From: Rhodococcus qingshengii
GTDB lineage: Bacteria > Actinomycetota > Actinomycetes > Mycobacteriales > Mycobacteriaceae
Assembly (NCBI RefSeq): GCF_021025955.1
Contig: NZ_JAJNCL010000001.1
Location: forward strand, 682,001-746,000
Direction: 5' to 3'
DNA: 64,000 bases
This document shows positions 1-64,000 of the stretch, in pieces; the first letter of the stretch is position 1, and every line of letters begins with the position of its first letter. The position numbers and the translations under genes are program-made. The notes below the pieces were generated by a model, which saw only the letters and a list, made by a program, of their open reading frames with translations, did not search any database and was not told where the DNA came from.

Positions 1-198
1 GGTTGTGTCCTCGGGGCGCACGCCGTCGTCAAGGGAGACATCCCGGACTACAGCATCGCCGTCGGCTCGCCCGCGAAGGCGGTCAAGAACCGCAAGTCCG
101 ATTGGGAAGCCGGCGCTGCCGATCGCGCGAAGTACGTCGCGGCGCTCGAGGACATCGCGCGCAAGAAGGCTGCTGCCGACGCATCGTCGACGTCGTAG
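1..198 (+). CDS. Acyltransferase, hexapeptide-repeat family (3' end only)
   Basis: This is the last 65 residues of a gene that begins before the window, read in frame 1 to a TAG stop. The fragment holds the end of a left-handed beta-helix acyltransferase. It has a GCVLGAHAVVKGDIPDYSIA stretch followed by VGSPAKAV, the usual closing turn of maltose/serine acetyltransferase-like enzymes, then a Lys/Ala-rich tail. Position next to the glucosyltransferase/GH57/methyltransferase operon matches Rv3034c of M. tuberculosis, a predicted transferase in the methylglucose lipopolysaccharide region. A role in acylating that polysaccharide is inference from family and position. The substrate cannot be told from this fragment. 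Confidence 0.75.
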   Translation, partial: GCVLGAHAVVKGDIPDYSIAVGSPAKAVKNRKSDWEAGAADRAKYVAALEDIARKKAAADASSTS

Positions 199-224
199 CT
201 CACTTTTCGGCAGAACCAGCGATT

Positions 225-270
225 ACTTTCGGCGCCGCCACCGGTCTGTATCGGTATCGGCGCCGAAAGT
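225..270. terminator. Hairpin between acyltransferase and mycothiol-type gene
   Basis: Two 12-nt arms, ACTTTCGGCGCC at 225-236 and GGCGCCGAAAGT at 259-270, are perfect reverse complements with a 22-nt loop. No clear T-run follows. It sits after the stop at 198 and ends 25 nt before the next ATG, so it could be a weak terminator, a leader hairpin or an operator pair. Confidence 0.4.
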
Positions 271-295
271 CTGCGCCGGTGAAAGGAGTGCCGAC

Positions 296-931
296 ATGAG
301 CGAACAGACACCCGAATGGGTCGTGGCGCAGCGCCGCGAACTGGTGGGATTTCTCGAAGGCCTGAGTGCAGAGCAGTGGAATGCGCCGACCCTCTGCGAC
401 GGGTGGCGCGTCCGCGAAGTGATCGCGCACATCACTATGCCGTACCGATACTCGGCGCCGCGATTCGTCCTGGAAATGGTCAAGTCACGCGGAAATTTCA
501 ACAAGATGTCGAATCGGCGAGCGCTCGCCGACGCGTCGGAAGTTGGTGAACAACAACTGCTTGCCTCACTTCGTGACAATGTTGCACACCCGTGGAAGCC
601 GCCGGGCGGCGGCTTCGAGGGTGCGCTCTCGCACGACGTGATCCACGGTCAGGACATTCGCGTGGCACTCGGCGACGATTACGTGGTGCCGGAAGATCGG
701 CTCAGCCGCGTCCTCGGCGGCCTCTCGCCCAAAACAGTGAAGTATTTCGGGACGGATCTCGACGGCGCGCGGTTGCACGCCGACGACCGAGACTGGGAAT
801 ACGGTGCAGGCGCCGAGGTCCACGGAGCGGCGCAGGATCTGCTGCTGGTGCTGTGCGGCCGGATGTTGCCGCCAGGCCATCTGCTCGGGGATGCGGGTTC
901 TCGCTTCACCGCGCCACTCCCGACCTCCTGA
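296..931 (+). CDS. Maleylpyruvate isomerase / mycothiol-dependent DinB-like family protein
   Basis: This 211-residue protein has the layout of the TIGR03083 group (actinobacterial, mycothiol-dependent maleylpyruvate isomerase N-terminal fold). The N-terminal four-helix region includes TLCDGWRVREVIAHI, and a later HDVIHGQDIRVAL motif supplies histidines typical of the metal site. These proteins use or bind mycothiol, but most have no known substrate and none is suggested here. The ATG at 296 follows a good ribosome site (GAAAGGAGTG, 281-290), so longer upstream readings were discarded. The gene stands alone, convergent with the minus-strand glucosyltransferase whose stop lies 8 nt away. Confidence 0.7.
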   Translation: MSEQTPEWVVAQRRELVGFLEGLSAEQWNAPTLCDGWRVREVIAHITMPYRYSAPRFVLEMVKSRGNFNKMSNRRALADASEVGEQQLLASLRDNVAHPWKPPGGGFEGALSHDVIHGQDIRVALGDDYVVPEDRLSRVLGGLSPKTVKYFGTDLDGARLHADDRDWEYGAGAEVHGAAQDLLLVLCGRMLPPGHLLGDAGSRFTAPLPTS

Positions 932-939
932 GACTGAGG

Positions 940-2184
940 TCAGCGCCCAGGTAGCGGACGCTCGGGTATCTGCGGACGTGCCAGCGGCTGCCGCACCCGA
1001 CGCTTTGCGCCCGCGTAGACGTGCGCAGTCTCCTCGGCGACCTGATGCCAGTCGAAGTCCGACGTCAGGCGTGCCCGGGCGGCCACGGCCCGCTCCTGTG
1101 CCCCGGTGGGATCGTCGAGAACCTCGCGAACTGCCGAGGTGAGTCCAGCGATGTCGCCTGGTTGGAAAGACATGCCTGTCACCCCGTCGACGACGGCCTC
1201 GCCCAGTCCGCCTGCGGTGGACGTGATCAGCGGAGTGCCGGCTGCCGCCGCTTCGAGGGCGATGATCCCGAACGGCTCGTAGCGTGACGGCAGGACGATG
1301 GCATCCGCGCCGTGCAGCCAGCTGAGCAGTTCGGTGTGATCGAGGTTGCCGAGAAAGTCGACGGCCCGCGCGACGCGATGCGTGCGTGCCTGTTGGTAGA
1401 GCCAGGTGAACTGAGTACCTTCGCCTGCGATCGCGAGGGTCGTGCCGGGGTGGCTACGACGGATACGGGGGAGTGCCGCGATGGCGTCCTGCACACCCTT
1501 CTCGTATTCCAGGCGGCCGACGAAGAGGAGTTTCGGTGGTCCGGATCGCGGTCCGCGTTCGCGAAAGTTCCACGTGGTCACGTCGATTCCGTTGCGGATG
1601 ACGGTGATCGGTGGAAGCGTCGGGCCGTAGAGCTCGGTCACTTCTTCCTGCATTGACGCCGAACAGGTTATGAGAGAGTCAGATTCGTTTGCAAGCCACC
1701 ATTCGACGGAGTGGACCTGACGGTTGATTCGGCCGGAGATCCAACCGCTGTGCCGACCGGCTTCGGTGGCATGAAGCGTGGAAACCAGTGGTACGTCGTA
1801 GAATTCGGCCAGGGCGATTGCCGGATGTGCAACCAACCAGTCGTGCGCGTGCACCACATCCGGTTGCCAACCTTCGCCGACGCCCGGCTTGTGCAGCGCC
1901 ATCCCGGCACGGACCATCGCATGGCCCATGGCCAGGGTCCACGCGAGCATGTCCTCACCGAAGACGAAGTGCGCCGGGTCCTCGGCCACTGCGACGACGA
2001 GAACGCCCTCGCAAATGTGCGTGACTGTCGGGTGGGTCGATGAATCGGTGCCGGACGGGCGGCGTGAGAGCACCACGACCTCGTGGCCCGCGGCTGCCAA
2101 TTCGGTGGCGAGATGGTGGACGTGTCGACCGAGCCCGCCGACGACGACCGGTGGGTACTCCCACGAGACGATGAGAATTTTCAC
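940..2184 (-). CDS. GT4-type alpha-glucosyltransferase, Rv3032-like (methylglucose lipopolysaccharide)
   Basis: This 414-residue protein has the two-domain GT-B fold of retaining glycosyltransferase family 4. It opens with KILIVSWEYPPVVVGGLGRH, the nucleotide-sugar glycogen-synthase-like N-terminus, has HAHDW near residue 115, and carries the C-terminal donor motif around SRYEPFGIIALEAAAAGTP. Mycobacterial Rv3032 is an alpha-1,4-glucosyltransferase that elongates methylglucose lipopolysaccharide and contributes to cytosolic glucan. The three-gene order glucosyltransferase, GH57, methyltransferase is the same as Rv3032-Rv3031-Rv3030. It is the last gene of a minus-strand operon and its start overlaps the GH57 stop by 4 nt. 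The role is strong by family and context; whether Rhodococcus makes the same polysaccharide is inferred. Confidence 0.85.
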   Translation of the reverse strand: MKILIVSWEYPPVVVGGLGRHVHHLATELAAAGHEVVVLSRRPSGTDSSTHPTVTHICEGVLVVAVAEDPAHFVFGEDMLAWTLAMGHAMVRAGMALHKPGVGEGWQPDVVHAHDWLVAHPAIALAEFYDVPLVSTLHATEAGRHSGWISGRINRQVHSVEWWLANESDSLITCSASMQEEVTELYGPTLPPITVIRNGIDVTTWNFRERGPRSGPPKLLFVGRLEYEKGVQDAIAALPRIRRSHPGTTLAIAGEGTQFTWLYQQARTHRVARAVDFLGNLDHTELLSWLHGADAIVLPSRYEPFGIIALEAAAAGTPLITSTAGGLGEAVVDGVTGMSFQPGDIAGLTSAVREVLDDPTGAQERAVAARARLTSDFDWHQVAEETAHVYAGAKRRVRQPLARPQIPERPLPGR

Positions 2185-3740
2185 GACGGACTCAGTTCTG
2201 TGTCAGGCAGACGGCGAGCATCCAGTCCCGGAAACAATCCGTCGGCGCGATTCCAGCCTTCGGCGAGTCTCACGGCGACGGCATCGCGGCCGGATACCAG
2301 CGCTTCGGAGATTTCCCTGGTCGCATGGGCGTGCTTGTGCGCGCGTTCGCGGGCGTACCCCGCGGCCGAATCCTTGCTCACCATGAATGCCCAATCGCTC
2401 GAAACTGTCATCAGTGTCTCGCGAAGTACCTGATCGTTGACGCGGTTTCGCAGTTCCGGTCGTCCGGGTGCGTTGTCGCGTCCGCGAGACTTGTCCACGG
2501 TGCTGAGCGCGGTCTCTACTACCTCGGAGTTCAGCTGCACCAGGTCGGATACCTGATCGCCGGCCCACACGCGCCAGTCCTTACCCGATCCCCAGGACGA
2601 GTCCTCGAGCTGAACGGGTTCGCCGACGTATCCCGATGCCTTCGCGTCGGCGAGGGTGCCGACGCGGATTCCGGCTTCGGGGAGCGCGCGCAGGAGCTTC
2701 TCGACCCACTGCGGACCTTCGTGCCACCAGTGCCCGAACAGTTCGGTGTCGAAAGCGACCACCACGAGGGCGTCGCGGCCGATGCGGGCGGATTCACTGC
2801 GCAGACGCACCCGAACGGTTTCGACGAAGTCGGCGACATGCTTGTCGACCGCGGCCGCGGCGAGATCGGGGTCGTACGGCAACTTGTCGGCGGAATCGAC
2901 GGTCCGTCCGGTGACCCGCGACGGCTTGAGGCCCGTCTCGTGGTCGTAGGTGTGGAAGTCGCGGTAGGCAGCGTGACCCGGGTATCCGGACTTGGGGGAC
3001 CAGACACGGTAGCTGACCTGCAGATCGCGGCCGAAAGCGACGACGTCGGATTCTCGAACCGGTCGGCCGAGGGACGTGTCGCCGCGCAATGCGGGGCCGT
3101 CGACCATGAAGTGGGTGACGCCCGCTTCGGCGTAGCCGCGCTCCATGCCCGGGGTGTACCCGCACTCGGGTCCCCAGATCCCGGTAGGGGTGTGGTTCCA
3201 CCGGGCATGCGCGTCGGCGAGACCCTCGCGGAGGGAGAAGGCCCGCAAGCGGGGATCGAGCAGTGGTTGGAACGGATGGGCCAGCGGCCCGCCGAGAAGC
3301 TCGAATGCCTCACGATCGATGAGGTCGCGAAATACCGGCGAGGCACCGTGCTGCCAGTGAGTCTCGAAATCTTCGAGAGCAGCTGCTGACGCCCGGTGTT
3401 CGCGCGCTCCGAGTTCGCGGTGTGCTGCGTCCGGCATGCCGGCGGCCTCGTGGGCACGGATCTGCCAGTTGCCGAGCCAGTGATGCATTCCGGCGAGGCA
3501 GTGGGGATCGTCCAACTGGGCTGCGAGTACCGGCGTGATTCCCAGCGTCAGCAAGTGCGATCGGCCCTCGTCGGCCAAGCGTCGCAGCGCGGCGGCGAGC
3601 GGAATGTACGACGCAGCCCAGGACTGGTAGATCCACTCCTCGCCGACGGGCCATCTGCCGTGGTTGGCGAGCCACGGCAGATGGGAGTGCAGAACCAGGG
3701 CGAACATCCCCGGTTCGGTGACGGGTGTTGCGTTACTCAC
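2181..3740 (-). CDS. GH57 family glycoside hydrolase / putative 1,4-alpha-glucan branching enzyme, Rv3031-like
   Basis: This 519-residue GH57 protein begins with FALVLHSHLPWLANHGRWPVG, the conserved His-containing first block. It later has WGPECGYTPGME, whose Glu fits the GH57 nucleophile block, and VVVAFDTELFGHWWHEGPQW, whose Asp fits the acid/base block. A C-terminal helical domain follows. Mycobacterial Rv3031 is placed in methylglucose lipopolysaccharide synthesis as a branching-type GH57 enzyme. The gene overlaps its neighbours by 4 nt on both sides, which suggests translational coupling in one transcript with the methyltransferase upstream and the glucosyltransferase downstream. The exact glucan activity is inferred from the family. 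Confidence 0.83.
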   Translation of the reverse strand: MSNATPVTEPGMFALVLHSHLPWLANHGRWPVGEEWIYQSWAASYIPLAAALRRLADEGRSHLLTLGITPVLAAQLDDPHCLAGMHHWLGNWQIRAHEAAGMPDAAHRELGAREHRASAAALEDFETHWQHGASPVFRDLIDREAFELLGGPLAHPFQPLLDPRLRAFSLREGLADAHARWNHTPTGIWGPECGYTPGMERGYAEAGVTHFMVDGPALRGDTSLGRPVRESDVVAFGRDLQVSYRVWSPKSGYPGHAAYRDFHTYDHETGLKPSRVTGRTVDSADKLPYDPDLAAAAVDKHVADFVETVRVRLRSESARIGRDALVVVAFDTELFGHWWHEGPQWVEKLLRALPEAGIRVGTLADAKASGYVGEPVQLEDSSWGSGKDWRVWAGDQVSDLVQLNSEVVETALSTVDKSRGRDNAPGRPELRNRVNDQVLRETLMTVSSDWAFMVSKDSAAGYARERAHKHAHATREISEALVSGRDAVAVRLAEGWNRADGLFPGLDARRLPDTELSPS

Positions 3741-4531
3741 TCGCCGTTTTCCTTCATGGCAGCGTCCTTGACTGCGATAGCGACGAGATCGAGGCTGTCG
3801 TCGATGTCAGGTTCGCTGATGCAGAAATCGTCGACGGTAATCCCCTCGACGTCGCGGGTGAGATCTTCCGGCCAGGGCTCACCGGCCAGCGCGCGGTCGA
3901 TCTGCGCATTGATGAACGATCCGCCGTGCTTGGCGTCGAGTTCCTTCAGGCGCGAACCGTGGTGCACACCGGTCATCAACTGAACGCGGAATCCGGCGTC
4001 TTCGAGCAATTCGGTCATTTCGGCGGCGTTGAGCTCACGAGTGTGGAAAGGGTTGAGTGGCGTGTCGCGGCCGGGGGAGAAGGTGATCCGGTTGGGGGTG
4101 CTGATCAGAAGTTCACCGCCGGGTGCGAGAACTCGGAAGCACTCGCGCAGGAACTGACCCTGATCCCACAGATGCTCGATCACCTGGAAATTGACGACGA
4201 CGTCAACGGAGTTGTCGGCCAGTGGAAGCTCGGCGAGGTTGCCGTGAAGCATCTCGACGCGGGGGTAGCGGGCACGGACGTGTTCGACCGCGGAGATGTC
4301 GTAGTCGAGGCCGGTCACCTTCGTTGCGACGTCGGCAATCATGTTGGCGCCGTAGCCTTCTCCGGATCCGGCTTCGAGGACTCGGCGGTCCGTGCAGCGC
4401 TCCAGAAGTGTGCGGTACACCACTTCGTGGCGTCGGAACCAGTAGTTCTCCTCGGGGATTCCTGGCACCGTTCGTTCGCCCGTCAGGGGCAGGGGTGCGT
4501 CCTCGTGGTTGCTGACACTCGTTTCACTCAC
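3737..4531 (-). CDS. SAM-dependent methyltransferase, Rv3030-like (methylglucose lipopolysaccharide)
   Basis: This is a class I methyltransferase of 264 residues. The SAM site is VLEAGSGEGYGANMIADVA, followed by LAELPLADNSVDVVVNFQVI and the block ISTPNRITFSPGRDTPLNPF, all as in Rv3030. It is the first gene of the glucosyltransferase operon and is likely to methylate glucose units of the polysaccharide. An open frame continues upstream to a TTG at 4594. I chose GTG 4531 because TAATCT lies exactly 7 nt upstream on the minus strand (AGATTA at 4539-4544 on the plus strand), the arrangement seen at other leaderless genes in this window. GTG 4585 is a second option with a weak ribosome site. Confidence 0.8.
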   Translation of the reverse strand: MSETSVSNHEDAPLPLTGERTVPGIPEENYWFRRHEVVYRTLLERCTDRRVLEAGSGEGYGANMIADVATKVTGLDYDISAVEHVRARYPRVEMLHGNLAELPLADNSVDVVVNFQVIEHLWDQGQFLRECFRVLAPGGELLISTPNRITFSPGRDTPLNPFHTRELNAAEMTELLEDAGFRVQLMTGVHHGSRLKELDAKHGGSFINAQIDRALAGEPWPEDLTRDVEGITVDDFCISEPDIDDSLDLVAIAVKDAAMKENGE

Positions 4532-4538
4532 CCGTGCG

Positions 4539-4544
4539 AGATTA
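4539..4544 (-). promoter_or_regulatory. -10 hexamer of the methyltransferase-GH57-glucosyltransferase operon (leaderless)
   Basis: On the minus strand TAATCT ends 7 nt before GTG 4531, placing the likely transcript start at the start codon. No clear -35 is visible, which is common in actinobacteria. Confidence 0.5.
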
Positions 4545-4626
4545 GTGCCATCCGAGTAGAACGTGTTCGCCGTGGTCCAGATCACTGCTGTCAATTCCTG
4601 TTCGTGCCGTTATGGTGGACGAGGTT

Positions 4627-4660
4627 CCACGTTAAGTTACCCACCGGTAACTTAACGTGG
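4627..4660. promoter_or_regulatory. 34-bp palindrome, candidate repressor operator upstream of etfBA
   Basis: Arm CCACGTTAAGTTACC (4627-4641), spacer CACC, arm GGTAACTTAACGTGG (4646-4660): 15 matched bases per arm with no mismatch. It ends 2 nt before a TAATCT -10 box at 4663-4668 directed at etfB, so a bound protein would cover the spacer and -35 region. It is also about 85 bp from the divergent methyltransferase promoter. The length and symmetry fit a TetR- or GntR-type dimer or tetramer. No regulator gene is adjacent. Confidence 0.6.
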
Positions 4661-4662
4661 GG

Positions 4663-4668
4663 TAATCT
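4663..4668 (+). promoter_or_regulatory. -10 hexamer of etfB
   Basis: TAATCT directly after the palindrome would start RNA near 4675, giving a leader of roughly 125 nt before the etfB ATG. I see no known riboswitch in that leader. Confidence 0.45.
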
Positions 4669-4802
4669 AACGCACAGCCGACGTGAACCGAGAAATCCGC
4701 CCGTAGGGAGACCTGTCGGACTCTCTTTTCGGACGCTCGGACTGCGCGAGCACCACAGACGATTTATCAGGTGAATTACACACAGGAGGTCGACGAAGAC
4801 CC

Positions 4803-5603
4803 ATGACGAATATCGTTGTTTTGATCAAGCAGGTCCCCGACACATGGTCCGAGCGCAAGCTGACCGACGGCGACTACACGCTTGACCGTGAAGCCGCCGA
4901 CGCAGTCCTCGACGAGATCAACGAGCGCTCCGTCGAAGAAGCACTCCTCATCAAGGAAGCTCAGGGCGGTGAGGTAACGGTGCTGTCTGCAGGTCCCGAC
5001 CGCGCCACCGACGCTATCCGCAAGGCTCTGTCGATGGGCGCCGACAAGGCTGTCCACATCAACGACCCGGCACTGCACGGCTCCGACGCGATCCAGACCG
5101 CATGGACCCTCGCTGCTGCTCTCGGACAGATCACCTTCGAGAACGACGAGCCTGCCGACCTGATCATCGCCGGTAACGAGGCCACCGACGGCCGCGTCGG
5201 CGCTGTCCCGGCCATCATCGCCGAGTACCTGGGTATCCCGCAGCTCACGCAGCTGCGCAAGGTCGTCGTCGCCGACGGCAAGATCACCGGTGAGCGCGAG
5301 ACCGACGAGGGCGTCTTCGGCCTCGAGGCTTCGCTGCCCGCGATCGTCTCGGTCACCGAGAAGATCAACGAGCCGCGCTTCCCGTCCTTCAAGGGCATCA
5401 TGGCCGCGAAGAAGAAGGAAGTTCTCGTCTACACGCTGGCCGATCTCGGAGTCGATCCGGAGACCGTCGGTGTTGCCAACGCCGGCACCACCGTGACGTC
5501 CTCCACCCCGAAGCCCCCCCGTACCGCTGGTGAGCGCATCGCCGACGAGGGAGACGGTGGCACCAAGATTGCCGCTTACCTCGTCAGCAACAAGGTCATC
5601 TGA
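4803..5603 (+). CDS. etfB: Electron transfer flavoprotein beta subunit
   Basis: This 266-residue protein starts MTNIVVLIKQVPDTW, the standard EtfB/FixA opening. The family signature follows, including NERSVEEALLIKE and a middle block with AGNEATDGRVGAVPAIIAEY. With EtfA it forms the AMP/FAD heterodimer that takes electrons from acyl-CoA and other dehydrogenases and passes them to ETF-quinone oxidoreductase. The start is fixed by an AGGAGGT ribosome site at 4785-4791. etfA follows after 48 nt, so the two are one operon, under the promoter with the 34-bp palindrome. The same pair (fixA-fixB, Rv3029c-Rv3028c) sits beside Rv3030-Rv3032 in M. tuberculosis. Confidence 0.95.
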   Translation: MTNIVVLIKQVPDTWSERKLTDGDYTLDREAADAVLDEINERSVEEALLIKEAQGGEVTVLSAGPDRATDAIRKALSMGADKAVHINDPALHGSDAIQTAWTLAAALGQITFENDEPADLIIAGNEATDGRVGAVPAIIAEYLGIPQLTQLRKVVVADGKITGERETDEGVFGLEASLPAIVSVTEKINEPRFPSFKGIMAAKKKEVLVYTLADLGVDPETVGVANAGTTVTSSTPKPPRTAGERIADEGDGGTKIAAYLVSNKVI

Positions 5604-5651
5604 TCGCGCCCTTCTAGACATCCAGCAGAAGAACTCAGGGAGAGTTAAGTC

Positions 5652-6608
5652 ATGGCAGAAGTACTTGTGCTCGTAGAGCACGCAGAGGGTGCGCTGAAGA
5701 AGGTCAGCACCGAACTCATCACCGCTGCACGCGCACTCGGTGAGCCGTCGGCAGTTGTCGCCGGCCCCGCGGGCACCGCAGCAAAGCTCGCCGACGCGCT
5801 GGCAGCAGCCGGCGCCGAGAAGATCTACGTTGCCGAGTCCGACGACATCGACGGCTACCTCGTCACCCCCAAGGTCGACGTTCTCGCGGCTCTGGTCGAG
5901 TCCACCAGCCCGGCAGCAGTCGTCACCGCAGCCGGCACCGAGGGCAAAGAGGTTGCCGGTCGTCTGGCCGCACGTCTGGGCTCCGGACTGCTGACCGACG
6001 TCATCGAGATCAAGGCTGACGGCACCGGCGTCCACTCCATCTTCGGTGGCGCGTTCACCGTCGAGGCCAAGGCCAACGGCGACGTTCCCGTCTACTCGGT
6101 TCGTCCGGGTGCTGTCGAGGCTGCTCCGCAGGCCGGCGCAGGCGAGCAGATCACCGTCGAGGTTCCGGCTCAGGACGAGAGTGCCGTCAAGGTCACCTCG
6201 CGTGAGCCCATCGTCGGCGGCGACCGCCCCGAGCTCACCGAGGCGTCGGTTGTCGTCTCCGGTGGACGTGGCGTCGGCAGCGCGGACAAGTTCTCCGTCG
6301 TCGAAGAGCTGGCCGATTCCCTCGGCGCTGCAGTCGGTGCTTCGCGTGCCGCTGTCGACTCGGGCTACTACCCCGGACAGTTCCAGGTCGGTCAGACCGG
6401 TAAGACGGTCTCCCCGCAGCTGTACATCGCGCTCGGCATTTCCGGTGCCATCCAGCACCGCGCCGGCATGCAGACGTCCAAGACCATCGTCGCGGTCAAC
6501 AAGGACGAAGAGGCACCCATCTTCGAGATCGCCGACTTCGGCATCGTGGGCGACCTGTTCAACGTCGCACCGCAGCTCACCGAAGCTGTGAAGTCCCACA
6601 AGGGCTAA
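5652..6608 (+). CDS. etfA: Electron transfer flavoprotein alpha subunit
   Basis: This 318-residue EtfA/FixB has an N-terminal domain starting [20 protein letters not shown]. Its C-terminal FAD-binding domain contains the signature [20 protein letters not shown] followed by [13 protein letters not shown]. It holds the FAD used for single-electron transfer and pairs with EtfB. GGGAGAGTT 10-15 nt before the ATG acts as ribosome site. The gene ends 13 nt before a long palindromic hairpin (6622-6665) that probably ends the transcript. Length and motifs are normal for the family. Confidence 0.95.
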
Positions 6609-6621
6609 AACGCACAATCTG

Positions 6622-6665
6622 CTGTGCGCCTTTATCAACCCCCTGCGGTTGATAAAGGCGCACAG
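6622..6665. repeat. Dispersed 44-bp palindrome, copy 1 (terminator-like, after etfA)
   Basis: Arm CTGTGCGCCTTTATCAACC (6622-6640), loop CCCTGC, arm GGTTGATAAAGGCGCACAG (6647-6665): 19 perfect pairs. The same element occurs at 17305-17348 and 38044-38087, each time 8-13 nt after a stop codon. The U-run afterwards is weak (TGCTTTATTC). It is probably an intrinsic terminator or a mobile/repetitive palindrome adopted as one. Confidence 0.75.
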
Positions 6666-6743
6666 TGCTTTATTCACCCGGCCTGCATCGGTATGTCACT
6701 TCGTCGATACCGGGATGCCGTTCGCGCTCGATAAACCTTGCGC

Positions 6744-7580
6744 ATGACAATTACGTCAGTCCTTCGCTCCGCGAGTGACAATCTCGGCCGTGAGGTCGCC
6801 CAGCCGAGATATTCCCTGATCGTCTCCTCCGACCGCGAGCATCGTGTCGCTGCGCAGCGCCTTCGATACCGAGTGTTCGCCTCCGAGCCAGGCTTCTCCC
6901 TCCCGGCAACGGCTGGGGTGTTCGAACTCGACGCCGACGCCTTCGACGAATTCTGTGATCATCTTCTCGTTCGCGACAACATCACCGAGGAGTACGTCGG
7001 CTGCTACCGAATGCTGCCGCCGGATTCCGCTGCGGCCGCCGGCGGGTATTACACCGCAACGGAATTCGACATCTCCGCGCTCGACCCGGTGGCGAACAGG
7101 ATCGTCGAGATGGGGCGCGCGTGTGTCGATCCCGCTCACCGCACCGGATCCGTCCTGAGCCTGATGTGGTCGGGCATCCTGCACTACCTCGAACTGACCG
7201 GATACGAGTGGGTGATGGGTTGCGTCTCCGTGCCCATCCTGCCGCGCCCCGATGCCACTGCCGGCGCAGATGTCCGCGGCGTGCGTGACTTCGTTATGAA
7301 GAAGCACGCCAGCCCGGTTTCGCGACGGGTGATCCCACGAAACCCCGTGGTCCTCGGCGGTCTGACGCTCGACGAGATCGCCGCACCGGAACGCCTCACG
7401 ATGCCGCCGTTGCTCCGTGGCTACCTGCGGATGGGCGCGACGATCTGCGGGGAGCCTGCCTACGATCCCGAGTTCGGTGTGGCCGATTTTGTTGCGCTGC
7501 AAGGCCTTCACTCCGCAAACAAGCGTTATCTCGAACGGCTGCGATCGGCGGCCGCCGCACACGAGTCGGGGATGGGCTGA
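6744..7580 (+). CDS. GNAT-type acyltransferase, OlsB/hemolysin-like (Rv3027c-like)
   Basis: This 278-residue protein belongs to the acetyltransferase_5 / autoinducer-synthase-like fold used by OlsB. It has AAQRLRYRVFASEPGF, EYVGCYRMLPP, an IVEMGRACVDPAHRTGSV block and a C-terminal MGATICGEPAYDPEFGVADF. OlsB-type enzymes transfer a 3-hydroxyacyl chain to ornithine as the first step of ornithine-lipid synthesis. The next gene is a PlsC-like acyltransferase, the expected partner (OlsA) for the second acylation, and the two overlap by 1 nt. Ornithine-lipid synthesis is therefore likely but inferred. I chose ATG 6744 because TAAACC lies 6 nt upstream (leaderless pattern); TTG 6738 is possible. Confidence 0.72.
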   Translation: MTITSVLRSASDNLGREVAQPRYSLIVSSDREHRVAAQRLRYRVFASEPGFSLPATAGVFELDADAFDEFCDHLLVRDNITEEYVGCYRMLPPDSAAAAGGYYTATEFDISALDPVANRIVEMGRACVDPAHRTGSVLSLMWSGILHYLELTGYEWVMGCVSVPILPRPDATAGADVRGVRDFVMKKHASPVSRRVIPRNPVVLGGLTLDEIAAPERLTMPPLLRGYLRMGATICGEPAYDPEFGVADFVALQGLHSANKRYLERLRSAAAAHESGMG

Positions 7581-8479
7581 TGACCGCGGCGGTGCCGTAC
7601 TGGGTACCGACGAGCCCCTGCGGCGACGGGTGTCTACCTGCGGACGCACCCGGTGTGTCGAGTATCACCGTGATTGCCCGCGGGGTCATGGTTGGTGCCG
7701 CCCTGGTGACTGCGCCGGTGCTGTCGGCCGGCTGGCTACTCCCGCGCACTTGGCGCACGGAGATGCAACGCGGATACTCGCGGGCGTTGCTGCGCTGTCT
7801 GGGGATGAAGCTCACGGTCGACGATCAGCGGTTGGGGCGTGCCGAACCGGCGGGAGTGATGGTTGTCGCCGGTCACGTGTCCTGGACGGATGTACTGGTG
7901 GCGAGCGCCGTCGCGCCGGCCAACTTCGTCGCCCGCGCGGACCTGCTCGACTGGGCAGTACTCGGCGGACTCGCACGGCGGATGCGCGTCGTACCCATCG
8001 ATCGAGCACGACTGCGGGACCTCCCCGGAACCGTCGACGTCGTTCGCGAACGCTTGCAGCGCGGTGTCCGCGTGATGGTGTTTCCCGAGGGAACGACCTG
8101 GTGTGGCCGGGCGTACGGCGGTTTTCGCCCGGCGATGTTCCAAGCTGCCATCGACGCCGAATGCCCAGTTCAGCCGATGGCGATCCGATACGAGAACGCC
8201 GACGGTTCCCTGTGCACCGAACCGTGCTTTGTCGGCACCGAAACGATCGGTCAGTCCATCCGTCGGATCCTGCGTCAGAAGAACGTCGAGGTGAAGGTCA
8301 GGCTGGCTCCGCTCGAAGAGGCAGGGGAGTGTCGAGCCGATCTCGCCCAGCGATGCGAGAGAGCCGTACGCGGCGTCGACATCATCGATCTGGCAGCTCA
8401 CGACATCTTCGACCCCGCACCGGAACTCGTGACACAAGCCGTGGGACAAATCGATCCCTCCCGAGCGATGAGCGCTTAG
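7580..8479 (+). CDS. 1-acyl-glycerol-3-phosphate acyltransferase family, PlsC/OlsA-like (Rv3026c-like)
   Basis: This 299-residue protein has the PlsC acyltransferase motifs in order: an N-terminal hydrophobic segment (about residues 30-52), GHVSWTD with the catalytic H-x4-D near residue 98, [10 protein letters not shown], and FPEGTTW near residue 173. It would acylate a lyso-lipid at the membrane. The start codon overlaps the stop of the OlsB-like gene (TGATG), so the two are translated together. That pairing favours lyso-ornithine-lipid acylation over general phosphatidic-acid synthesis, although the latter cannot be excluded from sequence alone. Confidence 0.78.
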
Positions 8480-8531
8480 CCTGCTGAGCGAGGCCGGGAG
8501 AGCTCTCGTGCTGGGCTATCCTTGTCAAGCC

Positions 8532-9761
8532 ATGACTCTGCCTGCACACAGTGCCCACGCCGGATCTCCGGTGTACCTCGATCATGCCGCCACGACTCCG
8601 ATGTCGGCAGCCGCTATCGAGGCGATGACCGATACCTTCAAAACCGTGGGCAACGCGTCCTCGCTGCACGGCTCCGGTCGTGCGGCCCGGCGCCGCGTCG
8701 AGGAATCGCGCGAATCGATCGCCGCCAGCCTGGGCGCGCGGCCGTCGGAGGTCATTTTCACCTCCGGGGGAACCGAGAGCGACAACCTCGCGGTCAAGGG
8801 CATCTACTGGGCTCGCCGTGACGCCGATCCACGACGCACTCGCATTCTGGCCAGCTCCGTCGAGCATCATGCGGTGCTCGACGCCGTCGAGTGGCTCGAG
8901 CAGCACGAGGGCGCGCGCGTGACGTGGTTGCCGGTCGACGAGAACGGTGTGGTCGATCCGCAGACGTTGCGCGACGAACTGTCCGTCCACGCCGACGAAG
9001 TAGCACTGGTGACGGTGATGTGGGCCAACAACGAGGTCGGCTCGATCATGCCGATCGTGGAGTTGGCGGAGGTCTCGGCCGAGTTCGAGATTCCGATGCA
9101 CAGCGACGCGGTCCAGGCCGTTGCCCAATTGCCCGTCGACTTCGCAGCGAGCAAGTTGTCCGCGCTGAGCATCGCGGCGCATAAGTTCGGTGGACCGCAC
9201 GGCGTCGGTGCACTCTTGCTCGGACGCCAGGTTCCCTGTGTGCCGCTCCTTCACGGCGGTGGGCACGAACGTGATCTGCGTTCGGGCACTCCGGATACCG
9301 CGGGAGTTGTCGGCATGGCTGCGGCGTTGCGCGCAAACTTCGAGAACTTCGATTCCAGCACAAGGGAATTGGCGCAGCTGCGTGACCGTTTGATCGAGGG
9401 AGTCCTGGAGGTCCTTCCCGAGTCGGTGCTCAACGGCCCGACCGGATCCGATCGGCTTCCCGGTAACGCGCACTTCACCTTCCCCGGCTGCGAAGGCGAT
9501 TCGTTGCTGATGCTCCTCGACGCAGCCGGTATCGAATGTTCCACCGGTTCGGCCTGCACCGCCGGTGTGGCCAGGGCCAGCCACGTGTTGATCGCGATGG
9601 GCGTCGAATCGCCCGTAGCGCGTGGCTCACTGAGATTTTCGCTCGGACATACGTCGAGTGTCACCGATGTGGATGCGCTGCTCGCAGCGCTTCCACAAGT
9701 AGTAGAGCGCGCTCGGGCCGCCGGTCTTGCCGGTGCCGGTTCGCGTGGAGGGGATCGCTGA
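8532..9761 (+). CDS. iscS: Cysteine desulfurase, IscS/NifS class
   Basis: This class V PLP enzyme of 409 residues begins [13 protein letters not shown]. The PLP lysine is in [16 protein letters not shown] and the persulfide cysteine is in [15 protein letters not shown] on the mobile loop. It removes sulfur from cysteine. The gene overlaps mnmA by 1 nt and no iscU or sufU is near, so its main local job is probably sulfur supply for tRNA 2-thiolation; general Fe-S assembly is also possible. ATG 8532 was preferred over an upstream CTG/GTG reading because TATCCT at 8517-8522 lies 9 nt before it and the family begins here. The M. tuberculosis equivalent is Rv3025c. Confidence 0.92.
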
Positions 9762-10873
9762 TGCGAGTACTCGCAGCCATGAGCGGAGGTGTCGACTCCG
9801 CTGTCGCCGCCGCCCGCGCTGTTGCCGCCGGACATGACGTCGTCGGCGTTCACCTTGCGCTGTCCACGGCGCCGGGCGCATTGCGGACAGGTTCGCGGGG
9901 TTGTTGCTCGAAGGAAGATGCCGGCGACGCCAGGCGCGCCGCCGACGTCCTCGGAATACCCTTCTACGTCTGGGATTTCGCCGATCGCTTCAAGGAAGAC
10001 GTGATCGACGACTTCGTGGCGTCCTACGCGGCAGGTGAGACCCCTAACCCCTGCCTGCGCTGCAACGAGAAGATCAAGTTCACCGCACTCGCCGATCGTG
10101 CGGTCGCTCTCGGCTTCGACGCCGTGGCGACCGGTCACTACGCACGCCTCGAAGACGGTGTGCTGCGCCGGGCGGTCGACGCGGACAAGGACCAGTCGTA
10201 CGTCCTTGGTGTGCTGACGGCAGAGCAGCTTTCACGCGCGATGTTCCCGATCGGTGACACCCCGAAGGAACAGATCCGCGAGGAAGCCGCCGAGCGCGGC
10301 CTCGCTGTGGCGAACAAGCCTGACAGTCACGACATCTGCTTCATCCCGACCGGCGACACACGAGCATTCCTGGGTGCGCGCATCGGCGTTCGTCCCGGAA
10401 GCGTTGTCGACGCCGATTCGGGTGAAGTCCTCGCTGCGCACGACGGCGTCCACGGCTTCACGATCGGGCAGCGTAAGGGTCTCGGCGTCGAAGGTCCGGC
10501 GGGTGACGGCCGTCCGCGGTACGTGACCGCGATCGAGCCCGAAACCGGAACGGTCCGAGTGGGTTCGGCCAAGAATCTCGACGTCTGGGCCATCGCGGCG
10601 CAGCGTGCGATCTGGACTTCGGGCCAGGCGCCGGAGGGCCCGGTCGAATGTATGGTGCAGGTTCGTGCGCACGGCGGGCTGGCGGAGGCCGTCGCGGAGG
10701 CCGTCGATGACGGTACTTCAAGCGGCGGTATATCGATCTCGTTGCGCGAACCACTGACCGGCGTCGCAAGGGGACAAGCTGTCGTGTTGTATCGCCCCGA
10801 CAGCGAACTGGGCGACCAGGTCCTCGGCAGTGGCACCATCTCGGGCACCAAATCCGAGCCGAACACACTGTGA
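9761..10873 (+). CDS. mnmA: tRNA-specific 2-thiouridylase
   Basis: This 370-residue enzyme adds sulfur to U34 of tRNA(Lys, Glu, Gln). The PP-loop [10 protein letters not shown] near residue 9 binds ATP. The two catalytic cysteines are in [12 protein letters not shown] and [10 protein letters not shown], and the C-terminal beta-barrel begins near [21 protein letters not shown] serves as ribosome site and the ATG overlaps the iscS stop (TGATG). That fits transfer of persulfide from IscS. Length and motifs are normal. It is equivalent to Rv3024c (trmU). Confidence 0.95.
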
Positions 10874-11892
10874 CGCAGCAGGTTTCCATCGGTGGCCTCG
10901 TCACCGGAATCGGATCCTGGCCGGGCACGGATGCCCGCGAAAGTGCCGCAACCATCCTCGGCGAGCTTGGCGGTTTCCCACATCTGGTGGAGCTGCCGGG
11001 CCGCGGTCTCGGCGCAGACATGGTCGGCCGGGCAGGCGCCATTTTGGTCGACATCAACCTCGACGCCTCGACGCGTGCCTATCGCGTAGTGCCTCGGCGG
11101 GGCAACGTGGCGAAGCGGGCCGAGGACTTCCTGAATCAGGATCTCGACGCACTCGAGGAAGCCTGGGAGTCGGCCCGCTTGGTCGGCGGAGATCACGTGA
11201 TCAAGCTCCAAGCTGCCGGCCCGTTGACGCTCGGCGCCGAGATCGAGGTCGCGAACGGCTCGCGAGTTCTCGTCGACCGCGGGGCGCTCCGCGACATCGC
11301 AGAATCACTCGGTGAGGGCCTCGCGCGTCATGCGGCCGAGGTCACTCGCCGCACCGGCGCCACAGTGGTGATCCAGTTGGACGAGCCTCAGATCGCGGCC
11401 GTACTGGCCGGTTCGCTGCCAGGGCGCACCAAGATGGAGAGCGTTCCGGCACTGCCCGAACCTGAGGCGCTCGCCGTTCTCGACTCGACGATCAGCGGTT
11501 GCGGGCTGCCCACGATCGTCCACAGCTGCGGCGCCGACATGCCGTGGGATCTGCTGAGGCGAAGCCACGCGTTCGGCGTTAGCTTCGACATGTCCCTCAT
11601 CGGCTCACGCGATCTCGACGGCATCGGCCAATTGTTCGACGCCGGCAAGGAATTGGCGCTCGGTCTGGTTCCGTCCGTGAAGCCGGAAAAGCCGGTGACG
11701 TGGAAAGAGTGCGCGATGCCTGCCGTCACGCTGACCGATCGTCTCGGATTCTCGCGTGAACTCCTGCAGACCCAGGTCGCGGTGACCCCACGCTGTGGTC
11801 TTGCGGGTGCGAGCCTGGAGTGGGCTCGTGCCGCTCTTCGACTGAGCACAGACGTCGGCAAGGCATTGGTGGACGATCCCTCGGCGTTCTGA
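10870..11892 (+). CDS. MetE-like (cobalamin-independent methionine synthase fold) protein, Rv3015c-like
   Basis: This 340-residue protein corresponds only to the C-terminal catalytic barrel of MetE, so it is not a full 750-residue methionine synthase. It has [16 protein letters not shown] at the N-terminus, [13 protein letters not shown] mid-protein, a zinc-type H-x-C in [12 protein letters not shown] and a later cysteine in [11 protein letters not shown]. In MetE a third ligand is Glu; the aligned strand here reads VSFDMSL with Asp. The GTG start overlaps the mnmA stop (GTGA), so it belongs to the iscS-mnmA transcript. The physiological methyl acceptor is unknown; Rv3015c is likewise uncharacterised as far as I know. 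Confidence 0.7.
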
Positions 11893-11922
11893 TGCGTGGA
11901 GTCATGTGGTGTGTCGGTGTGA

Positions 11923-14043
<2,121 letters not shown>

Positions 14044-14090
14044 CTTTGTCCGATTTCTGAGATTGGCGTGTGGGGTGCCATAGTGACGCC

Positions 14091-14579
14091 ATGATCGAGA
14101 TTCGTGAAGTTCTGCCGGCAGAGTTCGAGACCGTCGGTGAGCTGACTGTGCAGTCGTACGTGGGTGGCGGATTTGTCGCCGACGGATCCCCGTACGCGGA
14201 GCGCCTGCGCGACACCGCAACTCGGGTGGAGCAGGGGCGGGTGCTGGTTGCCGTTCTCGGCGATCAGGTCGTGGGTTCGTTGACGATTGCCGAGCCCGGT
14301 ACGCCCTTCGCCGACGTTGCGCAGAAGGGTGAACTCGAGTTCCGCATGCTGGCGGTCTCGCCACAGGCTCGGGGATCGGGCGCCGGAACCGCATTGGTTC
14401 GCGCCGTGATCGCCGACGCTTACGATCGCGGCGATCACTCGGTGGTCATTTCGACGCAGCCCGAGATGGTTGATGCGCGTCGTATCTACGACCGCAACGG
14501 TTTTGTCCCGGATCCCGAGCGCGCGTGGGAGCCCATTCGCGGCATGGAACTGACCGTCATGGTTCGCGGTCTGGCCTGA
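14091..14579 (+). CDS. GNAT family N-acetyltransferase
   Basis: This 162-residue single-domain GNAT has the acetyl-CoA motif A around LEFRMLAVSPQARGSGAGTA (about residues 83-102) and a conserved C-terminal YDRNGFVPDPERAWE. The substrate is not evident. CATAGT lies 6 nt before ATG 14091 and there is no ribosome site, so a leaderless transcript is likely and the upstream 7-codon extension is less probable. It lies between ligA and the convergent ACT-domain gene, an insertion relative to M. tuberculosis as I recall it. Confidence 0.75.
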   Translation: MIEIREVLPAEFETVGELTVQSYVGGGFVADGSPYAERLRDTATRVEQGRVLVAVLGDQVVGSLTIAEPGTPFADVAQKGELEFRMLAVSPQARGSGAGTALVRAVIADAYDRGDHSVVISTQPEMVDARRIYDRNGFVPDPERAWEPIRGMELTVMVRGLA

Positions 14580-14592
14580 TTACCCAGGCTGG

Positions 14593-15243
14593 TCAACCCA
14601 GTACCGTCGCGACGATTCCTGCGAGGTAGCCGAGGCGGGCTATCTCAGAGGGGCGGAATTCGGGTCCACCGGGGCGGCCGAGCATGAGGACTCGATTGCC
14701 GGAACCGAGAGGTGCGGCAGCGAGGCTGGTGTTCATGTCGCGCCATACGTCCGGAACCCAATCCGCCTCGCCGTCGAGTGCAGTGGGCTTGTCCAGCGGC
14801 ATCCATGGAATGTCGGTGGCGTGGGTTTCCGGCGCACCGGCGCTCCCGACGACGCGGTACGCCCCGCGCTTGCCGATGTCCGCGACGACGCACCATCCGA
14901 CTCGCAGTACACGCGGCGCGCCGTCGACGAGGACCTGTAGTCGATCGTTTCTGGCGGTGGCGACGGAGTCGATCAGCTCGAGTTCACGGTGAGTGTCGAG
15001 AATCCCGGCGTAGGGGCGGATCGAATCGACCAGCACGTCGGGCAGATGCTCGGCAGCGGTGATCAAAGTGTCGGGCAGTGCGCCGGGTTCGACGTCGACC
15101 ACGAGGTCGTCGATGGCAAATCCGTCGCCTCGCTCCACGACGTCGAGCGAGAGGATGTCTGCGCCCACGGATCCGAGAGCTACGGCGAGCGCGCCGAGGC
15201 TGCCGGGTCGGTCGGGCAGTTGGACGCGAAGCAGGTACGACAC
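14593..15243 (-). CDS. ACT-domain protein, Rv3013-like
   Basis: This 216-residue protein begins SYLLRVQLPDRPGSLGALAV, a clear ACT domain (about residues 1-75) of the kind that binds amino acids. It is followed by an uncharacterised C-terminal domain of about 130 residues. Such proteins are presumed to sense an amino acid, but no partner enzyme is fused. The GTG start at 15243 has AAAGG 8 nt upstream. Position between ligA and gatC, on the opposite strand, matches Rv3013. Function unknown. Confidence 0.65.
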   Translation of the reverse strand: MSYLLRVQLPDRPGSLGALAVALGSVGADILSLDVVERGDGFAIDDLVVDVEPGALPDTLITAAEHLPDVLVDSIRPYAGILDTHRELELIDSVATARNDRLQVLVDGAPRVLRVGWCVVADIGKRGAYRVVGSAGAPETHATDIPWMPLDKPTALDGEADWVPDVWRDMNTSLAAAPLGSGNRVLMLGRPGGPEFRPSEIARLGYLAGIVATVLG

Positions 15244-15407
15244 GTGCGTGCCTTTCGCTCATCGGTTCTTGCCCGGATCACGTCGACCCGGGCCACACCC
15301 ATCTTTGCACTTGCTCAGCACGCGTTGGTGGGCGCCGCGGCGGTGTCACATCGGGTGCACATGCTTGTCACACGAGCGAAACACGAGGTGGATTCGACGT
15401 GGCGGTG

Positions 15408-15457
15408 GACACAGTAGGCGTGCGTACCGGTCGACACAGCAGGCGTGCTTACAGGTC
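15408..15457 (+). repeat. 25-bp tandem direct repeat upstream of gatC
   Basis: Two adjacent 25-bp units (15408-15432 and 15433-15457) share GACACAG, AGGCGTGC and GGTC blocks and differ at three positions. The second unit ends 16 nt before the TAGGCT -10 box, so the array covers the -35 region of the gatCA promoter. Confidence 0.55.
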
Positions 15458-15473
15458 TGTGTCGGCGAGGAAC

Positions 15474-15479
15474 TAGGCT
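15474..15479 (+). promoter_or_regulatory. -10 hexamer of gatCA
   Basis: TAGGCT, with an expected transcript start near 15486-15489. An ATG at 15489 could begin a leaderless, 11-residue longer GatC. The GTG at 15522 has a ribosome site and gives the normal family length. Confidence 0.5.
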
Positions 15480-15521
15480 GGACCGGCAATGTTCACGTCC
15501 TCTTCCGAAAGGGGCCCCGCG

Positions 15522-15821
15522 GTGCCTGCCATCTCCCGTGACGAGGTCGCGCACCTCGCGCGGCTGTCCAGACTCGCCCTGTCCGATGCCGAACTCGACG
15601 AGTTCGCCGGTCAGTTGGATTCGATTCTCAACCACGTCAAGGTGGTCACCGAGGTTGCGGCCGACGACGTCCCGCCCATGGCGAACCCCAATGCCGTCAC
15701 CAACGTGACCCGCCCTGACGTGATCGTGCCCGGGTTGACCCCGGAGCAGGCATTGTCCGGAGCACCCGCAGTCGAACAGGATCGCTTTGCGGTTCCGCAG
15801 ATCCTTGGAGAGGGCGAATGA
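15522..15821 (+). CDS. gatC: Aspartyl/glutamyl-tRNA amidotransferase subunit C
   Basis: GatC of 99 residues, reading [20 protein letters not shown] from GTG 15522. It wraps around GatA and GatB and stabilises the complex. AAAGGGG about 8 nt before the GTG is the ribosome site, and 99 residues is the usual length in related actinobacteria. ATG 15489 would add 11 residues that are not typical of the family. The stop overlaps gatA by 4 nt (ATGA). Equivalent to Rv3012c. Confidence 0.9.
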
Positions 15822-17296
15822 CCGATCTGACCACGCTGGACGCCGCTGAGCTGGCCGGCAAGATCCACTCGCGTGAGGTGTCCTCCGTAGAGGTCACGCA
15901 GGCGCATCTCGACCGCATCGCGGCCGTCGACACCGAGTATCACGCCTTCCTGCACGTTGCAGGCGAACAGGCTCTCGAAGCCGCCGCAGCAGTGGACAAC
16001 TCGCTCGCAGGCGGAAACGAACCCGCTTCGGCACTCGCCGGCGTTCCGATCGCGTTGAAGGACATCTTCACCACGACGGACATGCCGACCACCTGTGCGT
16101 CGAAGATTCTCGAAGGCTGGGTCGCGCCGTACGACGCGACTCTGACGTCGAAGCTGCGCGCTGCCGGCATCCCGATCCTCGGCAAGACGAACCTCGACGA
16201 GTTCGCGATGGGCTCTTCGACCGAGAACTCGGCCTTCGGCCCGACGCGTAACCCGTGGGACGTCACCCGCATCCCCGGTGGTTCGGGCGGCGGTAGCGCA
16301 GCGGCGCTCGCGTCCCGTCAGGCCCCGCTGGCCATCGGCACCGACACCGGCGGTTCGATCCGTCAGCCCGCTGCGGTCACCGCGACGGTCGGAACCAAGC
16401 CGACGTACGGAACTGTCTCACGCTTCGGACTCGTCGCGTGCGCCTCCTCGCTCGATCAGGGCGGTCCCTGTGGTCGAACCGTGCTCGACACCGCTCTGCT
16501 GCACGAGGTCATCGCCGGGCACGATCCGCGTGACTCCACGTCCATCGACGCCCCCGTGCGTCCGGTCGTCGCCGCAGCACGCGAAGGTGCAAACGGCGAC
16601 CTGCGCGGCGTCAAGGTCGGTGTGGTCAAGGAACTTCACTCCGACAGCTATCAGCCCGGCGTCATCGCTTCCTTCGACGCGGCCGTCGAGCAGCTCAAGG
16701 CACTCGGTGCCGAGGTCGTCGAGGTCTCGTGCCCGAGCTTCGAGCACGCACTCGCGTCGTACTACCTGGTGCTGCCCAGTGAGGTCTCGTCCAACCTGGC
16801 TCGCTTCGACGCCATGCGCTACGGACTGCGTGTCGACGACGGCAACATGAGTGCCGACCAGGTCATGGCCGCAACTCGCGCCGCCGGTTTCGGTCCGGAG
16901 GTCAAGCGCCGCATCATGATCGGTACCTACGCACTGTCCTCGGGCTACTACGACGCCTACTACGGTTCGGCGCTCAAGGTTCGTACGCTCATCGCGCGCG
17001 ATTTCGACAAGGCCTACGAGAAGGTGGACGTACTGGTCTCGCCGACCAGCCCGTTCACCCCGTGGAAGTTGGGCGAGAAGGTCGGCGATCCGCTGGCCAT
17101 GTACCTCTCGGACCTGTGCACGTTGCCGACCAACCTGGCCGGACACTGCGCGATGTCGGTGCCCTCGGGTCTGTCCGCGGACGACAACCTGCCGGTGGGC
17201 TTGCAGATCATGGCGCCCGCCATGGCTGACGAGCGCCTCTACCGCGTCGGTGCCGCCTACGAAGCTGCACGCGGCCCGATTGCAACTGCAGTCTGA
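15818..17296 (+). CDS. gatA: Aspartyl/glutamyl-tRNA amidotransferase subunit A
   Basis: This 492-residue amidase-signature enzyme releases ammonia from glutamine for transamidation of Glu-tRNA(Gln) or Asp-tRNA(Asn). The catalytic lysine is in [10 protein letters not shown], the cis-serine in [20 protein letters not shown], and the nucleophile serine in [12 protein letters not shown]. It overlaps gatC and works with gatB, which lies 5.4 kb away beyond the hydrolase pair, a two-component system and pfkA. It ends 8 nt before palindrome copy 2, which also separates it from the convergent hydrolase. Confidence 0.96.
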
Positions 17297-17304
17297 CTTG
17301 TTTG

Positions 17305-17348
17305 CTGTGCGCCTTTATTAACCCTCCGCGGTTGATAAAGGCGCACAG
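17305..17348. repeat. Dispersed 44-bp palindrome, copy 2 (between convergent gatA and abhydrolase)
   Basis: Arm CTGTGCGCCTTTATTAACC (17305-17323), loop CTCCGC, arm GGTTGATAAAGGCGCACAG (17330-17348). Only one position is not Watson-Crick (a T.G wobble). Flanking TTTG and CAGTTT extend the stem by about 2 pairs. It is the same family as copies at 6622 and 38044 and is probably a bidirectional terminator. Confidence 0.75.
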
Positions 17349-17353
17349 CAGTT

Positions 17354-18748
17354 TCAGGAGCAGGTCCCCAAAGCCGTCCCCTGATCGGTTCCGTAGCGAT
17401 GACCGTGGCCGGCGGGAACACCGAGCGAACCGAGCATGTCTGCGGTCGTCTGCAAGAACGTGACGCCTGGAATCCACTGCGGGATCGGGGCATCCTGGAC
17501 GGCGCGGCTCAGGTCCGGCTTCTGTGTGGCGAGGGCGGGGGACCACCACACCACCGGGTCGGATGTGTTCGCGAGGACGGTTGCGCCCTCCGTCCGCGTC
17601 GCGCCCGCCGGGGGACCGGCCCACAACACGTCGCACGCGGTGGTGGGGCTTTTCTCCATTAACGCAGCACTGCCCCCGACGGCGCCCAGGCTCTGTCCGT
17701 AGAGGAACAAGTCCGGTCGCTCTTCGGTCGGCATCGAGGCGATGTGTGTACCGACCGCGGTGAACAGAGCGGTGGCCGAATCTTCGGCCTCGTCTCGGCT
17801 GAACAGGAATGTAGCCCAACTGGGTGCGTCGGAGTACTGCTGGCCGACTATCGCGACGTCGCCGCCGAACCGTTGCTCGATACCGTCGACTGCGTGCGTG
17901 TCGATCCACCCCGAGCCGGTCGGAACGGCTACCACGACGCTGTTGCGGGCAAAGCCGCCGACGCGATCGAGTTCACTCACGGCGAGAGCGGCACGCGATG
18001 CGGCGTTGGGTGAGGAATCCACACCGGCGTAGACGCGCACCGAGTCTTCACGCGGATCGGTGGCAACGAACTTACGTCCCTCCGCGCCCATCGACGTCCA
18101 CGAGATGAGAGATTCGGGGCTGCCTGACACGGAGGCCGAAAGTGGCTGTGTCAGAGCAGTGTCGATGTACGCGTTGGAACTGTCGAACGAATCGGAAAGA
18201 CCGTTCCACACGGCGGGACCAACTACCAACTGCACTCCGAGAACACCCATGACCAGTGCGCCGACGCTCCGCGCGAAACCCATCCACCGCAGCGCCTTCG
18301 AAATTCCGACCCCGATGCCCCAGAGACCAAGTGCGGTCAGTGCTGCAATGCAACCCGCCTCCGCCCAGTGGAGAAGTCCGGCAGACGGTGCGCCCATCGC
18401 CGCTCGCAACGAGTTCTGCCAACTGGAGGCGGCGAAGACAGCGATCGCGGCGGCGGCCGTCGACAACCCCAATGCGCTGATGCGCCAATGATGTTCGTCG
18501 AATCGGGCCTTCACACTATCGGAGACGAGTCGACGCGCAACCGCGGAGAACGCCCACATCGCCAGTAGTCCGGCCGCGACGAGCAGACCGCTGAACGCGC
18601 CCTGGAGCACGGCTGATCTCGGCAGCAGTCCGGGAGCAAGTGAGATGGCGGACATCGCTGCCACGGCGACGCTCGTCGACACTCGGGGGAGTGCGAGCGC
18701 CCCGACTCGGGCGAGGGCAGGGTTCCGTGACGCATTCAGAACGCTCAT
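17354..18748 (-). CDS. Membrane alpha/beta-hydrolase, abhydrolase_9 (PF10081-like) family
   Basis: This 464-residue protein has an N-terminal membrane part with hydrophobic segments near residues 24-42, 48-70, 88-106, 125-148 and 160-178. A C-terminal alpha/beta-hydrolase domain follows, with a nucleophile elbow in LFLYGQSLGAVGGSAAL (GQSLG) and acidic and His residues further on. M. tuberculosis Rv1069c belongs to the same family. The natural substrate is unknown; the membrane part suggests a lipid or envelope ester. Its ATG overlaps the stop of the upstream phospholipase-A2-like gene (ATGA), so the two are probably one operon. Confidence 0.72.
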   Translation of the reverse strand: MSVLNASRNPALARVGALALPRVSTSVAVAAMSAISLAPGLLPRSAVLQGAFSGLLVAAGLLAMWAFSAVARRLVSDSVKARFDEHHWRISALGLSTAAAAIAVFAASSWQNSLRAAMGAPSAGLLHWAEAGCIAALTALGLWGIGVGISKALRWMGFARSVGALVMGVLGVQLVVGPAVWNGLSDSFDSSNAYIDTALTQPLSASVSGSPESLISWTSMGAEGRKFVATDPREDSVRVYAGVDSSPNAASRAALAVSELDRVGGFARNSVVVAVPTGSGWIDTHAVDGIEQRFGGDVAIVGQQYSDAPSWATFLFSRDEAEDSATALFTAVGTHIASMPTEERPDLFLYGQSLGAVGGSAALMEKSPTTACDVLWAGPPAGATRTEGATVLANTSDPVVWWSPALATQKPDLSRAVQDAPIPQWIPGVTFLQTTADMLGSLGVPAGHGHRYGTDQGTALGTCS

Positions 18749-19419
18749 GCTGCAACCGCTTTCGGAGAGGAGGAGAACCCGTTCGACGGATCGAGACGCC
18801 GCGACCGCACGAGGGTGAAGCCGAGAGCGGAGACAGCGAAGACTCCGGCCGCGCCGTAACCGAAGCCTGATTCAGCGACCGGTGTCAGATAGCTTTGGCG
18901 CCAGGAATTTCCGTTCACCGCTGTGACGGCTACATCGGCCATCGCGAAGCAATACCCTCGTGAGAGAAAAGACGTACGGTCTTCACACGCGGCATGCATT
19001 CGCTCGTCGAGCTGACCGTCGAGGACCTGACGTGCCCACGGCCCCAGTTCAGTTCCGTGCGAATGCGCGTAGCGGAGGAGGTCGTAGCCGAGATCGTGCG
19101 CTTTGCAGGCCGAGTCGAATTCGTCGGGAAGTGGGACCGGCGACGAGCAGTCGCCGTGGGGATTGGCGAGGTATCCATCGACGACGGTGGGGGTGTAGCC
19201 CGCGAATGCCGCAAAGTCCGCCGGGATGGTGGTCACAGCGTCAGAGGCATCCGCGGTAGTCACAGTGACGATCGCCCTGGATGCGTTCGAGTTCTCGGTG
19301 CGCGGCGGCTCGGCGCCGCTCGATCCGGCAGTGACGATGATTGCCGCCGTTGCAGCCAGCGCCAGGGCAGCCCAGGTGCCGGCGCTTCGAGAGAGGTCTT
19401 TCACCCGTGTGATCCGCAT
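18745..19419 (-). CDS. Phospholipase A2-like membrane-anchored secreted protein
   Basis: This 224-residue protein has an N-terminal signal or anchor (about residues 14-32). Its middle domain carries the prokaryotic phospholipase A2 pattern: DGCSS-like DCSSPVPLPDEFDSACKAHD leading to the His-Asp pair at residues 108-109 in KAHDLGYDLLRY, with cysteines at 91, 105, 145 and 157 able to form two disulfides. A C-terminal transmembrane segment (about 187-205) and basic tail would hold it in the membrane with the enzyme outside. Lipid cleavage is inferred from motifs. I chose ATG 19419 because TAGCGT lies exactly 7 nt upstream (plus-strand 19427-19432), fitting a leaderless start. An open frame continues to TTG 19443. 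Confidence 0.65.
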   Translation of the reverse strand: MRITRVKDLSRSAGTWAALALAATAAIIVTAGSSGAEPPRTENSNASRAIVTVTTADASDAVTTIPADFAAFAGYTPTVVDGYLANPHGDCSSPVPLPDEFDSACKAHDLGYDLLRYAHSHGTELGPWARQVLDGQLDERMHAACEDRTSFLSRGYCFAMADVAVTAVNGNSWRQSYLTPVAESGFGYGAAGVFAVSALGFTLVRSRRLDPSNGFSSSPKAVAA

Positions 19420-19571
19420 GCCGTTCACGCTATGAACGGACAATCCTGGCGGTCATCGCTCTGTGGAGGGGTTCTCCGACGCGTATTCGGGTGAGAATTC
19501 CCTCCCCTGTGATACCTCGGAGGTAGGGGGATCTCACTCTGCAGTATGAGGACTTTCGGGGTTCGTCTTCA

Positions 19572-19577
19572 TAGGCT
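19572..19577 (+). promoter_or_regulatory. -10 hexamer of the sensor kinase gene (leaderless)
   Basis: TAGGCT followed by 6 nt and the GTG start at 19584. The same TAGGCT-N6-GTG arrangement is repeated before the response regulator gene. Confidence 0.5.
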
Positions 19578-19583
19578 TGACGG

Positions 19584-20858
19584 GTGATCAAGGTCCGAAG
19601 GAAGAACAGGGGCGCACCGGCTGTGCCCGCACCGACATTCGCCACCGCCGGGGCGATGCTGTCCGGCCTCGACGGGGCGGTAGTGCATTCGGAGAAAGTG
19701 CGCCGCGCAACCCGTTTCGTGGCCCACGGTCAGTTCTGGAACTTCGTCATAGTCGCGGTCACCTTGATCCTCTATTCGATTGCCTGGCCGACACTGCAAC
19801 TGACGCATCATGTTTCGCCGCCGATCATGCCGTTCGTCGCCGCGTTGGCCGCATTTCCGTTTGTCCTGATCCGGATCAACGCTCCGTTGGGGTGGGCGGT
19901 GTCGGCGGTCTCGGCACTGATCATCCCGTTGGTGTTCGACAACACGCCCGGTTACGACTATCCGTGGCAGGTCGTCCACATCATCGTGCTGATGTCGCTG
20001 CTTGCCGCGGTGAGTCTGCGAGCGCCCATTCAAGTTGTCGGTGTCGCCTGGATCGCCACGGTGCTGCTCTTCCTCGGAAACGCTCCGGGAAGCGACGGAG
20101 CCGGTTGGGCTGTCGGACTCAGCGCCCTGGTGGTCTTCTGCCTGCTGATCCGCTGGTTGGTTCTCTCGCGCCGTCAGTTGGCCAAGCAGGAGGAAGTCAG
20201 TGAACTCGAGCGCACTCGGCGAACGATCCTCGAGGAGAAGGCGCGGATCGCCCGCGACTTGCACGACGTCGTGGCCCACCACATGTCGATGGTGGTCGTG
20301 CAAGCGCAGAGCGCGCCGTACCGACTCGATGCTGTCACTCCGGAGATCCGGACCGAATTCGAATCGATAAGTGAGACTGGGCGAGCAGCGCTCAACGAGA
20401 TTCGTGGTCTCCTCGGAGTACTGCGCAGCGACGGGGACACCGTGGTGACGGCGCCGCAACCGGGTGTCGACCAGTTGGACGAACTGCTGCTCGGCAGTAC
20501 ACGTGCCGGATTGCCGGTGTCGTGGCGAGTCGACGGAGATCGAGCGGCGGTCTCGGAATCCACGGGCCTTGCGCTCTACCGGATCATTCAGGAGTCGATT
20601 ACCAATGCGGCCAGGCATTCACCAGGCGGACCCATCGAGGTCGCCGTGGCGTTCGGCCCGCAATCGGTGAGCGCGCTCGTGAACAACGGGCCTTCGCCCC
20701 TGGGTGGCAATCAGCACTCGGCGTCGGAAACCACTGGTGGCAACGGAATACGCGGAATGCGTGAGCGGGCTTCGGCGGTGGGCGGCATGCTGTTGGCAAA
20801 CCGGCGCGAGGACGGAGGGTTCGAGGTCCGGGCCGAGTTGCCGTCGATGCCCGCCTAG
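19584..20858 (+). CDS. Sensor histidine kinase, NarL/DesK-type (HisKA_3)
   Basis: This 424-residue kinase has four or five membrane segments between about residues 48 and 190 with short loops, hence no large outside sensor domain. The HisKA_3 dimerisation motif ARIARDLHDVVAHHMS follows (phospho-His in RDLHD). A C-terminal ATPase domain has the N box in YRIIQESITNAARHS and a glycine-rich GGNGIRGMRERA. It would sense a membrane or intramembrane signal. The response regulator follows 9 nt later. The signal is unknown, and the neighbouring phospholipase-like pair on the other strand is only a speculative link. Confidence 0.87.
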   Translation: MIKVRRKNRGAPAVPAPTFATAGAMLSGLDGAVVHSEKVRRATRFVAHGQFWNFVIVAVTLILYSIAWPTLQLTHHVSPPIMPFVAALAAFPFVLIRINAPLGWAVSAVSALIIPLVFDNTPGYDYPWQVVHIIVLMSLLAAVSLRAPIQVVGVAWIATVLLFLGNAPGSDGAGWAVGLSALVVFCLLIRWLVLSRRQLAKQEEVSELERTRRTILEEKARIARDLHDVVAHHMSMVVVQAQSAPYRLDAVTPEIRTEFESISETGRAALNEIRGLLGVLRSDGDTVVTAPQPGVDQLDELLLGSTRAGLPVSWRVDGDRAAVSESTGLALYRIIQESITNAARHSPGGPIEVAVAFGPQSVSALVNNGPSPLGGNQHSASETTGGNGIRGMRERASAVGGMLLANRREDGGFEVRAELPSMPA

Positions 20859-20861
20859 GCT
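20856..20861 (+). promoter_or_regulatory. -10 hexamer for a separate response-regulator transcript
   Basis: TAGGCT overlaps the kinase stop codon region, with GTG 20868 6 nt downstream. It could allow the regulator to be expressed on its own leaderless message. Confidence 0.4.
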
Positions 20862-20867
20862 GTCCGA

Positions 20868-21530
20868 GTGCCCATCACAGTATTCATCGCAGACGACCAG
20901 GCGATGGTTCGACAAGGGTTCGGAGCCCTACTCTCCGCCCAGCCCGACATCAGCGTGATCGGCGATGCGCCGGACGGGAAGATCGCCGTCGCCGAGGTCG
21001 CGCGATTGCGTCCGGATGTGGTGTTGATGGATGTTCGCATGCCCGAGATGAACGGACTCGACGCTGCCCGCCAGATTCTGTCCGCCGGGTGGGAACCGCC
21101 GGTGCGAGTCCTCATGCTCACCACTTTCGACATCGATGACTACGTCTACGAGGCACTGAGCGTCGGAGCGAGCGGTTTCATGCTCAAGGACGCACCGGCT
21201 GAGGAACTGATTCGGGCGGTACGCGTCGTTGCCGAAGGGCAGGCCTTGCTGGCGCCGACGGTGACGCGTCGCCTGATTGCCGATGTGACCAGCCGGCGGG
21301 CCGCACCGCGCGCACGGCCCGCAGCGCTCGATGCGCTGACCCCGCGTGAGCGCGAGGTCCTCGAACTGATTGCCCGCGGCTTGTCCAACGTCGAGATCGC
21401 CGAGCGGCTGTTCGTCGCCGAGCAGACCGTCAAGACCCATGTCGGGAAGGTGCTGTCCAAGCTCGATCTGCGCGATCGCGCCCAGGCAGTCGTGTTGGCG
21501 TACGAAAGCGGGCTCGTCACGCCGGGTTAG
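20868..21530 (+). CDS. Response regulator, NarL/FixJ family
   Basis: This 220-residue two-domain regulator has an N-terminal receiver domain with acidic pocket FIADDQ, phospho-Asp in DVVLMDVRMPEMNG and conserved Lys in FMLKDAP. The C-terminal LuxR-type helix-turn-helix runs from LTPREREVLELIARGLSNVE to VKTHVGKVLSKLDLRDRAQA. It is the cognate partner of the kinase just upstream. Targets are unknown and no obvious regulated operon is adjacent. Confidence 0.9.
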   Translation: MPITVFIADDQAMVRQGFGALLSAQPDISVIGDAPDGKIAVAEVARLRPDVVLMDVRMPEMNGLDAARQILSAGWEPPVRVLMLTTFDIDDYVYEALSVGASGFMLKDAPAEELIRAVRVVAEGQALLAPTVTRRLIADVTSRRAAPRARPAALDALTPREREVLELIARGLSNVEIAERLFVAEQTVKTHVGKVLSKLDLRDRAQAVVLAYESGLVTPG

Positions 21531-21645
21531 TGGTCCCGTGCGGCGCGGCGTTGCGGCTCGGCAACGCCGCTATCCTGCGGCAATACGGTGACTGGGGGAA
21601 GATGGACACCAAGATCCACAATCCGGTCACGAGAGGTGCTGCACT

Positions 21646-22677
21646 ATGCGAATCGGAATCCTCACGGGAGGCGGCGACTGCCCGGGCTTGAACGCGGTCA
21701 TACGCGCCGTCGTACGTACGTCGGCCGGACGTTACGGCAGTACCGTGGTCGGATTCCGGGACGGCTGGCGAGGACTTCTCGAGGACCGCAAGGTCCCTCT
21801 CGACGCGGACGATCGCATCAACCGCATCCTCACTCGCGGCGGCACGATCCTCGGCACCGCTCGCGTGAACCCCGACAAACTGCGCGCGGGCCTCGATCAG
21901 ATCAAGCAGACCCTCGACGACAACGGGATCGACGTCCTGATCCCGATCGGCGGCGAAGGCACACTCACTGCGGCCAGTTGGCTTTCCGAGAGTGGAGTAC
22001 CCGTGATCGGCGTGCCCAAGACGATCGACAACGACATCGACTGCACCGACGTGACTTTCGGCTTCGACACCGCCTTGGCCGTCGCCACGGACGCCATCGA
22101 CAGACTCCACACCACGGCCGAATCACACCAGCGGGTCATGCTCGTCGAGGTCATGGGCCGGCACGCGGGCTGGATCGCGCTGCAAGCCGGACTGGCGTCG
22201 GGGGCACACCTGACGCTGGTCCCAGAACAACCGTTCGACGTCGACGAGGTGTGCGCGATGGTCAAGAAGCGCTTCCAGCGCGGCGACTCCCACTTCATCT
22301 GCGTCGTCGCCGAAGGCGCGATGCCCGATCCCACGTCGATGACTCTGCGCGAAGGTGGCATCGACGAGTTCGGACACAAGATCTTCACCGGCGTCGCGCA
22401 GCAGCTCGGCAACGAGATCGAGCGTCGGATCGGCAAGGAAGTTCGCACCACCGTCCTCGGACACATCCAGCGCGGCGGCACCCCGACGCCGCACGATCGC
22501 ATCCTCGCCACTCGCTTCGGGGTTCATGCCACCGACGCAGCTCACCGCGGAGATTTCGGTCAGATGGTCGCGTTGCACGGAACGTCCATCGACCTCGTTC
22601 CGCTCGCCGAGGCGACCCGCAAACTCAAGACGGTGCCCAAGGAGCGCTACGAGGAGGCAGCCGCATTCTTCGGCTGA
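21646..22677 (+). CDS. pfkA: ATP-dependent 6-phosphofructokinase
   Basis: This 343-residue PfkA phosphorylates fructose 6-phosphate in glycolysis. It begins [20 protein letters not shown]. The phosphoryl-donor loop reads [14 protein letters not shown], with Gly where PPi-dependent enzymes have Asp, which favours ATP. The catalytic loop is [13 protein letters not shown] and the substrate block is [10 protein letters not shown]. Lys rather than Gly in PKTIDND is the actinobacterial group-III feature (G104/K124 numbering). The ATG at 21646 follows GAGAGGTG. Its place between gatA and gatB is as in M. tuberculosis (Rv3010c). Confidence 0.93.
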
Positions 22678-22689
22678 GCCGCAGACGCA

Positions 22690-22695
22690 TAAACT
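22690..22695 (+). promoter_or_regulatory. -10 hexamer of gatB (leaderless)
   Basis: TAAACT followed by 7 nt and ATG 22703. It gives gatB its own start separate from pfkA read-through. Confidence 0.45.
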
Positions 22696-22702
22696 GATCA
22701 CC

Positions 22703-24214
22703 ATGACTGCTGTCGATGCGCCCGACATCCTCGATTACGACGAAGTACTGACCAAGTACGAGCCTGTGATGGGTATGGAGGTGCACGTAGAACTCGGCAC
22801 CGCGACCAAGATGTTCTGCCCGTGCCCCACCGAGTTCGGTGCCGAACCCAATACCCAGGTGTGCCCGGTCTGTCTGGGCATGCCCGGTTCGTTGCCGGTG
22901 GTGAACGCAGCCGCTGTCGAGTCCGCGATCCGGATCGGCCTTGCGCTCAACTGCTCCATCACGCCGTGGGGCCGATTCGCGCGCAAGAACTACTTCTACC
23001 CGGATCAGCCGAAGAACTACCAGATTTCCCAGTACGACGAGCCGATCGCAACCGAGGGATACCTCGATGTGATCCTCGACGACGGCACGACGTGGCGTGT
23101 CGACATCGAGCGCGCGCACATGGAAGAGGACACCGGAAAGTCCTTGCACGTGGGCGGCGCTACCGGCCGTATCCACGGAGCGAGCCACTCGCTTCTCGAC
23201 TACAACCGTGCCGGTGTGCCGCTGGTCGAGATCGTCACCAAGACCATCCACGGTGCCGGTGAGCGCGCTCCCGAGGTTGCTCGCGCGTACGTGACGGCGC
23301 TCCGTGATCTGCTCAAATCACTCGACGTCTCCGACGTGCGGATGGATCAGGGATCGATGCGCTGCGACGCCAACATCTCGTTGATGCCGATCGGCGCCAC
23401 GGAACTCGGAACGCGTACCGAAACCAAGAACGTCAACTCCCTCAAAAGCGTCGAGGTCGCAGTTCGCTACGAAATGCGCCGTCAGGCAGCAGTTCTCGAC
23501 GCCGGCGGTGAGGTTATCCAGGAGACCCGCCACTTCCAGGAAGCCGACGGCACCACCGCCGCCGGACGTCGTAAGGAAACGGCCGAGGACTACCGCTACT
23601 TCCCGGAGCCGGATCTCGAGCCTGTCGCCCCGAGCGCCGAGTGGGTGGAAGAACTGCGCGGCACCTTGCCGGAGCTCCCCTGGATTCGCCGCGCGCGGAT
23701 CCAGAAGGACTGGGGAATCTCCGACGAGGTCATGCGCGACCTCGTCAATGCCGGTGCCATCGATCTGGTGATCGCGACCACCGAGGCCGGTGCTTCGCCC
23801 GAGGCAGCGCGGTCGTGGTGGCTGTCCTACCTGTCACAGCAGGCCAACACCCGTGGCGTCGAACTCGGTGCTCTGCCGATCACCCCGGCGCAGGTTGCCC
23901 AGGTCGTCGCTCTCATCGACAGCGGCAAGCTCAACAACAAGGTCGCTCGCCAGGTCGTCGATCACGTCCTCGACGGCGAGGGTGACCCGGAGCAGGTTGT
24001 CGCGGCCCACCCGGAGTTGGTCGTCGAACGTGACGAAACCAAGCTCAAGGCAGCCGTCGACGAGGCACTCGCAGCCAACCCCGACATCGCGGACAAGATC
24101 CGCAGTGGCAAGGTGCAGGCCGCCGGAAAGATCGTCGGCGACGTCATGAAGGCCACTCGCGGACAGGCAGACGCGGCTCGTGTGAAGGAACTTGTCATCG
24201 AGGCGTGCAGCTAG
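22703..24214 (+). CDS. gatB: Aspartyl/glutamyl-tRNA amidotransferase subunit B
   Basis: This 503-residue GatB binds misacylated tRNA and phosphorylates the side-chain carboxylate before amide transfer. Signature blocks are [20 protein letters not shown] and PGSLPVVN, then the catalytic-cradle block [20 protein letters not shown] and [12 protein letters not shown], ending with a YqeY-like helical tail (about residues 350-503). It completes GatCAB with gatC-gatA upstream. A longer reading frame upstream is discarded since it lies inside pfkA. A strong terminator follows. Confidence 0.96.
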
Positions 24215-24230
24215 TCCTCGATAGCGAACA

Positions 24231-24274
24231 CTGATGCCCGGCCGAATCGAATTCGGCCGGGCATCAGTGTTTTT
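24231..24274 (+). terminator. Intrinsic terminator of gatB
   Basis: A 16-17 bp GC-rich stem pairs positions 24231-24247 with 24251-24267 around a CGA loop and is followed by GTGTTTTT. It also lies at the 3' side of the convergent alcohol dehydrogenase. Confidence 0.85.
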
Positions 24275-24300
24275 CCCACTGTCGTTTTACCGCTGTCGAT

Positions 24301-25347
24301 CTATAGATCAGGGACCACAACCGCGCGGCCGCTGAGCGTTCCGGCAGCCAGTCGTCGATACGCTTCGGCTCCGTTGTCGAGACTGAAGGTTTCCACCGCG
24401 ATGTCGAAGATGCCGGCGTGCGCCAGGTCGATCAATTCGACCAACTCGTTGCGGGCACCCCAGTAAGGCACGGTCACCGAAGCCTCGTACGGACTTTGGA
24501 AGAATCCGACTTTGGCGTGGGCCTGCCCGTCGCCGATCCCGACGATGGTGACGTCGGATCCGACGCCGGCGACAGCCATCGCGGTGTCGATGGTGGGCTG
24601 GTAGCCGACGAAGTCGAGAACCAGTGCGGCGCCCTGACTTCCGGTGATCTTGCGGACGTTCTCGGCCGCATCCTTGTCGGAGAGCACCACTTCGTGAGCG
24701 CCGACCTTGGTTGCCAGTTCGAGCTTGTCCGCGCTCACGTCGAGTGCGATGACCGTGGCTGCCGAGAGGTGGCGGAGGAGCTGAATGGCGACGTGGCCGA
24801 GACCACCGGTACCGATGACAACCGCGTACGAGCCTCCGCGAAGTTTCGGCAGAGAACGCTTGATCGCGTGATACGGCGTCAGGCCGGCGTCGGTCAGTGG
24901 CACTGTCTTGATCGGGTCGAGGTCACCGATCGGCACGAGATGGCGAGGTGAATCGACGATCATGAACTCGGCCAACGCGCCGGGTGCGCCGAGTCCTGGA
25001 GGATTGATGCCGAGTTCTTTTGCGCGAGAACAGTAGTTCTCGAGTCCCTGCGAGCAGTGCCAACAGTTGCCGCAACCCCAAGGTCCGTAGACGACGACAT
25101 TGGTTCCGATGTCGAGTCCCTCGACACCCTCGCCGACGGCCGCGACTCGGCCGGCGCCTTCGTGACCGAGTGTGAGCGGAAGGCCGTAGGTGTACTGCTC
25201 TTCTGGCAGGCTCATGATGAAGTCGTCCGAGTGGCAGACGCCGGCCGCGGTTACTTCCAGGAGCACTTCACCGGGACCGGGCTCGGGTTTGGGAATCTCC
25301 GTGAGTTCGGGCTCAGCGCCGATTCTCGTGTATTGGATTGCCTTCAT
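24301..25347 (-). CDS. adh: Zinc-dependent NAD(H) alcohol dehydrogenase, R. erythropolis ADH type
   Basis: This 348-residue medium-chain alcohol dehydrogenase oxidises secondary alcohols and reduces ketones. The catalytic zinc site has Cys in GVCHSDD and His-Glu in LGHEGAGRVAAVGEG. The structural zinc loop is GCGNCWHCSQGLENYC and the coenzyme fold is VVIGTGGLGHVAIQLL. The sequence is, from memory, almost identical to the well-studied R. erythropolis (S)-specific ADH used in ketone reduction; an alignment would settle this. The start is ATG 25347 (MKAIQYTRIG), with AAAGGAG upstream, so nine codons of the longer frame are excluded. It is an insertion relative to the M. tuberculosis gene order. 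Confidence 0.93.
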   Translation of the reverse strand: MKAIQYTRIGAEPELTEIPKPEPGPGEVLLEVTAAGVCHSDDFIMSLPEEQYTYGLPLTLGHEGAGRVAAVGEGVEGLDIGTNVVVYGPWGCGNCWHCSQGLENYCSRAKELGINPPGLGAPGALAEFMIVDSPRHLVPIGDLDPIKTVPLTDAGLTPYHAIKRSLPKLRGGSYAVVIGTGGLGHVAIQLLRHLSAATVIALDVSADKLELATKVGAHEVVLSDKDAAENVRKITGSQGAALVLDFVGYQPTIDTAMAVAGVGSDVTIVGIGDGQAHAKVGFFQSPYEASVTVPYWGARNELVELIDLAHAGIFDIAVETFSLDNGAEAYRRLAAGTLSGRAVVVPDL

Positions 25348-25486
25348 TCCGACTCCTTTGTCGTGGTTGGCCAACCGGTCCTGGCAACTACTGGGTGTTT
25401 AGCCCCGCTAACAAAAGAGTACGCATCTGTGCATGTTCGGTCACCGGATCCGTGACCGAACAGACATGGTGCTCGTCGATCACGGC

Positions 25487-26617
25487 TCAGTCGATTCCGC
25501 CGCTGCCACTCGGCATGGGGATCTTGACCACCTTGTCGTCGTTCGGCCCTGGCTCGCCCGCGGTCTTGTTGATCGTGCTCGCCCACATCAAACCGTCGGA
25601 TCCGAGTGCCAAACCGCCTAGTTGGCCGTACGTGTCCTTCGCCACTGCCGACGGCGCGGTCGTAACTGCTCCTGTTCCGGGGTCGGCAGCCAACGCCGAG
25701 ATCGCTTTGCCGGCCCCCAGCGCGACAGCTACCACTCCCTGCGCCGCAATGCACCCTCCGACGCCGGGTCGGTCAGGCCACGTCCAAGCGGGGGACGTCA
25801 CCGTTCCGTCGGAGCCGACACGTTGGAGGCGATCCTCGAGAGTGGTTCGGTCGGTGACCCACGTCGCGATACCCGGATCCACGCACACGCCGCCGCCGTT
25901 CCCGATTCCGGACAGAACAACTTCCGGGCGAGGCGGCGCTGCGTTGGGCGTCAACGATCGGACTCGCAACAGTTTCCCCGCCAACGAGCCGGGATCCTGA
26001 GCAACCGCAGGGTTTCCGGTATCGCCCGTCAGGACCATGAGCTGGTCCGGGGCCGCGAACTCCAGTGACCCGCCGTTGCCACTCGCGCCGCGTGGAATTC
26101 CACCGAGGACTTCCTTTGCGGTGTCGCCCGGCGCGATGCGGACCACCCGGTTGTCCGTTCCGGTGGTGACGTAGGCATAGATCAGGTTGTCTTCGACGAA
26201 GGTGGGAGAGAGGGCGATGTCGAGCAGGCCGCCGTCACCGCTGCCGTCGACGTCGATCTTGGCAACTTCGACCGGTGTCGTGTTGGGAGCTACCTGCATG
26301 ATTCGGCCGGTTCGTCGTTCGGCCACCAGTCCTGAATTTCCGTCCGGAAGTGTGACAAGGCCACCGGTGGTGTCGAGACAGGTTGCGATCACGGCGGTGT
26401 CGGCATCCTGACACGGTCCGAGGGGGCCGGTCCGCGGCGCCGGCGGCGTGGTGGACGGCGGAGGATTCTCCGGCTGCACTTCCGCGCTTGCCTGGTTGGT
26501 CGGTTCGGGTGTGAACGGCGAGGCAGTCGATTCGTCGAAGTCGGCGCAACCTGCGAGCAACGATGTCCCGAGCACCAGAGCCAGTGCGCCCAGCGTTGCA
26601 TGCCTACCCGTAGTCAT
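25487..26617 (-). CDS. lppZ: Lipoprotein with PQQ-dependent-sugar-dehydrogenase-like beta-propeller, LppZ-like
   Basis: This 376-residue lipoprotein has a signal peptide ending in a lipobox, GTSLLAGC (Cys near residue 24), then a Pro/Thr-rich linker (about 30-62). A six-bladed glucose/sorbosone-dehydrogenase-type propeller follows, with GLLDIALSPTF, IYAYVTTG and GGSLEFA motifs. It would sit on the outer face of the membrane. LppZ (Rv3006) is the equivalent, next to the DoxX gene Rv3005c exactly as here. Substrate unknown. ATG 26617 is chosen because TAACGT lies 7 nt upstream, inside a 12-bp palindrome; the longer frame overlaps the divergent gene. Confidence 0.78.
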   Translation of the reverse strand: MTTGRHATLGALALVLGTSLLAGCADFDESTASPFTPEPTNQASAEVQPENPPPSTTPPAPRTGPLGPCQDADTAVIATCLDTTGGLVTLPDGNSGLVAERRTGRIMQVAPNTTPVEVAKIDVDGSGDGGLLDIALSPTFVEDNLIYAYVTTGTDNRVVRIAPGDTAKEVLGGIPRGASGNGGSLEFAAPDQLMVLTGDTGNPAVAQDPGSLAGKLLRVRSLTPNAAPPRPEVVLSGIGNGGGVCVDPGIATWVTDRTTLEDRLQRVGSDGTVTSPAWTWPDRPGVGGCIAAQGVVAVALGAGKAISALAADPGTGAVTTAPSAVAKDTYGQLGGLALGSDGLMWASTINKTAGEPGPNDDKVVKIPMPSGSGGID

Positions 26618-26625
26618 GCCCAAGA

Positions 26626-26637
26626 CGTTACGTAACG
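26626..26637. promoter_or_regulatory. 12-bp palindrome over the lppZ -10 box
   Basis: CGTTACGTAACG is fully self-complementary. On the minus strand it includes TAACGT, 7 nt from ATG 26617. A dimeric regulator bound here would block the lppZ promoter. The divergent doxX start is 71 bp away. Confidence 0.4.
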
Positions 26638-26694
26638 CACGGCAGATGTCGCCACGCCGGACCAAGGTTCCCCGTCGAGTTCGTGAATCGGTCA

Positions 26695-26700
26695 TAGGCT
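26695..26700 (+). promoter_or_regulatory. -10 hexamer of the doxX-type gene (leaderless)
   Basis: TAGGCT followed by 7 nt and the GTG at 26708. Confidence 0.5.
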
Positions 26701-26707
26701 CACCTAC

Positions 26708-27535
26708 GTGACTGACGAGCGAAAAGATCCCAGCGAGTTGTCGGATGCGGACAAGCCGACGGGCAATGTGTCCAGTCCGTATGATTCGCCCACCGAACAA
26801 TTTCCGACGGTGAGCGCCAAGAATCCGTTGCCGCGGACCGACGACGATCTCGATTTCGGTTCCACGAACGCCAACTCCTTGACCGAACAGATACCGACAT
26901 ATCGAGCACCTGGCGCGGATCAGCCGACGGTGGCTCTCGAGCGTGAGACGGCGTACGACGCTCCGATCGCCTCCGTCCCCACCGCCGAAGCCGTGGCAGG
27001 TGCAACGGAGTCTCCGCGGGGCCGAGGCACGCTCGACCTCGGGTTGCTTGCACTGCGATTGGCCGTCGGCGGAACTGCGTTGGTGCACGGTCTGCAGAAG
27101 TTGACCGGTATCTGGAACGGGCCGGGCCTGAACGGGTTCGAGACGATGCTGGCGGACGCCGGGTTCCAGCAGGCGAAGTGGATGGCGATACTCGGCGCCG
27201 TCGGTGAGGTCGCAGGTGGCGCCCTCCTGATACTCGGGTTGCTGACTCCCGTTGCGGCAGCGTCGGTTCTGGCGGTGATGATCAATGCGTGGGCGCTGCG
27301 TCAGGCGAGTGCACCTGGACTGGAGTACTTCGCTCCTGCCGGTACCGAGTACGAGATGCTGCTCGGAATCTGTGCGGGCGTCATCATTTTGACGGGTCCT
27401 GGCCGTATTGCGCTCGACGGTCGTCGTGGCTGGGCAACCCGCCCGTTTGTCGGATCGCTCGTGGTCTTGATCCTCGGTATCGCTGCCGGCGTCTGCACCT
27501 GGATCTTCCTGAACGGTGCCAATCCGCTCATCTGA
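26708..27535 (+). CDS. DoxX family membrane protein, Rv3005c-like
   Basis: This 275-residue protein has a long acidic, Pro/Thr-rich N-terminal region (about residues 1-105) that looks disordered and cytosolic. Four membrane helices of the DoxX fold follow (about 110-270), with GGTALVHGLQKL and the middle block LGAVGEVAGGALLILGLLTP. In M. tuberculosis Rv3005c is the DoxX member that forms a membrane complex with superoxide dismutase SodA and the sulfurtransferase SseA, linked to oxidative-stress resistance. Whether this protein does the same is inferred from family and position beside lppZ. Confidence 0.78.
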   Translation: MTDERKDPSELSDADKPTGNVSSPYDSPTEQFPTVSAKNPLPRTDDDLDFGSTNANSLTEQIPTYRAPGADQPTVALERETAYDAPIASVPTAEAVAGATESPRGRGTLDLGLLALRLAVGGTALVHGLQKLTGIWNGPGLNGFETMLADAGFQQAKWMAILGAVGEVAGGALLILGLLTPVAAASVLAVMINAWALRQASAPGLEYFAPAGTEYEMLLGICAGVIILTGPGRIALDGRRGWATRPFVGSLVVLILGIAAGVCTWIFLNGANPLI

Positions 27536-27551
27536 AACTCGCGCCGTCCAA

Positions 27552-27598
27552 ACAAACGAACCGCCGCTCTCCGAATCGGAGAGCGGCGGTTCGTTTGT
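27552..27598. terminator. Bidirectional terminator between doxX gene and permease
   Basis: An almost perfect palindrome centred at 27575, about 22 pairs, GC-rich in the middle with A-rich and T-rich ends (ACAAAC and GTTTGT). It lies 17 nt after the doxX stop and 6 nt after the permease stop, serving both convergent genes. Confidence 0.85.
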
Positions 27599-27604
27599 GA
27601 AGGA

Positions 27605-29140
27605 TCAGTCCTTGACGAGTACCGGGTCGGCGTTCGCGGACGGGATGGCTGTTCCGTCCTTGAGCTTGCGACCGAGGACCGACTTGCGGTGACCGTAGGC
27701 GAAGTACACGAGCACACCGATGGCCATCCAGACGAGGAACCGGATCCAGGTCTCGACCGAGAGGTTGAGCATCAGCCAACCGCAGGCGAGCACGGCGACG
27801 ATCGGAACGAACGGCACCAGTGGGACGCGGAATCCGCGCGGCAGGTCGGGGCGGGTGCGGCGCAGGACGATAACGCCGACGCAGACCAGGACGAATGCGA
27901 AGAGCGTGCCGATGTTGACCATCTCTTCGAGCGTTCCCATGGGGAAGAAGGCCGCCAGGACAGCAACGATGCCGCCGACGATCAGCGTGATGCGTATCGG
28001 GATGCCCTTGGCGTTGGTTTTGGCCAGGCTGCGCGGCATGAGACCGTCACGGGACATGGCGAACAGGACGCGGGTCTGGCCGAGCATCATGACCATGACA
28101 ACTGTCGTGAGGCCGGCCAGGCCACCGAAGTTGATGGCCGTCTGTGCCCAACCGATTCCGTTTGCCTCGAATGCGGTGGCAAGGGTGGCGCTGGAATCGC
28201 CGACCAGTGGGCTGCCGTCCTTGAGTTCGGTGTACTTGACCATGCCGGTGAGGACGAGTGTGACGGCAACGTAGAGCACGGTGACGATGGCGAGCGAGCC
28301 GAAGATTCCTCGCGGCAACGACTTCTGCGGGTTCTTGGTTTCCTCGGCCGTGGTCGCAACGACGTCGAATCCGATGAATGCGAAGAACACGAGGCTGGCT
28401 GCGGCGAGCAATCCGTATGCGCCGTAGCTGCTTCCGCCGGCACCGGTCAGCCAGGAGAACAATGTCTGGTGGATTCCGCTGGCAGAGCTCTCGGACCCCT
28501 CGGACGGCGGGATGAAGGGGGAGTAGTTCTCCTTCTTGATGTAGAACGCGCCGACGACGATGACGAGCAGGACTACCGCGATCTTGATTGCGGTGATGAC
28601 AGCAGAGACTCGCGAGGAAACCTTGGTGCCGATCGCGAGGATCAGCGTGATTACTCCGATGATGAGCAGTGCGCCCCAGTCGAAGCTGATCGATCCGATG
28701 TGCGCGGTGGTACTGCCGCTGGCACCGATGACGTTGCCGAGATAGAGCGACCAACCCTTGCCGACGACAGCGGAGGCGAGTGCGAACTCGAGGATGAGGT
28801 CCCAGCCGATGATCCAGGCCGCGAACTCACCGAACGTCGCGTAGGAGAACGTGTATGCGCTGCCGGCGACCGGAACAGTGGAGGCGAACTCCGCATAACA
28901 CAGTGCGGCAAGGCCGCAGGCGATGGCAGCAAGAACGAATGCCAGTGAAATGGAGGGTCCTGCGACATTGCCTGCGGTTCGAGCAGTCAGCGTGAAGATG
29001 CCTGCGCCGATGACGACGGCGACTCCGAATACCGTGAGGTCCTTCGCGGTCAGTTCCTTCTTGAGCTTTGTCTCAGGCTCGTCGGTGTCCGCGATCGATT
29101 GCTCGACGGATTTGGTGCGCCATATGCCGACTCCGGGCAT
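27605..29140 (-). CDS. Amino-acid permease, APC superfamily (cationic amino acid transporter-like)
   Basis: This 511-residue permease has about 12 membrane helices. The first-helix signature VVIGAGIFTLTARTAGNVAG is typical of APC substrate sites. The conserved GFDVVATTAEETKNPQKSLP after helix 6 is characteristic of the CAT/YfnA branch. It likely imports amino acids with protons; the specific substrate cannot be read. ATG 29140 has AAGGAG 8 nt upstream, so about 80 further codons of open frame upstream are discarded. The leader region between 29141 and 29400 shows no recognised riboswitch. Confidence 0.85.
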   Translation of the reverse strand: MPGVGIWRTKSVEQSIADTDEPETKLKKELTAKDLTVFGVAVVIGAGIFTLTARTAGNVAGPSISLAFVLAAIACGLAALCYAEFASTVPVAGSAYTFSYATFGEFAAWIIGWDLILEFALASAVVGKGWSLYLGNVIGASGSTTAHIGSISFDWGALLIIGVITLILAIGTKVSSRVSAVITAIKIAVVLLVIVVGAFYIKKENYSPFIPPSEGSESSASGIHQTLFSWLTGAGGSSYGAYGLLAAASLVFFAFIGFDVVATTAEETKNPQKSLPRGIFGSLAIVTVLYVAVTLVLTGMVKYTELKDGSPLVGDSSATLATAFEANGIGWAQTAINFGGLAGLTTVVMVMMLGQTRVLFAMSRDGLMPRSLAKTNAKGIPIRITLIVGGIVAVLAAFFPMGTLEEMVNIGTLFAFVLVCVGVIVLRRTRPDLPRGFRVPLVPFVPIVAVLACGWLMLNLSVETWIRFLVWMAIGVLVYFAYGHRKSVLGRKLKDGTAIPSANADPVLVKD

Positions 29141-29399
29141 GTATTGCTCCTTGGTTGTTTCCCGTCGACCTTGTGGGTGACGGGCGGTGGCTGACTGTCG
29201 TCGTTGTGATGTGCGTCTCAGCGACCTGATGAGGGAACCACTGGTGAGCGCCGTGTGCAAGTCAGCTCGCTCGAACTGACCGAAATGATCATCTGACTGA
29301 AAGTCATCCCCCCTCATGTATCTGAATTGATCAGCTGGTGTCTGGAACCCTACGTCCAAGTGAATTCGCTCACGAGCCGGACGCACGATTCAGTCTGAA

Positions 29400-29789
29400 A
29401 TGTCTGATAGCTCATATCGTTCCGTTGGTGCTCCGCGTGTCGCCCCGGTTATTCGGTACCTGTCGGTCGGTCTTGCTGTCGATGAGTTGCATCAACCCAT
29501 CTCGTTTTGTGAGGTGCGGTGCGGGTCCTGCAAACTGTTTACCCGTATCGGGGCGCCAGGCGAGATGACCACCGCGTACCTGGATGCGATCGAGCGTCAA
29601 TCACGCGTCGTGGCAGAGTGCGTCGGCGACGGAACCCACTGCGAGTGTCAAACCGACGGGATGATCGGATTGGGTTGTGGTTCAGGCTCATACAACACGG
29701 GAGGAAGCATTGCGTGTTCGGACGCAGTCGGTCCCACGTTCTTCTCCGACAGCATCAGGCGTGACATGGCGGACTCCGAGGCGAAATGA
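29400..29789 (+). CDS. Orphan cysteine-rich hypothetical protein (uncertain)
   Basis: This 129-residue reading frame lies in the 840-nt gap between the permease and ilvD. It has eight cysteines, mostly in three clusters: CEVRCGSC near residue 38, CVGDGTHCEC near 75, and two near 92 and 104. A short Cys-rich metal- or disulfide-binding protein is possible. There is no ribosome site before the ATG and no known domain. Codon third positions are only moderately GC-rich, below the neighbours. It could be a real small gene, a degraded one or chance. I recognise no homologue. Confidence 0.3.
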   Translation: MSDSSYRSVGAPRVAPVIRYLSVGLAVDELHQPISFCEVRCGSCKLFTRIGAPGEMTTAYLDAIERQSRVVAECVGDGTHCECQTDGMIGLGCGSGSYNTGGSIACSDAVGPTFFSDSIRRDMADSEAK

Positions 29790-29927
29790 ACACGACTCTG
29801 TCGATCCTCTGCAGTCGCCCGTTGGCGAGCATCTCGTGGAGCTGAGTTGGTTGCCGCACGTCCGACTGCCCGAAAACCTTGTGTGACTGTCACATCGGCT
29901 ACGCGCATCTCGAGCCGCGCGCTGACA

Positions 29928-29966
29928 GAAAAAATCCCCGGCCGAAAGTGGCCGGGGATCTTTTTC
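29928..29966. terminator. Intrinsic terminator of ilvD
   Basis: Stem ATCCCCGGCC (29934-29943) with GGCCGGGGAT (29950-29959), 6-nt loop, flanked by an A-run on the left and a T-run on the right. On the minus strand it follows ilvD by 16 nt with a U-run; it can also stop plus-strand transcripts. Confidence 0.85.
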
Positions 29967-29981
29967 GATTCGTGGCAGAAC

Positions 29982-31823
29982 TTACGGAACGTAGCGAACC
30001 GCGCCCTTGTCCGCCGACGTTGCCAGAGCGGCGTAGGCGCGCAGGGCTGTCGTCACCGTGCGCTGACGATCGACCGGCTGCCATGGCCGCTCCGAGGTCT
30101 CCATCTTGGCGCGTCGCTCGGCGAGGACGTCGTCGTCGACAAGGATCTCCAGCGTGCGCGAGGCGACGTCGATGCGAACCTGATCGCCGTTCTGGACGAG
30201 TCCGATGACTCCGCCTGCGGCAGCCTCGGGGGAGATGTGGCCGATGGACAGTCCGGAGGTTCCGCCCGAGAAACGACCGTCGGTGATCAGTGCGCATTCC
30301 TTACCGAGGCCCGCGCCCTTGAGGAAGGCGGTGGGATGCAGCATTTCCTGCATGCCGGGTCCGCCCTTGGGGCCTTCGTAGCGCACGACGAGAACGTCGC
30401 CGGCCTTGATCTTCTTCTGCAGGATGACCGAGACGGCTTCTTCCTGAGACTCGACGACCAGCGCCGGGCCCTGGAAGGAGAACAGTTCCTCGTCGATGCC
30501 GGCTGTCTTGAGGATTGCGCCGTCGAGTGCGATGTTGCCGCGCAGGACGACCAAGCCGCCTTCGACGGTGTAGGCGTTCGCGACGTCGCGGATGCAGCCG
30601 CCGGCCGCATCGGTGTCGAGGGCAGACCAACGGTTGTCCGTGGAGAACGGTTCGATGGTGCGCACGCCGCCGGGAGCAGCGTGGAAAAGCTCGATTGCCT
30701 CGTCGGTTGCCTTGCCGGAGCGGATGTCCCAGTCGTCGAGCCACTGGTCGAAGCTCTTGGTGTGCACGGTGGACACGTCGGTTTCGAGGAGTCCGCCGCG
30801 GCGAAGCTCACCGAGCAGGGCGGGGATTCCGCCGGCGCGGTGGACGTCTTCCATGTGGTAGTCCGAGTTGGGGGAGACCTTGGACAGGCACGGCACCTTA
30901 CGGCTGATCGCGTCGATGGTGTCGAGGTCGAAGTCGACCTCGCCTTCCTGAGCCGCCGCCAGCGTGTGCAGGACGGTGTTGGTGGAACCGCCCATGGCGA
31001 CGTCGAGAGCCATTGCGTTGCGGAATGCTGCCGGGGTCGCGATGTTGCGCGGCAGAACCGACTCGTCGCCGTCGCGGTAGTACTTGAGTGCAGCCTCGAC
31101 CACTGTGGTGCCCGCACGGGAGAAGAGTGCGTGACGCGCTTTGTGAGTTGCCAGCGTGGAGCCGTTGCCCGGCAATGCAAGGCCGAGGGCTTCGGTCAGG
31201 CAGTTCATGGAGTTGGCGGTGAACATGCCGGAGCAGGACCCGCACGTCGGGCACGCGCTGCGCTCGACCTCGTCGAGGCCTTCGTCGGACACGGCATCGT
31301 TGGCAGAGGCGGAGATCGCGGTGATGAGGTCGGTGGGGGCTTGGGCCACACCGCCGACGACCACTGCCTTACCGGCCTCCATCGGACCGCCGGAGACGAA
31401 GACGGTCGGGATGTTCAGACGCATCGCGGCGTTGAGCATGCCGGGAGTGATCTTGTCGCAGTTGGAGATACACACCAGTGCGTCGGCCGTGTGGGCGTTT
31501 GCCATGTACTCGACCGAGTCGGCGATGATCTCGCGGCTCGGGAGTGAGTAGAGCATTCCGCCGTGGCCCATAGCGATGCCGTCGTCGACTGCGATGGTGT
31601 GGAACTCACGAGCGACGCCGCCGGCTGCACTGATGGCCTCGGCAACGATCTCGCCCACGTTCTTGAGATGCACGTGGCCGGGTACGAACTGGGTGTACGA
31701 GTTCGCTACGGCGACGATCGGCTTTCCGAAGTCGGAATCCGTCATTCCTGTGGCGCGCCAAAGGGATCGGGCTCCGGCAGCATTACGTCCGATGGTGGTG
31801 GTGCGTGACCTCAACGGGGGCAT
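29982..31823 (-). CDS. ilvD: Dihydroxy-acid dehydratase
   Basis: This 613-residue IlvD dehydrates 2,3-dihydroxy-isovalerate and -methylvalerate, the step after IlvC in valine and isoleucine synthesis. The Fe-S cysteines are in [14 protein letters not shown] (near residue 123) and in the [20 protein letters not shown] block (near residue 195). Mg ligands and PMEAGK region are present. ATG 31823 has AAGGA upstream. In M. tuberculosis ilvD (Rv0189c) lies elsewhere, so its place here, 0.9 kb from the ilvBNC genes but on the opposite strand, is a Rhodococcus arrangement that groups the pathway. Confidence 0.95.
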
Positions 31824-31895
31824 GGGCGTGTTCCTTATGTGATCGTTGCTGGTCCACTCAAATAGAAGCGAGGGCCTTCCAACGCTACTCGCGTG

Positions 31896-32450
31896 CTATC
31901 GGCGCTTCTCTTCGGGCTGGTCCTGACCGTTGTCGGCGATGTCGGACTCGACCTCTGATTCTTCGTCTGATTGTGGCGCTGCTTCTTCCTCTTCGGCTTC
32001 CTTGGCGGCGAAGGCTTCTGCGGCCGATGCGTAGGGGTCAGTGATGCGGCCGCCGCTGGCGATCGCGATCTCGGGAAGCCTGACGAAGCTGACCGCAGGC
32101 AAGGTCACCTCGGTTCCATCGGTGAGTTCCGCGCGCGCCCAGCTGCGCTTCGGGAAGCGGAAACCCTTGACGTCGTCCCAGGCGAGGGTGCGCTTGGAGA
32201 ACGTCGAGCGGACCTCGAGACCGTCAGGGCTGACGGTGGTGCGCAGTCGCGCGACGAGATAGACGGCGATGATCGGAAGGATCAGCAACCAGCTGAAGGC
32301 GACGGGCCACCCGAAGATCGGGAAGCTGACCGCGAACAGAAGGAACGCGCAGGCCATGTAAGCGAGCTGCGAAATGCGGATGACGTGCCGAAGTGGTTTC
32401 GGCGTGTGGGATGATTGAGCCGGTGGCACGGGCTGCTGCGAAGTTGACAC
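31896..32450 (-). CDS. PH-domain membrane protein, CFP-6-like (Rv3004)
   Basis: This 184-residue protein has two hydrophobic helices (about residues 28-46 and 50-68), then a bacterial PH (bPH_6) domain with VSPDGLEVRSTFSKRTLAWD and FPKRSWARAELTDGTEVTLP. It ends in a strongly acidic, Glu-rich tail (about 145-184). Rv3004 (low molecular weight antigen 6) has the same plan and the same place, divergent from ilvB1. Function unknown; it may scaffold at the membrane. GTG 32450 is the start, with a weak ribosome site. Confidence 0.72.
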   Translation of the reverse strand: MSTSQQPVPPAQSSHTPKPLRHVIRISQLAYMACAFLLFAVSFPIFGWPVAFSWLLILPIIAVYLVARLRTTVSPDGLEVRSTFSKRTLAWDDVKGFRFPKRSWARAELTDGTEVTLPAVSFVRLPEIAIASGGRITDPYASAAEAFAAKEAEEEEAAPQSDEESEVESDIADNGQDQPEEKRR

Positions 32451-32534
32451 CTCTACATCTTCGCATTGCAGCCGATGTATCTCAGATTCTGGGACGGTCG
32501 ACTCACCAAGTTTGCCGTTCGCGACTAGCGCCTC

Positions 32535-32540
32535 TACTGT
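32535..32540 (+). promoter_or_regulatory. -10 hexamer of the ilv operon (leaderless leader peptide)
   Basis: TACTGT lies exactly 7 nt before GTG 32548 of the leader peptide, so RNA would start at that codon. Confidence 0.55.
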
Positions 32541-32547
32541 CGAGTGC

Positions 32548-32595
32548 GTGAAACAGAATGAGTTGCTCGTAATCGGCCGGCGCGTCGTCGCCTGA
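32548..32595 (+). CDS. ilv operon leader peptide
   Basis: A 15-codon frame from GTG to TGA encodes MKQNELLVIGRRVVA. Six of 15 codons are for branched-chain amino acids (Leu-Leu-Val-Ile and Val-Val), as expected for a leader whose translation measures charged tRNA(Leu, Val, Ile). It lies 99 nt before ilvB, between a leaderless promoter and a hairpin/terminator set. Leader peptides before ilvBNC are known in Corynebacterium and relatives. This one would be translated from a leaderless message. Confidence 0.75.
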   Translation: MKQNELLVIGRRVVA

Positions 32596-32664
32596 GTCGA
32601 TTTTTCAACTCACCAGATAACGACGCGCCACCCTCGCTCAGCAGATGCTGACGGGGGTTTTTTG
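32579..32664 (+). promoter_or_regulatory. Transcription attenuator of ilvBNC
   Basis: GGCGCGTCGT (32579-32588), overlapping the Arg-Arg-Val-Val codons, pairs perfectly with ACGACGCGCC (32620-32629). Further on, CCCTCGCTCAGC pairs with GCTGACGGGGG around AGAT and is followed by TTTTTT (32658-32663), an intrinsic terminator. CTGAG (32592-32596) can also pair with CTCAG (32637-32641), giving an alternative fold. Ribosome stalling at Leu/Val/Ile codons would shift pairing and let RNA polymerase continue. Confidence 0.7.
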
Positions 32665-32694
32665 TTGCCCGGAGCCAAATCAGAGGATTTCCCA

Positions 32695-34635
32695 GTGAGC
32701 GCACCAACAGCACGGCCTCAACCAACGCCGCGCAAGTCAGGGACACCGAGCCCGACAACCGCGGCTGCCGCAACCCAGACGGCCAACCGTCGCCAGCTCC
32801 CGCCTGAGCGGGTAACCGGCGCGCAGTCTGTGGTTCGAGCCCTCGAAGAGCTCGAGGTCGACACGGTATTCGGCATTCCCGGCGGTGCCGTGCTCCCGGT
32901 TTACGACCCACTCTTCGATTCGGTCAAGGTCCGCCACGTGCTCGTGCGCCACGAGCAGGGTGCAGGCCACGCTGCCACCGGTTACGCCCAGGCGACCGGC
33001 AAGGTCGGCGTGTGCATGGCTACCTCGGGTCCCGGTGCGACCAACCTGGTCACGCCGCTGGCCGACGCGCAGATGGACTCCGTTCCGATCGTCGCGATCA
33101 CCGGACAGGTGGCTCGCTCGCTGATCGGTACCGACGGCTTCCAGGAAGCCGACATCTCAGGCATCACGATGCCGGTCACCAAGCACAACTTCCTGATCAC
33201 CGACGCGATCGACATCCCGCGCATCATGGCCGAGGCGTTCTACCTCGCAGCCAGCGGTCGCCCCGGCGCCGTCCTGGTCGATATCCCGAAGGACATCCTG
33301 CAGTCGCAGACCACGTTCTCGTGGCCGCCGGAGATGCGTCTGCCGGGATACCGCCCGGTCACCAAGCCGCACGGCAAGCAGGTACGTGAAGCTGCACGTC
33401 TGATTGCCGACGCCAAGTCGCCGGTGCTGTACGTCGGTGGCGGCGTCATCAAGTCCGACTCCTCGCCGGAGCTGCTCGAATTGGCCGAGCTGACCGGAAT
33501 CCCTGTCGTCACTACATTGATGGCCCGCGGCGCGTTCCCGGACAGCCACGATCTCAACTGCGGTATGCCCGGCATGCACGGCACCGTTGCCGCGGTCGCC
33601 GCTCTGCAGCGTAGCGATCTCTTGATCACCCTCGGCGCGCGTTTCGACGACCGCGTCACCGGTCAGCTGAATTCCTTCGCGCCCGATGCCAAGGTCATCC
33701 ACGCCGACATCGATCCGGCCGAGATCGGCAAGAACCGCTACGCCGACGTCCCGATCGTGGGCGACTGCAAAGAGGTCATCACCGAACTCATCGAGGCTAT
33801 CCGTGCCGACATGGCCACGGGCACCACGTTCGAACTCTCTGAATGGTGGGCGTACCTGAACGACATCCGTCGTACGTACCCGCTGAGCTACGACCGTCCC
33901 ACCGACGGTCAGCTGAGCCCGGAGTACGTCATCCAGACCGTCGGCAAGCTCGCCGGACCGGATGCCATCTACTGTGCCGGCGTCGGCCAGCACCAGATGT
34001 GGGCCGCGCAGTTCGTCGGTTACGAGAAGCCCCGCACGTGGCTCAACTCGGGTGGACTGGGCACCATGGGCTACGCGGTTCCCGCAGCCATGGGCGCCAA
34101 GATGGGCATGCCCGACACCGAGGTGTGGGCGATCGACGGCGACGGCTGCTTCCAGATGACCAATCAGGAACTCGCAACCTGCGCACTCGAAGGTATTCCG
34201 ATCAAGGTTGCCCTGATCAACAACGGCAACCTCGGCATGGTGCGTCAGTGGCAGACACTCTTCTACGAAGAGCGCTACTCCAACACCAACCTCGGAACGC
34301 ACGGCGCCATCCGCATCCCGGACTTCGTCAAGCTCGCAGAAGCATTGGGCTGCCACGGAATTCGTGTCGAGCGCGAAGAAGATGTCGAAGCTGCGATCCG
34401 TGAGGCGCAGTCCATCAACGACAAGCCTGTCGTGATCGACTTCATCGTCACCGCCGACGCGCAGGTGTGGCCGATGGTCGCTGCCGGAACGAGCAACGAC
34501 GAAATCATGGCGGCCCGGGGCATCCGGCCGCTGTTCGACGACGACGAGGCAGTAGCCGAGCCCGCCGTCATCCACGAAGCCATGTCACGCGAGCAAGCCG
34601 GACCCGCCGCGGGCACAGGGGAGGATCAGAAGTGA
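32695..34635 (+). CDS. ilvB: Acetolactate synthase large (catalytic) subunit
   Basis: This 646-residue ThDP enzyme condenses pyruvate with pyruvate or 2-oxobutyrate, the first common step of branched-chain amino-acid synthesis. The catalytic Glu is in [15 protein letters not shown] and a FAD-binding middle domain follows. The ThDP motif starts at [20 protein letters not shown] and the C-terminal activation loop follows. A Pro/Thr-rich N-terminal extension of about 40 residues precedes the core, similar to other actinobacteria. GTG 32695 has AGAGGA upstream; frames starting earlier run through the attenuator and are rejected. Overlaps ilvN by 4 nt. Confidence 0.95.
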
Positions 34636-35135
34636 GCACCAGTCACACCCTCAGTGTTCTCGTCGAGGACAAGCCAGGCGTGCTGGCTCGCGTCTCCGCA
34701 CTTTTCTCCCGCCGCGGATTCAACATCGAATCCCTTGCGGTGGGTGGAACCGAGATCCCCGAGATCTCACGTATGACCATCGTCGTCACGGTCGACGAGT
34801 TCCCTCTCGAGCAGGTGACGAAGCAGCTCAACAAGCTGATCAACGTCATCAAGATCGTCGAGCAGGACGGTGAAGCATCCGTCGCTCGCGAGCTCGTGCT
34901 CATCAAGGTGCGCGCAGATGCAAGCGTGCGCACGCAGGTCATCGAAACGGTGAACCTGTTCCGCGCCAAGGTGATCGACGTCTCCCCGGAGTCTGTCACC
35001 ATCGAGGCGACCGGTACTCGGTCCAAGCTGGATGCACTGCTGCGGATGCTCGATCCGTACGGTATCCGGGAGATCGTTCAGTCCGGGGTCGTGGCAGTCG
35101 GTCGAGGGCCGAAGTCGATCACGGCCACCCGCTAG
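34632..35135 (+). CDS. ilvN: Acetolactate synthase small (regulatory) subunit
   Basis: This 167-residue subunit begins with the ACT domain [20 protein letters not shown] (valine-binding, feedback inhibition). A second ACT-like domain runs to [15 protein letters not shown]. It activates IlvB and gives valine sensitivity. The GTG start overlaps the ilvB stop (GTGA) with GGGGAGGAT upstream, which fixes the start against a much longer frame. Often named ilvH or ilvN; equivalent to Rv3002c. Confidence 0.95.
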
Positions 35136-35152
35136 TACTTTTAGACACGTAA

Positions 35153-36190
<1,038 letters not shown>

Positions 36191-36225
36191 TTCGCAGTTT
36201 CACGCTCCACGTCTCCACTGGCCTG

Positions 36226-36264
36226 ATGCCGCGCCGGTTCAATTCCGTTGAACCAGCGCGGCAT
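36226..36264 (+). terminator. Hairpin after ilvC
   Basis: ATGCCGCGCCGGTTCAA (36226-36242) pairs with the segment 36248-36264 with one C-A mismatch and a 5-nt loop, 35 nt after the ilvC stop. There is no strong T-run. A second hairpin, CCGGGCT/AGCCCGG (36282-36300), follows. Together they probably end ilvBNC transcription. Confidence 0.6.
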
Positions 36265-36386
36265 TGGGCCGGAGTTGTTTTCCGGGCTGGTTGAGCCCGG
36301 ATTCATATTGCATCGAGAATTTGCCCGCGAAAGTGTCCACTATGTGGTATTGCCTACCGCGTTGTGGATTCGAAGTCAGCGCGCAC

Positions 36387-36410
36387 TAAACTGTCGGTGG
36401 TTAAACCACC
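36387..36410 (+). promoter_or_regulatory. serA promoter: TAAACT -10 with palindromic operator at the start site
   Basis: TAAACT (36387-36392) is followed by GGTGGTTAAACCACC (36396-36410), a 7-1-7 palindrome covering the expected transcript start about 42 nt before the serA GTG. A regulator bound there would block initiation. Confidence 0.5.
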
Positions 36411-36440
36411 TTCACACCCACCTAATCAGGGAGTTTGCAC

Positions 36441-38033
36441 GTGAGCCAGCCTGGCCGTCCCGTTGTTCTGATCGCCGACAAGCTCGCGCCGTCCACAGTC
36501 GAGGCGCTCGGTGACGGTGTGGAGGTGCGTTGGGTCGACGGACCCGACCGCCCGGCGCTGCTCGCCGCGGTACCCGAGGCCGACGCGATTCTCGTCCGTT
36601 CCGCCACCACCGTCGACGCCGAGGTTCTGGCTGCCGGCACCAAGCTGAAGATCATCGGCCGCGCCGGTGTCGGCCTGGACAACGTCGAGATCCCCGCAGC
36701 CACCGAGCGCGGCGTGATGGTCGTCAACGCACCGACTTCCAACATTCACTCCGCTGCCGAGCACGCTGTCGCGCTCCTCATGTCGACCGCTCGCCAGATT
36801 CCCGCAGCAGACAAGACCCTGCGTGAGAACACCTGGAAGCGAAGCAAGTTCAACGGTGTCGAGATCCTCGGCAAGACCGTCGGTGTCGTCGGACTCGGCC
36901 GCATCGGCCAGCTCTTCGCGCAGCGTCTCGCTGCGTTCGAGACCACGATCATCGCGTACGACCCCTACCTGCCCGCAGCGCGCGCAGCGCAGCTCGGCAT
37001 CGAACTGGTCACCATCGACGAGCTCGTAGAGCGCGCCGACTTCATCTCCGTGCACCTGCCCAAGACCAAGGAAACAGCCGGCCTGATCAACGCCGAGCGT
37101 CTCGCCAAGGCCAAGGACGGCGTCATCATCGTCAACGCCGCACGCGGTGGTCTGATCGACGAAGATGCGCTCTATGACGCACTGGTCTCCGGCAAGGTTC
37201 GCGGCGCCGGCCTCGATGTGTTCAGCACCGAGCCGTGCACCGATTCCAAGCTCTTCGGTCTCGACAACGTCGTTGTCACCCCGCACCTCGGTGCATCGAC
37301 GTCCGAGGCTCAGGACCGCGCAGGCATCGACGTGGCGAAGAGTGTTCTCCTTGCTCTGGCAGGCGAATTCGTTCCCGAGGCCGTCAACGTCTCCGGCGGC
37401 CCCGTCGGCGAAGAAGTTGCTCCGTGGCTCGAGCTCGTCCGCAAGCTCGGTCTCCTCGCTGCGACGCTGTCGCCCGAGGCAGTTCAGACCGTGCAGGTTG
37501 TCGCCACCGGCGAGCTGTCGGCCGAGACCGTCGACATCCTCGGCCTGGCTGCACTGCGCGGCGTGTTCTCCGCCAGCAGCGACGAGGCTGTCACGTTCGT
37601 CAACGCTCCGGCACTTGCCGAGCAGCGCGGCGTCACCGTGTCGGTCGAGAAGCACTCCGAGGCTCTTGCTCACCGCAGCGCGGTCGAGGTTCGTGCAGTT
37701 GCCGCCGACGGCACGGTCACGTCGGTCACGGGCGCACTCACCGGCCTGCAGCAGGTCGAGAAGATCGTAAATATCAACGGACGCAGCTTCGACCTGCGCG
37801 CCGAGGGTCACAACATCGTCGTTCACTACAGCGATCGTCCGGGCGTTCTCGGTGTGCTCGGCACGGTTCTCGGTAACGCGAGCGTCGATATTCTCGCCGC
37901 AGCGTTGAGCCAGGACGCCGAAGGCGAAGGCGCAACGGTCATCCTGCGCGTCGACCGCGTCGTCGGTGACACCGAGGTCGACGCAATCGTCTCGCAGCTC
38001 GACGCTCGCGTCGCCCAGGTCGACCTTTCCTGA
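36441..38033 (+). CDS. serA: D-3-phosphoglycerate dehydrogenase
   Basis: This 530-residue long-form SerA catalyses the first step of serine synthesis. It has the substrate domain, then the NAD domain with [20 protein letters not shown] and [18 protein letters not shown], and the catalytic region around [18 protein letters not shown]. An intervening allosteric substrate-binding domain (about residues 325-450) and a C-terminal ACT domain from [16 protein letters not shown] follow. This plan matches the M. tuberculosis enzyme, whose ACT domain binds serine for feedback inhibition. AGGGAG is 7 nt before GTG 36441. Palindrome copy 3 follows the stop by 10 nt. Confidence 0.95.
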
Positions 38034-38043
38034 TTTGTTTTTG

Positions 38044-38087
38044 CTGTGCGCCTTTGTTAACCGCCCGCGGTTAACAAAGGCGCACAG
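38044..38087. repeat. Dispersed 44-bp palindrome, copy 3 (between serA and leuB)
   Basis: Arm CTGTGCGCCTTTGTTAACC (38044-38062), loop GCCCGC, arm GGTTAACAAAGGCGCACAG (38069-38087): 19 perfect pairs. Compared with copy 1 it differs at two stem pairs, both changed on both arms (A-T to G-C and C-G to T-A), so pairing is kept. It lies between two same-strand genes and ends 21 nt before the leuB ATG. Confidence 0.75.
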
Positions 38088-38108
38088 TTCTACTGAGATG
38101 AGGACTCC

Positions 38109-39122
38109 ATGAAGCTTGCGGTCATTCCGGGTGACGGAATCGGCGTCGAGGTCACAGCCGAAGCGCTCAAGGTGCTCGGCAAGTTGGTTCCGGATCTGGA
38201 AACCACCGAATACGATCTCGGTGCCCGTCGCTACAACGCCACCGGCGAGCTGCTTCCGGCCGACGAGCTGGACCAGATTCGTCAGCACGACGCAATCCTG
38301 TTGGGCGCCATCGGGGATCCGCGGATCGTCGCACCCGGCATCCTCGAGCGTGGTCTGCTGCTGAACATGCGTTTCCAGCTCGATCATCACGTGAATCTTC
38401 GCCCCGCACAGCTGTATCCGGGTGCGTTGTCGCCGTTGGCGGCTCAGCCGGAGATCGATTTCGTCGTCGTTCGTGAAGGAACCGAGGGTCCGTACACCGG
38501 AAACGGTGGAGCGATCCGCGTCGGTACCGATCACGAGATCGCGACCGAGGTGTCGATCAACACCTGGTTCGGTGCCGAGCGCGTGGTGCGTTACGCATTT
38601 GCCTTGGCCCAGACCCGGTCCAAGCACCTCACCTTGATTCACAAGACCAATGTGCTCTCCAACGCGGGCGCAATCTGGACGCGTGCAATCGAGACCGTCG
38701 GCGCCGAGTTCCCGGACGTCGAAACCGCGTATTGCCACATCGACGCGGCCACGATCTACATGGTCACCGACCCGTCGCGCTTCGACGTGATCGTCACGGA
38801 CAACCTCTTCGGTGACATCATCACCGATCTCGCCGGCGCGGTGACCGGTGGAATCGGTTTGGCCGCAAGCGGAAACATCGACGCGTCGGGTACCAACCCG
38901 TCGATGTTCGAGCCGGTGCACGGTAGTGCTCCCGATATTGCAGGCAAGGGGATCGCCGACCCCACTGCCGCGATCCTGTCCGCTGCACTGCTCCTTCGTC
39001 ACCTCGGTCGCGAAGACGACGCCGCTCGGGTCGAGGCAGTAGTTGCCGCGGACCTGGCAACGCGAGGCGAAGGGCCCATCTCCACCACGGAGATCGGTGA
39101 CCGGATCACCGCAGCACTGTAG
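38109..39122 (+). CDS. leuB: 3-isopropylmalate dehydrogenase
   Basis: This 337-residue decarboxylating dehydrogenase performs the third leucine-specific step. The start is [20 protein letters not shown]. Motifs include the substrate Arg block [34 protein letters not shown], and the Mg/NAD region [20 protein letters not shown] with [19 protein letters not shown] 38109 has GAGGA just upstream. It works with LeuCD at 45-47 kb. Equivalent to Rv2995c, with the same serA neighbour. Confidence 0.95.
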
Positions 39123-39193
39123 GGATTCTTCTCACGAGACTGACGCGCGTAAGCCTTTCGGCTTGCGCGCGTCAGGCGTATCCGGCACCCGGA

Positions 39194-39199
39194 TAGACT
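39194..39199 (+). promoter_or_regulatory. -10 hexamer of the FAH-family gene (leaderless)
   Basis: TAGACT followed by 7 nt and ATG 39207. Confidence 0.5.
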
Positions 39200-39206
39200 T
39201 GCGTTC

Positions 39207-39980
39207 ATGCGTCTTGGTCGAATTGCCAGTCCCGATGGTGTTGCGTTCGTCAGTATCGAAGGTGAAGAGGATGCCCTCGTCGCCAAGGAGATCGCGGAGC
39301 ACCCGTTCGGGAATCCCACATTTACCGGCCGAAGTTGGCCACTCGCCGATGTTCGCCTTCTCGCCCCGATTCTGGCCAGCAAGGTGATCTGCATCGGTAA
39401 GAACTACGCCGACCACATTGCCGAGATGGGCGGCGAAGCTCCCGCGGATCCCGTGATCTTCCTCAAGCCCAATACGTCCATCGTCGGTCCGGGTGCCCCG
39501 ATCGTCTTGCCTCCCACCTCCAACGAGGTGCACTTCGAGGGTGAACTCGCGATAGTCATCGGTCAGCCGTGCAAGGACGTTCCCGCGGCGAAGGCGTTGA
39601 GCGTGGTCCTCGGCTACACAATCGCTAACGACGTGTCGGCGCGTGATCATCAGCGTCACGACGGGCAGTGGACGCGTGCGAAGGGGCACGACACCTTCTG
39701 CCCACTCGGACCCTGGATCGAAACCAGCCTGGATGCGTCCGACGTCGACATCAAGACCGAGGTGAACGGTCAGGTCAAGCAGGACAGCAGCACGGCTTTC
39801 CTCCTCCACGACATTCCTAAGATCATCGAGTGGATCTCGGCGGTGATGACACTCCTGCCCGGCGACGTCATCCTCACCGGCACACCGGCCGGAGTCGGCC
39901 CGATCGTCGACGGCGATTCCGTGTCGGTCACGGTCTCGGGGATCGGCACGCTCACGAACCCGGTGACCGCCAAGAGTTGA
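39207..39980 (+). CDS. Fumarylacetoacetate hydrolase (FAH) family protein, Rv2993c-like
   Basis: This 257-residue protein has the FAH fold with metal ligands in HFEGELAIVIG and the YTIANDVSARD block. The core starts VICIGKNYADHIAEMGGEAP and ends ILTGTPAGVGPIVDGD. Family members include 5-oxopent-3-ene-1,2,5-tricarboxylate decarboxylase/isomerases, acylpyruvases and oxaloacetate tautomerases. The role here is not settled. Its conserved place between leuB and gltX in actinobacteria suggests a housekeeping metabolite-repair function (inference). Confidence 0.8.
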   Translation: MRLGRIASPDGVAFVSIEGEEDALVAKEIAEHPFGNPTFTGRSWPLADVRLLAPILASKVICIGKNYADHIAEMGGEAPADPVIFLKPNTSIVGPGAPIVLPPTSNEVHFEGELAIVIGQPCKDVPAAKALSVVLGYTIANDVSARDHQRHDGQWTRAKGHDTFCPLGPWIETSLDASDVDIKTEVNGQVKQDSSTAFLLHDIPKIIEWISAVMTLLPGDVILTGTPAGVGPIVDGDSVSVTVSGIGTLTNPVTAKS

Positions 39981-40013
39981 TCTGACCCAGTTCGTTCAGT
40001 CACACGACGACGG

Positions 40014-40045
40014 AGGCCCCATCCTTACCGGGTGGGGCTTCTTTC
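40014..40045 (+). terminator. Intrinsic terminator after the FAH-family gene
   Basis: GCCCCATCC (40016-40024) pairs with GGGTGGGGC (40030-40038) around a 5-nt loop, one T.G wobble, followed by TTCTTTC. Confidence 0.75.
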
Positions 40046-40368
40046 GTGCTGTGAGCTCGCGAGTTGTTCATCGAGGAAAGTTGCAAGATGGTAACTATCA
40101 GTCAGCGGTGGTCCGGATTGTCGCCCGACTTCAGTCGAGCGCGCTCTGGGACTGACCTGCAGGTTTCATGAGTCAAGCGAAGCGTCGTCGGATCTGTCCT
40201 GGCATTATGATCGAAATTCCCGGATTGGAGGCCTTTGCCGTAAGGGTTTGCTGCCGCAACCGATATCAGACCAAATTCCCCGAAATGTAACGCTGAGCAG
40301 TAGGGTGGCCGATAACTGGATAGAAGCCATGGGGCAATCGAGTGGATTGCGCAGAAACGCGGTGACAG
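40046..40368 (+). promoter_or_regulatory. Non-coding region upstream of alkB
   Basis: There is no credible gene in these 323 nt. TATGAT at 40206-40211 is the best -10 candidate, which would give a leader of about 150 nt. TAACTG near 40313 is another. I see no clear palindrome; control of alkB cannot be read from it. Confidence 0.35.
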
Positions 40369-41529
40369 ATGACGATTTTCGCGGAAGCCTCCCGGACGGC
40401 GGCTGGGGACGCGCGAAACGGGCAGCGGCCGGTGTGGCGAGACAAGAAGCGCCGCCTGTGGCCGTTGGGTTTGCTGGTGCCTCTCAGTCCCTTTGCTGCC
40501 TGGTTCCTGGTCGACAAGTTCACCCTGGGGCTCTTCTGGGCCATCGGGGCGTGGCTGATCGTCATCGTCATTCCTCTCATTGATCTCCTGGCAGGCGAGG
40601 ACGGGAACAGTCCTCCGGACGAAGCGATTCCACATCTGCAGGAGGATCGTTTCTACCGCTGGTGCACGTACTTGTTCCTGCCACTTCAATACCTCGGTCT
40701 CGTGTTCGTCGCGTGGTGCTGGGTGAACGCGCCGATGGCTGCGGGGGAGAAGTTCGCTCTCGCGATGACCGCCGGTGTTGTTGCCGGTGTGGGGATCAAT
40801 GCGGCACATGAACTGGGGCACAAGAGTGAGAAGCTCGAGAAGTGGCTCGCGAAACTAGCGCTGGCGCAGTCCTTCTACGGCCATTTCTACGTCGAACACA
40901 ACCATGGTCACCACGTCCGCGTCGCGACGCCGGAGGATCCGGCCAGTTCGCGCTACAGGGAGAATTTCTGGTTCTTCCTGCCTCGGAGTGTCGTCGGCGG
41001 TCTGCGCTCGGGATGGCGGATCGAAAGCGCTCGACTGAAGCGTCAAGGACGGCGAACCTGGAGCTGTCGGAACAACATCTTGAACGCGTGGGCGATGAGC
41101 GTTGTTCTGTTCGGCGGCCTGATTGCGCTGTTCGGGTGTGAAATCGCTCCGTGGCTGGCCGTTCAGGCGATTGCGGGATTCACGTTCCTCGAGACCGCCA
41201 ACTATCTCGAGCATTACGGATTGCTTCGCGCAAAGAGGCCTGACGGCTCGTACGTTCGCTGCTCACCAGAGGACAGCTGGAACAGTGACCACGTGGTCAG
41301 CAACCTCTTCCTCTATCAGCTTCAACGCCACAGCGACCATCACGCGAATCCGCGTCTGCGGTATCAAAGCCTGCGCAGCGCGGCCGAAGCGCCGCAACTT
41401 CCTGCGGGTTACGCGGTCATGATCGTGTGCGCGTGGGTGCCACCGCTGTGGCGAAAGGTCATGGACAAGCGACTACTCGCCTACTACGACGGTGACATGA
41501 CGAGAATCAACGTCCTACCGGGTAGGTGA
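40369..41529 (+). CDS. alkB: Alkane 1-monooxygenase (AlkB), stand-alone copy
   Basis: This 386-residue integral-membrane di-iron hydroxylase oxidises the terminal methyl of alkanes. All four signature blocks are present: HELGHK (147-152), EHNHGHH (176-182), NYLEHYGL (278-285) and LQRHSDHHA (318-326). Hydrophobic helices lie between about 30-75, 100-145 and 235-275. No rubredoxin, rubredoxin reductase or alkU-type TetR gene is adjacent, unlike the alkB1/alkB2 clusters of R. erythropolis, so this resembles the solitary alkB3/alkB4 type. Electrons must come from elsewhere. It is inserted between two core genes. The ATG lacks a good ribosome site. Confidence 0.92.
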   Translation: MTIFAEASRTAAGDARNGQRPVWRDKKRRLWPLGLLVPLSPFAAWFLVDKFTLGLFWAIGAWLIVIVIPLIDLLAGEDGNSPPDEAIPHLQEDRFYRWCTYLFLPLQYLGLVFVAWCWVNAPMAAGEKFALAMTAGVVAGVGINAAHELGHKSEKLEKWLAKLALAQSFYGHFYVEHNHGHHVRVATPEDPASSRYRENFWFFLPRSVVGGLRSGWRIESARLKRQGRRTWSCRNNILNAWAMSVVLFGGLIALFGCEIAPWLAVQAIAGFTFLETANYLEHYGLLRAKRPDGSYVRCSPEDSWNSDHVVSNLFLYQLQRHSDHHANPRLRYQSLRSAAEAPQLPAGYAVMIVCAWVPPLWRKVMDKRLLAYYDGDMTRINVLPGR

Positions 41530-41602
41530 TCGGGGGGATGGAGGAAGCGCTACCGGACTAACCTGTAGTACGACCATCCACCATCGCCGAGCCAAGTGAG
41601 CC

Positions 41603-43078
41603 ATGACCAACAGCGAAGTACGCGTCCGTTTCTGCCCGTCACCCACCGGAACCCCGCACGTAGGTTTGGTGCGCACCGCCTTGTTCAACTGGGCATTCGC
41701 ACGACACCACGGCGGCACGTTCGTGTTCCGTATCGAAGACACCGATGCGCAGCGCGACAGTGAAGAGTCCTACCAGGCCATCCTCGACGCCCTCCGCTGG
41801 TTGGGGCTCAACTGGGACGAGGGCCCGGAGGTCGGCGGGCCGCACGCGCCGTATCGCCAGTCCGAGCGTCGTGACCTGCATCTCGACGTCGTAGCCAAGC
41901 TGCTTGCCGCGGGTGAGGCCTACGAGTCGTACTCGACCAACGAAGAAGTGGAAGCGCGGCACAAGGCTGCCGGCCGCGATCCGAAGCTCGGATACGACAA
42001 TTTCGATCGCGACCTCAGCGAAGAGCAGCGCGCCGCCTACATTGCCGAGGGTCGCAAGCCCGTCGTCCGACTCCGGATGCCCGATCACGACCTGGCATGG
42101 AACGACCTGGTCCGCGGCGAGACCACGTTCAAAGCAGGCACCGTTCCGGACTTCGCGTTGACTCGCGGCAACGGTATTCCGCTGTACACGCTGGTCAACC
42201 CGGTCGACGACGCGTTGATGAAGATCACCCACGTACTACGCGGTGAGGACCTGCTGTCCTCGACTCCGCGTCAGCTCGCGTTGTACGAGGCATTGATCCG
42301 CATCGGTGTTGCCGATTTCACACCGTCGTTCGGGCACCTGCCGTTCGTGATGGGTCAGGGCAACAAGAAGCTTTCCAAGCGCGATCCCGAGTCCAACCTC
42401 TTCATTCACCGTGATCGGGGCTTCATTCCCGAGGGACTGCTGAATTATCTGGCTCTGCTCGGGTGGAGCATCGCCGACGATCACGACGTCTTCTCGCTCG
42501 ACGAGATGGTGGCGGCCTTCGACGTCTCCAAGGTCAACTCCAACCCCGCGCGCTTCGACCAGAAGAAGGCCGACGCGATCAACGCCGAGCACATTCGCTT
42601 GCTCGAGCCGGCCGACTTTGCGGCCCGATTGAAGTCGTTCCTGGTGGAGCACGGCCACATCGGCGCCGACGTCGACGAGGCGACGTTCACTGTTGCTGCG
42701 GACCTCGTGCAGACGCGCATCGTCGTTCTGTCCGACGCGTGGGATCTGCTGAAGTTCCTGTTCGTCGACGAGGCGTCGTTTGCCCTCGATCCGGCTGCAG
42801 CGGCCAAGAACCTGAAGGAAGATGCGGGACCGGTTCTGGACGCATCGCTTGCTGCGCTCGACGGTGTCTCGGAGTGGACGGCGGCAAGCATCGAGGAAGC
42901 TCTCAAAAAAGCCCTCATCGAGGATCTGGAGCTCAAGCCGCGTAAGGCCTTCGCCCCGGTGCGAGTGGCGATCACGGGCTCTCACATCAGCCCTCCGCTC
43001 TACGAGTCGATGGAATTGCTCGGTCGGGACGTCTCTCTCGCCCGGTTGCGAGCAGGTAGGGCAGCCGTAACCGCTTAG
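41603..43078 (+). CDS. gltX: Glutamate--tRNA ligase
   Basis: This 491-residue class I synthetase has the HIGH-type motif in [18 protein letters not shown] and the KMSKS-type motif as KKLSKRD near residue 257. An all-helical anticodon-binding C-terminus ends in [20 protein letters not shown]. Because GatCAB genes are nearby and no glutaminyl-tRNA synthetase is seen, it is probably non-discriminating and charges tRNA(Gln) with Glu for amidation. TAACCT at 41559-41564 is a possible -10. tRNA-Gln and tRNA-Glu genes follow within 400 nt, an apt grouping. Confidence 0.95.
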
Positions 43079-43157
43079 ATTGGGCGGTCTTCCGGCCGAA
43101 AATGAAGCAAAAACCTCCCGTGACCATACGATTTGGTATTTGGGGCAGGGGTACTGG

Positions 43158-43163
43158 TAATCT
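43158..43163 (+). promoter_or_regulatory. -10 hexamer for the tRNA-Gln/tRNA-Glu transcript
   Basis: TAATCT, with TTGGTA 19 nt upstream as a loose -35, lies 71 nt before tRNA-Gln. Confidence 0.4.
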
Positions 43164-43234
43164 TCTTTTCGGCCGGAGACGAGCCGCCGAGCACAACAGC
43201 GAAGCGGATCGGGCAAGGCTGGTGAGCAAGACCT

Positions 43235-43306
43235 TGGGGTATGGTGTAATTGGCAACACAGCGGTTTCTGGTACCGCCATTCTAGGTTCGAGTCCTGGTA
43301 CCCCAG
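43235..43306 (+). tRNA. tRNA-Gln (CTG)
   Basis: This 72-nt cloverleaf has acceptor TGGGGTA pairing with TACCCCA in all seven positions, a D-arm around GTGTAATTGGCAACAC, anticodon stem GCGGT/ACCGC with loop TTCTGGT (anticodon CTG), and T-arm with GTTCGAGTC. Discriminator base G. The 3' CCA is not encoded, so it is added enzymatically. Charged by GltX and then GatCAB. Confidence 0.93.
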
Positions 43307-43402
43307 CGGAAATCCGGTCGATTTTGTGGCCGGACTCAGACAAGCTAAGCTTGCTGAGCATCCAAGAGCAAGACTGAAATACCACGGTTAAAAGCGTGTT
43401 CT

Positions 43403-43475
43403 GGCCCCGTCGTCTAGCGGCCTAGGACGCCGCCCTCTCAAGGCGGTAGCGCGGGTTCGAATCCCGTCGGGGCTA
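43403..43475 (+). tRNA. tRNA-Glu (CTC)
   Basis: This 73-nt cloverleaf has acceptor GGCCCCG pairing with CGGGGCT (one G-U), D-arm GTCTAGCGGCCTAGGAC, anticodon stem CCGCC/GGCGG with loop CTCTCAA (anticodon CTC), and T-loop TTCGAAT. CCA is not encoded. It lies 96 nt after tRNA-Gln and probably shares its transcript. Confidence 0.94.
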
Positions 43476-43481
43476 CAAAGG

Positions 43482-43516
43482 AAAGACCCTCCGATCATCG
43501 ATCGGAGGGTCTTTTT
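43482..43516 (+). terminator. Intrinsic terminator after tRNA-Glu
   Basis: GACCCTCCGAT (43485-43495) pairs with ATCGGAGGGTC (43501-43511) around CATCG, with an A-run before and TTTTT after. Confidence 0.88.
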
Positions 43517-43553
43517 GTATGTCCAGGAAACTTTCATCGGGTCACGAAAAGCA

Positions 43554-43585
43554 ATCACCCCCAATCGAATTCGACTGGGGGTGAT
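43554..43585. terminator. Hairpin downstream of the DUF5302 gene
   Basis: Two 15-nt arms (43554-43568 and 43571-43585) match with one mismatch around AT. It lies 29 nt beyond the minus-strand DUF5302 stop; little T-run. Confidence 0.5.
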
Positions 43586-43614
43586 CGTTATCTCACTCTG
43601 TTGTCCGCTAAAGG

Positions 43615-43812
43615 CTATCCGCTCTTGCGGCGGAACTCTCGCTTGTGATCGGCAGGGCCATGCGTGTTGTGGACCTTGGACTGTCCGTCGCGATGGTCGG
43701 TCGATTTTGCGTTCTGATGATTCTTCCGTTCGAGGGCCTCACGGAACTTTCGTTTGGTCTCCTCCGATTGGGATTCGGGTTCGGACGGGGTGTTGCTGTC
43801 GAGATCGCTCAT
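43615..43812 (-). CDS. Small basic/hydrophilic protein, DUF5302 type
   Basis: This 65-residue highly charged protein begins MSDLDSNTPSEPESQSEETK. Its central KRKFREALERK leads to a His/Lys-rich C-terminus, without hydrophobic segments. This is the pattern of the actinobacterial DUF5302 family (small, probably disordered, function unknown). AAGGAG 9 nt before ATG 43812 supports real translation. It lies downstream of the PPOX gene on the same strand with a 74-nt gap. Confidence 0.68.
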   Translation of the reverse strand: MSDLDSNTPSEPESQSEETKRKFREALERKNHQNAKSTDHRDGQSKVHNTHGPADHKREFRRKSG

Positions 43813-43886
43813 ATGCTCACTCCTTGTTGTTGGGCCTGTTGGTGAAACTACGCCGGCCCGAATTCGAATGCTCGTGATTTTGTTGC

Positions 43887-44399
43887 TCACGAATCTCGGG
43901 GCTGCGGCGGCGGTGCGGTAGAGCCGGATAGAGGCATCGCAGGCATCCCGAGCTTGCGGTGGTCCCACGAACGAGTTCGATCGGGAACGAACCGTACCGC
44001 GACGCGTTTGTGGAGCATCGCGTCGACGGCCGGGCGGACATCGTCGGTGTACGGGCCGGTGTATCGCTCCCAGACGCTGATTCCCACGGCGAAGAGGGCA
44101 TCCGGATCCTCGACGATCACTCCGGTGCCTTCCATCGAGACCCCTCGGAGCGTGTCGTACGTCAGGCCGTCTTCGATCAGCACCGACATACGGGCGTCCC
44201 GGCGAAGATTGACGGCCTTCTGCGACTTGGCTTTGGTCTCGAACCAGATTTCGCCGTCGACTATCGCGAACCACATCGCGATCAGGTGAGGCATTCCGTC
44301 TGCGCTCAACGTCGCCATCGTTGCCGTGCGGCTCTTTTCGACGAAGCTCGAAATTTCGGCCTCGGTCATCGTGATCTGACTACGCTGCTTTCCTGCCAT
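43887..44399 (-). CDS. PPOX-class (F420-type split-barrel) flavin/deazaflavin-binding protein, Rv2991-like
   Basis: This 170-residue split-barrel protein has TATMATLSADGMPHLIAMWF, GEIWFETKAKSQKAVNLRRD and a C-terminal VPDRTRSWDHRKLGM. The family includes pyridoxamine-phosphate-oxidase-like and F420H2-dependent reductases or F420-binding proteins. Rv2991 is the equivalent in the same place between gltS and the IclR gene. F420 use is plausible since fbiD is in this window, but the substrate is unknown. A Pro-rich tail is the only oddity. Confidence 0.75.
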   Translation of the reverse strand: MAGKQRSQITMTEAEISSFVEKSRTATMATLSADGMPHLIAMWFAIVDGEIWFETKAKSQKAVNLRRDARMSVLIEDGLTYDTLRGVSMEGTGVIVEDPDALFAVGISVWERYTGPYTDDVRPAVDAMLHKRVAVRFVPDRTRSWDHRKLGMPAMPLSGSTAPPPQPRDS

Positions 44400-44454
44400 G
44401 GTCGCGTCGTACTCCTACGTGCTCGAGGATCTGAAGACCTTACTGTGTCACGAA

Positions 44455-45156
44455 TTACAGACGTTTGTGGAGCGCTTCGGCAGCTGCGAGAAGGTCGGCG
44501 GCCCAGCGCGCTCCCGGTCGCCGACCCATCCGGTCGATGGGGCCGGAGACCGAAATCGCGGCAATGACAGTACCTGCGGAGTCGCGGACGGGAGCCGCGA
44601 CGCTGGCGACACCCGGCTCACGTTCGGCTGCGCTCTGTGCCCAGCCGCGCCGCCGCACCTCGAGGAGCACTCGTTCGCCGAACGACGCATCGGCGAGAAC
44701 GGTCCGTTGGGTTTGTGGATCTGCCCATGCGAGAAGGACCTTGGCGCCGGATCCGGCATTCATCGGCAGCCGGGCCCCGACGAGAACCGTGTCGCGCAAA
44801 CCTGTCGGAGGTTCCATCGATGCGACGCAGATGCGTTGTGTGCCTTCTCGGCGGTACAGCTGGACGCTTTCGCCGGTGATTTCGCGAAGGCGGGGGAGGA
44901 TGAGTCCGGCCGCCGCAATGAGTGGATCATTAGCGGTGGCAGCGAGTTCGGCGAGTCCGGGCCCCGGGCACCACTGACCGTCCGAGTCGCGGGTGAGGAG
45001 TCGGTGGACTTCGAGGCCGACGGCGAGTCTATGGGCGGTTGCGCGCGGCAAACCGGTTCGTGCACAGAGTTCGGTGAGGCTGCATGGTTCCTCAGCTACT
45101 GCATGAAGCACGCCCATTGCTTTGTCCAGGACGCCGATGCCGCTATGCTGTCTCAT
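44455..45156 (-). CDS. IclR-family transcriptional regulator divergent from leuCD
   Basis: This 233-residue regulator has an N-terminal winged helix (SGIGVLDKAMGVLHAVAE, LTELCARTGLPRATAHRLAV) and a C-terminal IclR effector domain (about 80-233) with RLPMNAGSGAKVLLAWADP. It is the counterpart of Rv2989. In several actinobacteria the IclR-type protein beside leuCD (LtbR, NdgR or AreB) controls leucine and related amino-acid genes. A similar role here is likely. The start is ATG 45156, not the upstream frame, since the family begins MRQHSGIG. Four 20-bp repeats lie between it and leuC. Confidence 0.85.
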   Translation of the reverse strand: MRQHSGIGVLDKAMGVLHAVAEEPCSLTELCARTGLPRATAHRLAVGLEVHRLLTRDSDGQWCPGPGLAELAATANDPLIAAAGLILPRLREITGESVQLYRREGTQRICVASMEPPTGLRDTVLVGARLPMNAGSGAKVLLAWADPQTQRTVLADASFGERVLLEVRRRGWAQSAAEREPGVASVAAPVRDSAGTVIAAISVSGPIDRMGRRPGARWAADLLAAAEALHKRL

Positions 45157-45180
45157 AGGTCGATACCAGTTTCTCGCATA

Positions 45181-45260
45181 GTGGGATGCTACCGCATTTC
45201 CCGGAGGGATAGCGCATTTCATGGTGGGATAGCGCATTTCCTGAACGGCTAGTGCATTTC
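45181..45260 (+). repeat. Four phased 20-bp direct repeats between iclR and leuC, candidate operator array
   Basis: Units 45181-45200, 45201-45220, 45221-45240 and 45241-45260 all end GCATTTC at exactly 20-bp intervals. The middle two end GGATAGCGCATTTC identically, the fourth has GCTAGTGCATTTC and the first GCTACCGCATTTC. Two helical turns per unit would place regulator molecules on one face of the DNA. The array ends 83 nt before leuC and starts 24 nt before the iclR ATG. Confidence 0.7.
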
Positions 45261-45343
45261 CTGAGGAAGCTGGGGACCTACTTCACGCGCGGCGGGCCAG
45301 CCCGTAGTCCGCCGACGCGAGGCTACGTACAGAGGTGGAAGAC

Positions 45344-46756
45344 ATGGCACAGAAAGCACGCACTCTCGCCGAGAAGGTGTGGGACGACCACGTTGTCGTG
45401 AAAGGGGAGGGGCAGGATCCCGACCTCATCTACATCGATCTCCACCTCGTTCACGAAGTGACGAGCCCGCAGGCATTCGACGGACTTCGCTTGGCCGGAC
45501 GCCCGTTGCGCCGTCCCGACCTGACGATCGCCACCGAGGATCACAACGTCCCGACGATCGACATCGACAAGCCGATTGCCGATCCCGTGTCCAAGACTCA
45601 GGTCGACACCTTGCGCCGAAATTGTGAGGAGTTCGGAGTTCGCTTGCACCGCATGGGCGATCTCGATCAGGGCATCGTGCATGTGGTCGGACCGCAGCTC
45701 GGCCTGACTCAGCCCGGAACCACCGTGGTGTGCGGCGACAGTCATACGTCGACGCACGGCGCATTCGGTGCGCTCGCAATGGGAATCGGCACCAGTGAGG
45801 TCGAGCACGTGATGGCGACGCAGACATTGTCGTTGCGCCCCTTCAAGACCATGGCGATCACGGTCGACGGCGAGCTGCCTCCCGGCGTCACGAGCAAGGA
45901 CTTGATTCTCGCCGTCATCGCTAAGATCGGCACCGGCGGCGGCCAGGGCTACGTACTGGAGTACCGCGGCGAGGCCATTCGCAAACTGTCGATGGAAGCT
46001 CGTATGACCATCTGCAACATGTCGATCGAGGCCGGAGCACGCGCCGGGATGATCGCACCGGACGAGACCACTTACGAATTCATCAAGGGTCGTCCGCACG
46101 CACCGTCCGGCGCAGAGTGGGACGAAGCCGTCGCCGCATGGGAGCTGCTCAAGACCGACGAGGGTGCGGAATTCGACAACGAGGTCCACATCGACGCAAG
46201 CGCATTGACGCCTTTCGTCACTTGGGGAACCAATCCGGGACAGGGTGCGCCACTCGGTGGTCGTGTGCCCGATCCCGAACTGATCGTCGACGAGAGCGAG
46301 CGTCAGGCAGCTGAGAAGGCGCTCACCTACATGGGTCTCGACGCCGGGATGCCGCTTCGGGATGTTGCTGTCGACACCGTGTTCGTCGGTTCGTGCACCA
46401 ACGGACGGATCGAAGATCTGCGCGCAGTGGCCGAGGTGCTCGAAGGTCGCCATGTGGCAGAGGGTGTTCGGATGCTCATCGTTCCCGGCTCGATGCGGGT
46501 GCGTGCTCAAGCCGAAAGTGAAGGTCTCGGTGAAATCTTCACAGCGGCAGGGGCGGAATGGCGCCAGGCCGGTTGTTCGATGTGCTTGGGAATGAACCCT
46601 GACCAGCTTGCTCCCGGCGAGCGCTCGGCATCGACGTCCAACCGGAATTTCGAAGGCCGACAGGGTAAAGGCGGTCGGACCCATCTGGTTTCCCCGCTCG
46701 TCGCGGCGGCCACGGCGGTCCGCGGAACGCTCTCGGCACCGGCCGATCTGGTCTGA
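45344..46756 (+). CDS. leuC: 3-isopropylmalate dehydratase large subunit
   Basis: This 470-residue aconitase-family subunit has [20 protein letters not shown] and the 4Fe-4S cysteines: one in the [14 protein letters not shown] block and two in [20 protein letters not shown]. It isomerises 2- to 3-isopropylmalate together with LeuD. ATG 45344 follows AGAGGTGG; an in-frame GTG at 45335 overlaps that site. It is the first gene of leuCD-hupB order, divergent from the IclR gene, with the 20-bp repeat array in its promoter. Equivalent to Rv2988c. Confidence 0.95.
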
Positions 46757-46784
46757 CCCACTTACCTTCTCGAGGAGAATTTCG

Positions 46785-47393
46785 ATGGAATCCTTTACCA
46801 CGCACAAGGGTATCGGCGTCCCGCTGCGACGCTCGAATGTCGATACCGATCAGATCATCCCTGCCGTGTACCTGAAACGGGTGACGCGCACGGGATTCGA
46901 GGACGGGCTGTTTGCAGGCTGGCGTGCCGACCCCAACTTCATTCTCAATCTGGCTCCGTACGACAAGGGAAGCGTTCTCGTTGCCGGTCCCGATTTCGGC
47001 ACAGGCTCTTCGCGTGAGCATGCCGTGTGGGCTCTCTCCGACTTCGGATTTCGGGTTGTGATCGCTTCGCGGTTCGCCGACATCTTCCGCGGGAACGCCG
47101 GAAAAGCCGGTCTCGTAGCGGCACAGGTCGAGCAGAGCGACGTCGAATTGCTGTGGAAGTTGCTCGAAGAGCAGCCCGGACTCGAATTGACAGTAGATCT
47201 CGAGAATCGGACTGTGAGTGCCGGAACTACGGTGGTGCCGTTCAATATTGACGACTACACACGGTGGCGTCTGCTGGAGGGTCTGGACGACATCGGACTG
47301 ACATTGCGGCAGGTAGAAGCGATTTCCGAGTTCGAAAAGTCAAGGCCTTCATGGAAACCGACTACCCTTCCGGCTCGAATTTCGCAGGGCTGA
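46785..47393 (+). CDS. leuD: 3-isopropylmalate dehydratase small subunit
   Basis: This 202-residue swivel-domain subunit carries [20 protein letters not shown] near the start and the conserved [20 protein letters not shown] block. ATG 46785 has CGAGGAGAA upstream and is 28 nt from the leuC stop, so one operon. The longer in-frame reading inside leuC is rejected. Length is normal. Confidence 0.95.
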
Positions 47394-47449
47394 ACCGAAA
47401 TCCGCAACTCCGCGCGGGAAGAGAAATAGGTCACCATTTCGCAGTCACG

Positions 47450-47479
47450 TTGAATGAGAATTGGCGTGGCACATAGACT
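47450..47479 (+). promoter_or_regulatory. hupB promoter
   Basis: TTGAAT (47450-47455), an 18-nt spacer and TAGACT (47474-47479). It gives a leader of about 65 nt before the ATG, in contrast to the many leaderless genes in this window. Confidence 0.6.
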
Positions 47480-47550
47480 CTTGCCGTTATCAGGTTTACC
47501 GTGGTTCTCAGTCGGTCCGACGGTGGACCACAATTAGCGGAGGAATTTCA

Positions 47551-48180
47551 ATGAACAAGGCAGAGCTCATCGATGTTCTGACTGAAAAGCTGGGTTCGGA
47601 CAGGCGCACAGCGACCGACGCAGTGGAGCACGTCGTGGACACCATCGTCCGCGCCGTCCACCGTGGCGAGAGCGTGACCATCACCGGCTTCGGAGTCTTC
47701 GAGCAGCGTCGTCGTGCAGCACGTGTTGCACGCAACCCGCGTACGGGCGAGACCGTCAAGGTCAAGCCGACGTCGGTTCCGGCTTTCCGTCCGGGTGCGC
47801 AGTTCAAGGCTGTTATCGCTGGTGGACAGAAGCTTCCGGCCACCGGCCCGGCAGTCAAGCGTGGCGTAGCAGCACCGGCCACCAAGGCTGCAGCCAAGAA
47901 GGCTGCTGCCAAGAAGACCGCAGCCAAGAAGGCTCCGGCAAAGAAGGCTCCGGCCAAGACCGCAGCCAAGAAGACGGTTGCCGCCAAGGCTCCCGCCAAG
48001 AAGGCTCCGGCCAAGACCGCAGCCAAGAAGACGGTTGCCACCAAGGCTCCCGCCAAGAAGGCTCCGGCCAAGACCGCAGCCAAGGCTCCGGCCAAGAAGG
48101 CTCCGGCAAAGAAGGCTCCGGCCAAGACCGCAGCCAAGAAGGCTCCGGCCAAGAAGGCTCCGGCCAAGCGCGGCAAGTAG
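47551..48180 (+). CDS. hupB: HU-type DNA-binding protein with long Lys/Ala/Pro tail
   Basis: This 209-residue protein has an HU domain (residues 1-90, [40 protein letters not shown]) fused to a basic tail of about 110 residues built of [10 protein letters not shown] repeats. This is the actinobacterial HupB plan, in which the tail resembles histone H1 and is acetylated in mycobacteria. It binds and compacts DNA. The tail DNA has two nearly identical 57-bp units encoding [15 protein letters not shown] plus KAP (see repeat entry). GCGGAGGAA precedes ATG 47551. Equivalent to Rv2986c. Confidence 0.95.
47935..48160 (+). repeat. Tandem repeats encoding the HupB tail
   Basis: Lys/Ala/Pro codon repeats (AAG GCT CCG GCC AAG type) include two almost identical 57-bp units in the middle and shorter 15-18 bp units after. 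Such arrays are prone to length change between strains. It is coding DNA, not a CRISPR. Confidence 0.7.
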
Positions 48181-48214
48181 TCGCGTTCGGGTGAAAAACC
48201 CGATGCCGTAAGAC

Positions 48215-48259
48215 AAAGAGGTGCAGCCGCGGATTCAATCCGCGGCTGCACCTCTTTTT
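48215..48259 (+). terminator. Intrinsic terminator of hupB
   Basis: A perfect 20-bp stem (48215-48234 with 48238-48257) with a 3-nt loop and TTTTT overlapping the right end. It is one of the strongest hairpins in the window, 35 nt after the stop. Confidence 0.9.
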
Positions 48260-48346
48260 GCTGTGTCGGAGAAGTCTGAATTCCCCTGTGTTTCGGTGCT
48301 TTGCAAAACTACCGAATCGGTCCCCGGCTCCGGTTGCCCAAATCCC

Positions 48347-49273
48347 TCAGGAGTTGGCGACTTTGGGGAGCGGGCTGTCGAGGTGATCGGCCGCGACAAG
48401 ACGGCCGTCTAGGAACGAGAGCACCCAGGTGCTCGCCTTACGGTTGCGTGCAGAGGGCAGTGTTACGCCGGCCGTATCGGCCCACCAGTGCATCAGATCG
48501 GGAATGACGCCCCCTTGGCTGCAGATCACGGGTGTGCCCTCCAGCGCTGCGATCTGTAGCGCACGGGCCCGAGCGGCATCGGGATCGGCCGCATAACCTT
48601 CTTCGGTCAGAAGAGGTTCCGTAGAAATCTCGACACCCAATGCCTCCGCCAACGGCATCACCGTGTCGATGCAGCGAGTACGGTCGGCCGCGAAAACGGA
48701 ATCGGCGCCGAAGATTTTCAGCTGCTCGACCAACGCGGCCGATTGCTCTTTGCCCTTGGCGTCGAGTGGACGCAGATTGTCGTCGCCCTTGTATCGCTTC
48801 CGGCTTCCGGCTTTTGCGTGGCGGACGAGTAATACCGTTTTCGTGTCCGGCCGAATGGAAACGAAGCGGCGAAGAATCATTCGATCCATCGGGTACGAAA
48901 GATGATCGGCGACCTCGGCGACCGGAAGCCAATAAAGGACATCTACTTCGTTATTCGGTCCGAAATCTCCGTCGACTGCTTCTGCCGACCAGTATTCGAC
49001 CCGCTTGAGTTTGCGATGCCCCGGGATCGGGTATGTCACGCCACCGAGGTGCCTGCCGAAACGTCCCGTGATCGAGGTCTCTTCGCGCACCTCGCGAACC
49101 GCCGCGGTCAGGAAGGTCTCGCCGGGGTCGAGTTTTCCTTTGGGGAATGACCAGTCGTCGTACTTCGGTCGATGTACGACGGCGATCTCGACGGCGGAAG
49201 GATCCTCAGCAGCCTTCCGCCACAGAACCGCGCCTGCGGCAAAGATGTTGGCTTTGACCGGCTTGTCGCTCAT
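48347..49273 (-). CDS. mutT1: Nudix hydrolase fused to histidine phosphatase, MutT1-like
   Basis: This 308-residue protein has an N-terminal Nudix domain with the full box around GKLDPGETFLTAAVREVREE (about residues 43-65). A C-terminal histidine-phosphatase domain starts VLLVRHAKAGSRKRYKGDD (RHA motif near residue 146). In mycobacteria MutT1 (Rv2985) has this fusion and clears 8-oxo-GTP/dGTP; the second domain removes phosphate from products such as diadenosine polyphosphates. It is the last gene of a minus-strand set fbiD-ppk-mutT1. ATG 49273 was preferred to TTG 49294, which would overlap the ppk stop. Confidence 0.88.
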   Translation of the reverse strand: MSDKPVKANIFAAGAVLWRKAAEDPSAVEIAVVHRPKYDDWSFPKGKLDPGETFLTAAVREVREETSITGRFGRHLGGVTYPIPGHRKLKRVEYWSAEAVDGDFGPNNEVDVLYWLPVAEVADHLSYPMDRMILRRFVSIRPDTKTVLLVRHAKAGSRKRYKGDDNLRPLDAKGKEQSAALVEQLKIFGADSVFAADRTRCIDTVMPLAEALGVEISTEPLLTEEGYAADPDAARARALQIAALEGTPVICSQGGVIPDLMHWWADTAGVTLPSARNRKASTWVLSFLDGRLVAADHLDSPLPKVANS

Positions 49274-49290
49274 TGTGTGATCCGAGCCCG

Positions 49291-51534
49291 TCAAGACCCG
49301 CTGGAGGTGCGGCTGCGCATCAACGACTGCTGATGCTCACGTACGTCCTCGCCGCGTTCGGGGGCAGCTACCCAACTGCCGTCCGGATGCAGTACCCAGC
49401 AGCGAGTTCGGGGATCGAGCGCGGAATCGAAGATGTCACCGAGTTGCTTCGACAGTTTCGGATCCTTGACCTGCACCATGACCTCGACGCGGCGATCGAG
49501 GTTGCGGTGCATCATGTCTGCGCTGCCGATCCAGAATTCGTCGGCAGAGCGGAAATGGAACATTCGCGAGTGTTCGAGGAACCTGCCGAGAATGGAACGT
49601 ACTTCGATGTTTTCGCTGAGGCCCGGAACACCCGGTTTGAGCGCGCAGATTCCGCGGACCACGATCTCGACGGGGATACCGGCCTTGGACGCGCGGTACA
49701 ACGCGTCGATGACCTGCTCGTCCACCAATGCGTTGGCTTTCAATCGGATACCGGCATCGCGGCCCGCGAGCTTGTGAGCGATCTCGTTGTCGATCCGCTC
49801 GATGATCCCGCGGCGAACCCCGTACGGCGCGACGAGAAGGTTGCGGTAACTCGTCTTACGGGAGTATCCGGTCAGCGAGTTGAAGAGGTCTGTGAGGTCC
49901 GCGCCGATCTCCGGTGCTGCGGTGAGCAATCCGACGTCCTCGTACATGCGCGCGGTCTTCGGGTTGTAGTTGCCGGTGCCGATGTGGCAGTAACGACGAA
50001 TAGTCGACCCCTCACGCCTGACGACGAGGCACGTCTTGCAGTGAGTCTTGAGACCGACCAAACCGTAGACGACGTGAACGCCGGCCTGCTCGAGTTTGCG
50101 TGCCCACTTGATGTTGGCCTGCTCGTCGAAGCGCGCCTTGATCTCCACGAGGGCAACAACTTGCTTGCCGGCCTCGGCGGCGTCGATCAGTGCGTTGACG
50201 ATGGGGGAGTCGCCGGAAGTGCGGTACAGGGTCTGCTTGATCGCGAGCACCTGCGGGTCGGCGGCGGCCTGTTCGATGAAGCGCTGAACGCTGGTGGAAA
50301 ACGAGTCGTAAGGATGGTGGACGAGCACGTCGCCGTCGCGCAGGGTCGAGAACACACTCTTCGGCGTCTCACGCTCGCCGAACGCCGGATGCGTCGCCGG
50401 GACGAACGGAGCGTCCTTGAGTGCCGGGCGGTCGACGGCGTAAACCTGCCAGAGGCAGGACAAGTCGAGGAGACCGGACACCTCTATCACGTCGGCCGGG
50501 TCGACGTCGAGTTCACGCAGAAGCAGTTCGAGCATGTGCTCGGTCATGTCGTCCGCGACTTCGAGTCGGACGGGCGAACCGAAACGGCGACGCGCCAATT
50601 CGCGTTCGAGCGCCTGCAACAGATCCTCGTCGCGATCCTCTTCGACCTCGAAATCGGCGTTGCGTGTGATTCGGAAAGCGTGATGTTCGACGATTTCCAT
50701 TCCGGGGAACAGTACGTCCAGATGAGCCGAAATCAGTTCCTCCATCGGGAGGAACGAATCGATGGTGGACGAAGACGTCGTGCTCTTGACTCGCACGAAC
50801 CGGCCGACGTTGTCGGGGACCTTGACGCGAGCGAAGTGTTCGCCGCGGGTGACGGAGTCCTTCACGGTGACGGCGAGGTTGAGGCTCAGTCCGCTGATGT
50901 AGGGGAACGGGTGGGCGTGATCGACTGCCAATGGCGTCAGTACCGGGAAGACTTGCTCGTGGAAATGCGCCGAGAGTCGGCCGTGATCGTCGGCGCTGAG
51001 ATCGGCCCACCGAACAATCGAAATGCCTTCTGCCGCCAGCGCGGGGCGGACCGAGTCGAGAAACACGTGTGCGTGCTTGTCGGCGAGTTCCTGGGTGCGA
51101 CGCGCGATGAGCGCCAATTGTTCGCGTGGGGACAGACCGTCGGCGGACCTGACCGACAGTCCCGTCTCGTCGCGGCGCTTGAGCCCGGCCACCCGGACCA
51201 TGAAAAATTCGTCGAGATTGGAAGCAAAGATTGCCAGGAACTTTGCCCGCTCGAGCAACGGCAGTGACTCGTCGGCGGCCAATGCGAGAACGCGCGCATT
51301 GAAATCGAGCCAGCTGAGTTCGCGGTTGAGGTAACGATCCTCGGGAAGTCCGACGAGCAGTTCGGGTAGCTCTGCCTTGGTAGCTGCAGGGGGAGCGCCC
51401 GGGATGTTGGTGGCAGTCGCGACGGCTTGAGATCGCGGCGACGTGGCCGCGCCGTTCTCGTGTCGGCCGGAGCTGTGATCTCCGTCCGACTGGTCTTCGG
51501 AAATGCGGTTTTCGAGTGCTTCGCCATTGCTCAC
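49291..51534 (-). CDS. ppk: Polyphosphate kinase 1
   Basis: This 747-residue PPK1 makes polyphosphate from ATP. After a variable N-terminus (about 55 residues) comes the N domain [20 protein letters not shown], then the head domain. Two PLD-like catalytic domains follow, with the phospho-His motif in [20 protein letters not shown] and a later [23 protein letters not shown] 51534 with GGGGGAT upstream is my start; TTG 51570 would add 12 residues. It is flanked by fbiD and mutT1 exactly as Rv2984 is. Confidence 0.94.
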
Positions 51535-51585
51535 TCGTCGATCATCCCCCACAATCGCGCGGTCCGACAATCGATGAAAGAAAAT

Positions 51586-52263
51586 TCATCGACTGTTCGA
51601 CGGCGCGGCCTTGAGTCTGGTCAACGAAGCCAGTGTCGCGGGGCCCACTCCCAGTGCTCGCACAGCGTCGAGGTCGGCATGGGTGTCGACGTCGGTCCGC
51701 AGTCCCGGCCACTGACCGGTCAGTCGTCGTGCTCCTGAATTAGTATGTGCGCGTGCGGATTCCGGACCGAATCGAGGGTCGAGTGAGTTCTCACCACACG
51801 CAAAGAGCGCCGAGGTGCCGGTGCCGTGGTGATCGACGACGACGGAACGACCGCCGCTTCGGGCTGCGACCACCGCCTCCGACAACTCGCTCGGTTGCAT
51901 GGCGGGCAAGTCAGCTTGCAGCACAACGAGGTCGACCGCTCCGCGCTTGGCTCGGATGTCGGCGGCCGCTGCACTCAACGCGGCGTTGAGGGTTTCCTCC
52001 GTGCGCGGTGCGGCGCCGTTGGTTCGTGCGCCGTCGGGAGCTGGATCGGCATAGACGGTGACGCCGGCGGAATACGCCAGAGCGGCGACGGTCGGGTCGG
52101 GGGTGACCACTGTGACGCTGTCGATCGCCGAGACGGCGGCAACAGTGGACAGGGTGTCGTGGAGCATTGCCAACACGAGGTCCGCCCGCGCGTCCGAGTC
52201 GAGTTCGTCCGCGAGGCGAGACTTGGCCGATCTCAAGGACTTGACGGCAACTATCGCATGCAT
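51586..52263 (-). CDS. fbiD: Phosphoenolpyruvate/2-phospholactate guanylyltransferase (F420 synthesis)
   Basis: This 225-residue nucleotidyltransferase has the CofC/FbiD fold: [20 protein letters not shown] near the start, [27 protein letters not shown] and [20 protein letters not shown] near the end. FbiD activates phosphoenolpyruvate with GTP as the first step of coenzyme F420 assembly in mycobacteria. GGAGA about 10 nt before ATG 52263 fixes the start against a 24-residue longer frame. First gene of fbiD-ppk-mutT1, divergent from gpsA. It supports F420 use by the PPOX-class protein at 43887. Confidence 0.85.
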
Positions 52264-52461
52264 GGGGCGTTCGATCTCCGCGTGCGCATGCGGCGTCTCC
52301 ACGGCGTGTGGGTACGGGGGTTCCGCGCTGTCCATTCCTCGATCTTGCCAGTCATCACGCTTGGTGTCCGCGGCTGCCCACCGCAGCGAGCTACAGGCGA
52401 TACTCTGTGCAGACGATTTTTCTGGCGGCGACCCGCTTCGCCGGGTAGACGGGGTGAGCGT

Positions 52462-53460
52462 GTGAGTAAGGCAGCTGTACTGGGCGCAGGTTCGTGGGGA
52501 ACGGCGTTGGCGAAGGTGATGGCCGAAGCCGGAACCGACGTGACGATGTGGGCCAGGCGTGAAGAGGTCGCGAAGCGCATCGACACCACGCACGAGAACA
52601 GCGACTATCTGCCAGGCATTGCTTTGCCTTCGTCGATTCGCGCGACCCACCACCACGAGGAGGCGATGGCAGGCTCGGACTTCATCGTGCTGGCGGTTCC
52701 CTCGCAGTCGCTACGGGGAAACCTGGAGCAGTGGAAGGGCTCGATCGGACCCGATGCGACTCTGCTGAGTCTGGCCAAGGGGATCGAGACGGGGACGCTC
52801 ATGCGCATGAGTCAGGTCATCGTGTCGGTGACCGGCGTGGAACCCGGGCGCGTCGCAGTGCTCTCGGGTCCGAATCTTGCACACGAGATCGCCAGCGGGC
52901 AGCCCGCGGCGACGGTGATCGCCTGCTCGGATTCCTCGCGTGCCCTCGCTCTCCAGGATGCTTGCGCTACCGGCTATTTCAGGCCGTACACCAATTCCGA
53001 CGTCATCGGTTGTGAGATCGGTGGTGCGTGCAAGAACGTGATTGCACTGGCCTGCGGCATGGCCGCCGGTAGTGGGTTCGGCGACAACACCGTTGCCAGC
53101 ATCATCACCCGTGGGCTCGCCGAGACGATTCGTCTCGGCGTTGCGCTCGGTGCCAAGGCATCGACACTTGCCGGTCTGGCGGGAGTCGGTGACCTGGTCG
53201 CGACCTGTACCTCCGAGCTGTCGCGAAACCGGACGTTCGGCGAGCGGCTCGGACGGGGCGGGTCGATGGAGTCGGCGCAGAAGGCGACAAACGGGCAGGT
53301 GGCCGAGGGGGTGAAGTCGTGCACATCGGTGCGCGCACTCGCTGCCGGATACGACGTCGAGATGCCGTTGACCGACGCGGTCCATCGGGTGTGCCACGAA
53401 GGCATGGCCGTCAGCGATGCGATCGGTCAGTTGCTCGGACGCCGGACCAAGCCGGAGTGA
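52462..53460 (+). CDS. gpsA: Glycerol-3-phosphate dehydrogenase [NAD(P)+]
   Basis: This 332-residue GpsA reduces dihydroxyacetone phosphate to sn-glycerol 3-phosphate for phospholipids. The Rossmann motif is [20 protein letters not shown]. The catalytic Lys lies in [20 protein letters not shown] and the substrate block is [23 protein letters not shown] 52462 has GGGGTG 5 nt upstream. The stop overlaps the following PLP enzyme (GTGA). Equivalent to Rv2982c. Confidence 0.94.
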
Positions 53461-54608
53461 GTGAAATCGGTGTGAGTCACTTCGAGGGTTACGGGGATTC
53501 GACGCGCAGTGTCAGCGCGGTAGCACCGGAACACGCGGCAGGTCAGCCGATGCAGCTCGGTCCGATATTCGCTGCGCCGTACCAACTTTCAGCCGACGAA
53601 GGTTCCGAATTCGATACCTACGCTCGCGCCTCGAACCCGGGTTGGCGCGGACTCGAATCTGCGCTTGCGGCGCTCGAGGGAGCGGACCACGCACTCGTCA
53701 TGGGATCGGGGATGTCCGCGATCACCGCGACCTTGCGCAGCGTCCTCGTCACCGGGGACACGGTCGTCGTGCCCTCGGACGGGTACTACCAGGTGCGGTT
53801 GTACGCGAACGAACGGTTAGCTCCGTTGGGAATCACCGTTCGTGAGGTCTCGACCCTGCAGATGGGTGACGCGAGCTTCACGGATCTGATCGAGGCGTCG
53901 CCGGGCCGCGTGGTCGTCGTCGCCGAGACGCCGTCCAACCCGGTGCTGGACGTGGTCGACCTTCGCGTCCTCGCCGCTGTGTGCCACCGTTCGGGTGCGC
54001 TCCTGATCGTCGACAACACGACTGCAACACCGCTGGGTCAGCGCCCGCTCGAATTGGGTGCCGACATCGTGGTGGCCAGCGGCACCAAGGCCCTCAGCGG
54101 GCACAGTGACCTCCTGATGGGTTACGTCGCTACCTCCGATGCGGCGGTCGATCAGCGAATCGAGCGCGAGCGGCTCCTCTCGGGAACGGTGCTCGGACCC
54201 TTCGAGACGTGGCTCGCGCACCGGAGTCTCGGCACCGCAGGACTGCGATTCGGGCGTCAGTGCGACAACGCGCTTGCACTGGCCGAGATGTTGGTAGGTC
54301 ACAAAGCAGTCCGGTCCGTTCGTTACCCCGGTCTTCGCGGTGACCTGTCCTTCGCAACGGCATCCGGTCAGATGAATCGCTTCGGCGGACTGGTGAGCGT
54401 CGAGTTGGAATCGGCTCAGGCATTCCACTCGTTCGTCGAAGCGAGTGCTCTTGTCACGGCTGCCACCAGCTTCGGCGGGATCCACACGACGGCGGATCGC
54501 CGAGCGCGCTGGGGCGATCCGGTCAGTGCAGGTTTTGTCCGAATCGCTTGTGGCATCGAGGACACCACCGACCTCCTTGCCGATATCGAGCGCGCGCTCG
54601 ACGCGTGA
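53457..54608 (+). CDS. Cys/Met metabolism PLP-dependent enzyme (cystathionine gamma-lyase/synthase family)
   Basis: This 383-residue fold-type-I PLP enzyme has the cofactor lysine in [19 protein letters not shown] near residue 205. The PLP-stacking and phosphate regions are [13 protein letters not shown] and [17 protein letters not shown], and [20 protein letters not shown] marks the family N-terminus. It acts on sulfur amino acids; lyase, synthase or sulfhydrylase cannot be told apart by eye. GTG 53457 overlaps the gpsA stop, suggesting coupling; GTG 53472 would shorten it by five residues. As far as I recall this gene is absent at the M. tuberculosis locus. Confidence 0.8.
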
Positions 54609-54667
54609 GCGGACCGCGTCGATGATTTCCGGCCCGGCCCGATCGCGTGCCGAAGTCCATTCGGCGG

Positions 54668-54673
54668 TACGGT
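54668..54673 (+). promoter_or_regulatory. -10 hexamer of ddl (leaderless)
   Basis: TACGGT followed by 7 nt and GTG 54681. Confidence 0.45.
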
Positions 54674-54680
54674 TTGACGC

Positions 54681-55787
54681 GTGAACAGCAGTCGTACCCG
54701 CGTGGCCGTGATCTTCGGTGGCCGGAGCAATGAGCATTCAGTGTCCTGTGTTTCCGCCGGAAGCGTCCTGAGCAACCTCGACCCCGATCGGTACGACGTC
54801 GTACCGATCGGTATCACCGTCGACGGTTCCTGGGTCCTCGGTTCGAGCGACCCCAGCTCGCTCGCGATCAGCGGGAGAGCGCTGCCGTCGGTGGACAAAG
54901 ACGGAACGTCGGTGGTCCTCAGTGCGGACCCCACCCGCGAGGGCGAGGTCATCTCCTTCGACGGCTCCGACGCCGGGGCTGTGCTCGCGTCGGTCGACGT
55001 CGTGTTCCCGGTCCTGCACGGCGCTTACGGCGAAGACGGCACCATTCAGGGGCTGCTCGAACTTGCCGGGGTTCCGTACGTCGGACCCGGAGTCCTGGCC
55101 AGCGCCGCCGGCATGGACAAGGAGTTCACGAAGAAGCTTCTTGCCGCTGAAGGACTTCCCGTCGGAGTGCAGGTCGTGCTTCGACCGGGAACCGCAACGC
55201 TGACCGAAGAGCAGAAGGCGGAGTTGGGCCTTCCGGTGTTCGTGAAGCCCGCTCGAGGTGGTTCGTCCATCGGTATCACGCGGGTGAGTGATTGGAAGGG
55301 GCTGGACGGGGCAATCGCTCATGCACGCCTGCACGATCCCAAGGTGATCGTCGAAGGCGCGATCGTCGGCCGTGAGGTGGAATGCGGCGTCCTCGAATTC
55401 CCGAACGGCGACGTCAAGGCGAGCGTGGTCGCCGAGATCCGAATGCCGGATTCCGACGCCGATTCGGACGCCTTCTACGACTTCGACACCAAGTATCTCG
55501 ACGACGTCTGCGAATTCGACATTCCCGCGTTACTCGACGAGTCGGTGAGCGACCAGATTCGAGAGCTGGCCGTCCGCGCGTTCAAGGCACTCGATTGCCA
55601 GGGACTCTCGCGGGTCGATTTCTTCGTCACCGCTGACGGCCCCGTGATCAACGAGATCAACACGATGCCGGGGTTCACCTCCATCTCGATGTACCCGAAG
55701 ATGTGGAACGCCACCGGAATCGATTACCGCACTTTGATTTCGACGCTGGTCGATACCGCTGTTGCTCGCGGCACCGGACTTCGCTGA
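54681..55787 (+). CDS. ddl: D-alanine--D-alanine ligase
   Basis: This 368-residue ATP-grasp ligase makes the D-Ala-D-Ala dipeptide of peptidoglycan. Motifs are [55 protein letters not shown] and the metal-binding end [20 protein letters not shown]. The predicted active-site Tyr in the omega loop ([10 protein letters not shown]) fits D-Ala rather than D-Lac specificity. It abuts the convergent DUF3515 gene with no gap, so no room is left for a terminator. Equivalent to Rv2981c. Confidence 0.95.
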
Positions 55788-56390
55788 TCAGGGAACCGCG
55801 ACCGGCGCCGGGTCGAGAGGCTTCTGTTCCAGAGTCGCCGTGATGGTGTCGGAAATCTCCTGAATCGGCGTCGGGCCGGTCCCGTCGGGAACCGTGATGC
55901 CGATGTACTCACCACGGTCGACGGCAAACCAGGTGCTGGCCGCCAGACCGATGTCGGTTCCCGAGACCTGGAACCACTGGACGCCGTTCACGACCTGGAG
56001 CGCGGCCGCCTGGTCGAACTCGGTCGGACGGTCGAGCCCGCAGCGCAAGACGATCGGCTCACCTTCGCTGCGCTGCCACGCGGCCGCTCCGGCCGGGGCA
56101 GGTTCCACCAACTCGGCTTTCGTGAAGTCGTCGATCTTGTCGGGGAGCGCGTCGAGGAGAGAAACGCAGGCCTCCGACTCCGCTGCCGGTGCCGGTACGG
56201 GTCCCAGCGCTACCGGTGAGAGTTCAGGATTATTGCCCGCGACGACGGCTGCGATCACCACTCCGACGATCAGGGCTACCGGCAGAGCGATGGCAGTGGC
56301 GATCAGTGCCGGGCTACGGCGTTCGGTCGGGTCGTCCTCGCCGTCGGGGTCGATGTCGGCGTTGTCTGCGGTGGAAGTGTTGTCTGCCAT
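55788..56390 (-). CDS. Membrane-anchored DUF3515 protein, Rv2980-like
   Basis: This 200-residue protein has an acidic cytosolic N-terminus, one membrane helix (about residues 28-50, ALIATAIALPVALIVGVVIA) and an extracytoplasmic DUF3515 domain with two cysteines (EACVSLLDALP and IVLRCGLDRPTEFDQAAALQ) that may form a disulfide. Actinobacterial DUF3515 proteins have no known function. Position between ddl and thiL is as for Rv2980. The ribosome site before ATG 56390 is weak. Confidence 0.72.
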   Translation of the reverse strand: MADNTSTADNADIDPDGEDDPTERRSPALIATAIALPVALIVGVVIAAVVAGNNPELSPVALGPVPAPAAESEACVSLLDALPDKIDDFTKAELVEPAPAGAAAWQRSEGEPIVLRCGLDRPTEFDQAAALQVVNGVQWFQVSGTDIGLAASTWFAVDRGEYIGITVPDGTGPTPIQEISDTITATLEQKPLDPAPVAVP

Positions 56391-56557
56391 GCTCAGTTCT
56401 TCGCTCGGGTCCTGGTCCAGTCGATCAGCGGTCTTGTCACTTCTGAGGACACGCCGGTGAATCGGTAGGATTGCCGACACACGCGTGAGCTTGCAGAAGC
56501 ATTCACGACCACAGCTAGAAGGTACCGCAGGCCGCTTACGAGCGAATTGCGTCGGCA

Positions 56558-57589
56558 TTGGAGACACTCATCGCATCATCGGAGTTCACTGCATCATCGG
56601 AGTTCGAATCACAGCGCACTGTCGAACAGGTGGGGGAGTTCGACGTGATCGCGCGATCTCTGGTCGGCCGAATCCAACCGGTCGCCACCGAATTGGGGCC
56701 GGGTGACGATGCCGCGATCGTGACGTCCGGTGACGGCCGAGTGGTTGTCTCGTCCGACATGTTGGTCGAAGGTCGGCATTTCCGAGTGGACTGGTCTTCG
56801 CCACGGGATATCGGCCGCAAGGCGGTGGCCCAGAACGCCGCTGATGTGGTTTCGATGGGAGCCAGGCCGACGGCATTCACGGTGTCCCTGGGGTGCCCGC
56901 CCTCGACTCCCGTCGACGTGATCGACGGAATCTCGGCCGGGATCTGGGACGCGGCAACAGATCTGGGGGCTGGTGTGGTCGGCGGTGACCTGGTCCAGTC
57001 ACCGGTGATCGTCGTGTCGGTGACCGTGCTCGGCGATCTCGGTGGCCGTCCGGCAGTTCTCCGTTCGGGAGCAAAGGTCGGTGACAAGATCGCTGTCGCC
57101 GGGCTGTTCGGTTGCTCGGCAGCGGGATTGGCACTATTGCTCGACGAAACCGAACTGCTCGACGGAGCCGGCAGCTTTCCAGATCTACTTGCCTCTCATC
57201 GTGTTCCGGATCCGCCGTATCAATCGGCATGGGACGCCGCAGAATCAGCACATTCCATGACGGATGTCTCCGACGGATTGATCGCGGATCTTCGACATCT
57301 CGCAGAGGCATCACACGTACGGTTCGACATCTTGTCGGCCGCGGTTCCCACCTCACCAGACGTCTCGTCGGCGGCCGAGGCGCTCGATGTCGATCCGCTG
57401 CACTGGATCCTGTCCGGTGGTGAAGATCACGGATTTGCAGCAACTTTCGGACCGGAGGTCGAGATTCCGTCGGGATGGACCGTGATCGGTCAGGTCGCCC
57501 CCGGTTCCGGCGTTTCCGTCGACGGTTCTCTTCGCGAGAGCGGCGGAGGTTGGCACAGCTTTTCGACCACCGGCACCACTGCGGTATAG
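56558..57589 (+). CDS. thiL: Thiamine-monophosphate kinase
   Basis: This 343-residue PurM-fold kinase makes thiamine diphosphate from thiamine monophosphate. Motifs include GPGDDAAIVTSGDGRVVVSS, DMLVEGRHFRVDWS, GRKAVAQNAADVVSMGARPT, GVVGGDLVQSPVIVVSVTVL and DVSDGLIADLRHLAEAS. The start is uncertain: TTG 56558 gives a 26-residue lead before GEFDVI, similar to relatives. That lead holds an 18-bp tandem duplication (ASSEF twice). There is no strong ribosome site. It is followed 9 nt later by the gamma-carbonic-anhydrase-like gene and ung. Equivalent to Rv2977c. Confidence 0.9.
   Translation: METLIASSEFTASSEFESQRTVEQVGEFDVIARSLVGRIQPVATELGPGDDAAIVTSGDGRVVVSSDMLVEGRHFRVDWSSPRDIGRKAVAQNAADVVSMGARPTAFTVSLGCPPSTPVDVIDGISAGIWDAATDLGAGVVGGDLVQSPVIVVSVTVLGDLGGRPAVLRSGAKVGDKIAVAGLFGCSAAGLALLLDETELLDGAGSFPDLLASHRVPDPPYQSAWDAAESAHSMTDVSDGLIADLRHLAEASHVRFDILSAAVPTSPDVSSAAEALDVDPLHWILSGGEDHGFAATFGPEVEIPSGWTVIGQVAPGSGVSVDGSLRESGGGWHSFSTTGTTAV
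56570..56605 (+). repeat. 18-bp tandem duplication at the thiL N-terminus
   Basis: GCATCATCGGAGTTC occurs at 56573-56587 and again at 56591-56605 inside an 18-bp unit. It repeats ASSEF in the predicted protein or, if the true start is later, lies in the leader. Confidence 0.65.
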
Positions 57590-57598
57590 GTTGCTTTC

Positions 57599-58120
57599 AT
57601 GGCTGTATATGCACTTGGAGACAGAGTTCCGGACATACATCCGGACGCATACGTCCACCCGGACGCGGTGGTGATCGGCGCCGTGACTCTCGCGGCGGGC
57701 ACCTCGATCTGGCCGCAAGCGGTGTTGCGTGGTGACTACGGAACCATTTCGGTCGGTCGCGGATCCAACATCCAGGACGGAACCGTCATCCACTGCACCG
57801 CCATCGATGCGACCGTCATCGGTTCGGGCTGCGTAGTGGGCCACAACGCACACATCGAAGGTTCGACCATCGAAGACCACTGCCTGATCGCATCGGGGTC
57901 CGTGGTCCTCAACGGAACGGTGATCGGGACGGGGTCGATCGTCGCCGCTGGTGCGGTGGTAGCCAACAAGATGCAGGTTCCGCCGCGCAGCATGGCGCTC
58001 GGTGTGCCCGCCAAGGTCCGTGCGGGATACGAGGTCCCGCTCGGTCACCTCGACGGCAACGTCAAGATGTACGCAGCCAACGCGGCGTACTACCGCGACG
58101 CGTTGCGCAGGCTCGACTGA
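57599..58120 (+). CDS. Gamma-carbonic anhydrase-like hexapeptide protein
   Basis: This 173-residue left-handed beta-helix protein of the gamma-CA/PaaY/YrdA group starts [20 protein letters not shown]. Predicted metal histidines are in [11 protein letters not shown] and [11 protein letters not shown]. Canonical members have H-x4-H in the second block; here it reads H-N-A-H-I-E, with Glu at the usual last ligand position. The ligand set may therefore differ. Carbonic anhydrase activity is possible but unproven for this subgroup. ung overlaps its stop (TGATG) and thiL lies 9 nt upstream. Confidence 0.8.
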
Positions 58121-58806
58121 TGGCGCCGCTTGCAGAGATCGTCGATCCAGGGTGGGCGCGGGCACTCGAACCGGTGTCGGAGCAGATCTCCGCGATGGGC
58201 ACGTTCTTGCGTGAAGAGATCGCTGCGGGGCGAGAGTATCTGCCGGCGGGGGAGAACGTCTTGCGTGCGTTCACGAATCCGTTCGACGACGTTCGAGTGC
58301 TCATCGTCGGTCAAGACCCCTATCCGACGCCCGGTCATGCTGTCGGGTTGAGCTTTTCGGTCGCCCCGGACGTGCGGCCGGTTCCGCGAAGCCTCGGCAA
58401 CATCTACAAGGAATATCACCAGGATCTCGGATTGCCGATACCGTCGAACGGCGACCTGACTCCGTGGTCGAAACAAGGTGTGCTGCTTCTCAATCGCGTT
58501 CTCACCGTGCAGCCGGGTCAAGCCGCTTCGCATCGCAAGAAGGGCTGGGAGCCGGTGACCGAGCAGGCCATCCGCGCTCTGGTGGCGCGGTCGTCACCGA
58601 TGGTCGCGATCTTGTGGGGTCGTGACGCGGCCACTCTCGCGCCGATGCTCGGCGACACACCGATCATCGAATCCGCGCACCCGTCACCGCTTTCGGCTTC
58701 GCGCGGTTTCTTCGGTTCGCGTCCGTTCAGTCGTGCGAACGAGCTCTTGACCGGACTCGGAGCCGACCCGGTCGACTGGAATCTGGGTGGATCGAACTGC
58801 GTCTGA
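58120..58806 (+). CDS. ung: Uracil-DNA glycosylase (family 1)
   Basis: This 228-residue enzyme removes uracil from DNA. The water-activating motif is [20 protein letters not shown] (Asp near residue 67) and the intercalation loop is [20 protein letters not shown] with the catalytic His. Length is normal. ATG 58120 overlaps the preceding gene, so it is the third gene of thiL-gammaCA-ung. A 23-bp palindrome begins at the base after its stop. Equivalent to Rv2976c. Confidence 0.96.
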
Positions 58807-58857
58807 TCGAACTGCCGTGCCGAACGTCGTGACGCGACGTTCGGCACGGCAGTTCGA
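58807..58857. terminator. 23-bp perfect inverted repeat filling the ung/crotonase gap
   Basis: Arms 58807-58829 and 58835-58857 match at all 23 positions with loop TGACG. The element starts immediately after the ung stop and ends immediately before the stop of the convergent crotonase gene, so it is the whole intergenic space. No T-run; probably a bidirectional terminator or RNA 3'-end stabiliser. Confidence 0.75.
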
Positions 58858-59652
58858 CTACGCCTGCTTTGCGGACGTGAAATCGGGGCGACGCTTGTCG
58901 ACGAACGCGTCGACACCCTCGCGGCCGACGGGGCTGTTCGCCGCGATGGCGATGGACGCGGCTTCGGCGTCGAGTTGCTCGGCGAGCGAGTTCGTCCGCG
59001 ACGAACGCAGCAGCGCTTTGATTCCCGAGTACGATGTGCTCGGTCCGTTGGCCAAGGCGCGGGCGAGGCGAGCTGCCTCTTCCTGCACTTCGTCGTCGCC
59101 GACGAGTCGGGTGAGGATCCCCAGCCGGACGGCTTCGTCGCCACCGATCACCGAATCGTTGAGAAGAATCTCGCGAGCGCGTGCCACGCCGACGATGCGG
59201 GGGAGCGTCCATGACATTCCGCCATCCGGGGTGAATCCGATGGAGGGGTAGGCGGGACGAAGCTTGGTGCCGGTGCCGCCGATTGCGACGTCGGCGAGGC
59301 AGACCAGGCTCATTCCGGCACCGGCAGCCCACCCGTGGACCCCGGCCACCACTGGAGCGGTCGCGGCGTCGAGCGCGCGAACGAACACGTGGAAGACGCG
59401 GGCAACCTCGGCGACGTACTCGCCGCGGTCGGGGGCTGCGGCGAACGCACGGACGTTGCCTCCGGCGCAGAAGTTTGCGCCTTCGCCGACCAGAAGGATG
59501 CTCCCGATGTCGTTTCCGACTGTCTCGAGCGCCTGCGCGCCCTGAACCAGTCCTTCGTCGTCGAGGGAGGTGCCGTTGGCGGCGGTGGAAATGGTGATGC
59601 GGAGTACACCCTCGTCGAGGGTTACCTTGCTCAGGTCATCGATAGAAGTCAC
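58858..59652 (-). CDS. Enoyl-CoA hydratase/isomerase (crotonase) family protein
   Basis: This 264-residue crotonase-fold enzyme has the oxyanion-hole blocks GANFCAGGNVRAF and HGWAAGAGMSLVCLADVAIG. PSIGFTPDGGMSWTLPRIVG has Asp-Gly where classical hydratases carry the catalytic Glu, so hydratase activity is not assured; isomerase or another acyl-CoA reaction is possible. The start is GTG 59652, with TAATGT 7 nt upstream on the minus strand (leaderless). It is monocistronic and shows no pathway context here. Confidence 0.82.
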   Translation of the reverse strand: MTSIDDLSKVTLDEGVLRITISTAANGTSLDDEGLVQGAQALETVGNDIGSILLVGEGANFCAGGNVRAFAAAPDRGEYVAEVARVFHVFVRALDAATAPVVAGVHGWAAGAGMSLVCLADVAIGGTGTKLRPAYPSIGFTPDGGMSWTLPRIVGVARAREILLNDSVIGGDEAVRLGILTRLVGDDEVQEEAARLARALANGPSTSYSGIKALLRSSRTNSLAEQLDAEAASIAIAANSPVGREGVDAFVDKRRPDFTSAKQA

Positions 59653-59659
59653 TCAACGC

Positions 59660-59665
59660 ACATTA
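59660..59665 (-). promoter_or_regulatory. -10 hexamer of the crotonase gene (leaderless)
   Basis: On the minus strand TAATGT is followed by 7 nt and GTG 59652. Confidence 0.45.
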
Positions 59666-59697
59666 CGGGTGTCTGACAGCCATACGAAACACGGGGA

Positions 59698-59725
59698 CAC
59701 ATAGATACAGCCACATAGATACAGC
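59698..59725 (+). repeat. Two tandem 14-bp units
   Basis: CACATAGATACAGC occurs twice with no gap (59698-59711 and 59712-59725), just downstream of the rpmB terminator on the rpmB side and just upstream of the crotonase promoter. Confidence 0.7.
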
Positions 59726-59759
59726 TCTGCCCCCGTCACAGAAGTGACGGGGGCAGAGC
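59724..59759 (-). terminator. Intrinsic terminator of rpmB
   Basis: A perfect 16-bp stem (59724-59739 with 59744-59759) with AGAA as loop, 24 nt beyond the rpmB stop on the minus strand. The tail is A/U-mixed rather than a pure U-run. Confidence 0.75.
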
Positions 59760-59783
59760 CTGCAATAGTTTGTGCTCGGGAAA

Positions 59784-59975
59784 TCAGCCCCGAGCGACCT
59801 TGCCTGCCTTCAGGCAGGAGGTGCACACGTTGACCTTACGGGTGTTACCCGGGGCAACCTCGGTACGAACAGACTGAATGTTCGGGTTCCAGCGACGATT
59901 GGTACGCCGGTGCGAGTGCGAGACCGACTTACCGAAGCCGGGCCCCTTGGCGCATACGTCGCAGACGGCAGCCAT
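59784..59975 (-). CDS. rpmB: 50S ribosomal protein L28
   Basis: This 63-residue L28 begins [20 protein letters not shown] and carries [17 protein letters not shown]. Two CxxC pairs (CDVC near residue 5 and CTSC near residue 52) make this the zinc-binding form. Actinobacteria often keep zinc-free paralogues elsewhere for zinc shortage. AAGGAG 9 nt before ATG 59975 and a TTGTAA/TAGGGT promoter (plus-strand 60016-60046) support it. It is divergent from the FakA-type kinase and recG, a common bacterial order. Confidence 0.95.
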
Positions 59976-60308
59976 AGTCGCGAACTCCTTGTTAGAAATG
60001 AATATTGAAGTGGTTACCCTACACGGTGGGGCAGCCAGAATTACAATCCGAATATACTCGACTTCGAACCGATCCTTGACCGCTCACTGTGCAGCCGAAC
60101 GTGAAAACAGTCAATCAGCAACAAACAAAGTGCAGCATTATTTCGTGTAGCCCGTTCGAGGCAACCGTGTAAGAGTAACCGCTTCCGGCCCGAATGGCCA
60201 AACCGCCCGGTAATGACGGTTGCGCAGAAGCGTCGGACTACCCTCGACTGCACCGATCACCGATCTCTTTTTCATCGTCAGTCTTTCCATCGTCGAGGGG
60301 AACCGTCA
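59976..60308. promoter_or_regulatory. Divergent non-coding region rpmB / fakA-type gene
   Basis: 333 nt without a gene. On the minus strand TAGGGT (plus 60016-60021) with TTGTAA 19 nt further forms the rpmB promoter. On the plus strand TACCCT at 60239-60244 is a weak -10 candidate for the kinase gene. I see no operator. Confidence 0.4.
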
Positions 60309-62042
60309 GTGGGGGAAGTGCAAGGCGTCGCCGACGATGGCCGAAGGACTGGCGCCGAAGAAGCAGAATCCGTCGCGGACGGACACCTGCTGCGGCGGTG
60401 GGCCCGCCGGGCCGTCGACAGCCTCCAGAAACGTCGCGGAGAGATCAACAGCCTCAACGTCTTTCCCATCCCTGATTCGGATACCGGCACCAATCTGTTG
60501 TTCACGATGCGGGCCGCGCTCGATTCCGCCGAGACGATCGAGGACGACGTCCGCAGTGCGGGCCGCGTCGCCAACGCTCTGGCTCGGGGCGCGGTCTCCG
60601 GCGCCCGGGGTAATTCCGGAGTGATCCTCTCCCAGGTGATCCGGGGTATCGCCGAGAGCGTTCAAGGCGAGCGCATCGACGGCCGCAGCTTCGCGAACTC
60701 GCTGACCACGGCGACGACTCTGGCCTCCCGGGCTGTCTCCGATCTGGTGGAAGGCACCATCGTCACGGTTTTGCGTGCATCGGGAGAAGCAGCGCAGGAG
60801 TGCGTCGACACCAGGACGCCGAGCGGCGAGGATCTTGCATCCGTAGTTGCCGCCGCGGCCGACGCCGCTGCGGTCGCACTGAACAAGACGCCGGAGCAGC
60901 TGGACGTTCTGGCGTCCGCCGGGGTGGTCGATGCCGGGGGGTTCGGTCTAGTTCTGATCCTCGACGCCTTTGTCGAGGTGGTGACAGGGAAGTCTCAGGT
61001 CCGCGAGGATCTGGGAACACCGGACCTGCGCTCGGCCTCCCTGGTCGATGTCAGCGCATTCGATCACGATTGGGCTCACAAGAGCCCGATCGAATGTGGT
61101 GATCACTCGGAACAGGATTTCGAGGTCATGTACCTCGTCGACGACTCCGACGACGACCGGATGGCGGCGCTGCGCACGCGACTCTCCGTCCTCGGGGATT
61201 CGACGGTCATCGTCAGCGACGGCTTCGGCGGCTGGTCCGTGCACGTACATTGCTGCGATGCCGGCGCGGCGGTGGAAGCAGGCCTCGAGGCCGGAAAGGT
61301 TCACGGCATTCGCATCAGCAGTTTTCTCGTCGACGAACGCGACCAGCTGGTGGCACGGGCGGAGAGGCGATTCCCGGGCGCCGGCGCACGCGGCGTTCTG
61401 GCCGTCGTCGCCGGTGAAAGCGCGTCGGCGTTGTTCGAGAGTGAGGGCGCGACGGTTCTTCGTTGCGACGATGCGCCGGTGACACGCGCGCAGCTGCTCG
61501 GCCGCATTCGTCAGATGGAGCGAAGCGAAGTCCTGGTGTTACCGAACGGAGCTTTGACCGCTCAGGAACTGGTCGCAGTCAGTGCCGCTGCACGCGATCC
61601 GCTTCACCAGGTCCTGTTGCTGTCGACGTCGTCGATGGTGCAGGGCTTGGCCGCCCTCGCCGTTCACGACGCCCAGCGCAACGTCGCCGACGACGGCTTC
61701 ACGATGTCCGAGGCTGCCGCGGCGACGCGCTGGGGATCTTTGCGTATTGCCGTCGAGCGCTCGCTGACCTACGTCGGGACGTGTGATCCGGGGGACGCGA
61801 TCGGGTTGATGGGTCACGAGGTGGTGCTCATCGGTCCCGACGTCGCGGAGTCGAGTGCGCGATTGGTCGATCTTGCGCTCGGATCCGGCGGTGAACTCGT
61901 GACCCTTCTCATGGGAGCCGACGCACCGGACGACCTGGCAGCACAGTTGGAAGCCCACGTGATCGCGCACCACCCCGGTGTGGACGTACTGGTGTATCAG
62001 GGAGATCAGCCCGGTGACTTGTTCCAGTTGGGCGTGGAGTGA
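60309..62042 (+). CDS. DAK2/FakA-type kinase (fatty acid kinase ATP-binding subunit family)
   Basis: This 577-residue protein has an N-terminal DhaL/DAK2 domain with LNVFPIPDSDTGTNLLFTMR (Asp residues bind Mg-ATP) and SGARGNSGVILSQVIRGIAE. A middle domain and a C-terminal FakA domain follow, the latter with YLVDDSDDDRMAALRTRLSV and a nucleotide-like fold ending DVLVYQGDQPGDLFQLGVE. FakA phosphorylates fatty acids held by FakB/DegV proteins; no degV is in the window. GTG 60309 follows GAGGGG, so the longer upstream frame is discarded. In M. tuberculosis the locus is split into Rv2975c and Rv2974c; here it is one intact gene. Confidence 0.82.
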   Translation: MGEVQGVADDGRRTGAEEAESVADGHLLRRWARRAVDSLQKRRGEINSLNVFPIPDSDTGTNLLFTMRAALDSAETIEDDVRSAGRVANALARGAVSGARGNSGVILSQVIRGIAESVQGERIDGRSFANSLTTATTLASRAVSDLVEGTIVTVLRASGEAAQECVDTRTPSGEDLASVVAAAADAAAVALNKTPEQLDVLASAGVVDAGGFGLVLILDAFVEVVTGKSQVREDLGTPDLRSASLVDVSAFDHDWAHKSPIECGDHSEQDFEVMYLVDDSDDDRMAALRTRLSVLGDSTVIVSDGFGGWSVHVHCCDAGAAVEAGLEAGKVHGIRISSFLVDERDQLVARAERRFPGAGARGVLAVVAGESASALFESEGATVLRCDDAPVTRAQLLGRIRQMERSEVLVLPNGALTAQELVAVSAAARDPLHQVLLLSTSSMVQGLAALAVHDAQRNVADDGFTMSEAAAATRWGSLRIAVERSLTYVGTCDPGDAIGLMGHEVVLIGPDVAESSARLVDLALGSGGELVTLLMGADAPDDLAAQLEAHVIAHHPGVDVLVYQGDQPGDLFQLGVE

Positions 62043-62115
62043 TCGGACCGAGTCTGTCGGTGCCTGCTGATATACGAACACCTGTGCTTACCGCGACACT
62101 GTGCTGGAGGAACTG

Positions 62116-64000
62116 ATGGCGACGCTCGGCGACCCACTCGATCGGCTGCTGGGAAAGAAGACCGCGGAGGCGCTCGACGAGGCATTCGAGATCCGGACTG
62201 TCGAGGACTTGCTGCGTCACTACCCACACCGGTACGCGTCGGCAGGCAAGGAACTTGCCGAAAAGGAGCCGCCCGAAGGTGAGCACATCACTATCATCGC
62301 GCGGGTGGCGTCGGCAGCCGTCGTGAAGATGAAGAACCGTCCGGGACAGATGCTGAGGGTCTCGCTCGCGACCGATTCGCAGACCGTCGACGTCACGTTC
62401 TTCAATCCGCAGAAGGTGCGTCACGTCATCAAGCCCGGCGTGCGGGCGATGTTCTCCGGGACGGTGAAGTACTTCCGCGGGAAGTGGTCTCTCACTCATC
62501 CGAGCTACCTGATCCTCCCGGAACCTCGTGTCGGCGAAGAGGATTCAGTGGTACCCCTGGCATCCATCAAGGGGGCCGGCGACCTTGCCGGTCTGGCTCG
62601 CGCAAATCAGGATCCCGGCGCCGAACTCGATCTCTCCGTCTTCGACCGTGCATTGATCCCGCTGTACCCGGCGACCCGCGAGGTCGAGAGTTGGACAATC
62701 ATGCGGTGCGTGCGGCAAGTACTCGACCAACTCGATCAGATCGAGGAGTCGTTGCCCGCCGAGACCAGGGCCGAGCACGGATTCATCGGTTTGGACGAGG
62801 CACTGCGCACTGTTCACCTTCCAGATACCAAGGAAGACATCGAACGAGCGCAGGATCGTCTGCGATTCGACGAGGCGCTGTCTCTGCAGTTGGTCCTCGC
62901 GATGCGTCGTCACGACAATTCCGAGCGTGTGGCTCCGGCCTGCGCTCCGGTTGCCGGCGGGATCGCGGACCAGTTCGAGGAGATGCTCCCGTTCACTCTG
63001 ACGGAGGGACAGCAAGCAGTCGCGGAGGAGATCTCCAGCGACCTCGCCCGCCCACACCCGATGAGCCGGCTTCTTCAGGGCGAGGTCGGGTCAGGCAAGA
63101 CCATCGTGGCTCTGCGCGCGATGCTGCAGGTCGTCGATGCGGGTTATCAGTGCGCGCTGCTCGCACCCACCGAGGTCCTGGCAAATCAGCACGCGCGATC
63201 ACTGCGCAAGATGATGGGTCCGTTGGCGGCAGGTGGTGAACTCGGTTCGGCCGAACATTCCACCCGTATCGCCCTTCTGACCGGCTCGCTGCCTGTCGCT
63301 GCGAAGCGCGCAGCGCTGCTCGAAGCCGTGACCGGCGACGCCGGGATCGTCATCGGTACCCATGCGCTCATCCAGGACAACGTGGAGTTCTTCAACCTCG
63401 GCATGGTTGTCGTCGACGAGCAGCATCGCTTCGGCGTCGAGCAACGTGATCAGTTGCGATCACGAGCGCGTGAAGGTCTGAGTCCGCATCTGCTGGTGAT
63501 GACGGCAACGCCGATTCCGCGAACCATCGCCATGACGGTGCTCGGCGACCTCGAGGTCTCGACCCTGCGGGAACTACCGCGTGGGCGAACCCCGATCAAG
63601 AGCAGCGTCGTGCCCGCGAAGCAGAAGCCGCAGTGGGTGGATCGCGCATGGGAACGAATCCGTGAGGACGTCGCCGCTGGTCGTCAGGCGTATGTCGTGT
63701 GCTCGCGGATCGGCGACGGTGAGCAGGGTGCAGGTGAGGACCAGTTCACCGAGGAGAAACAGCCCGAGACCAAGTCGGCGGTCGACGTCTTCGAAGAGCT
63801 GTCGAGTGGCCCGCTGGCCGATCTACGAGTCGGGTTGCTGCACGGTCGACTGCCTTCCGACGAAAAAGACGTCGTGATGAGCGCGTTCAACGTCGGTGAC
63901 ATCGACGTCCTCGTCTGTACGACTGTCGTCGAAGTCGGTGTGGACGTCCCGAACGCGACGGTGATGGTGATCGTCGATGCCGAACGGTTCGGTGTCAGTC
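62116..64000 (+). CDS. recG: ATP-dependent DNA helicase RecG (5' part, runs off the window)
   Basis: The first 628 codons are present with no stop before 64000. The N-terminal wedge/OB domain (about residues 50-150) includes HYPHRYA. The helicase begins at about residue 275 with LTEGQQAVAEEI. Walker A is LLQGEVGSGKTIVAL and the DEAD-type box reads VVVDEQHRFGVEQR (DEQH). Motif III is VMTATPIPRT, and the second RecA domain includes the start of VCTTVVEVGVDVPNA. RecG regresses stalled forks and branch-migrates Holliday junctions. ATG 62116 has GGAGGAA upstream, 73 nt after the FakA-type gene. Equivalent to Rv2973c. Confidence 0.96.
   Translation, partial: MATLGDPLDRLLGKKTAEALDEAFEIRTVEDLLRHYPHRYASAGKELAEKEPPEGEHITIIARVASAAVVKMKNRPGQMLRVSLATDSQTVDVTFFNPQKVRHVIKPGVRAMFSGTVKYFRGKWSLTHPSYLILPEPRVGEEDSVVPLASIKGAGDLAGLARANQDPGAELDLSVFDRALIPLYPATREVESWTIMRCVRQVLDQLDQIEESLPAETRAEHGFIGLDEALRTVHLPDTKEDIERAQDRLRFDEALSLQLVLAMRRHDNSERVAPACAPVAGGIADQFEEMLPFTLTEGQQAVAEEISSDLARPHPMSRLLQGEVGSGKTIVALRAMLQVVDAGYQCALLAPTEVLANQHARSLRKMMGPLAAGGELGSAEHSTRIALLTGSLPVAAKRAALLEAVTGDAGIVIGTHALIQDNVEFFNLGMVVVDEQHRFGVEQRDQLRSRAREGLSPHLLVMTATPIPRTIAMTVLGDLEVSTLRELPRGRTPIKSSVVPAKQKPQWVDRAWERIREDVAAGRQAYVVCSRIGDGEQGAGEDQFTEEKQPETKSAVDVFEELSSGPLADLRVGLLHGRLPSDEKDVVMSAFNVGDIDVLVCTTVVEVGVDVPNATVMVIVDAERFGVS

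Follow-up and report, generated by a model that had tools for sequence, protein, structure and literature searches.

A dispersed family of modular palindromes at gene ends in Rhodococcus and its possible role as a U-less bidirectional 3′-end signal

The TRIT motif of M. tuberculosis, attributed to Gardner et al. in 2011 and cited in PMC3526491, is said to be a sequence-conserved terminator-like hairpin. Several other systems also place hairpins or palindromes behind genes. According to PMC12288462, U-less gene-end hairpins, called I-shaped terminators, are the main form in mycobacteria and are defined as hairpins without a poly-U tail that lie within 50 bp past a stop codon. The same paper cites literature in which termination by the mycobacterial polymerase without a U-tract is disputed, and I-shaped terminators are also treated in PMC8355165.

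REP and BIME elements, as presented in PMC3733652, are dispersed palindromes behind genes, found mainly between convergent or tandem genes; one end of a REP is tagged by GTAG or CGTC, and the stems of the CGTC families measure 8 to 9 bp. In Haemophilus, inverted pairs of the uptake word (USS) act as terminators, and the H. influenzae genome holds approximately 1300 copies of this word, as stated in PMC5217627. Stem-loop families that include those of Mycobacterium and Corynebacterium are the subject of PMC2267715, and the word “Rhodococcus” is absent from its main text. Our literature searches found no description of the palindrome family reported here, which we call X after its outer arm.

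Three palindromes and a genome-wide family

The window, a 64-kb stretch of DNA, carries three 44-bp palindromes, each composed of two 19-nt arms and a 6-nt centre, to which no strand is assigned. Copy 1 (positions 6622 to 6665, with arms at 6622–6640 and 6647–6665) begins 13 nt past the stop codon of an etfA-like gene (5667–6608, plus strand). Copy 2 (17305–17348) is located between gatA (15818–17296, plus strand) and a convergent gene (17354–18466, minus strand), 8 and 5 nt from their respective stops. Copy 3 (38044–38087) lies 10 nt past serA (36441–38033, plus strand), which encodes phosphoglycerate dehydrogenase, and 21 nt ahead of a leuB-type 3-isopropylmalate dehydrogenase gene (38109–39122, plus strand). 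All three belong to the type that we designate XP below.

These coordinates, arms and loops agree with a preliminary description of the same DNA, as does its spacing of 8 to 13 nt between stop codon and palindrome. Its gene names also hold, with one qualification. The gatA and serA products match TIGR00132 and TIGR01327 over cut-off, whereas the electron transfer flavoprotein alpha models that match the first gene all do so below their cut-offs, and we therefore call this gene etfA-like. The gene convergent with gatA has no NCBIfam match at 1e-10. As had been noticed, copy 3 differs from copy 1 at two stem positions, with both changes compensated on the opposite arm, and copy 2 includes a T.G pair. 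Each palindrome is predicted to fold stably as RNA (z-scores of -8.0, -9.4 and -9.3 for copies 1, 2 and 3), and none of 200 shuffled versions of any copy scored as well. Membership in a known RNA family was rejected because a search of the three palindromes with 4227 Rfam models gave no match up to E = 1.

The window also contains ordinary hairpins (24226, 27552, 43480 and 48215) that, by inspection, are unlike the palindrome family, as had been proposed. The third of these opens a group of U-tailed and other hairpins (43480–43589) that follows two tRNA genes (43235–43306 and 43403–43475). A long near-perfect palindrome with a 3-nt loop sits right at a gene end (58807–58857) and resembles none of the families X, Y and Z named in this report, and an AT-rich, operator-like palindrome (4624–4663) is present between divergent genes, ahead of the etf genes.

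The three window palindromes belong to a genome-wide family, a larger set than first noted. We searched the 6.48-Mb genome from which the window derives (G000) with a covariance model trained on 35 copies, and obtained 120 matches with E up to 1, corresponding to 60 places matched on both strands. The scores exceed 57 bits at 36 of these places and are 40 bits or less at the other 24. Among 19 weaker places that were read, 17 represent a second type in which the X outer arm is kept and the inner arm is different, and the remaining two (L034 and L036) resemble diverged copies of the first type; diverged copies thus account for 2 of the 55 places read in this genome. The outcome that only the three window copies exist is ruled out by this search. 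In the same genome, there are 111 occurrences of an 11-nt half-site, compared to 7 of its reversed control, and an exact palindrome pattern occurs 49 times per strand, compared to 0. These counts bear out the earlier proposal that the palindromes form a sequence family and not just a structural class.

Half-sites seldom occur singly. Among the 100 of 111 hits listed, 6 lack a partner, which is about the control level, and none of these 6 has an opposing partner nearby of the kind expected for insertion-sequence ends. A MITE whose terminal arms also bound a full element was rejected on these grounds, within the hits listed. An uptake sequence was rejected as well, because single copies of the arm word are not abundant in the same set.

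Copy sets are near-complete for G000 and a second genome (G001) only. Those for G012, G015 and G017 comprise top-scoring copies and are biased to the consensus, and counts for named species are samples that give “at least” values.

Two further groups of hairpins were encountered. One of them, which we term family Z, is a distinct palindrome of 49 nt (GGTGAAGGTGGCC...GGCCACCTTCACC; for example, L266, L268, L272 and L279) with 20 exact copies in genome G025 and 0 in the other 27 genomes of the genus. In a genome of another genus (G035), 3 of 42 long hairpins within 400 kb contain CTCAACGGG (L285, L287 and L303), possibly a further family.

Position, modular build and base pairing

Palindromes of the X family are found close behind stop codons. 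Among all records read, orthologs included, the 146 XP elements comprise 83 between convergent genes, 45 between tandem genes, 10 between divergent genes and 8 at a locus edge, and the corresponding numbers for 98 XQ elements are 56, 38, 2 and 2. The divergent counts include miscalls, as gene calls were made with a home-made caller, and the 5 of 35 copies called between divergent genes in G000 are likewise partly miscalls. Convergent XP elements lie 0 to 12 nt from both stops in 61 of 83 records, and tandem XP elements lie 3 to 19 nt past the upstream stop in 42 of 45, a placement that holds even where the downstream space is long. For XP, the median distance from stop to arm is 6 nt at convergent sites and 8 nt at tandem sites; for XQ, it is 11 and 11.5 nt. 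TAG accounts for 78 of the 129 stop codons that adjoin XQ, compared to 164 of 731 in background genes, which indicates that part of the stop belongs to the element or has adapted to it.

Two features of these gene ends bear on transcript termination. First, U-tracts are uncommon: counting one element per ortholog group, five or more T residues within 6 nt past the stem were seen on 3 of the 52 tandem sides and on 5 of the 124 convergent ones, and a canonical U-tailed intrinsic terminator was rejected for this reason. Second, 20 of the 61 tandem ortholog groups have a downstream gene whose start is no more than 40 nt away, and full termination there would leave no space for a new promoter. These short gaps speak against complete termination at those sites.

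The elements are built from modules. The outer arm X (GTGCGCCTTT) is combined with lineage-specific inner arms, such as P and Q, and in one clade a different outer arm, Y, surrounds the P inner arm that is also used with X (type YP). The XP consensus has symmetric ends, CTGCTG...CAGCAG. Inner types were assigned by loose matching, such that some Rhodococcoides elements labelled XQ, XP or “Xo” hold other inner modules (for example, TGCGTACC and TGCACCCC), and some “Xo” labels denote XP with a length change. Among ortholog cells, 16 of 1300 are altered in the outer arm and 125 of 910 in the inner arm, a difference to be read with the knowledge that our collection rule, which tolerated no more than a single mismatch in each outer arm, lowers the outer-arm figure somewhat and favours apparent conservation. 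An outer arm that scarcely varies favours the view that its sequence is recognised.

Some short motifs were seen in and around these modules. GCGNAGC, present on the 3′ side of XQ (for example, L038, L043 and L101) in 34 of 96 flanks (3 in reverse orientation), and GCTNCGC, present on the 5′ side in 33 of 96 (4 in reverse), are motifs of very stable DNA mini-hairpins. In the Y outer arm (for example, L075), GTGAGTACT matches 9 of 12 letters of the SlmA site, GTGAGTACTCAC, which is probably a coincidence.

The preliminary description held that base pairing is under selection. This claim is partly supported, because an excess of double changes is confined to one stem position: 28 cells were observed where 13.9 were expected among 130 non-independent ortholog pairs, whereas the second position on which the claim relied yields 4 compared to 3.7 expected in the same pairs. 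The strand bias of mismatches is similarly divided. Pooled tandem stems, in which cells are not independent, hold 53 G.U and 52 A.C mismatches and thus show no bias, whereas the first type leans to G.U (26 versus 15 for XP, compared to 21 versus 26 for XQ and 4 versus 6 for YP). Other gene-end hairpins of the same DNA lean to G.U as well, with ratios of 97 to 52 without a U-tail and 10 to 3 with one, and the pooled tandem elements differ from the other 3′ hairpins that lack a U-tail (Fisher p = 0.03). An even pooled ratio is not predicted by selection on an RNA hairpin. The lean of XP to G.U in turn weakens the strand-symmetric mismatches as proof of selection at the level of DNA.

Strand symmetry in the pooled set, together with an outer arm that is far less variable than its inner counterpart in the stem, is what might be seen if the palindrome were a duplex or cruciform DNA site for a putative nucleoid, topology or recombination protein, with the hairpin RNA as a by-product. 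The genomic location of the elements fits such a site as well. Among the matches listed, all 135 in G009 and all 22 places in G012 are on the largest contig, and the elements therefore look chromosomal, the remaining contigs of these genomes being presumably plasmids. Yet the XP tandem stems do lean to G.U, one stem position holds more double changes than expected, and the conservation of the outer arm is inflated by the collection rule. We consider a DNA site of this kind unlikely.

Possible module exchange at orthologous gene ends

At some orthologous gene ends, the element type varies from one species to another. When flank homology was scored by tblastx, both flanks were homologous in 27 pairs where XP in one genome corresponds to XQ in another, and in 5 pairs of XP and YP. 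The latter swap is the weaker case because one of the YP cases aligned poorly at the nucleotide level. One element, L188, is a chimaera in which the Q inner arm and Q right end are joined to a P-type left end, and the gene ends around it are almost the same as those around L004, L231 and L068. Such module swaps at orthologous ends favour copying or exchange.

Element-bearing gene ends are also shared more widely than others. With two outliers set apart (Marivita and an Acidobacteria MAG), 21 of 122 element-bearing ends of other clades are common to G000, compared to 7 of 338 other ends from these loci (p = 4e-8 by Fisher's test, with ends that are not independent of one another). Identity across the inner 20 nt is 91% between G000 and G001 orthologs (25 pairs); scored in the better orientation, it is 86% between non-orthologs of these two genomes, and 83% and 92% among paralogs of G000 and G001, respectively. 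The position of the element looks functional and old, and its spelling is common within genomes and varies between lineages.

Long vertical inheritance could explain part of this pattern. If old gene-end hairpins had been inherited without exchange between copies, palindromy might be maintained by template switching within each palindrome, and such self-correction fits matched changes such as the one-base insertion present on both arms of L029. In the erythropolis group, XP corresponds to XP in 136 pairs whose flanks are homologous on both sides, which is consistent with this proposal. However, it leaves unexplained why arms are common to 36 separate places in one genome, and orthologous junctions that hold other modules already count against it. 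We regard strict vertical inheritance as very improbable.

Many dispersed near-identical copies could also mark a REP-like selfish palindrome, moved by a putative enzyme and settling at gene ends as the least harmful place. Siting between convergent and tandem genes resembles that of REPs in PMC3733652, some families are specific to a species, as Z is to 1 of 28 genomes, and the TAG excess at XQ links stops to elements. The preliminary description had raised spread of a REP by a RAYT transposase, and this did not hold up. Matches to the Y1 transposase family (PF01797) were found in 12 of the 28 genus genomes, and in G000 the one match is partial and contains a stop codon. No PF01797 match was found in the other 16, including seven (G001, G002, G003, G012, G017, G021 and G022) that each have 37 to 64 exact X palindromes. 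RAYT-driven spread was rejected because copy-rich genomes often lack Y1/RAYT matches. Moreover, a selfish element would not readily account for placement 3 to 19 nt past a stop where downstream space is long, for the scarcity of diverged copies in G000, or for sites common to clades with different element types. Overall, we judge a selfish origin to be improbable.

The reading that we prefer, to which we give an even chance, is that X elements make up a modular family of palindromes, dispersed over many gene ends, that serves as a putative U-less, bidirectional 3′-end signal and whose arms are homogenised within a genome. Its observed basis is the family itself, its position and construction from modules, the scarcity of U-tracts, the gene ends common to species with different modules and at least one chimaeric copy. 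Each copy can form a hairpin of approximately 19 to 25 bp directly past the stop of a single gene or, where two genes converge, past both stops. From sequence, and by likeness to I-shaped terminators and REPs, we infer that this hairpin may halt or trap RNA polymerase or may protect the mRNA 3′ end. The common modules of 10 to 18 bp could allow copies to exchange or overwrite one another's arms, whether by gene conversion or by template switching, and a putative factor may read the outer arm, such that homogenisation might result from exchange, from the factor or from both.

More tentatively, and with some doubt on our part, machinery keyed to the short outer arm might copy a lineage-specific palindrome as a block into existing gene-end palindromes across the Mycobacteriales. 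A species would then respell dozens of elements while their positions persist.

Gene-end hairpins are usually seen as interchangeable structure, and here they resemble a sequence population that is common within a genome, differs between lineages and is swapped at some conserved positions. Exchange between copies, if true, would represent concerted evolution of dispersed elements of about 50 nt without a known REP transposase, and a factor specific for the outer arm, if there is one, would be a gene-end binding protein of an undescribed kind. Both possibilities are relevant to the dispute over how transcripts end without U-tracts in high-GC Actinobacteria.

Comparison with known systems

X elements are not classed as canonical terminators, REPs, MITEs or uptake-sequence terminators because a defining feature of each failed its test. 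Like canonical intrinsic terminators, they present a stable hairpin soon past the stop codon, but they rarely have a U-tract directly past the stem. Like REPs and BIMEs, they are dispersed palindromes behind genes, but the ends of XP are a symmetric CTG/CAG with no GTAG or CGTC tag, the stems are longer than those given for the CGTC families, and no association with RAYT was found. A TAG does often abut XQ as the stop codon, and at the end of tandem XQ elements that faces away from this stop it is irregular. With the USS pairs of Haemophilus, X elements share the use of a fixed short word for both arms of gene-end hairpins, but unpaired X half-sites are at the control level. The TRIT motif of M. 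tuberculosis, by its description, is alike in that it is a hairpin of conserved sequence, similar to a terminator, and comes from a related genus. I-shaped terminators are also U-less hairpins close to the stop codon, but these constitute a structural class, whereas X elements occur as dozens of copies with a common sequence and shared modules.
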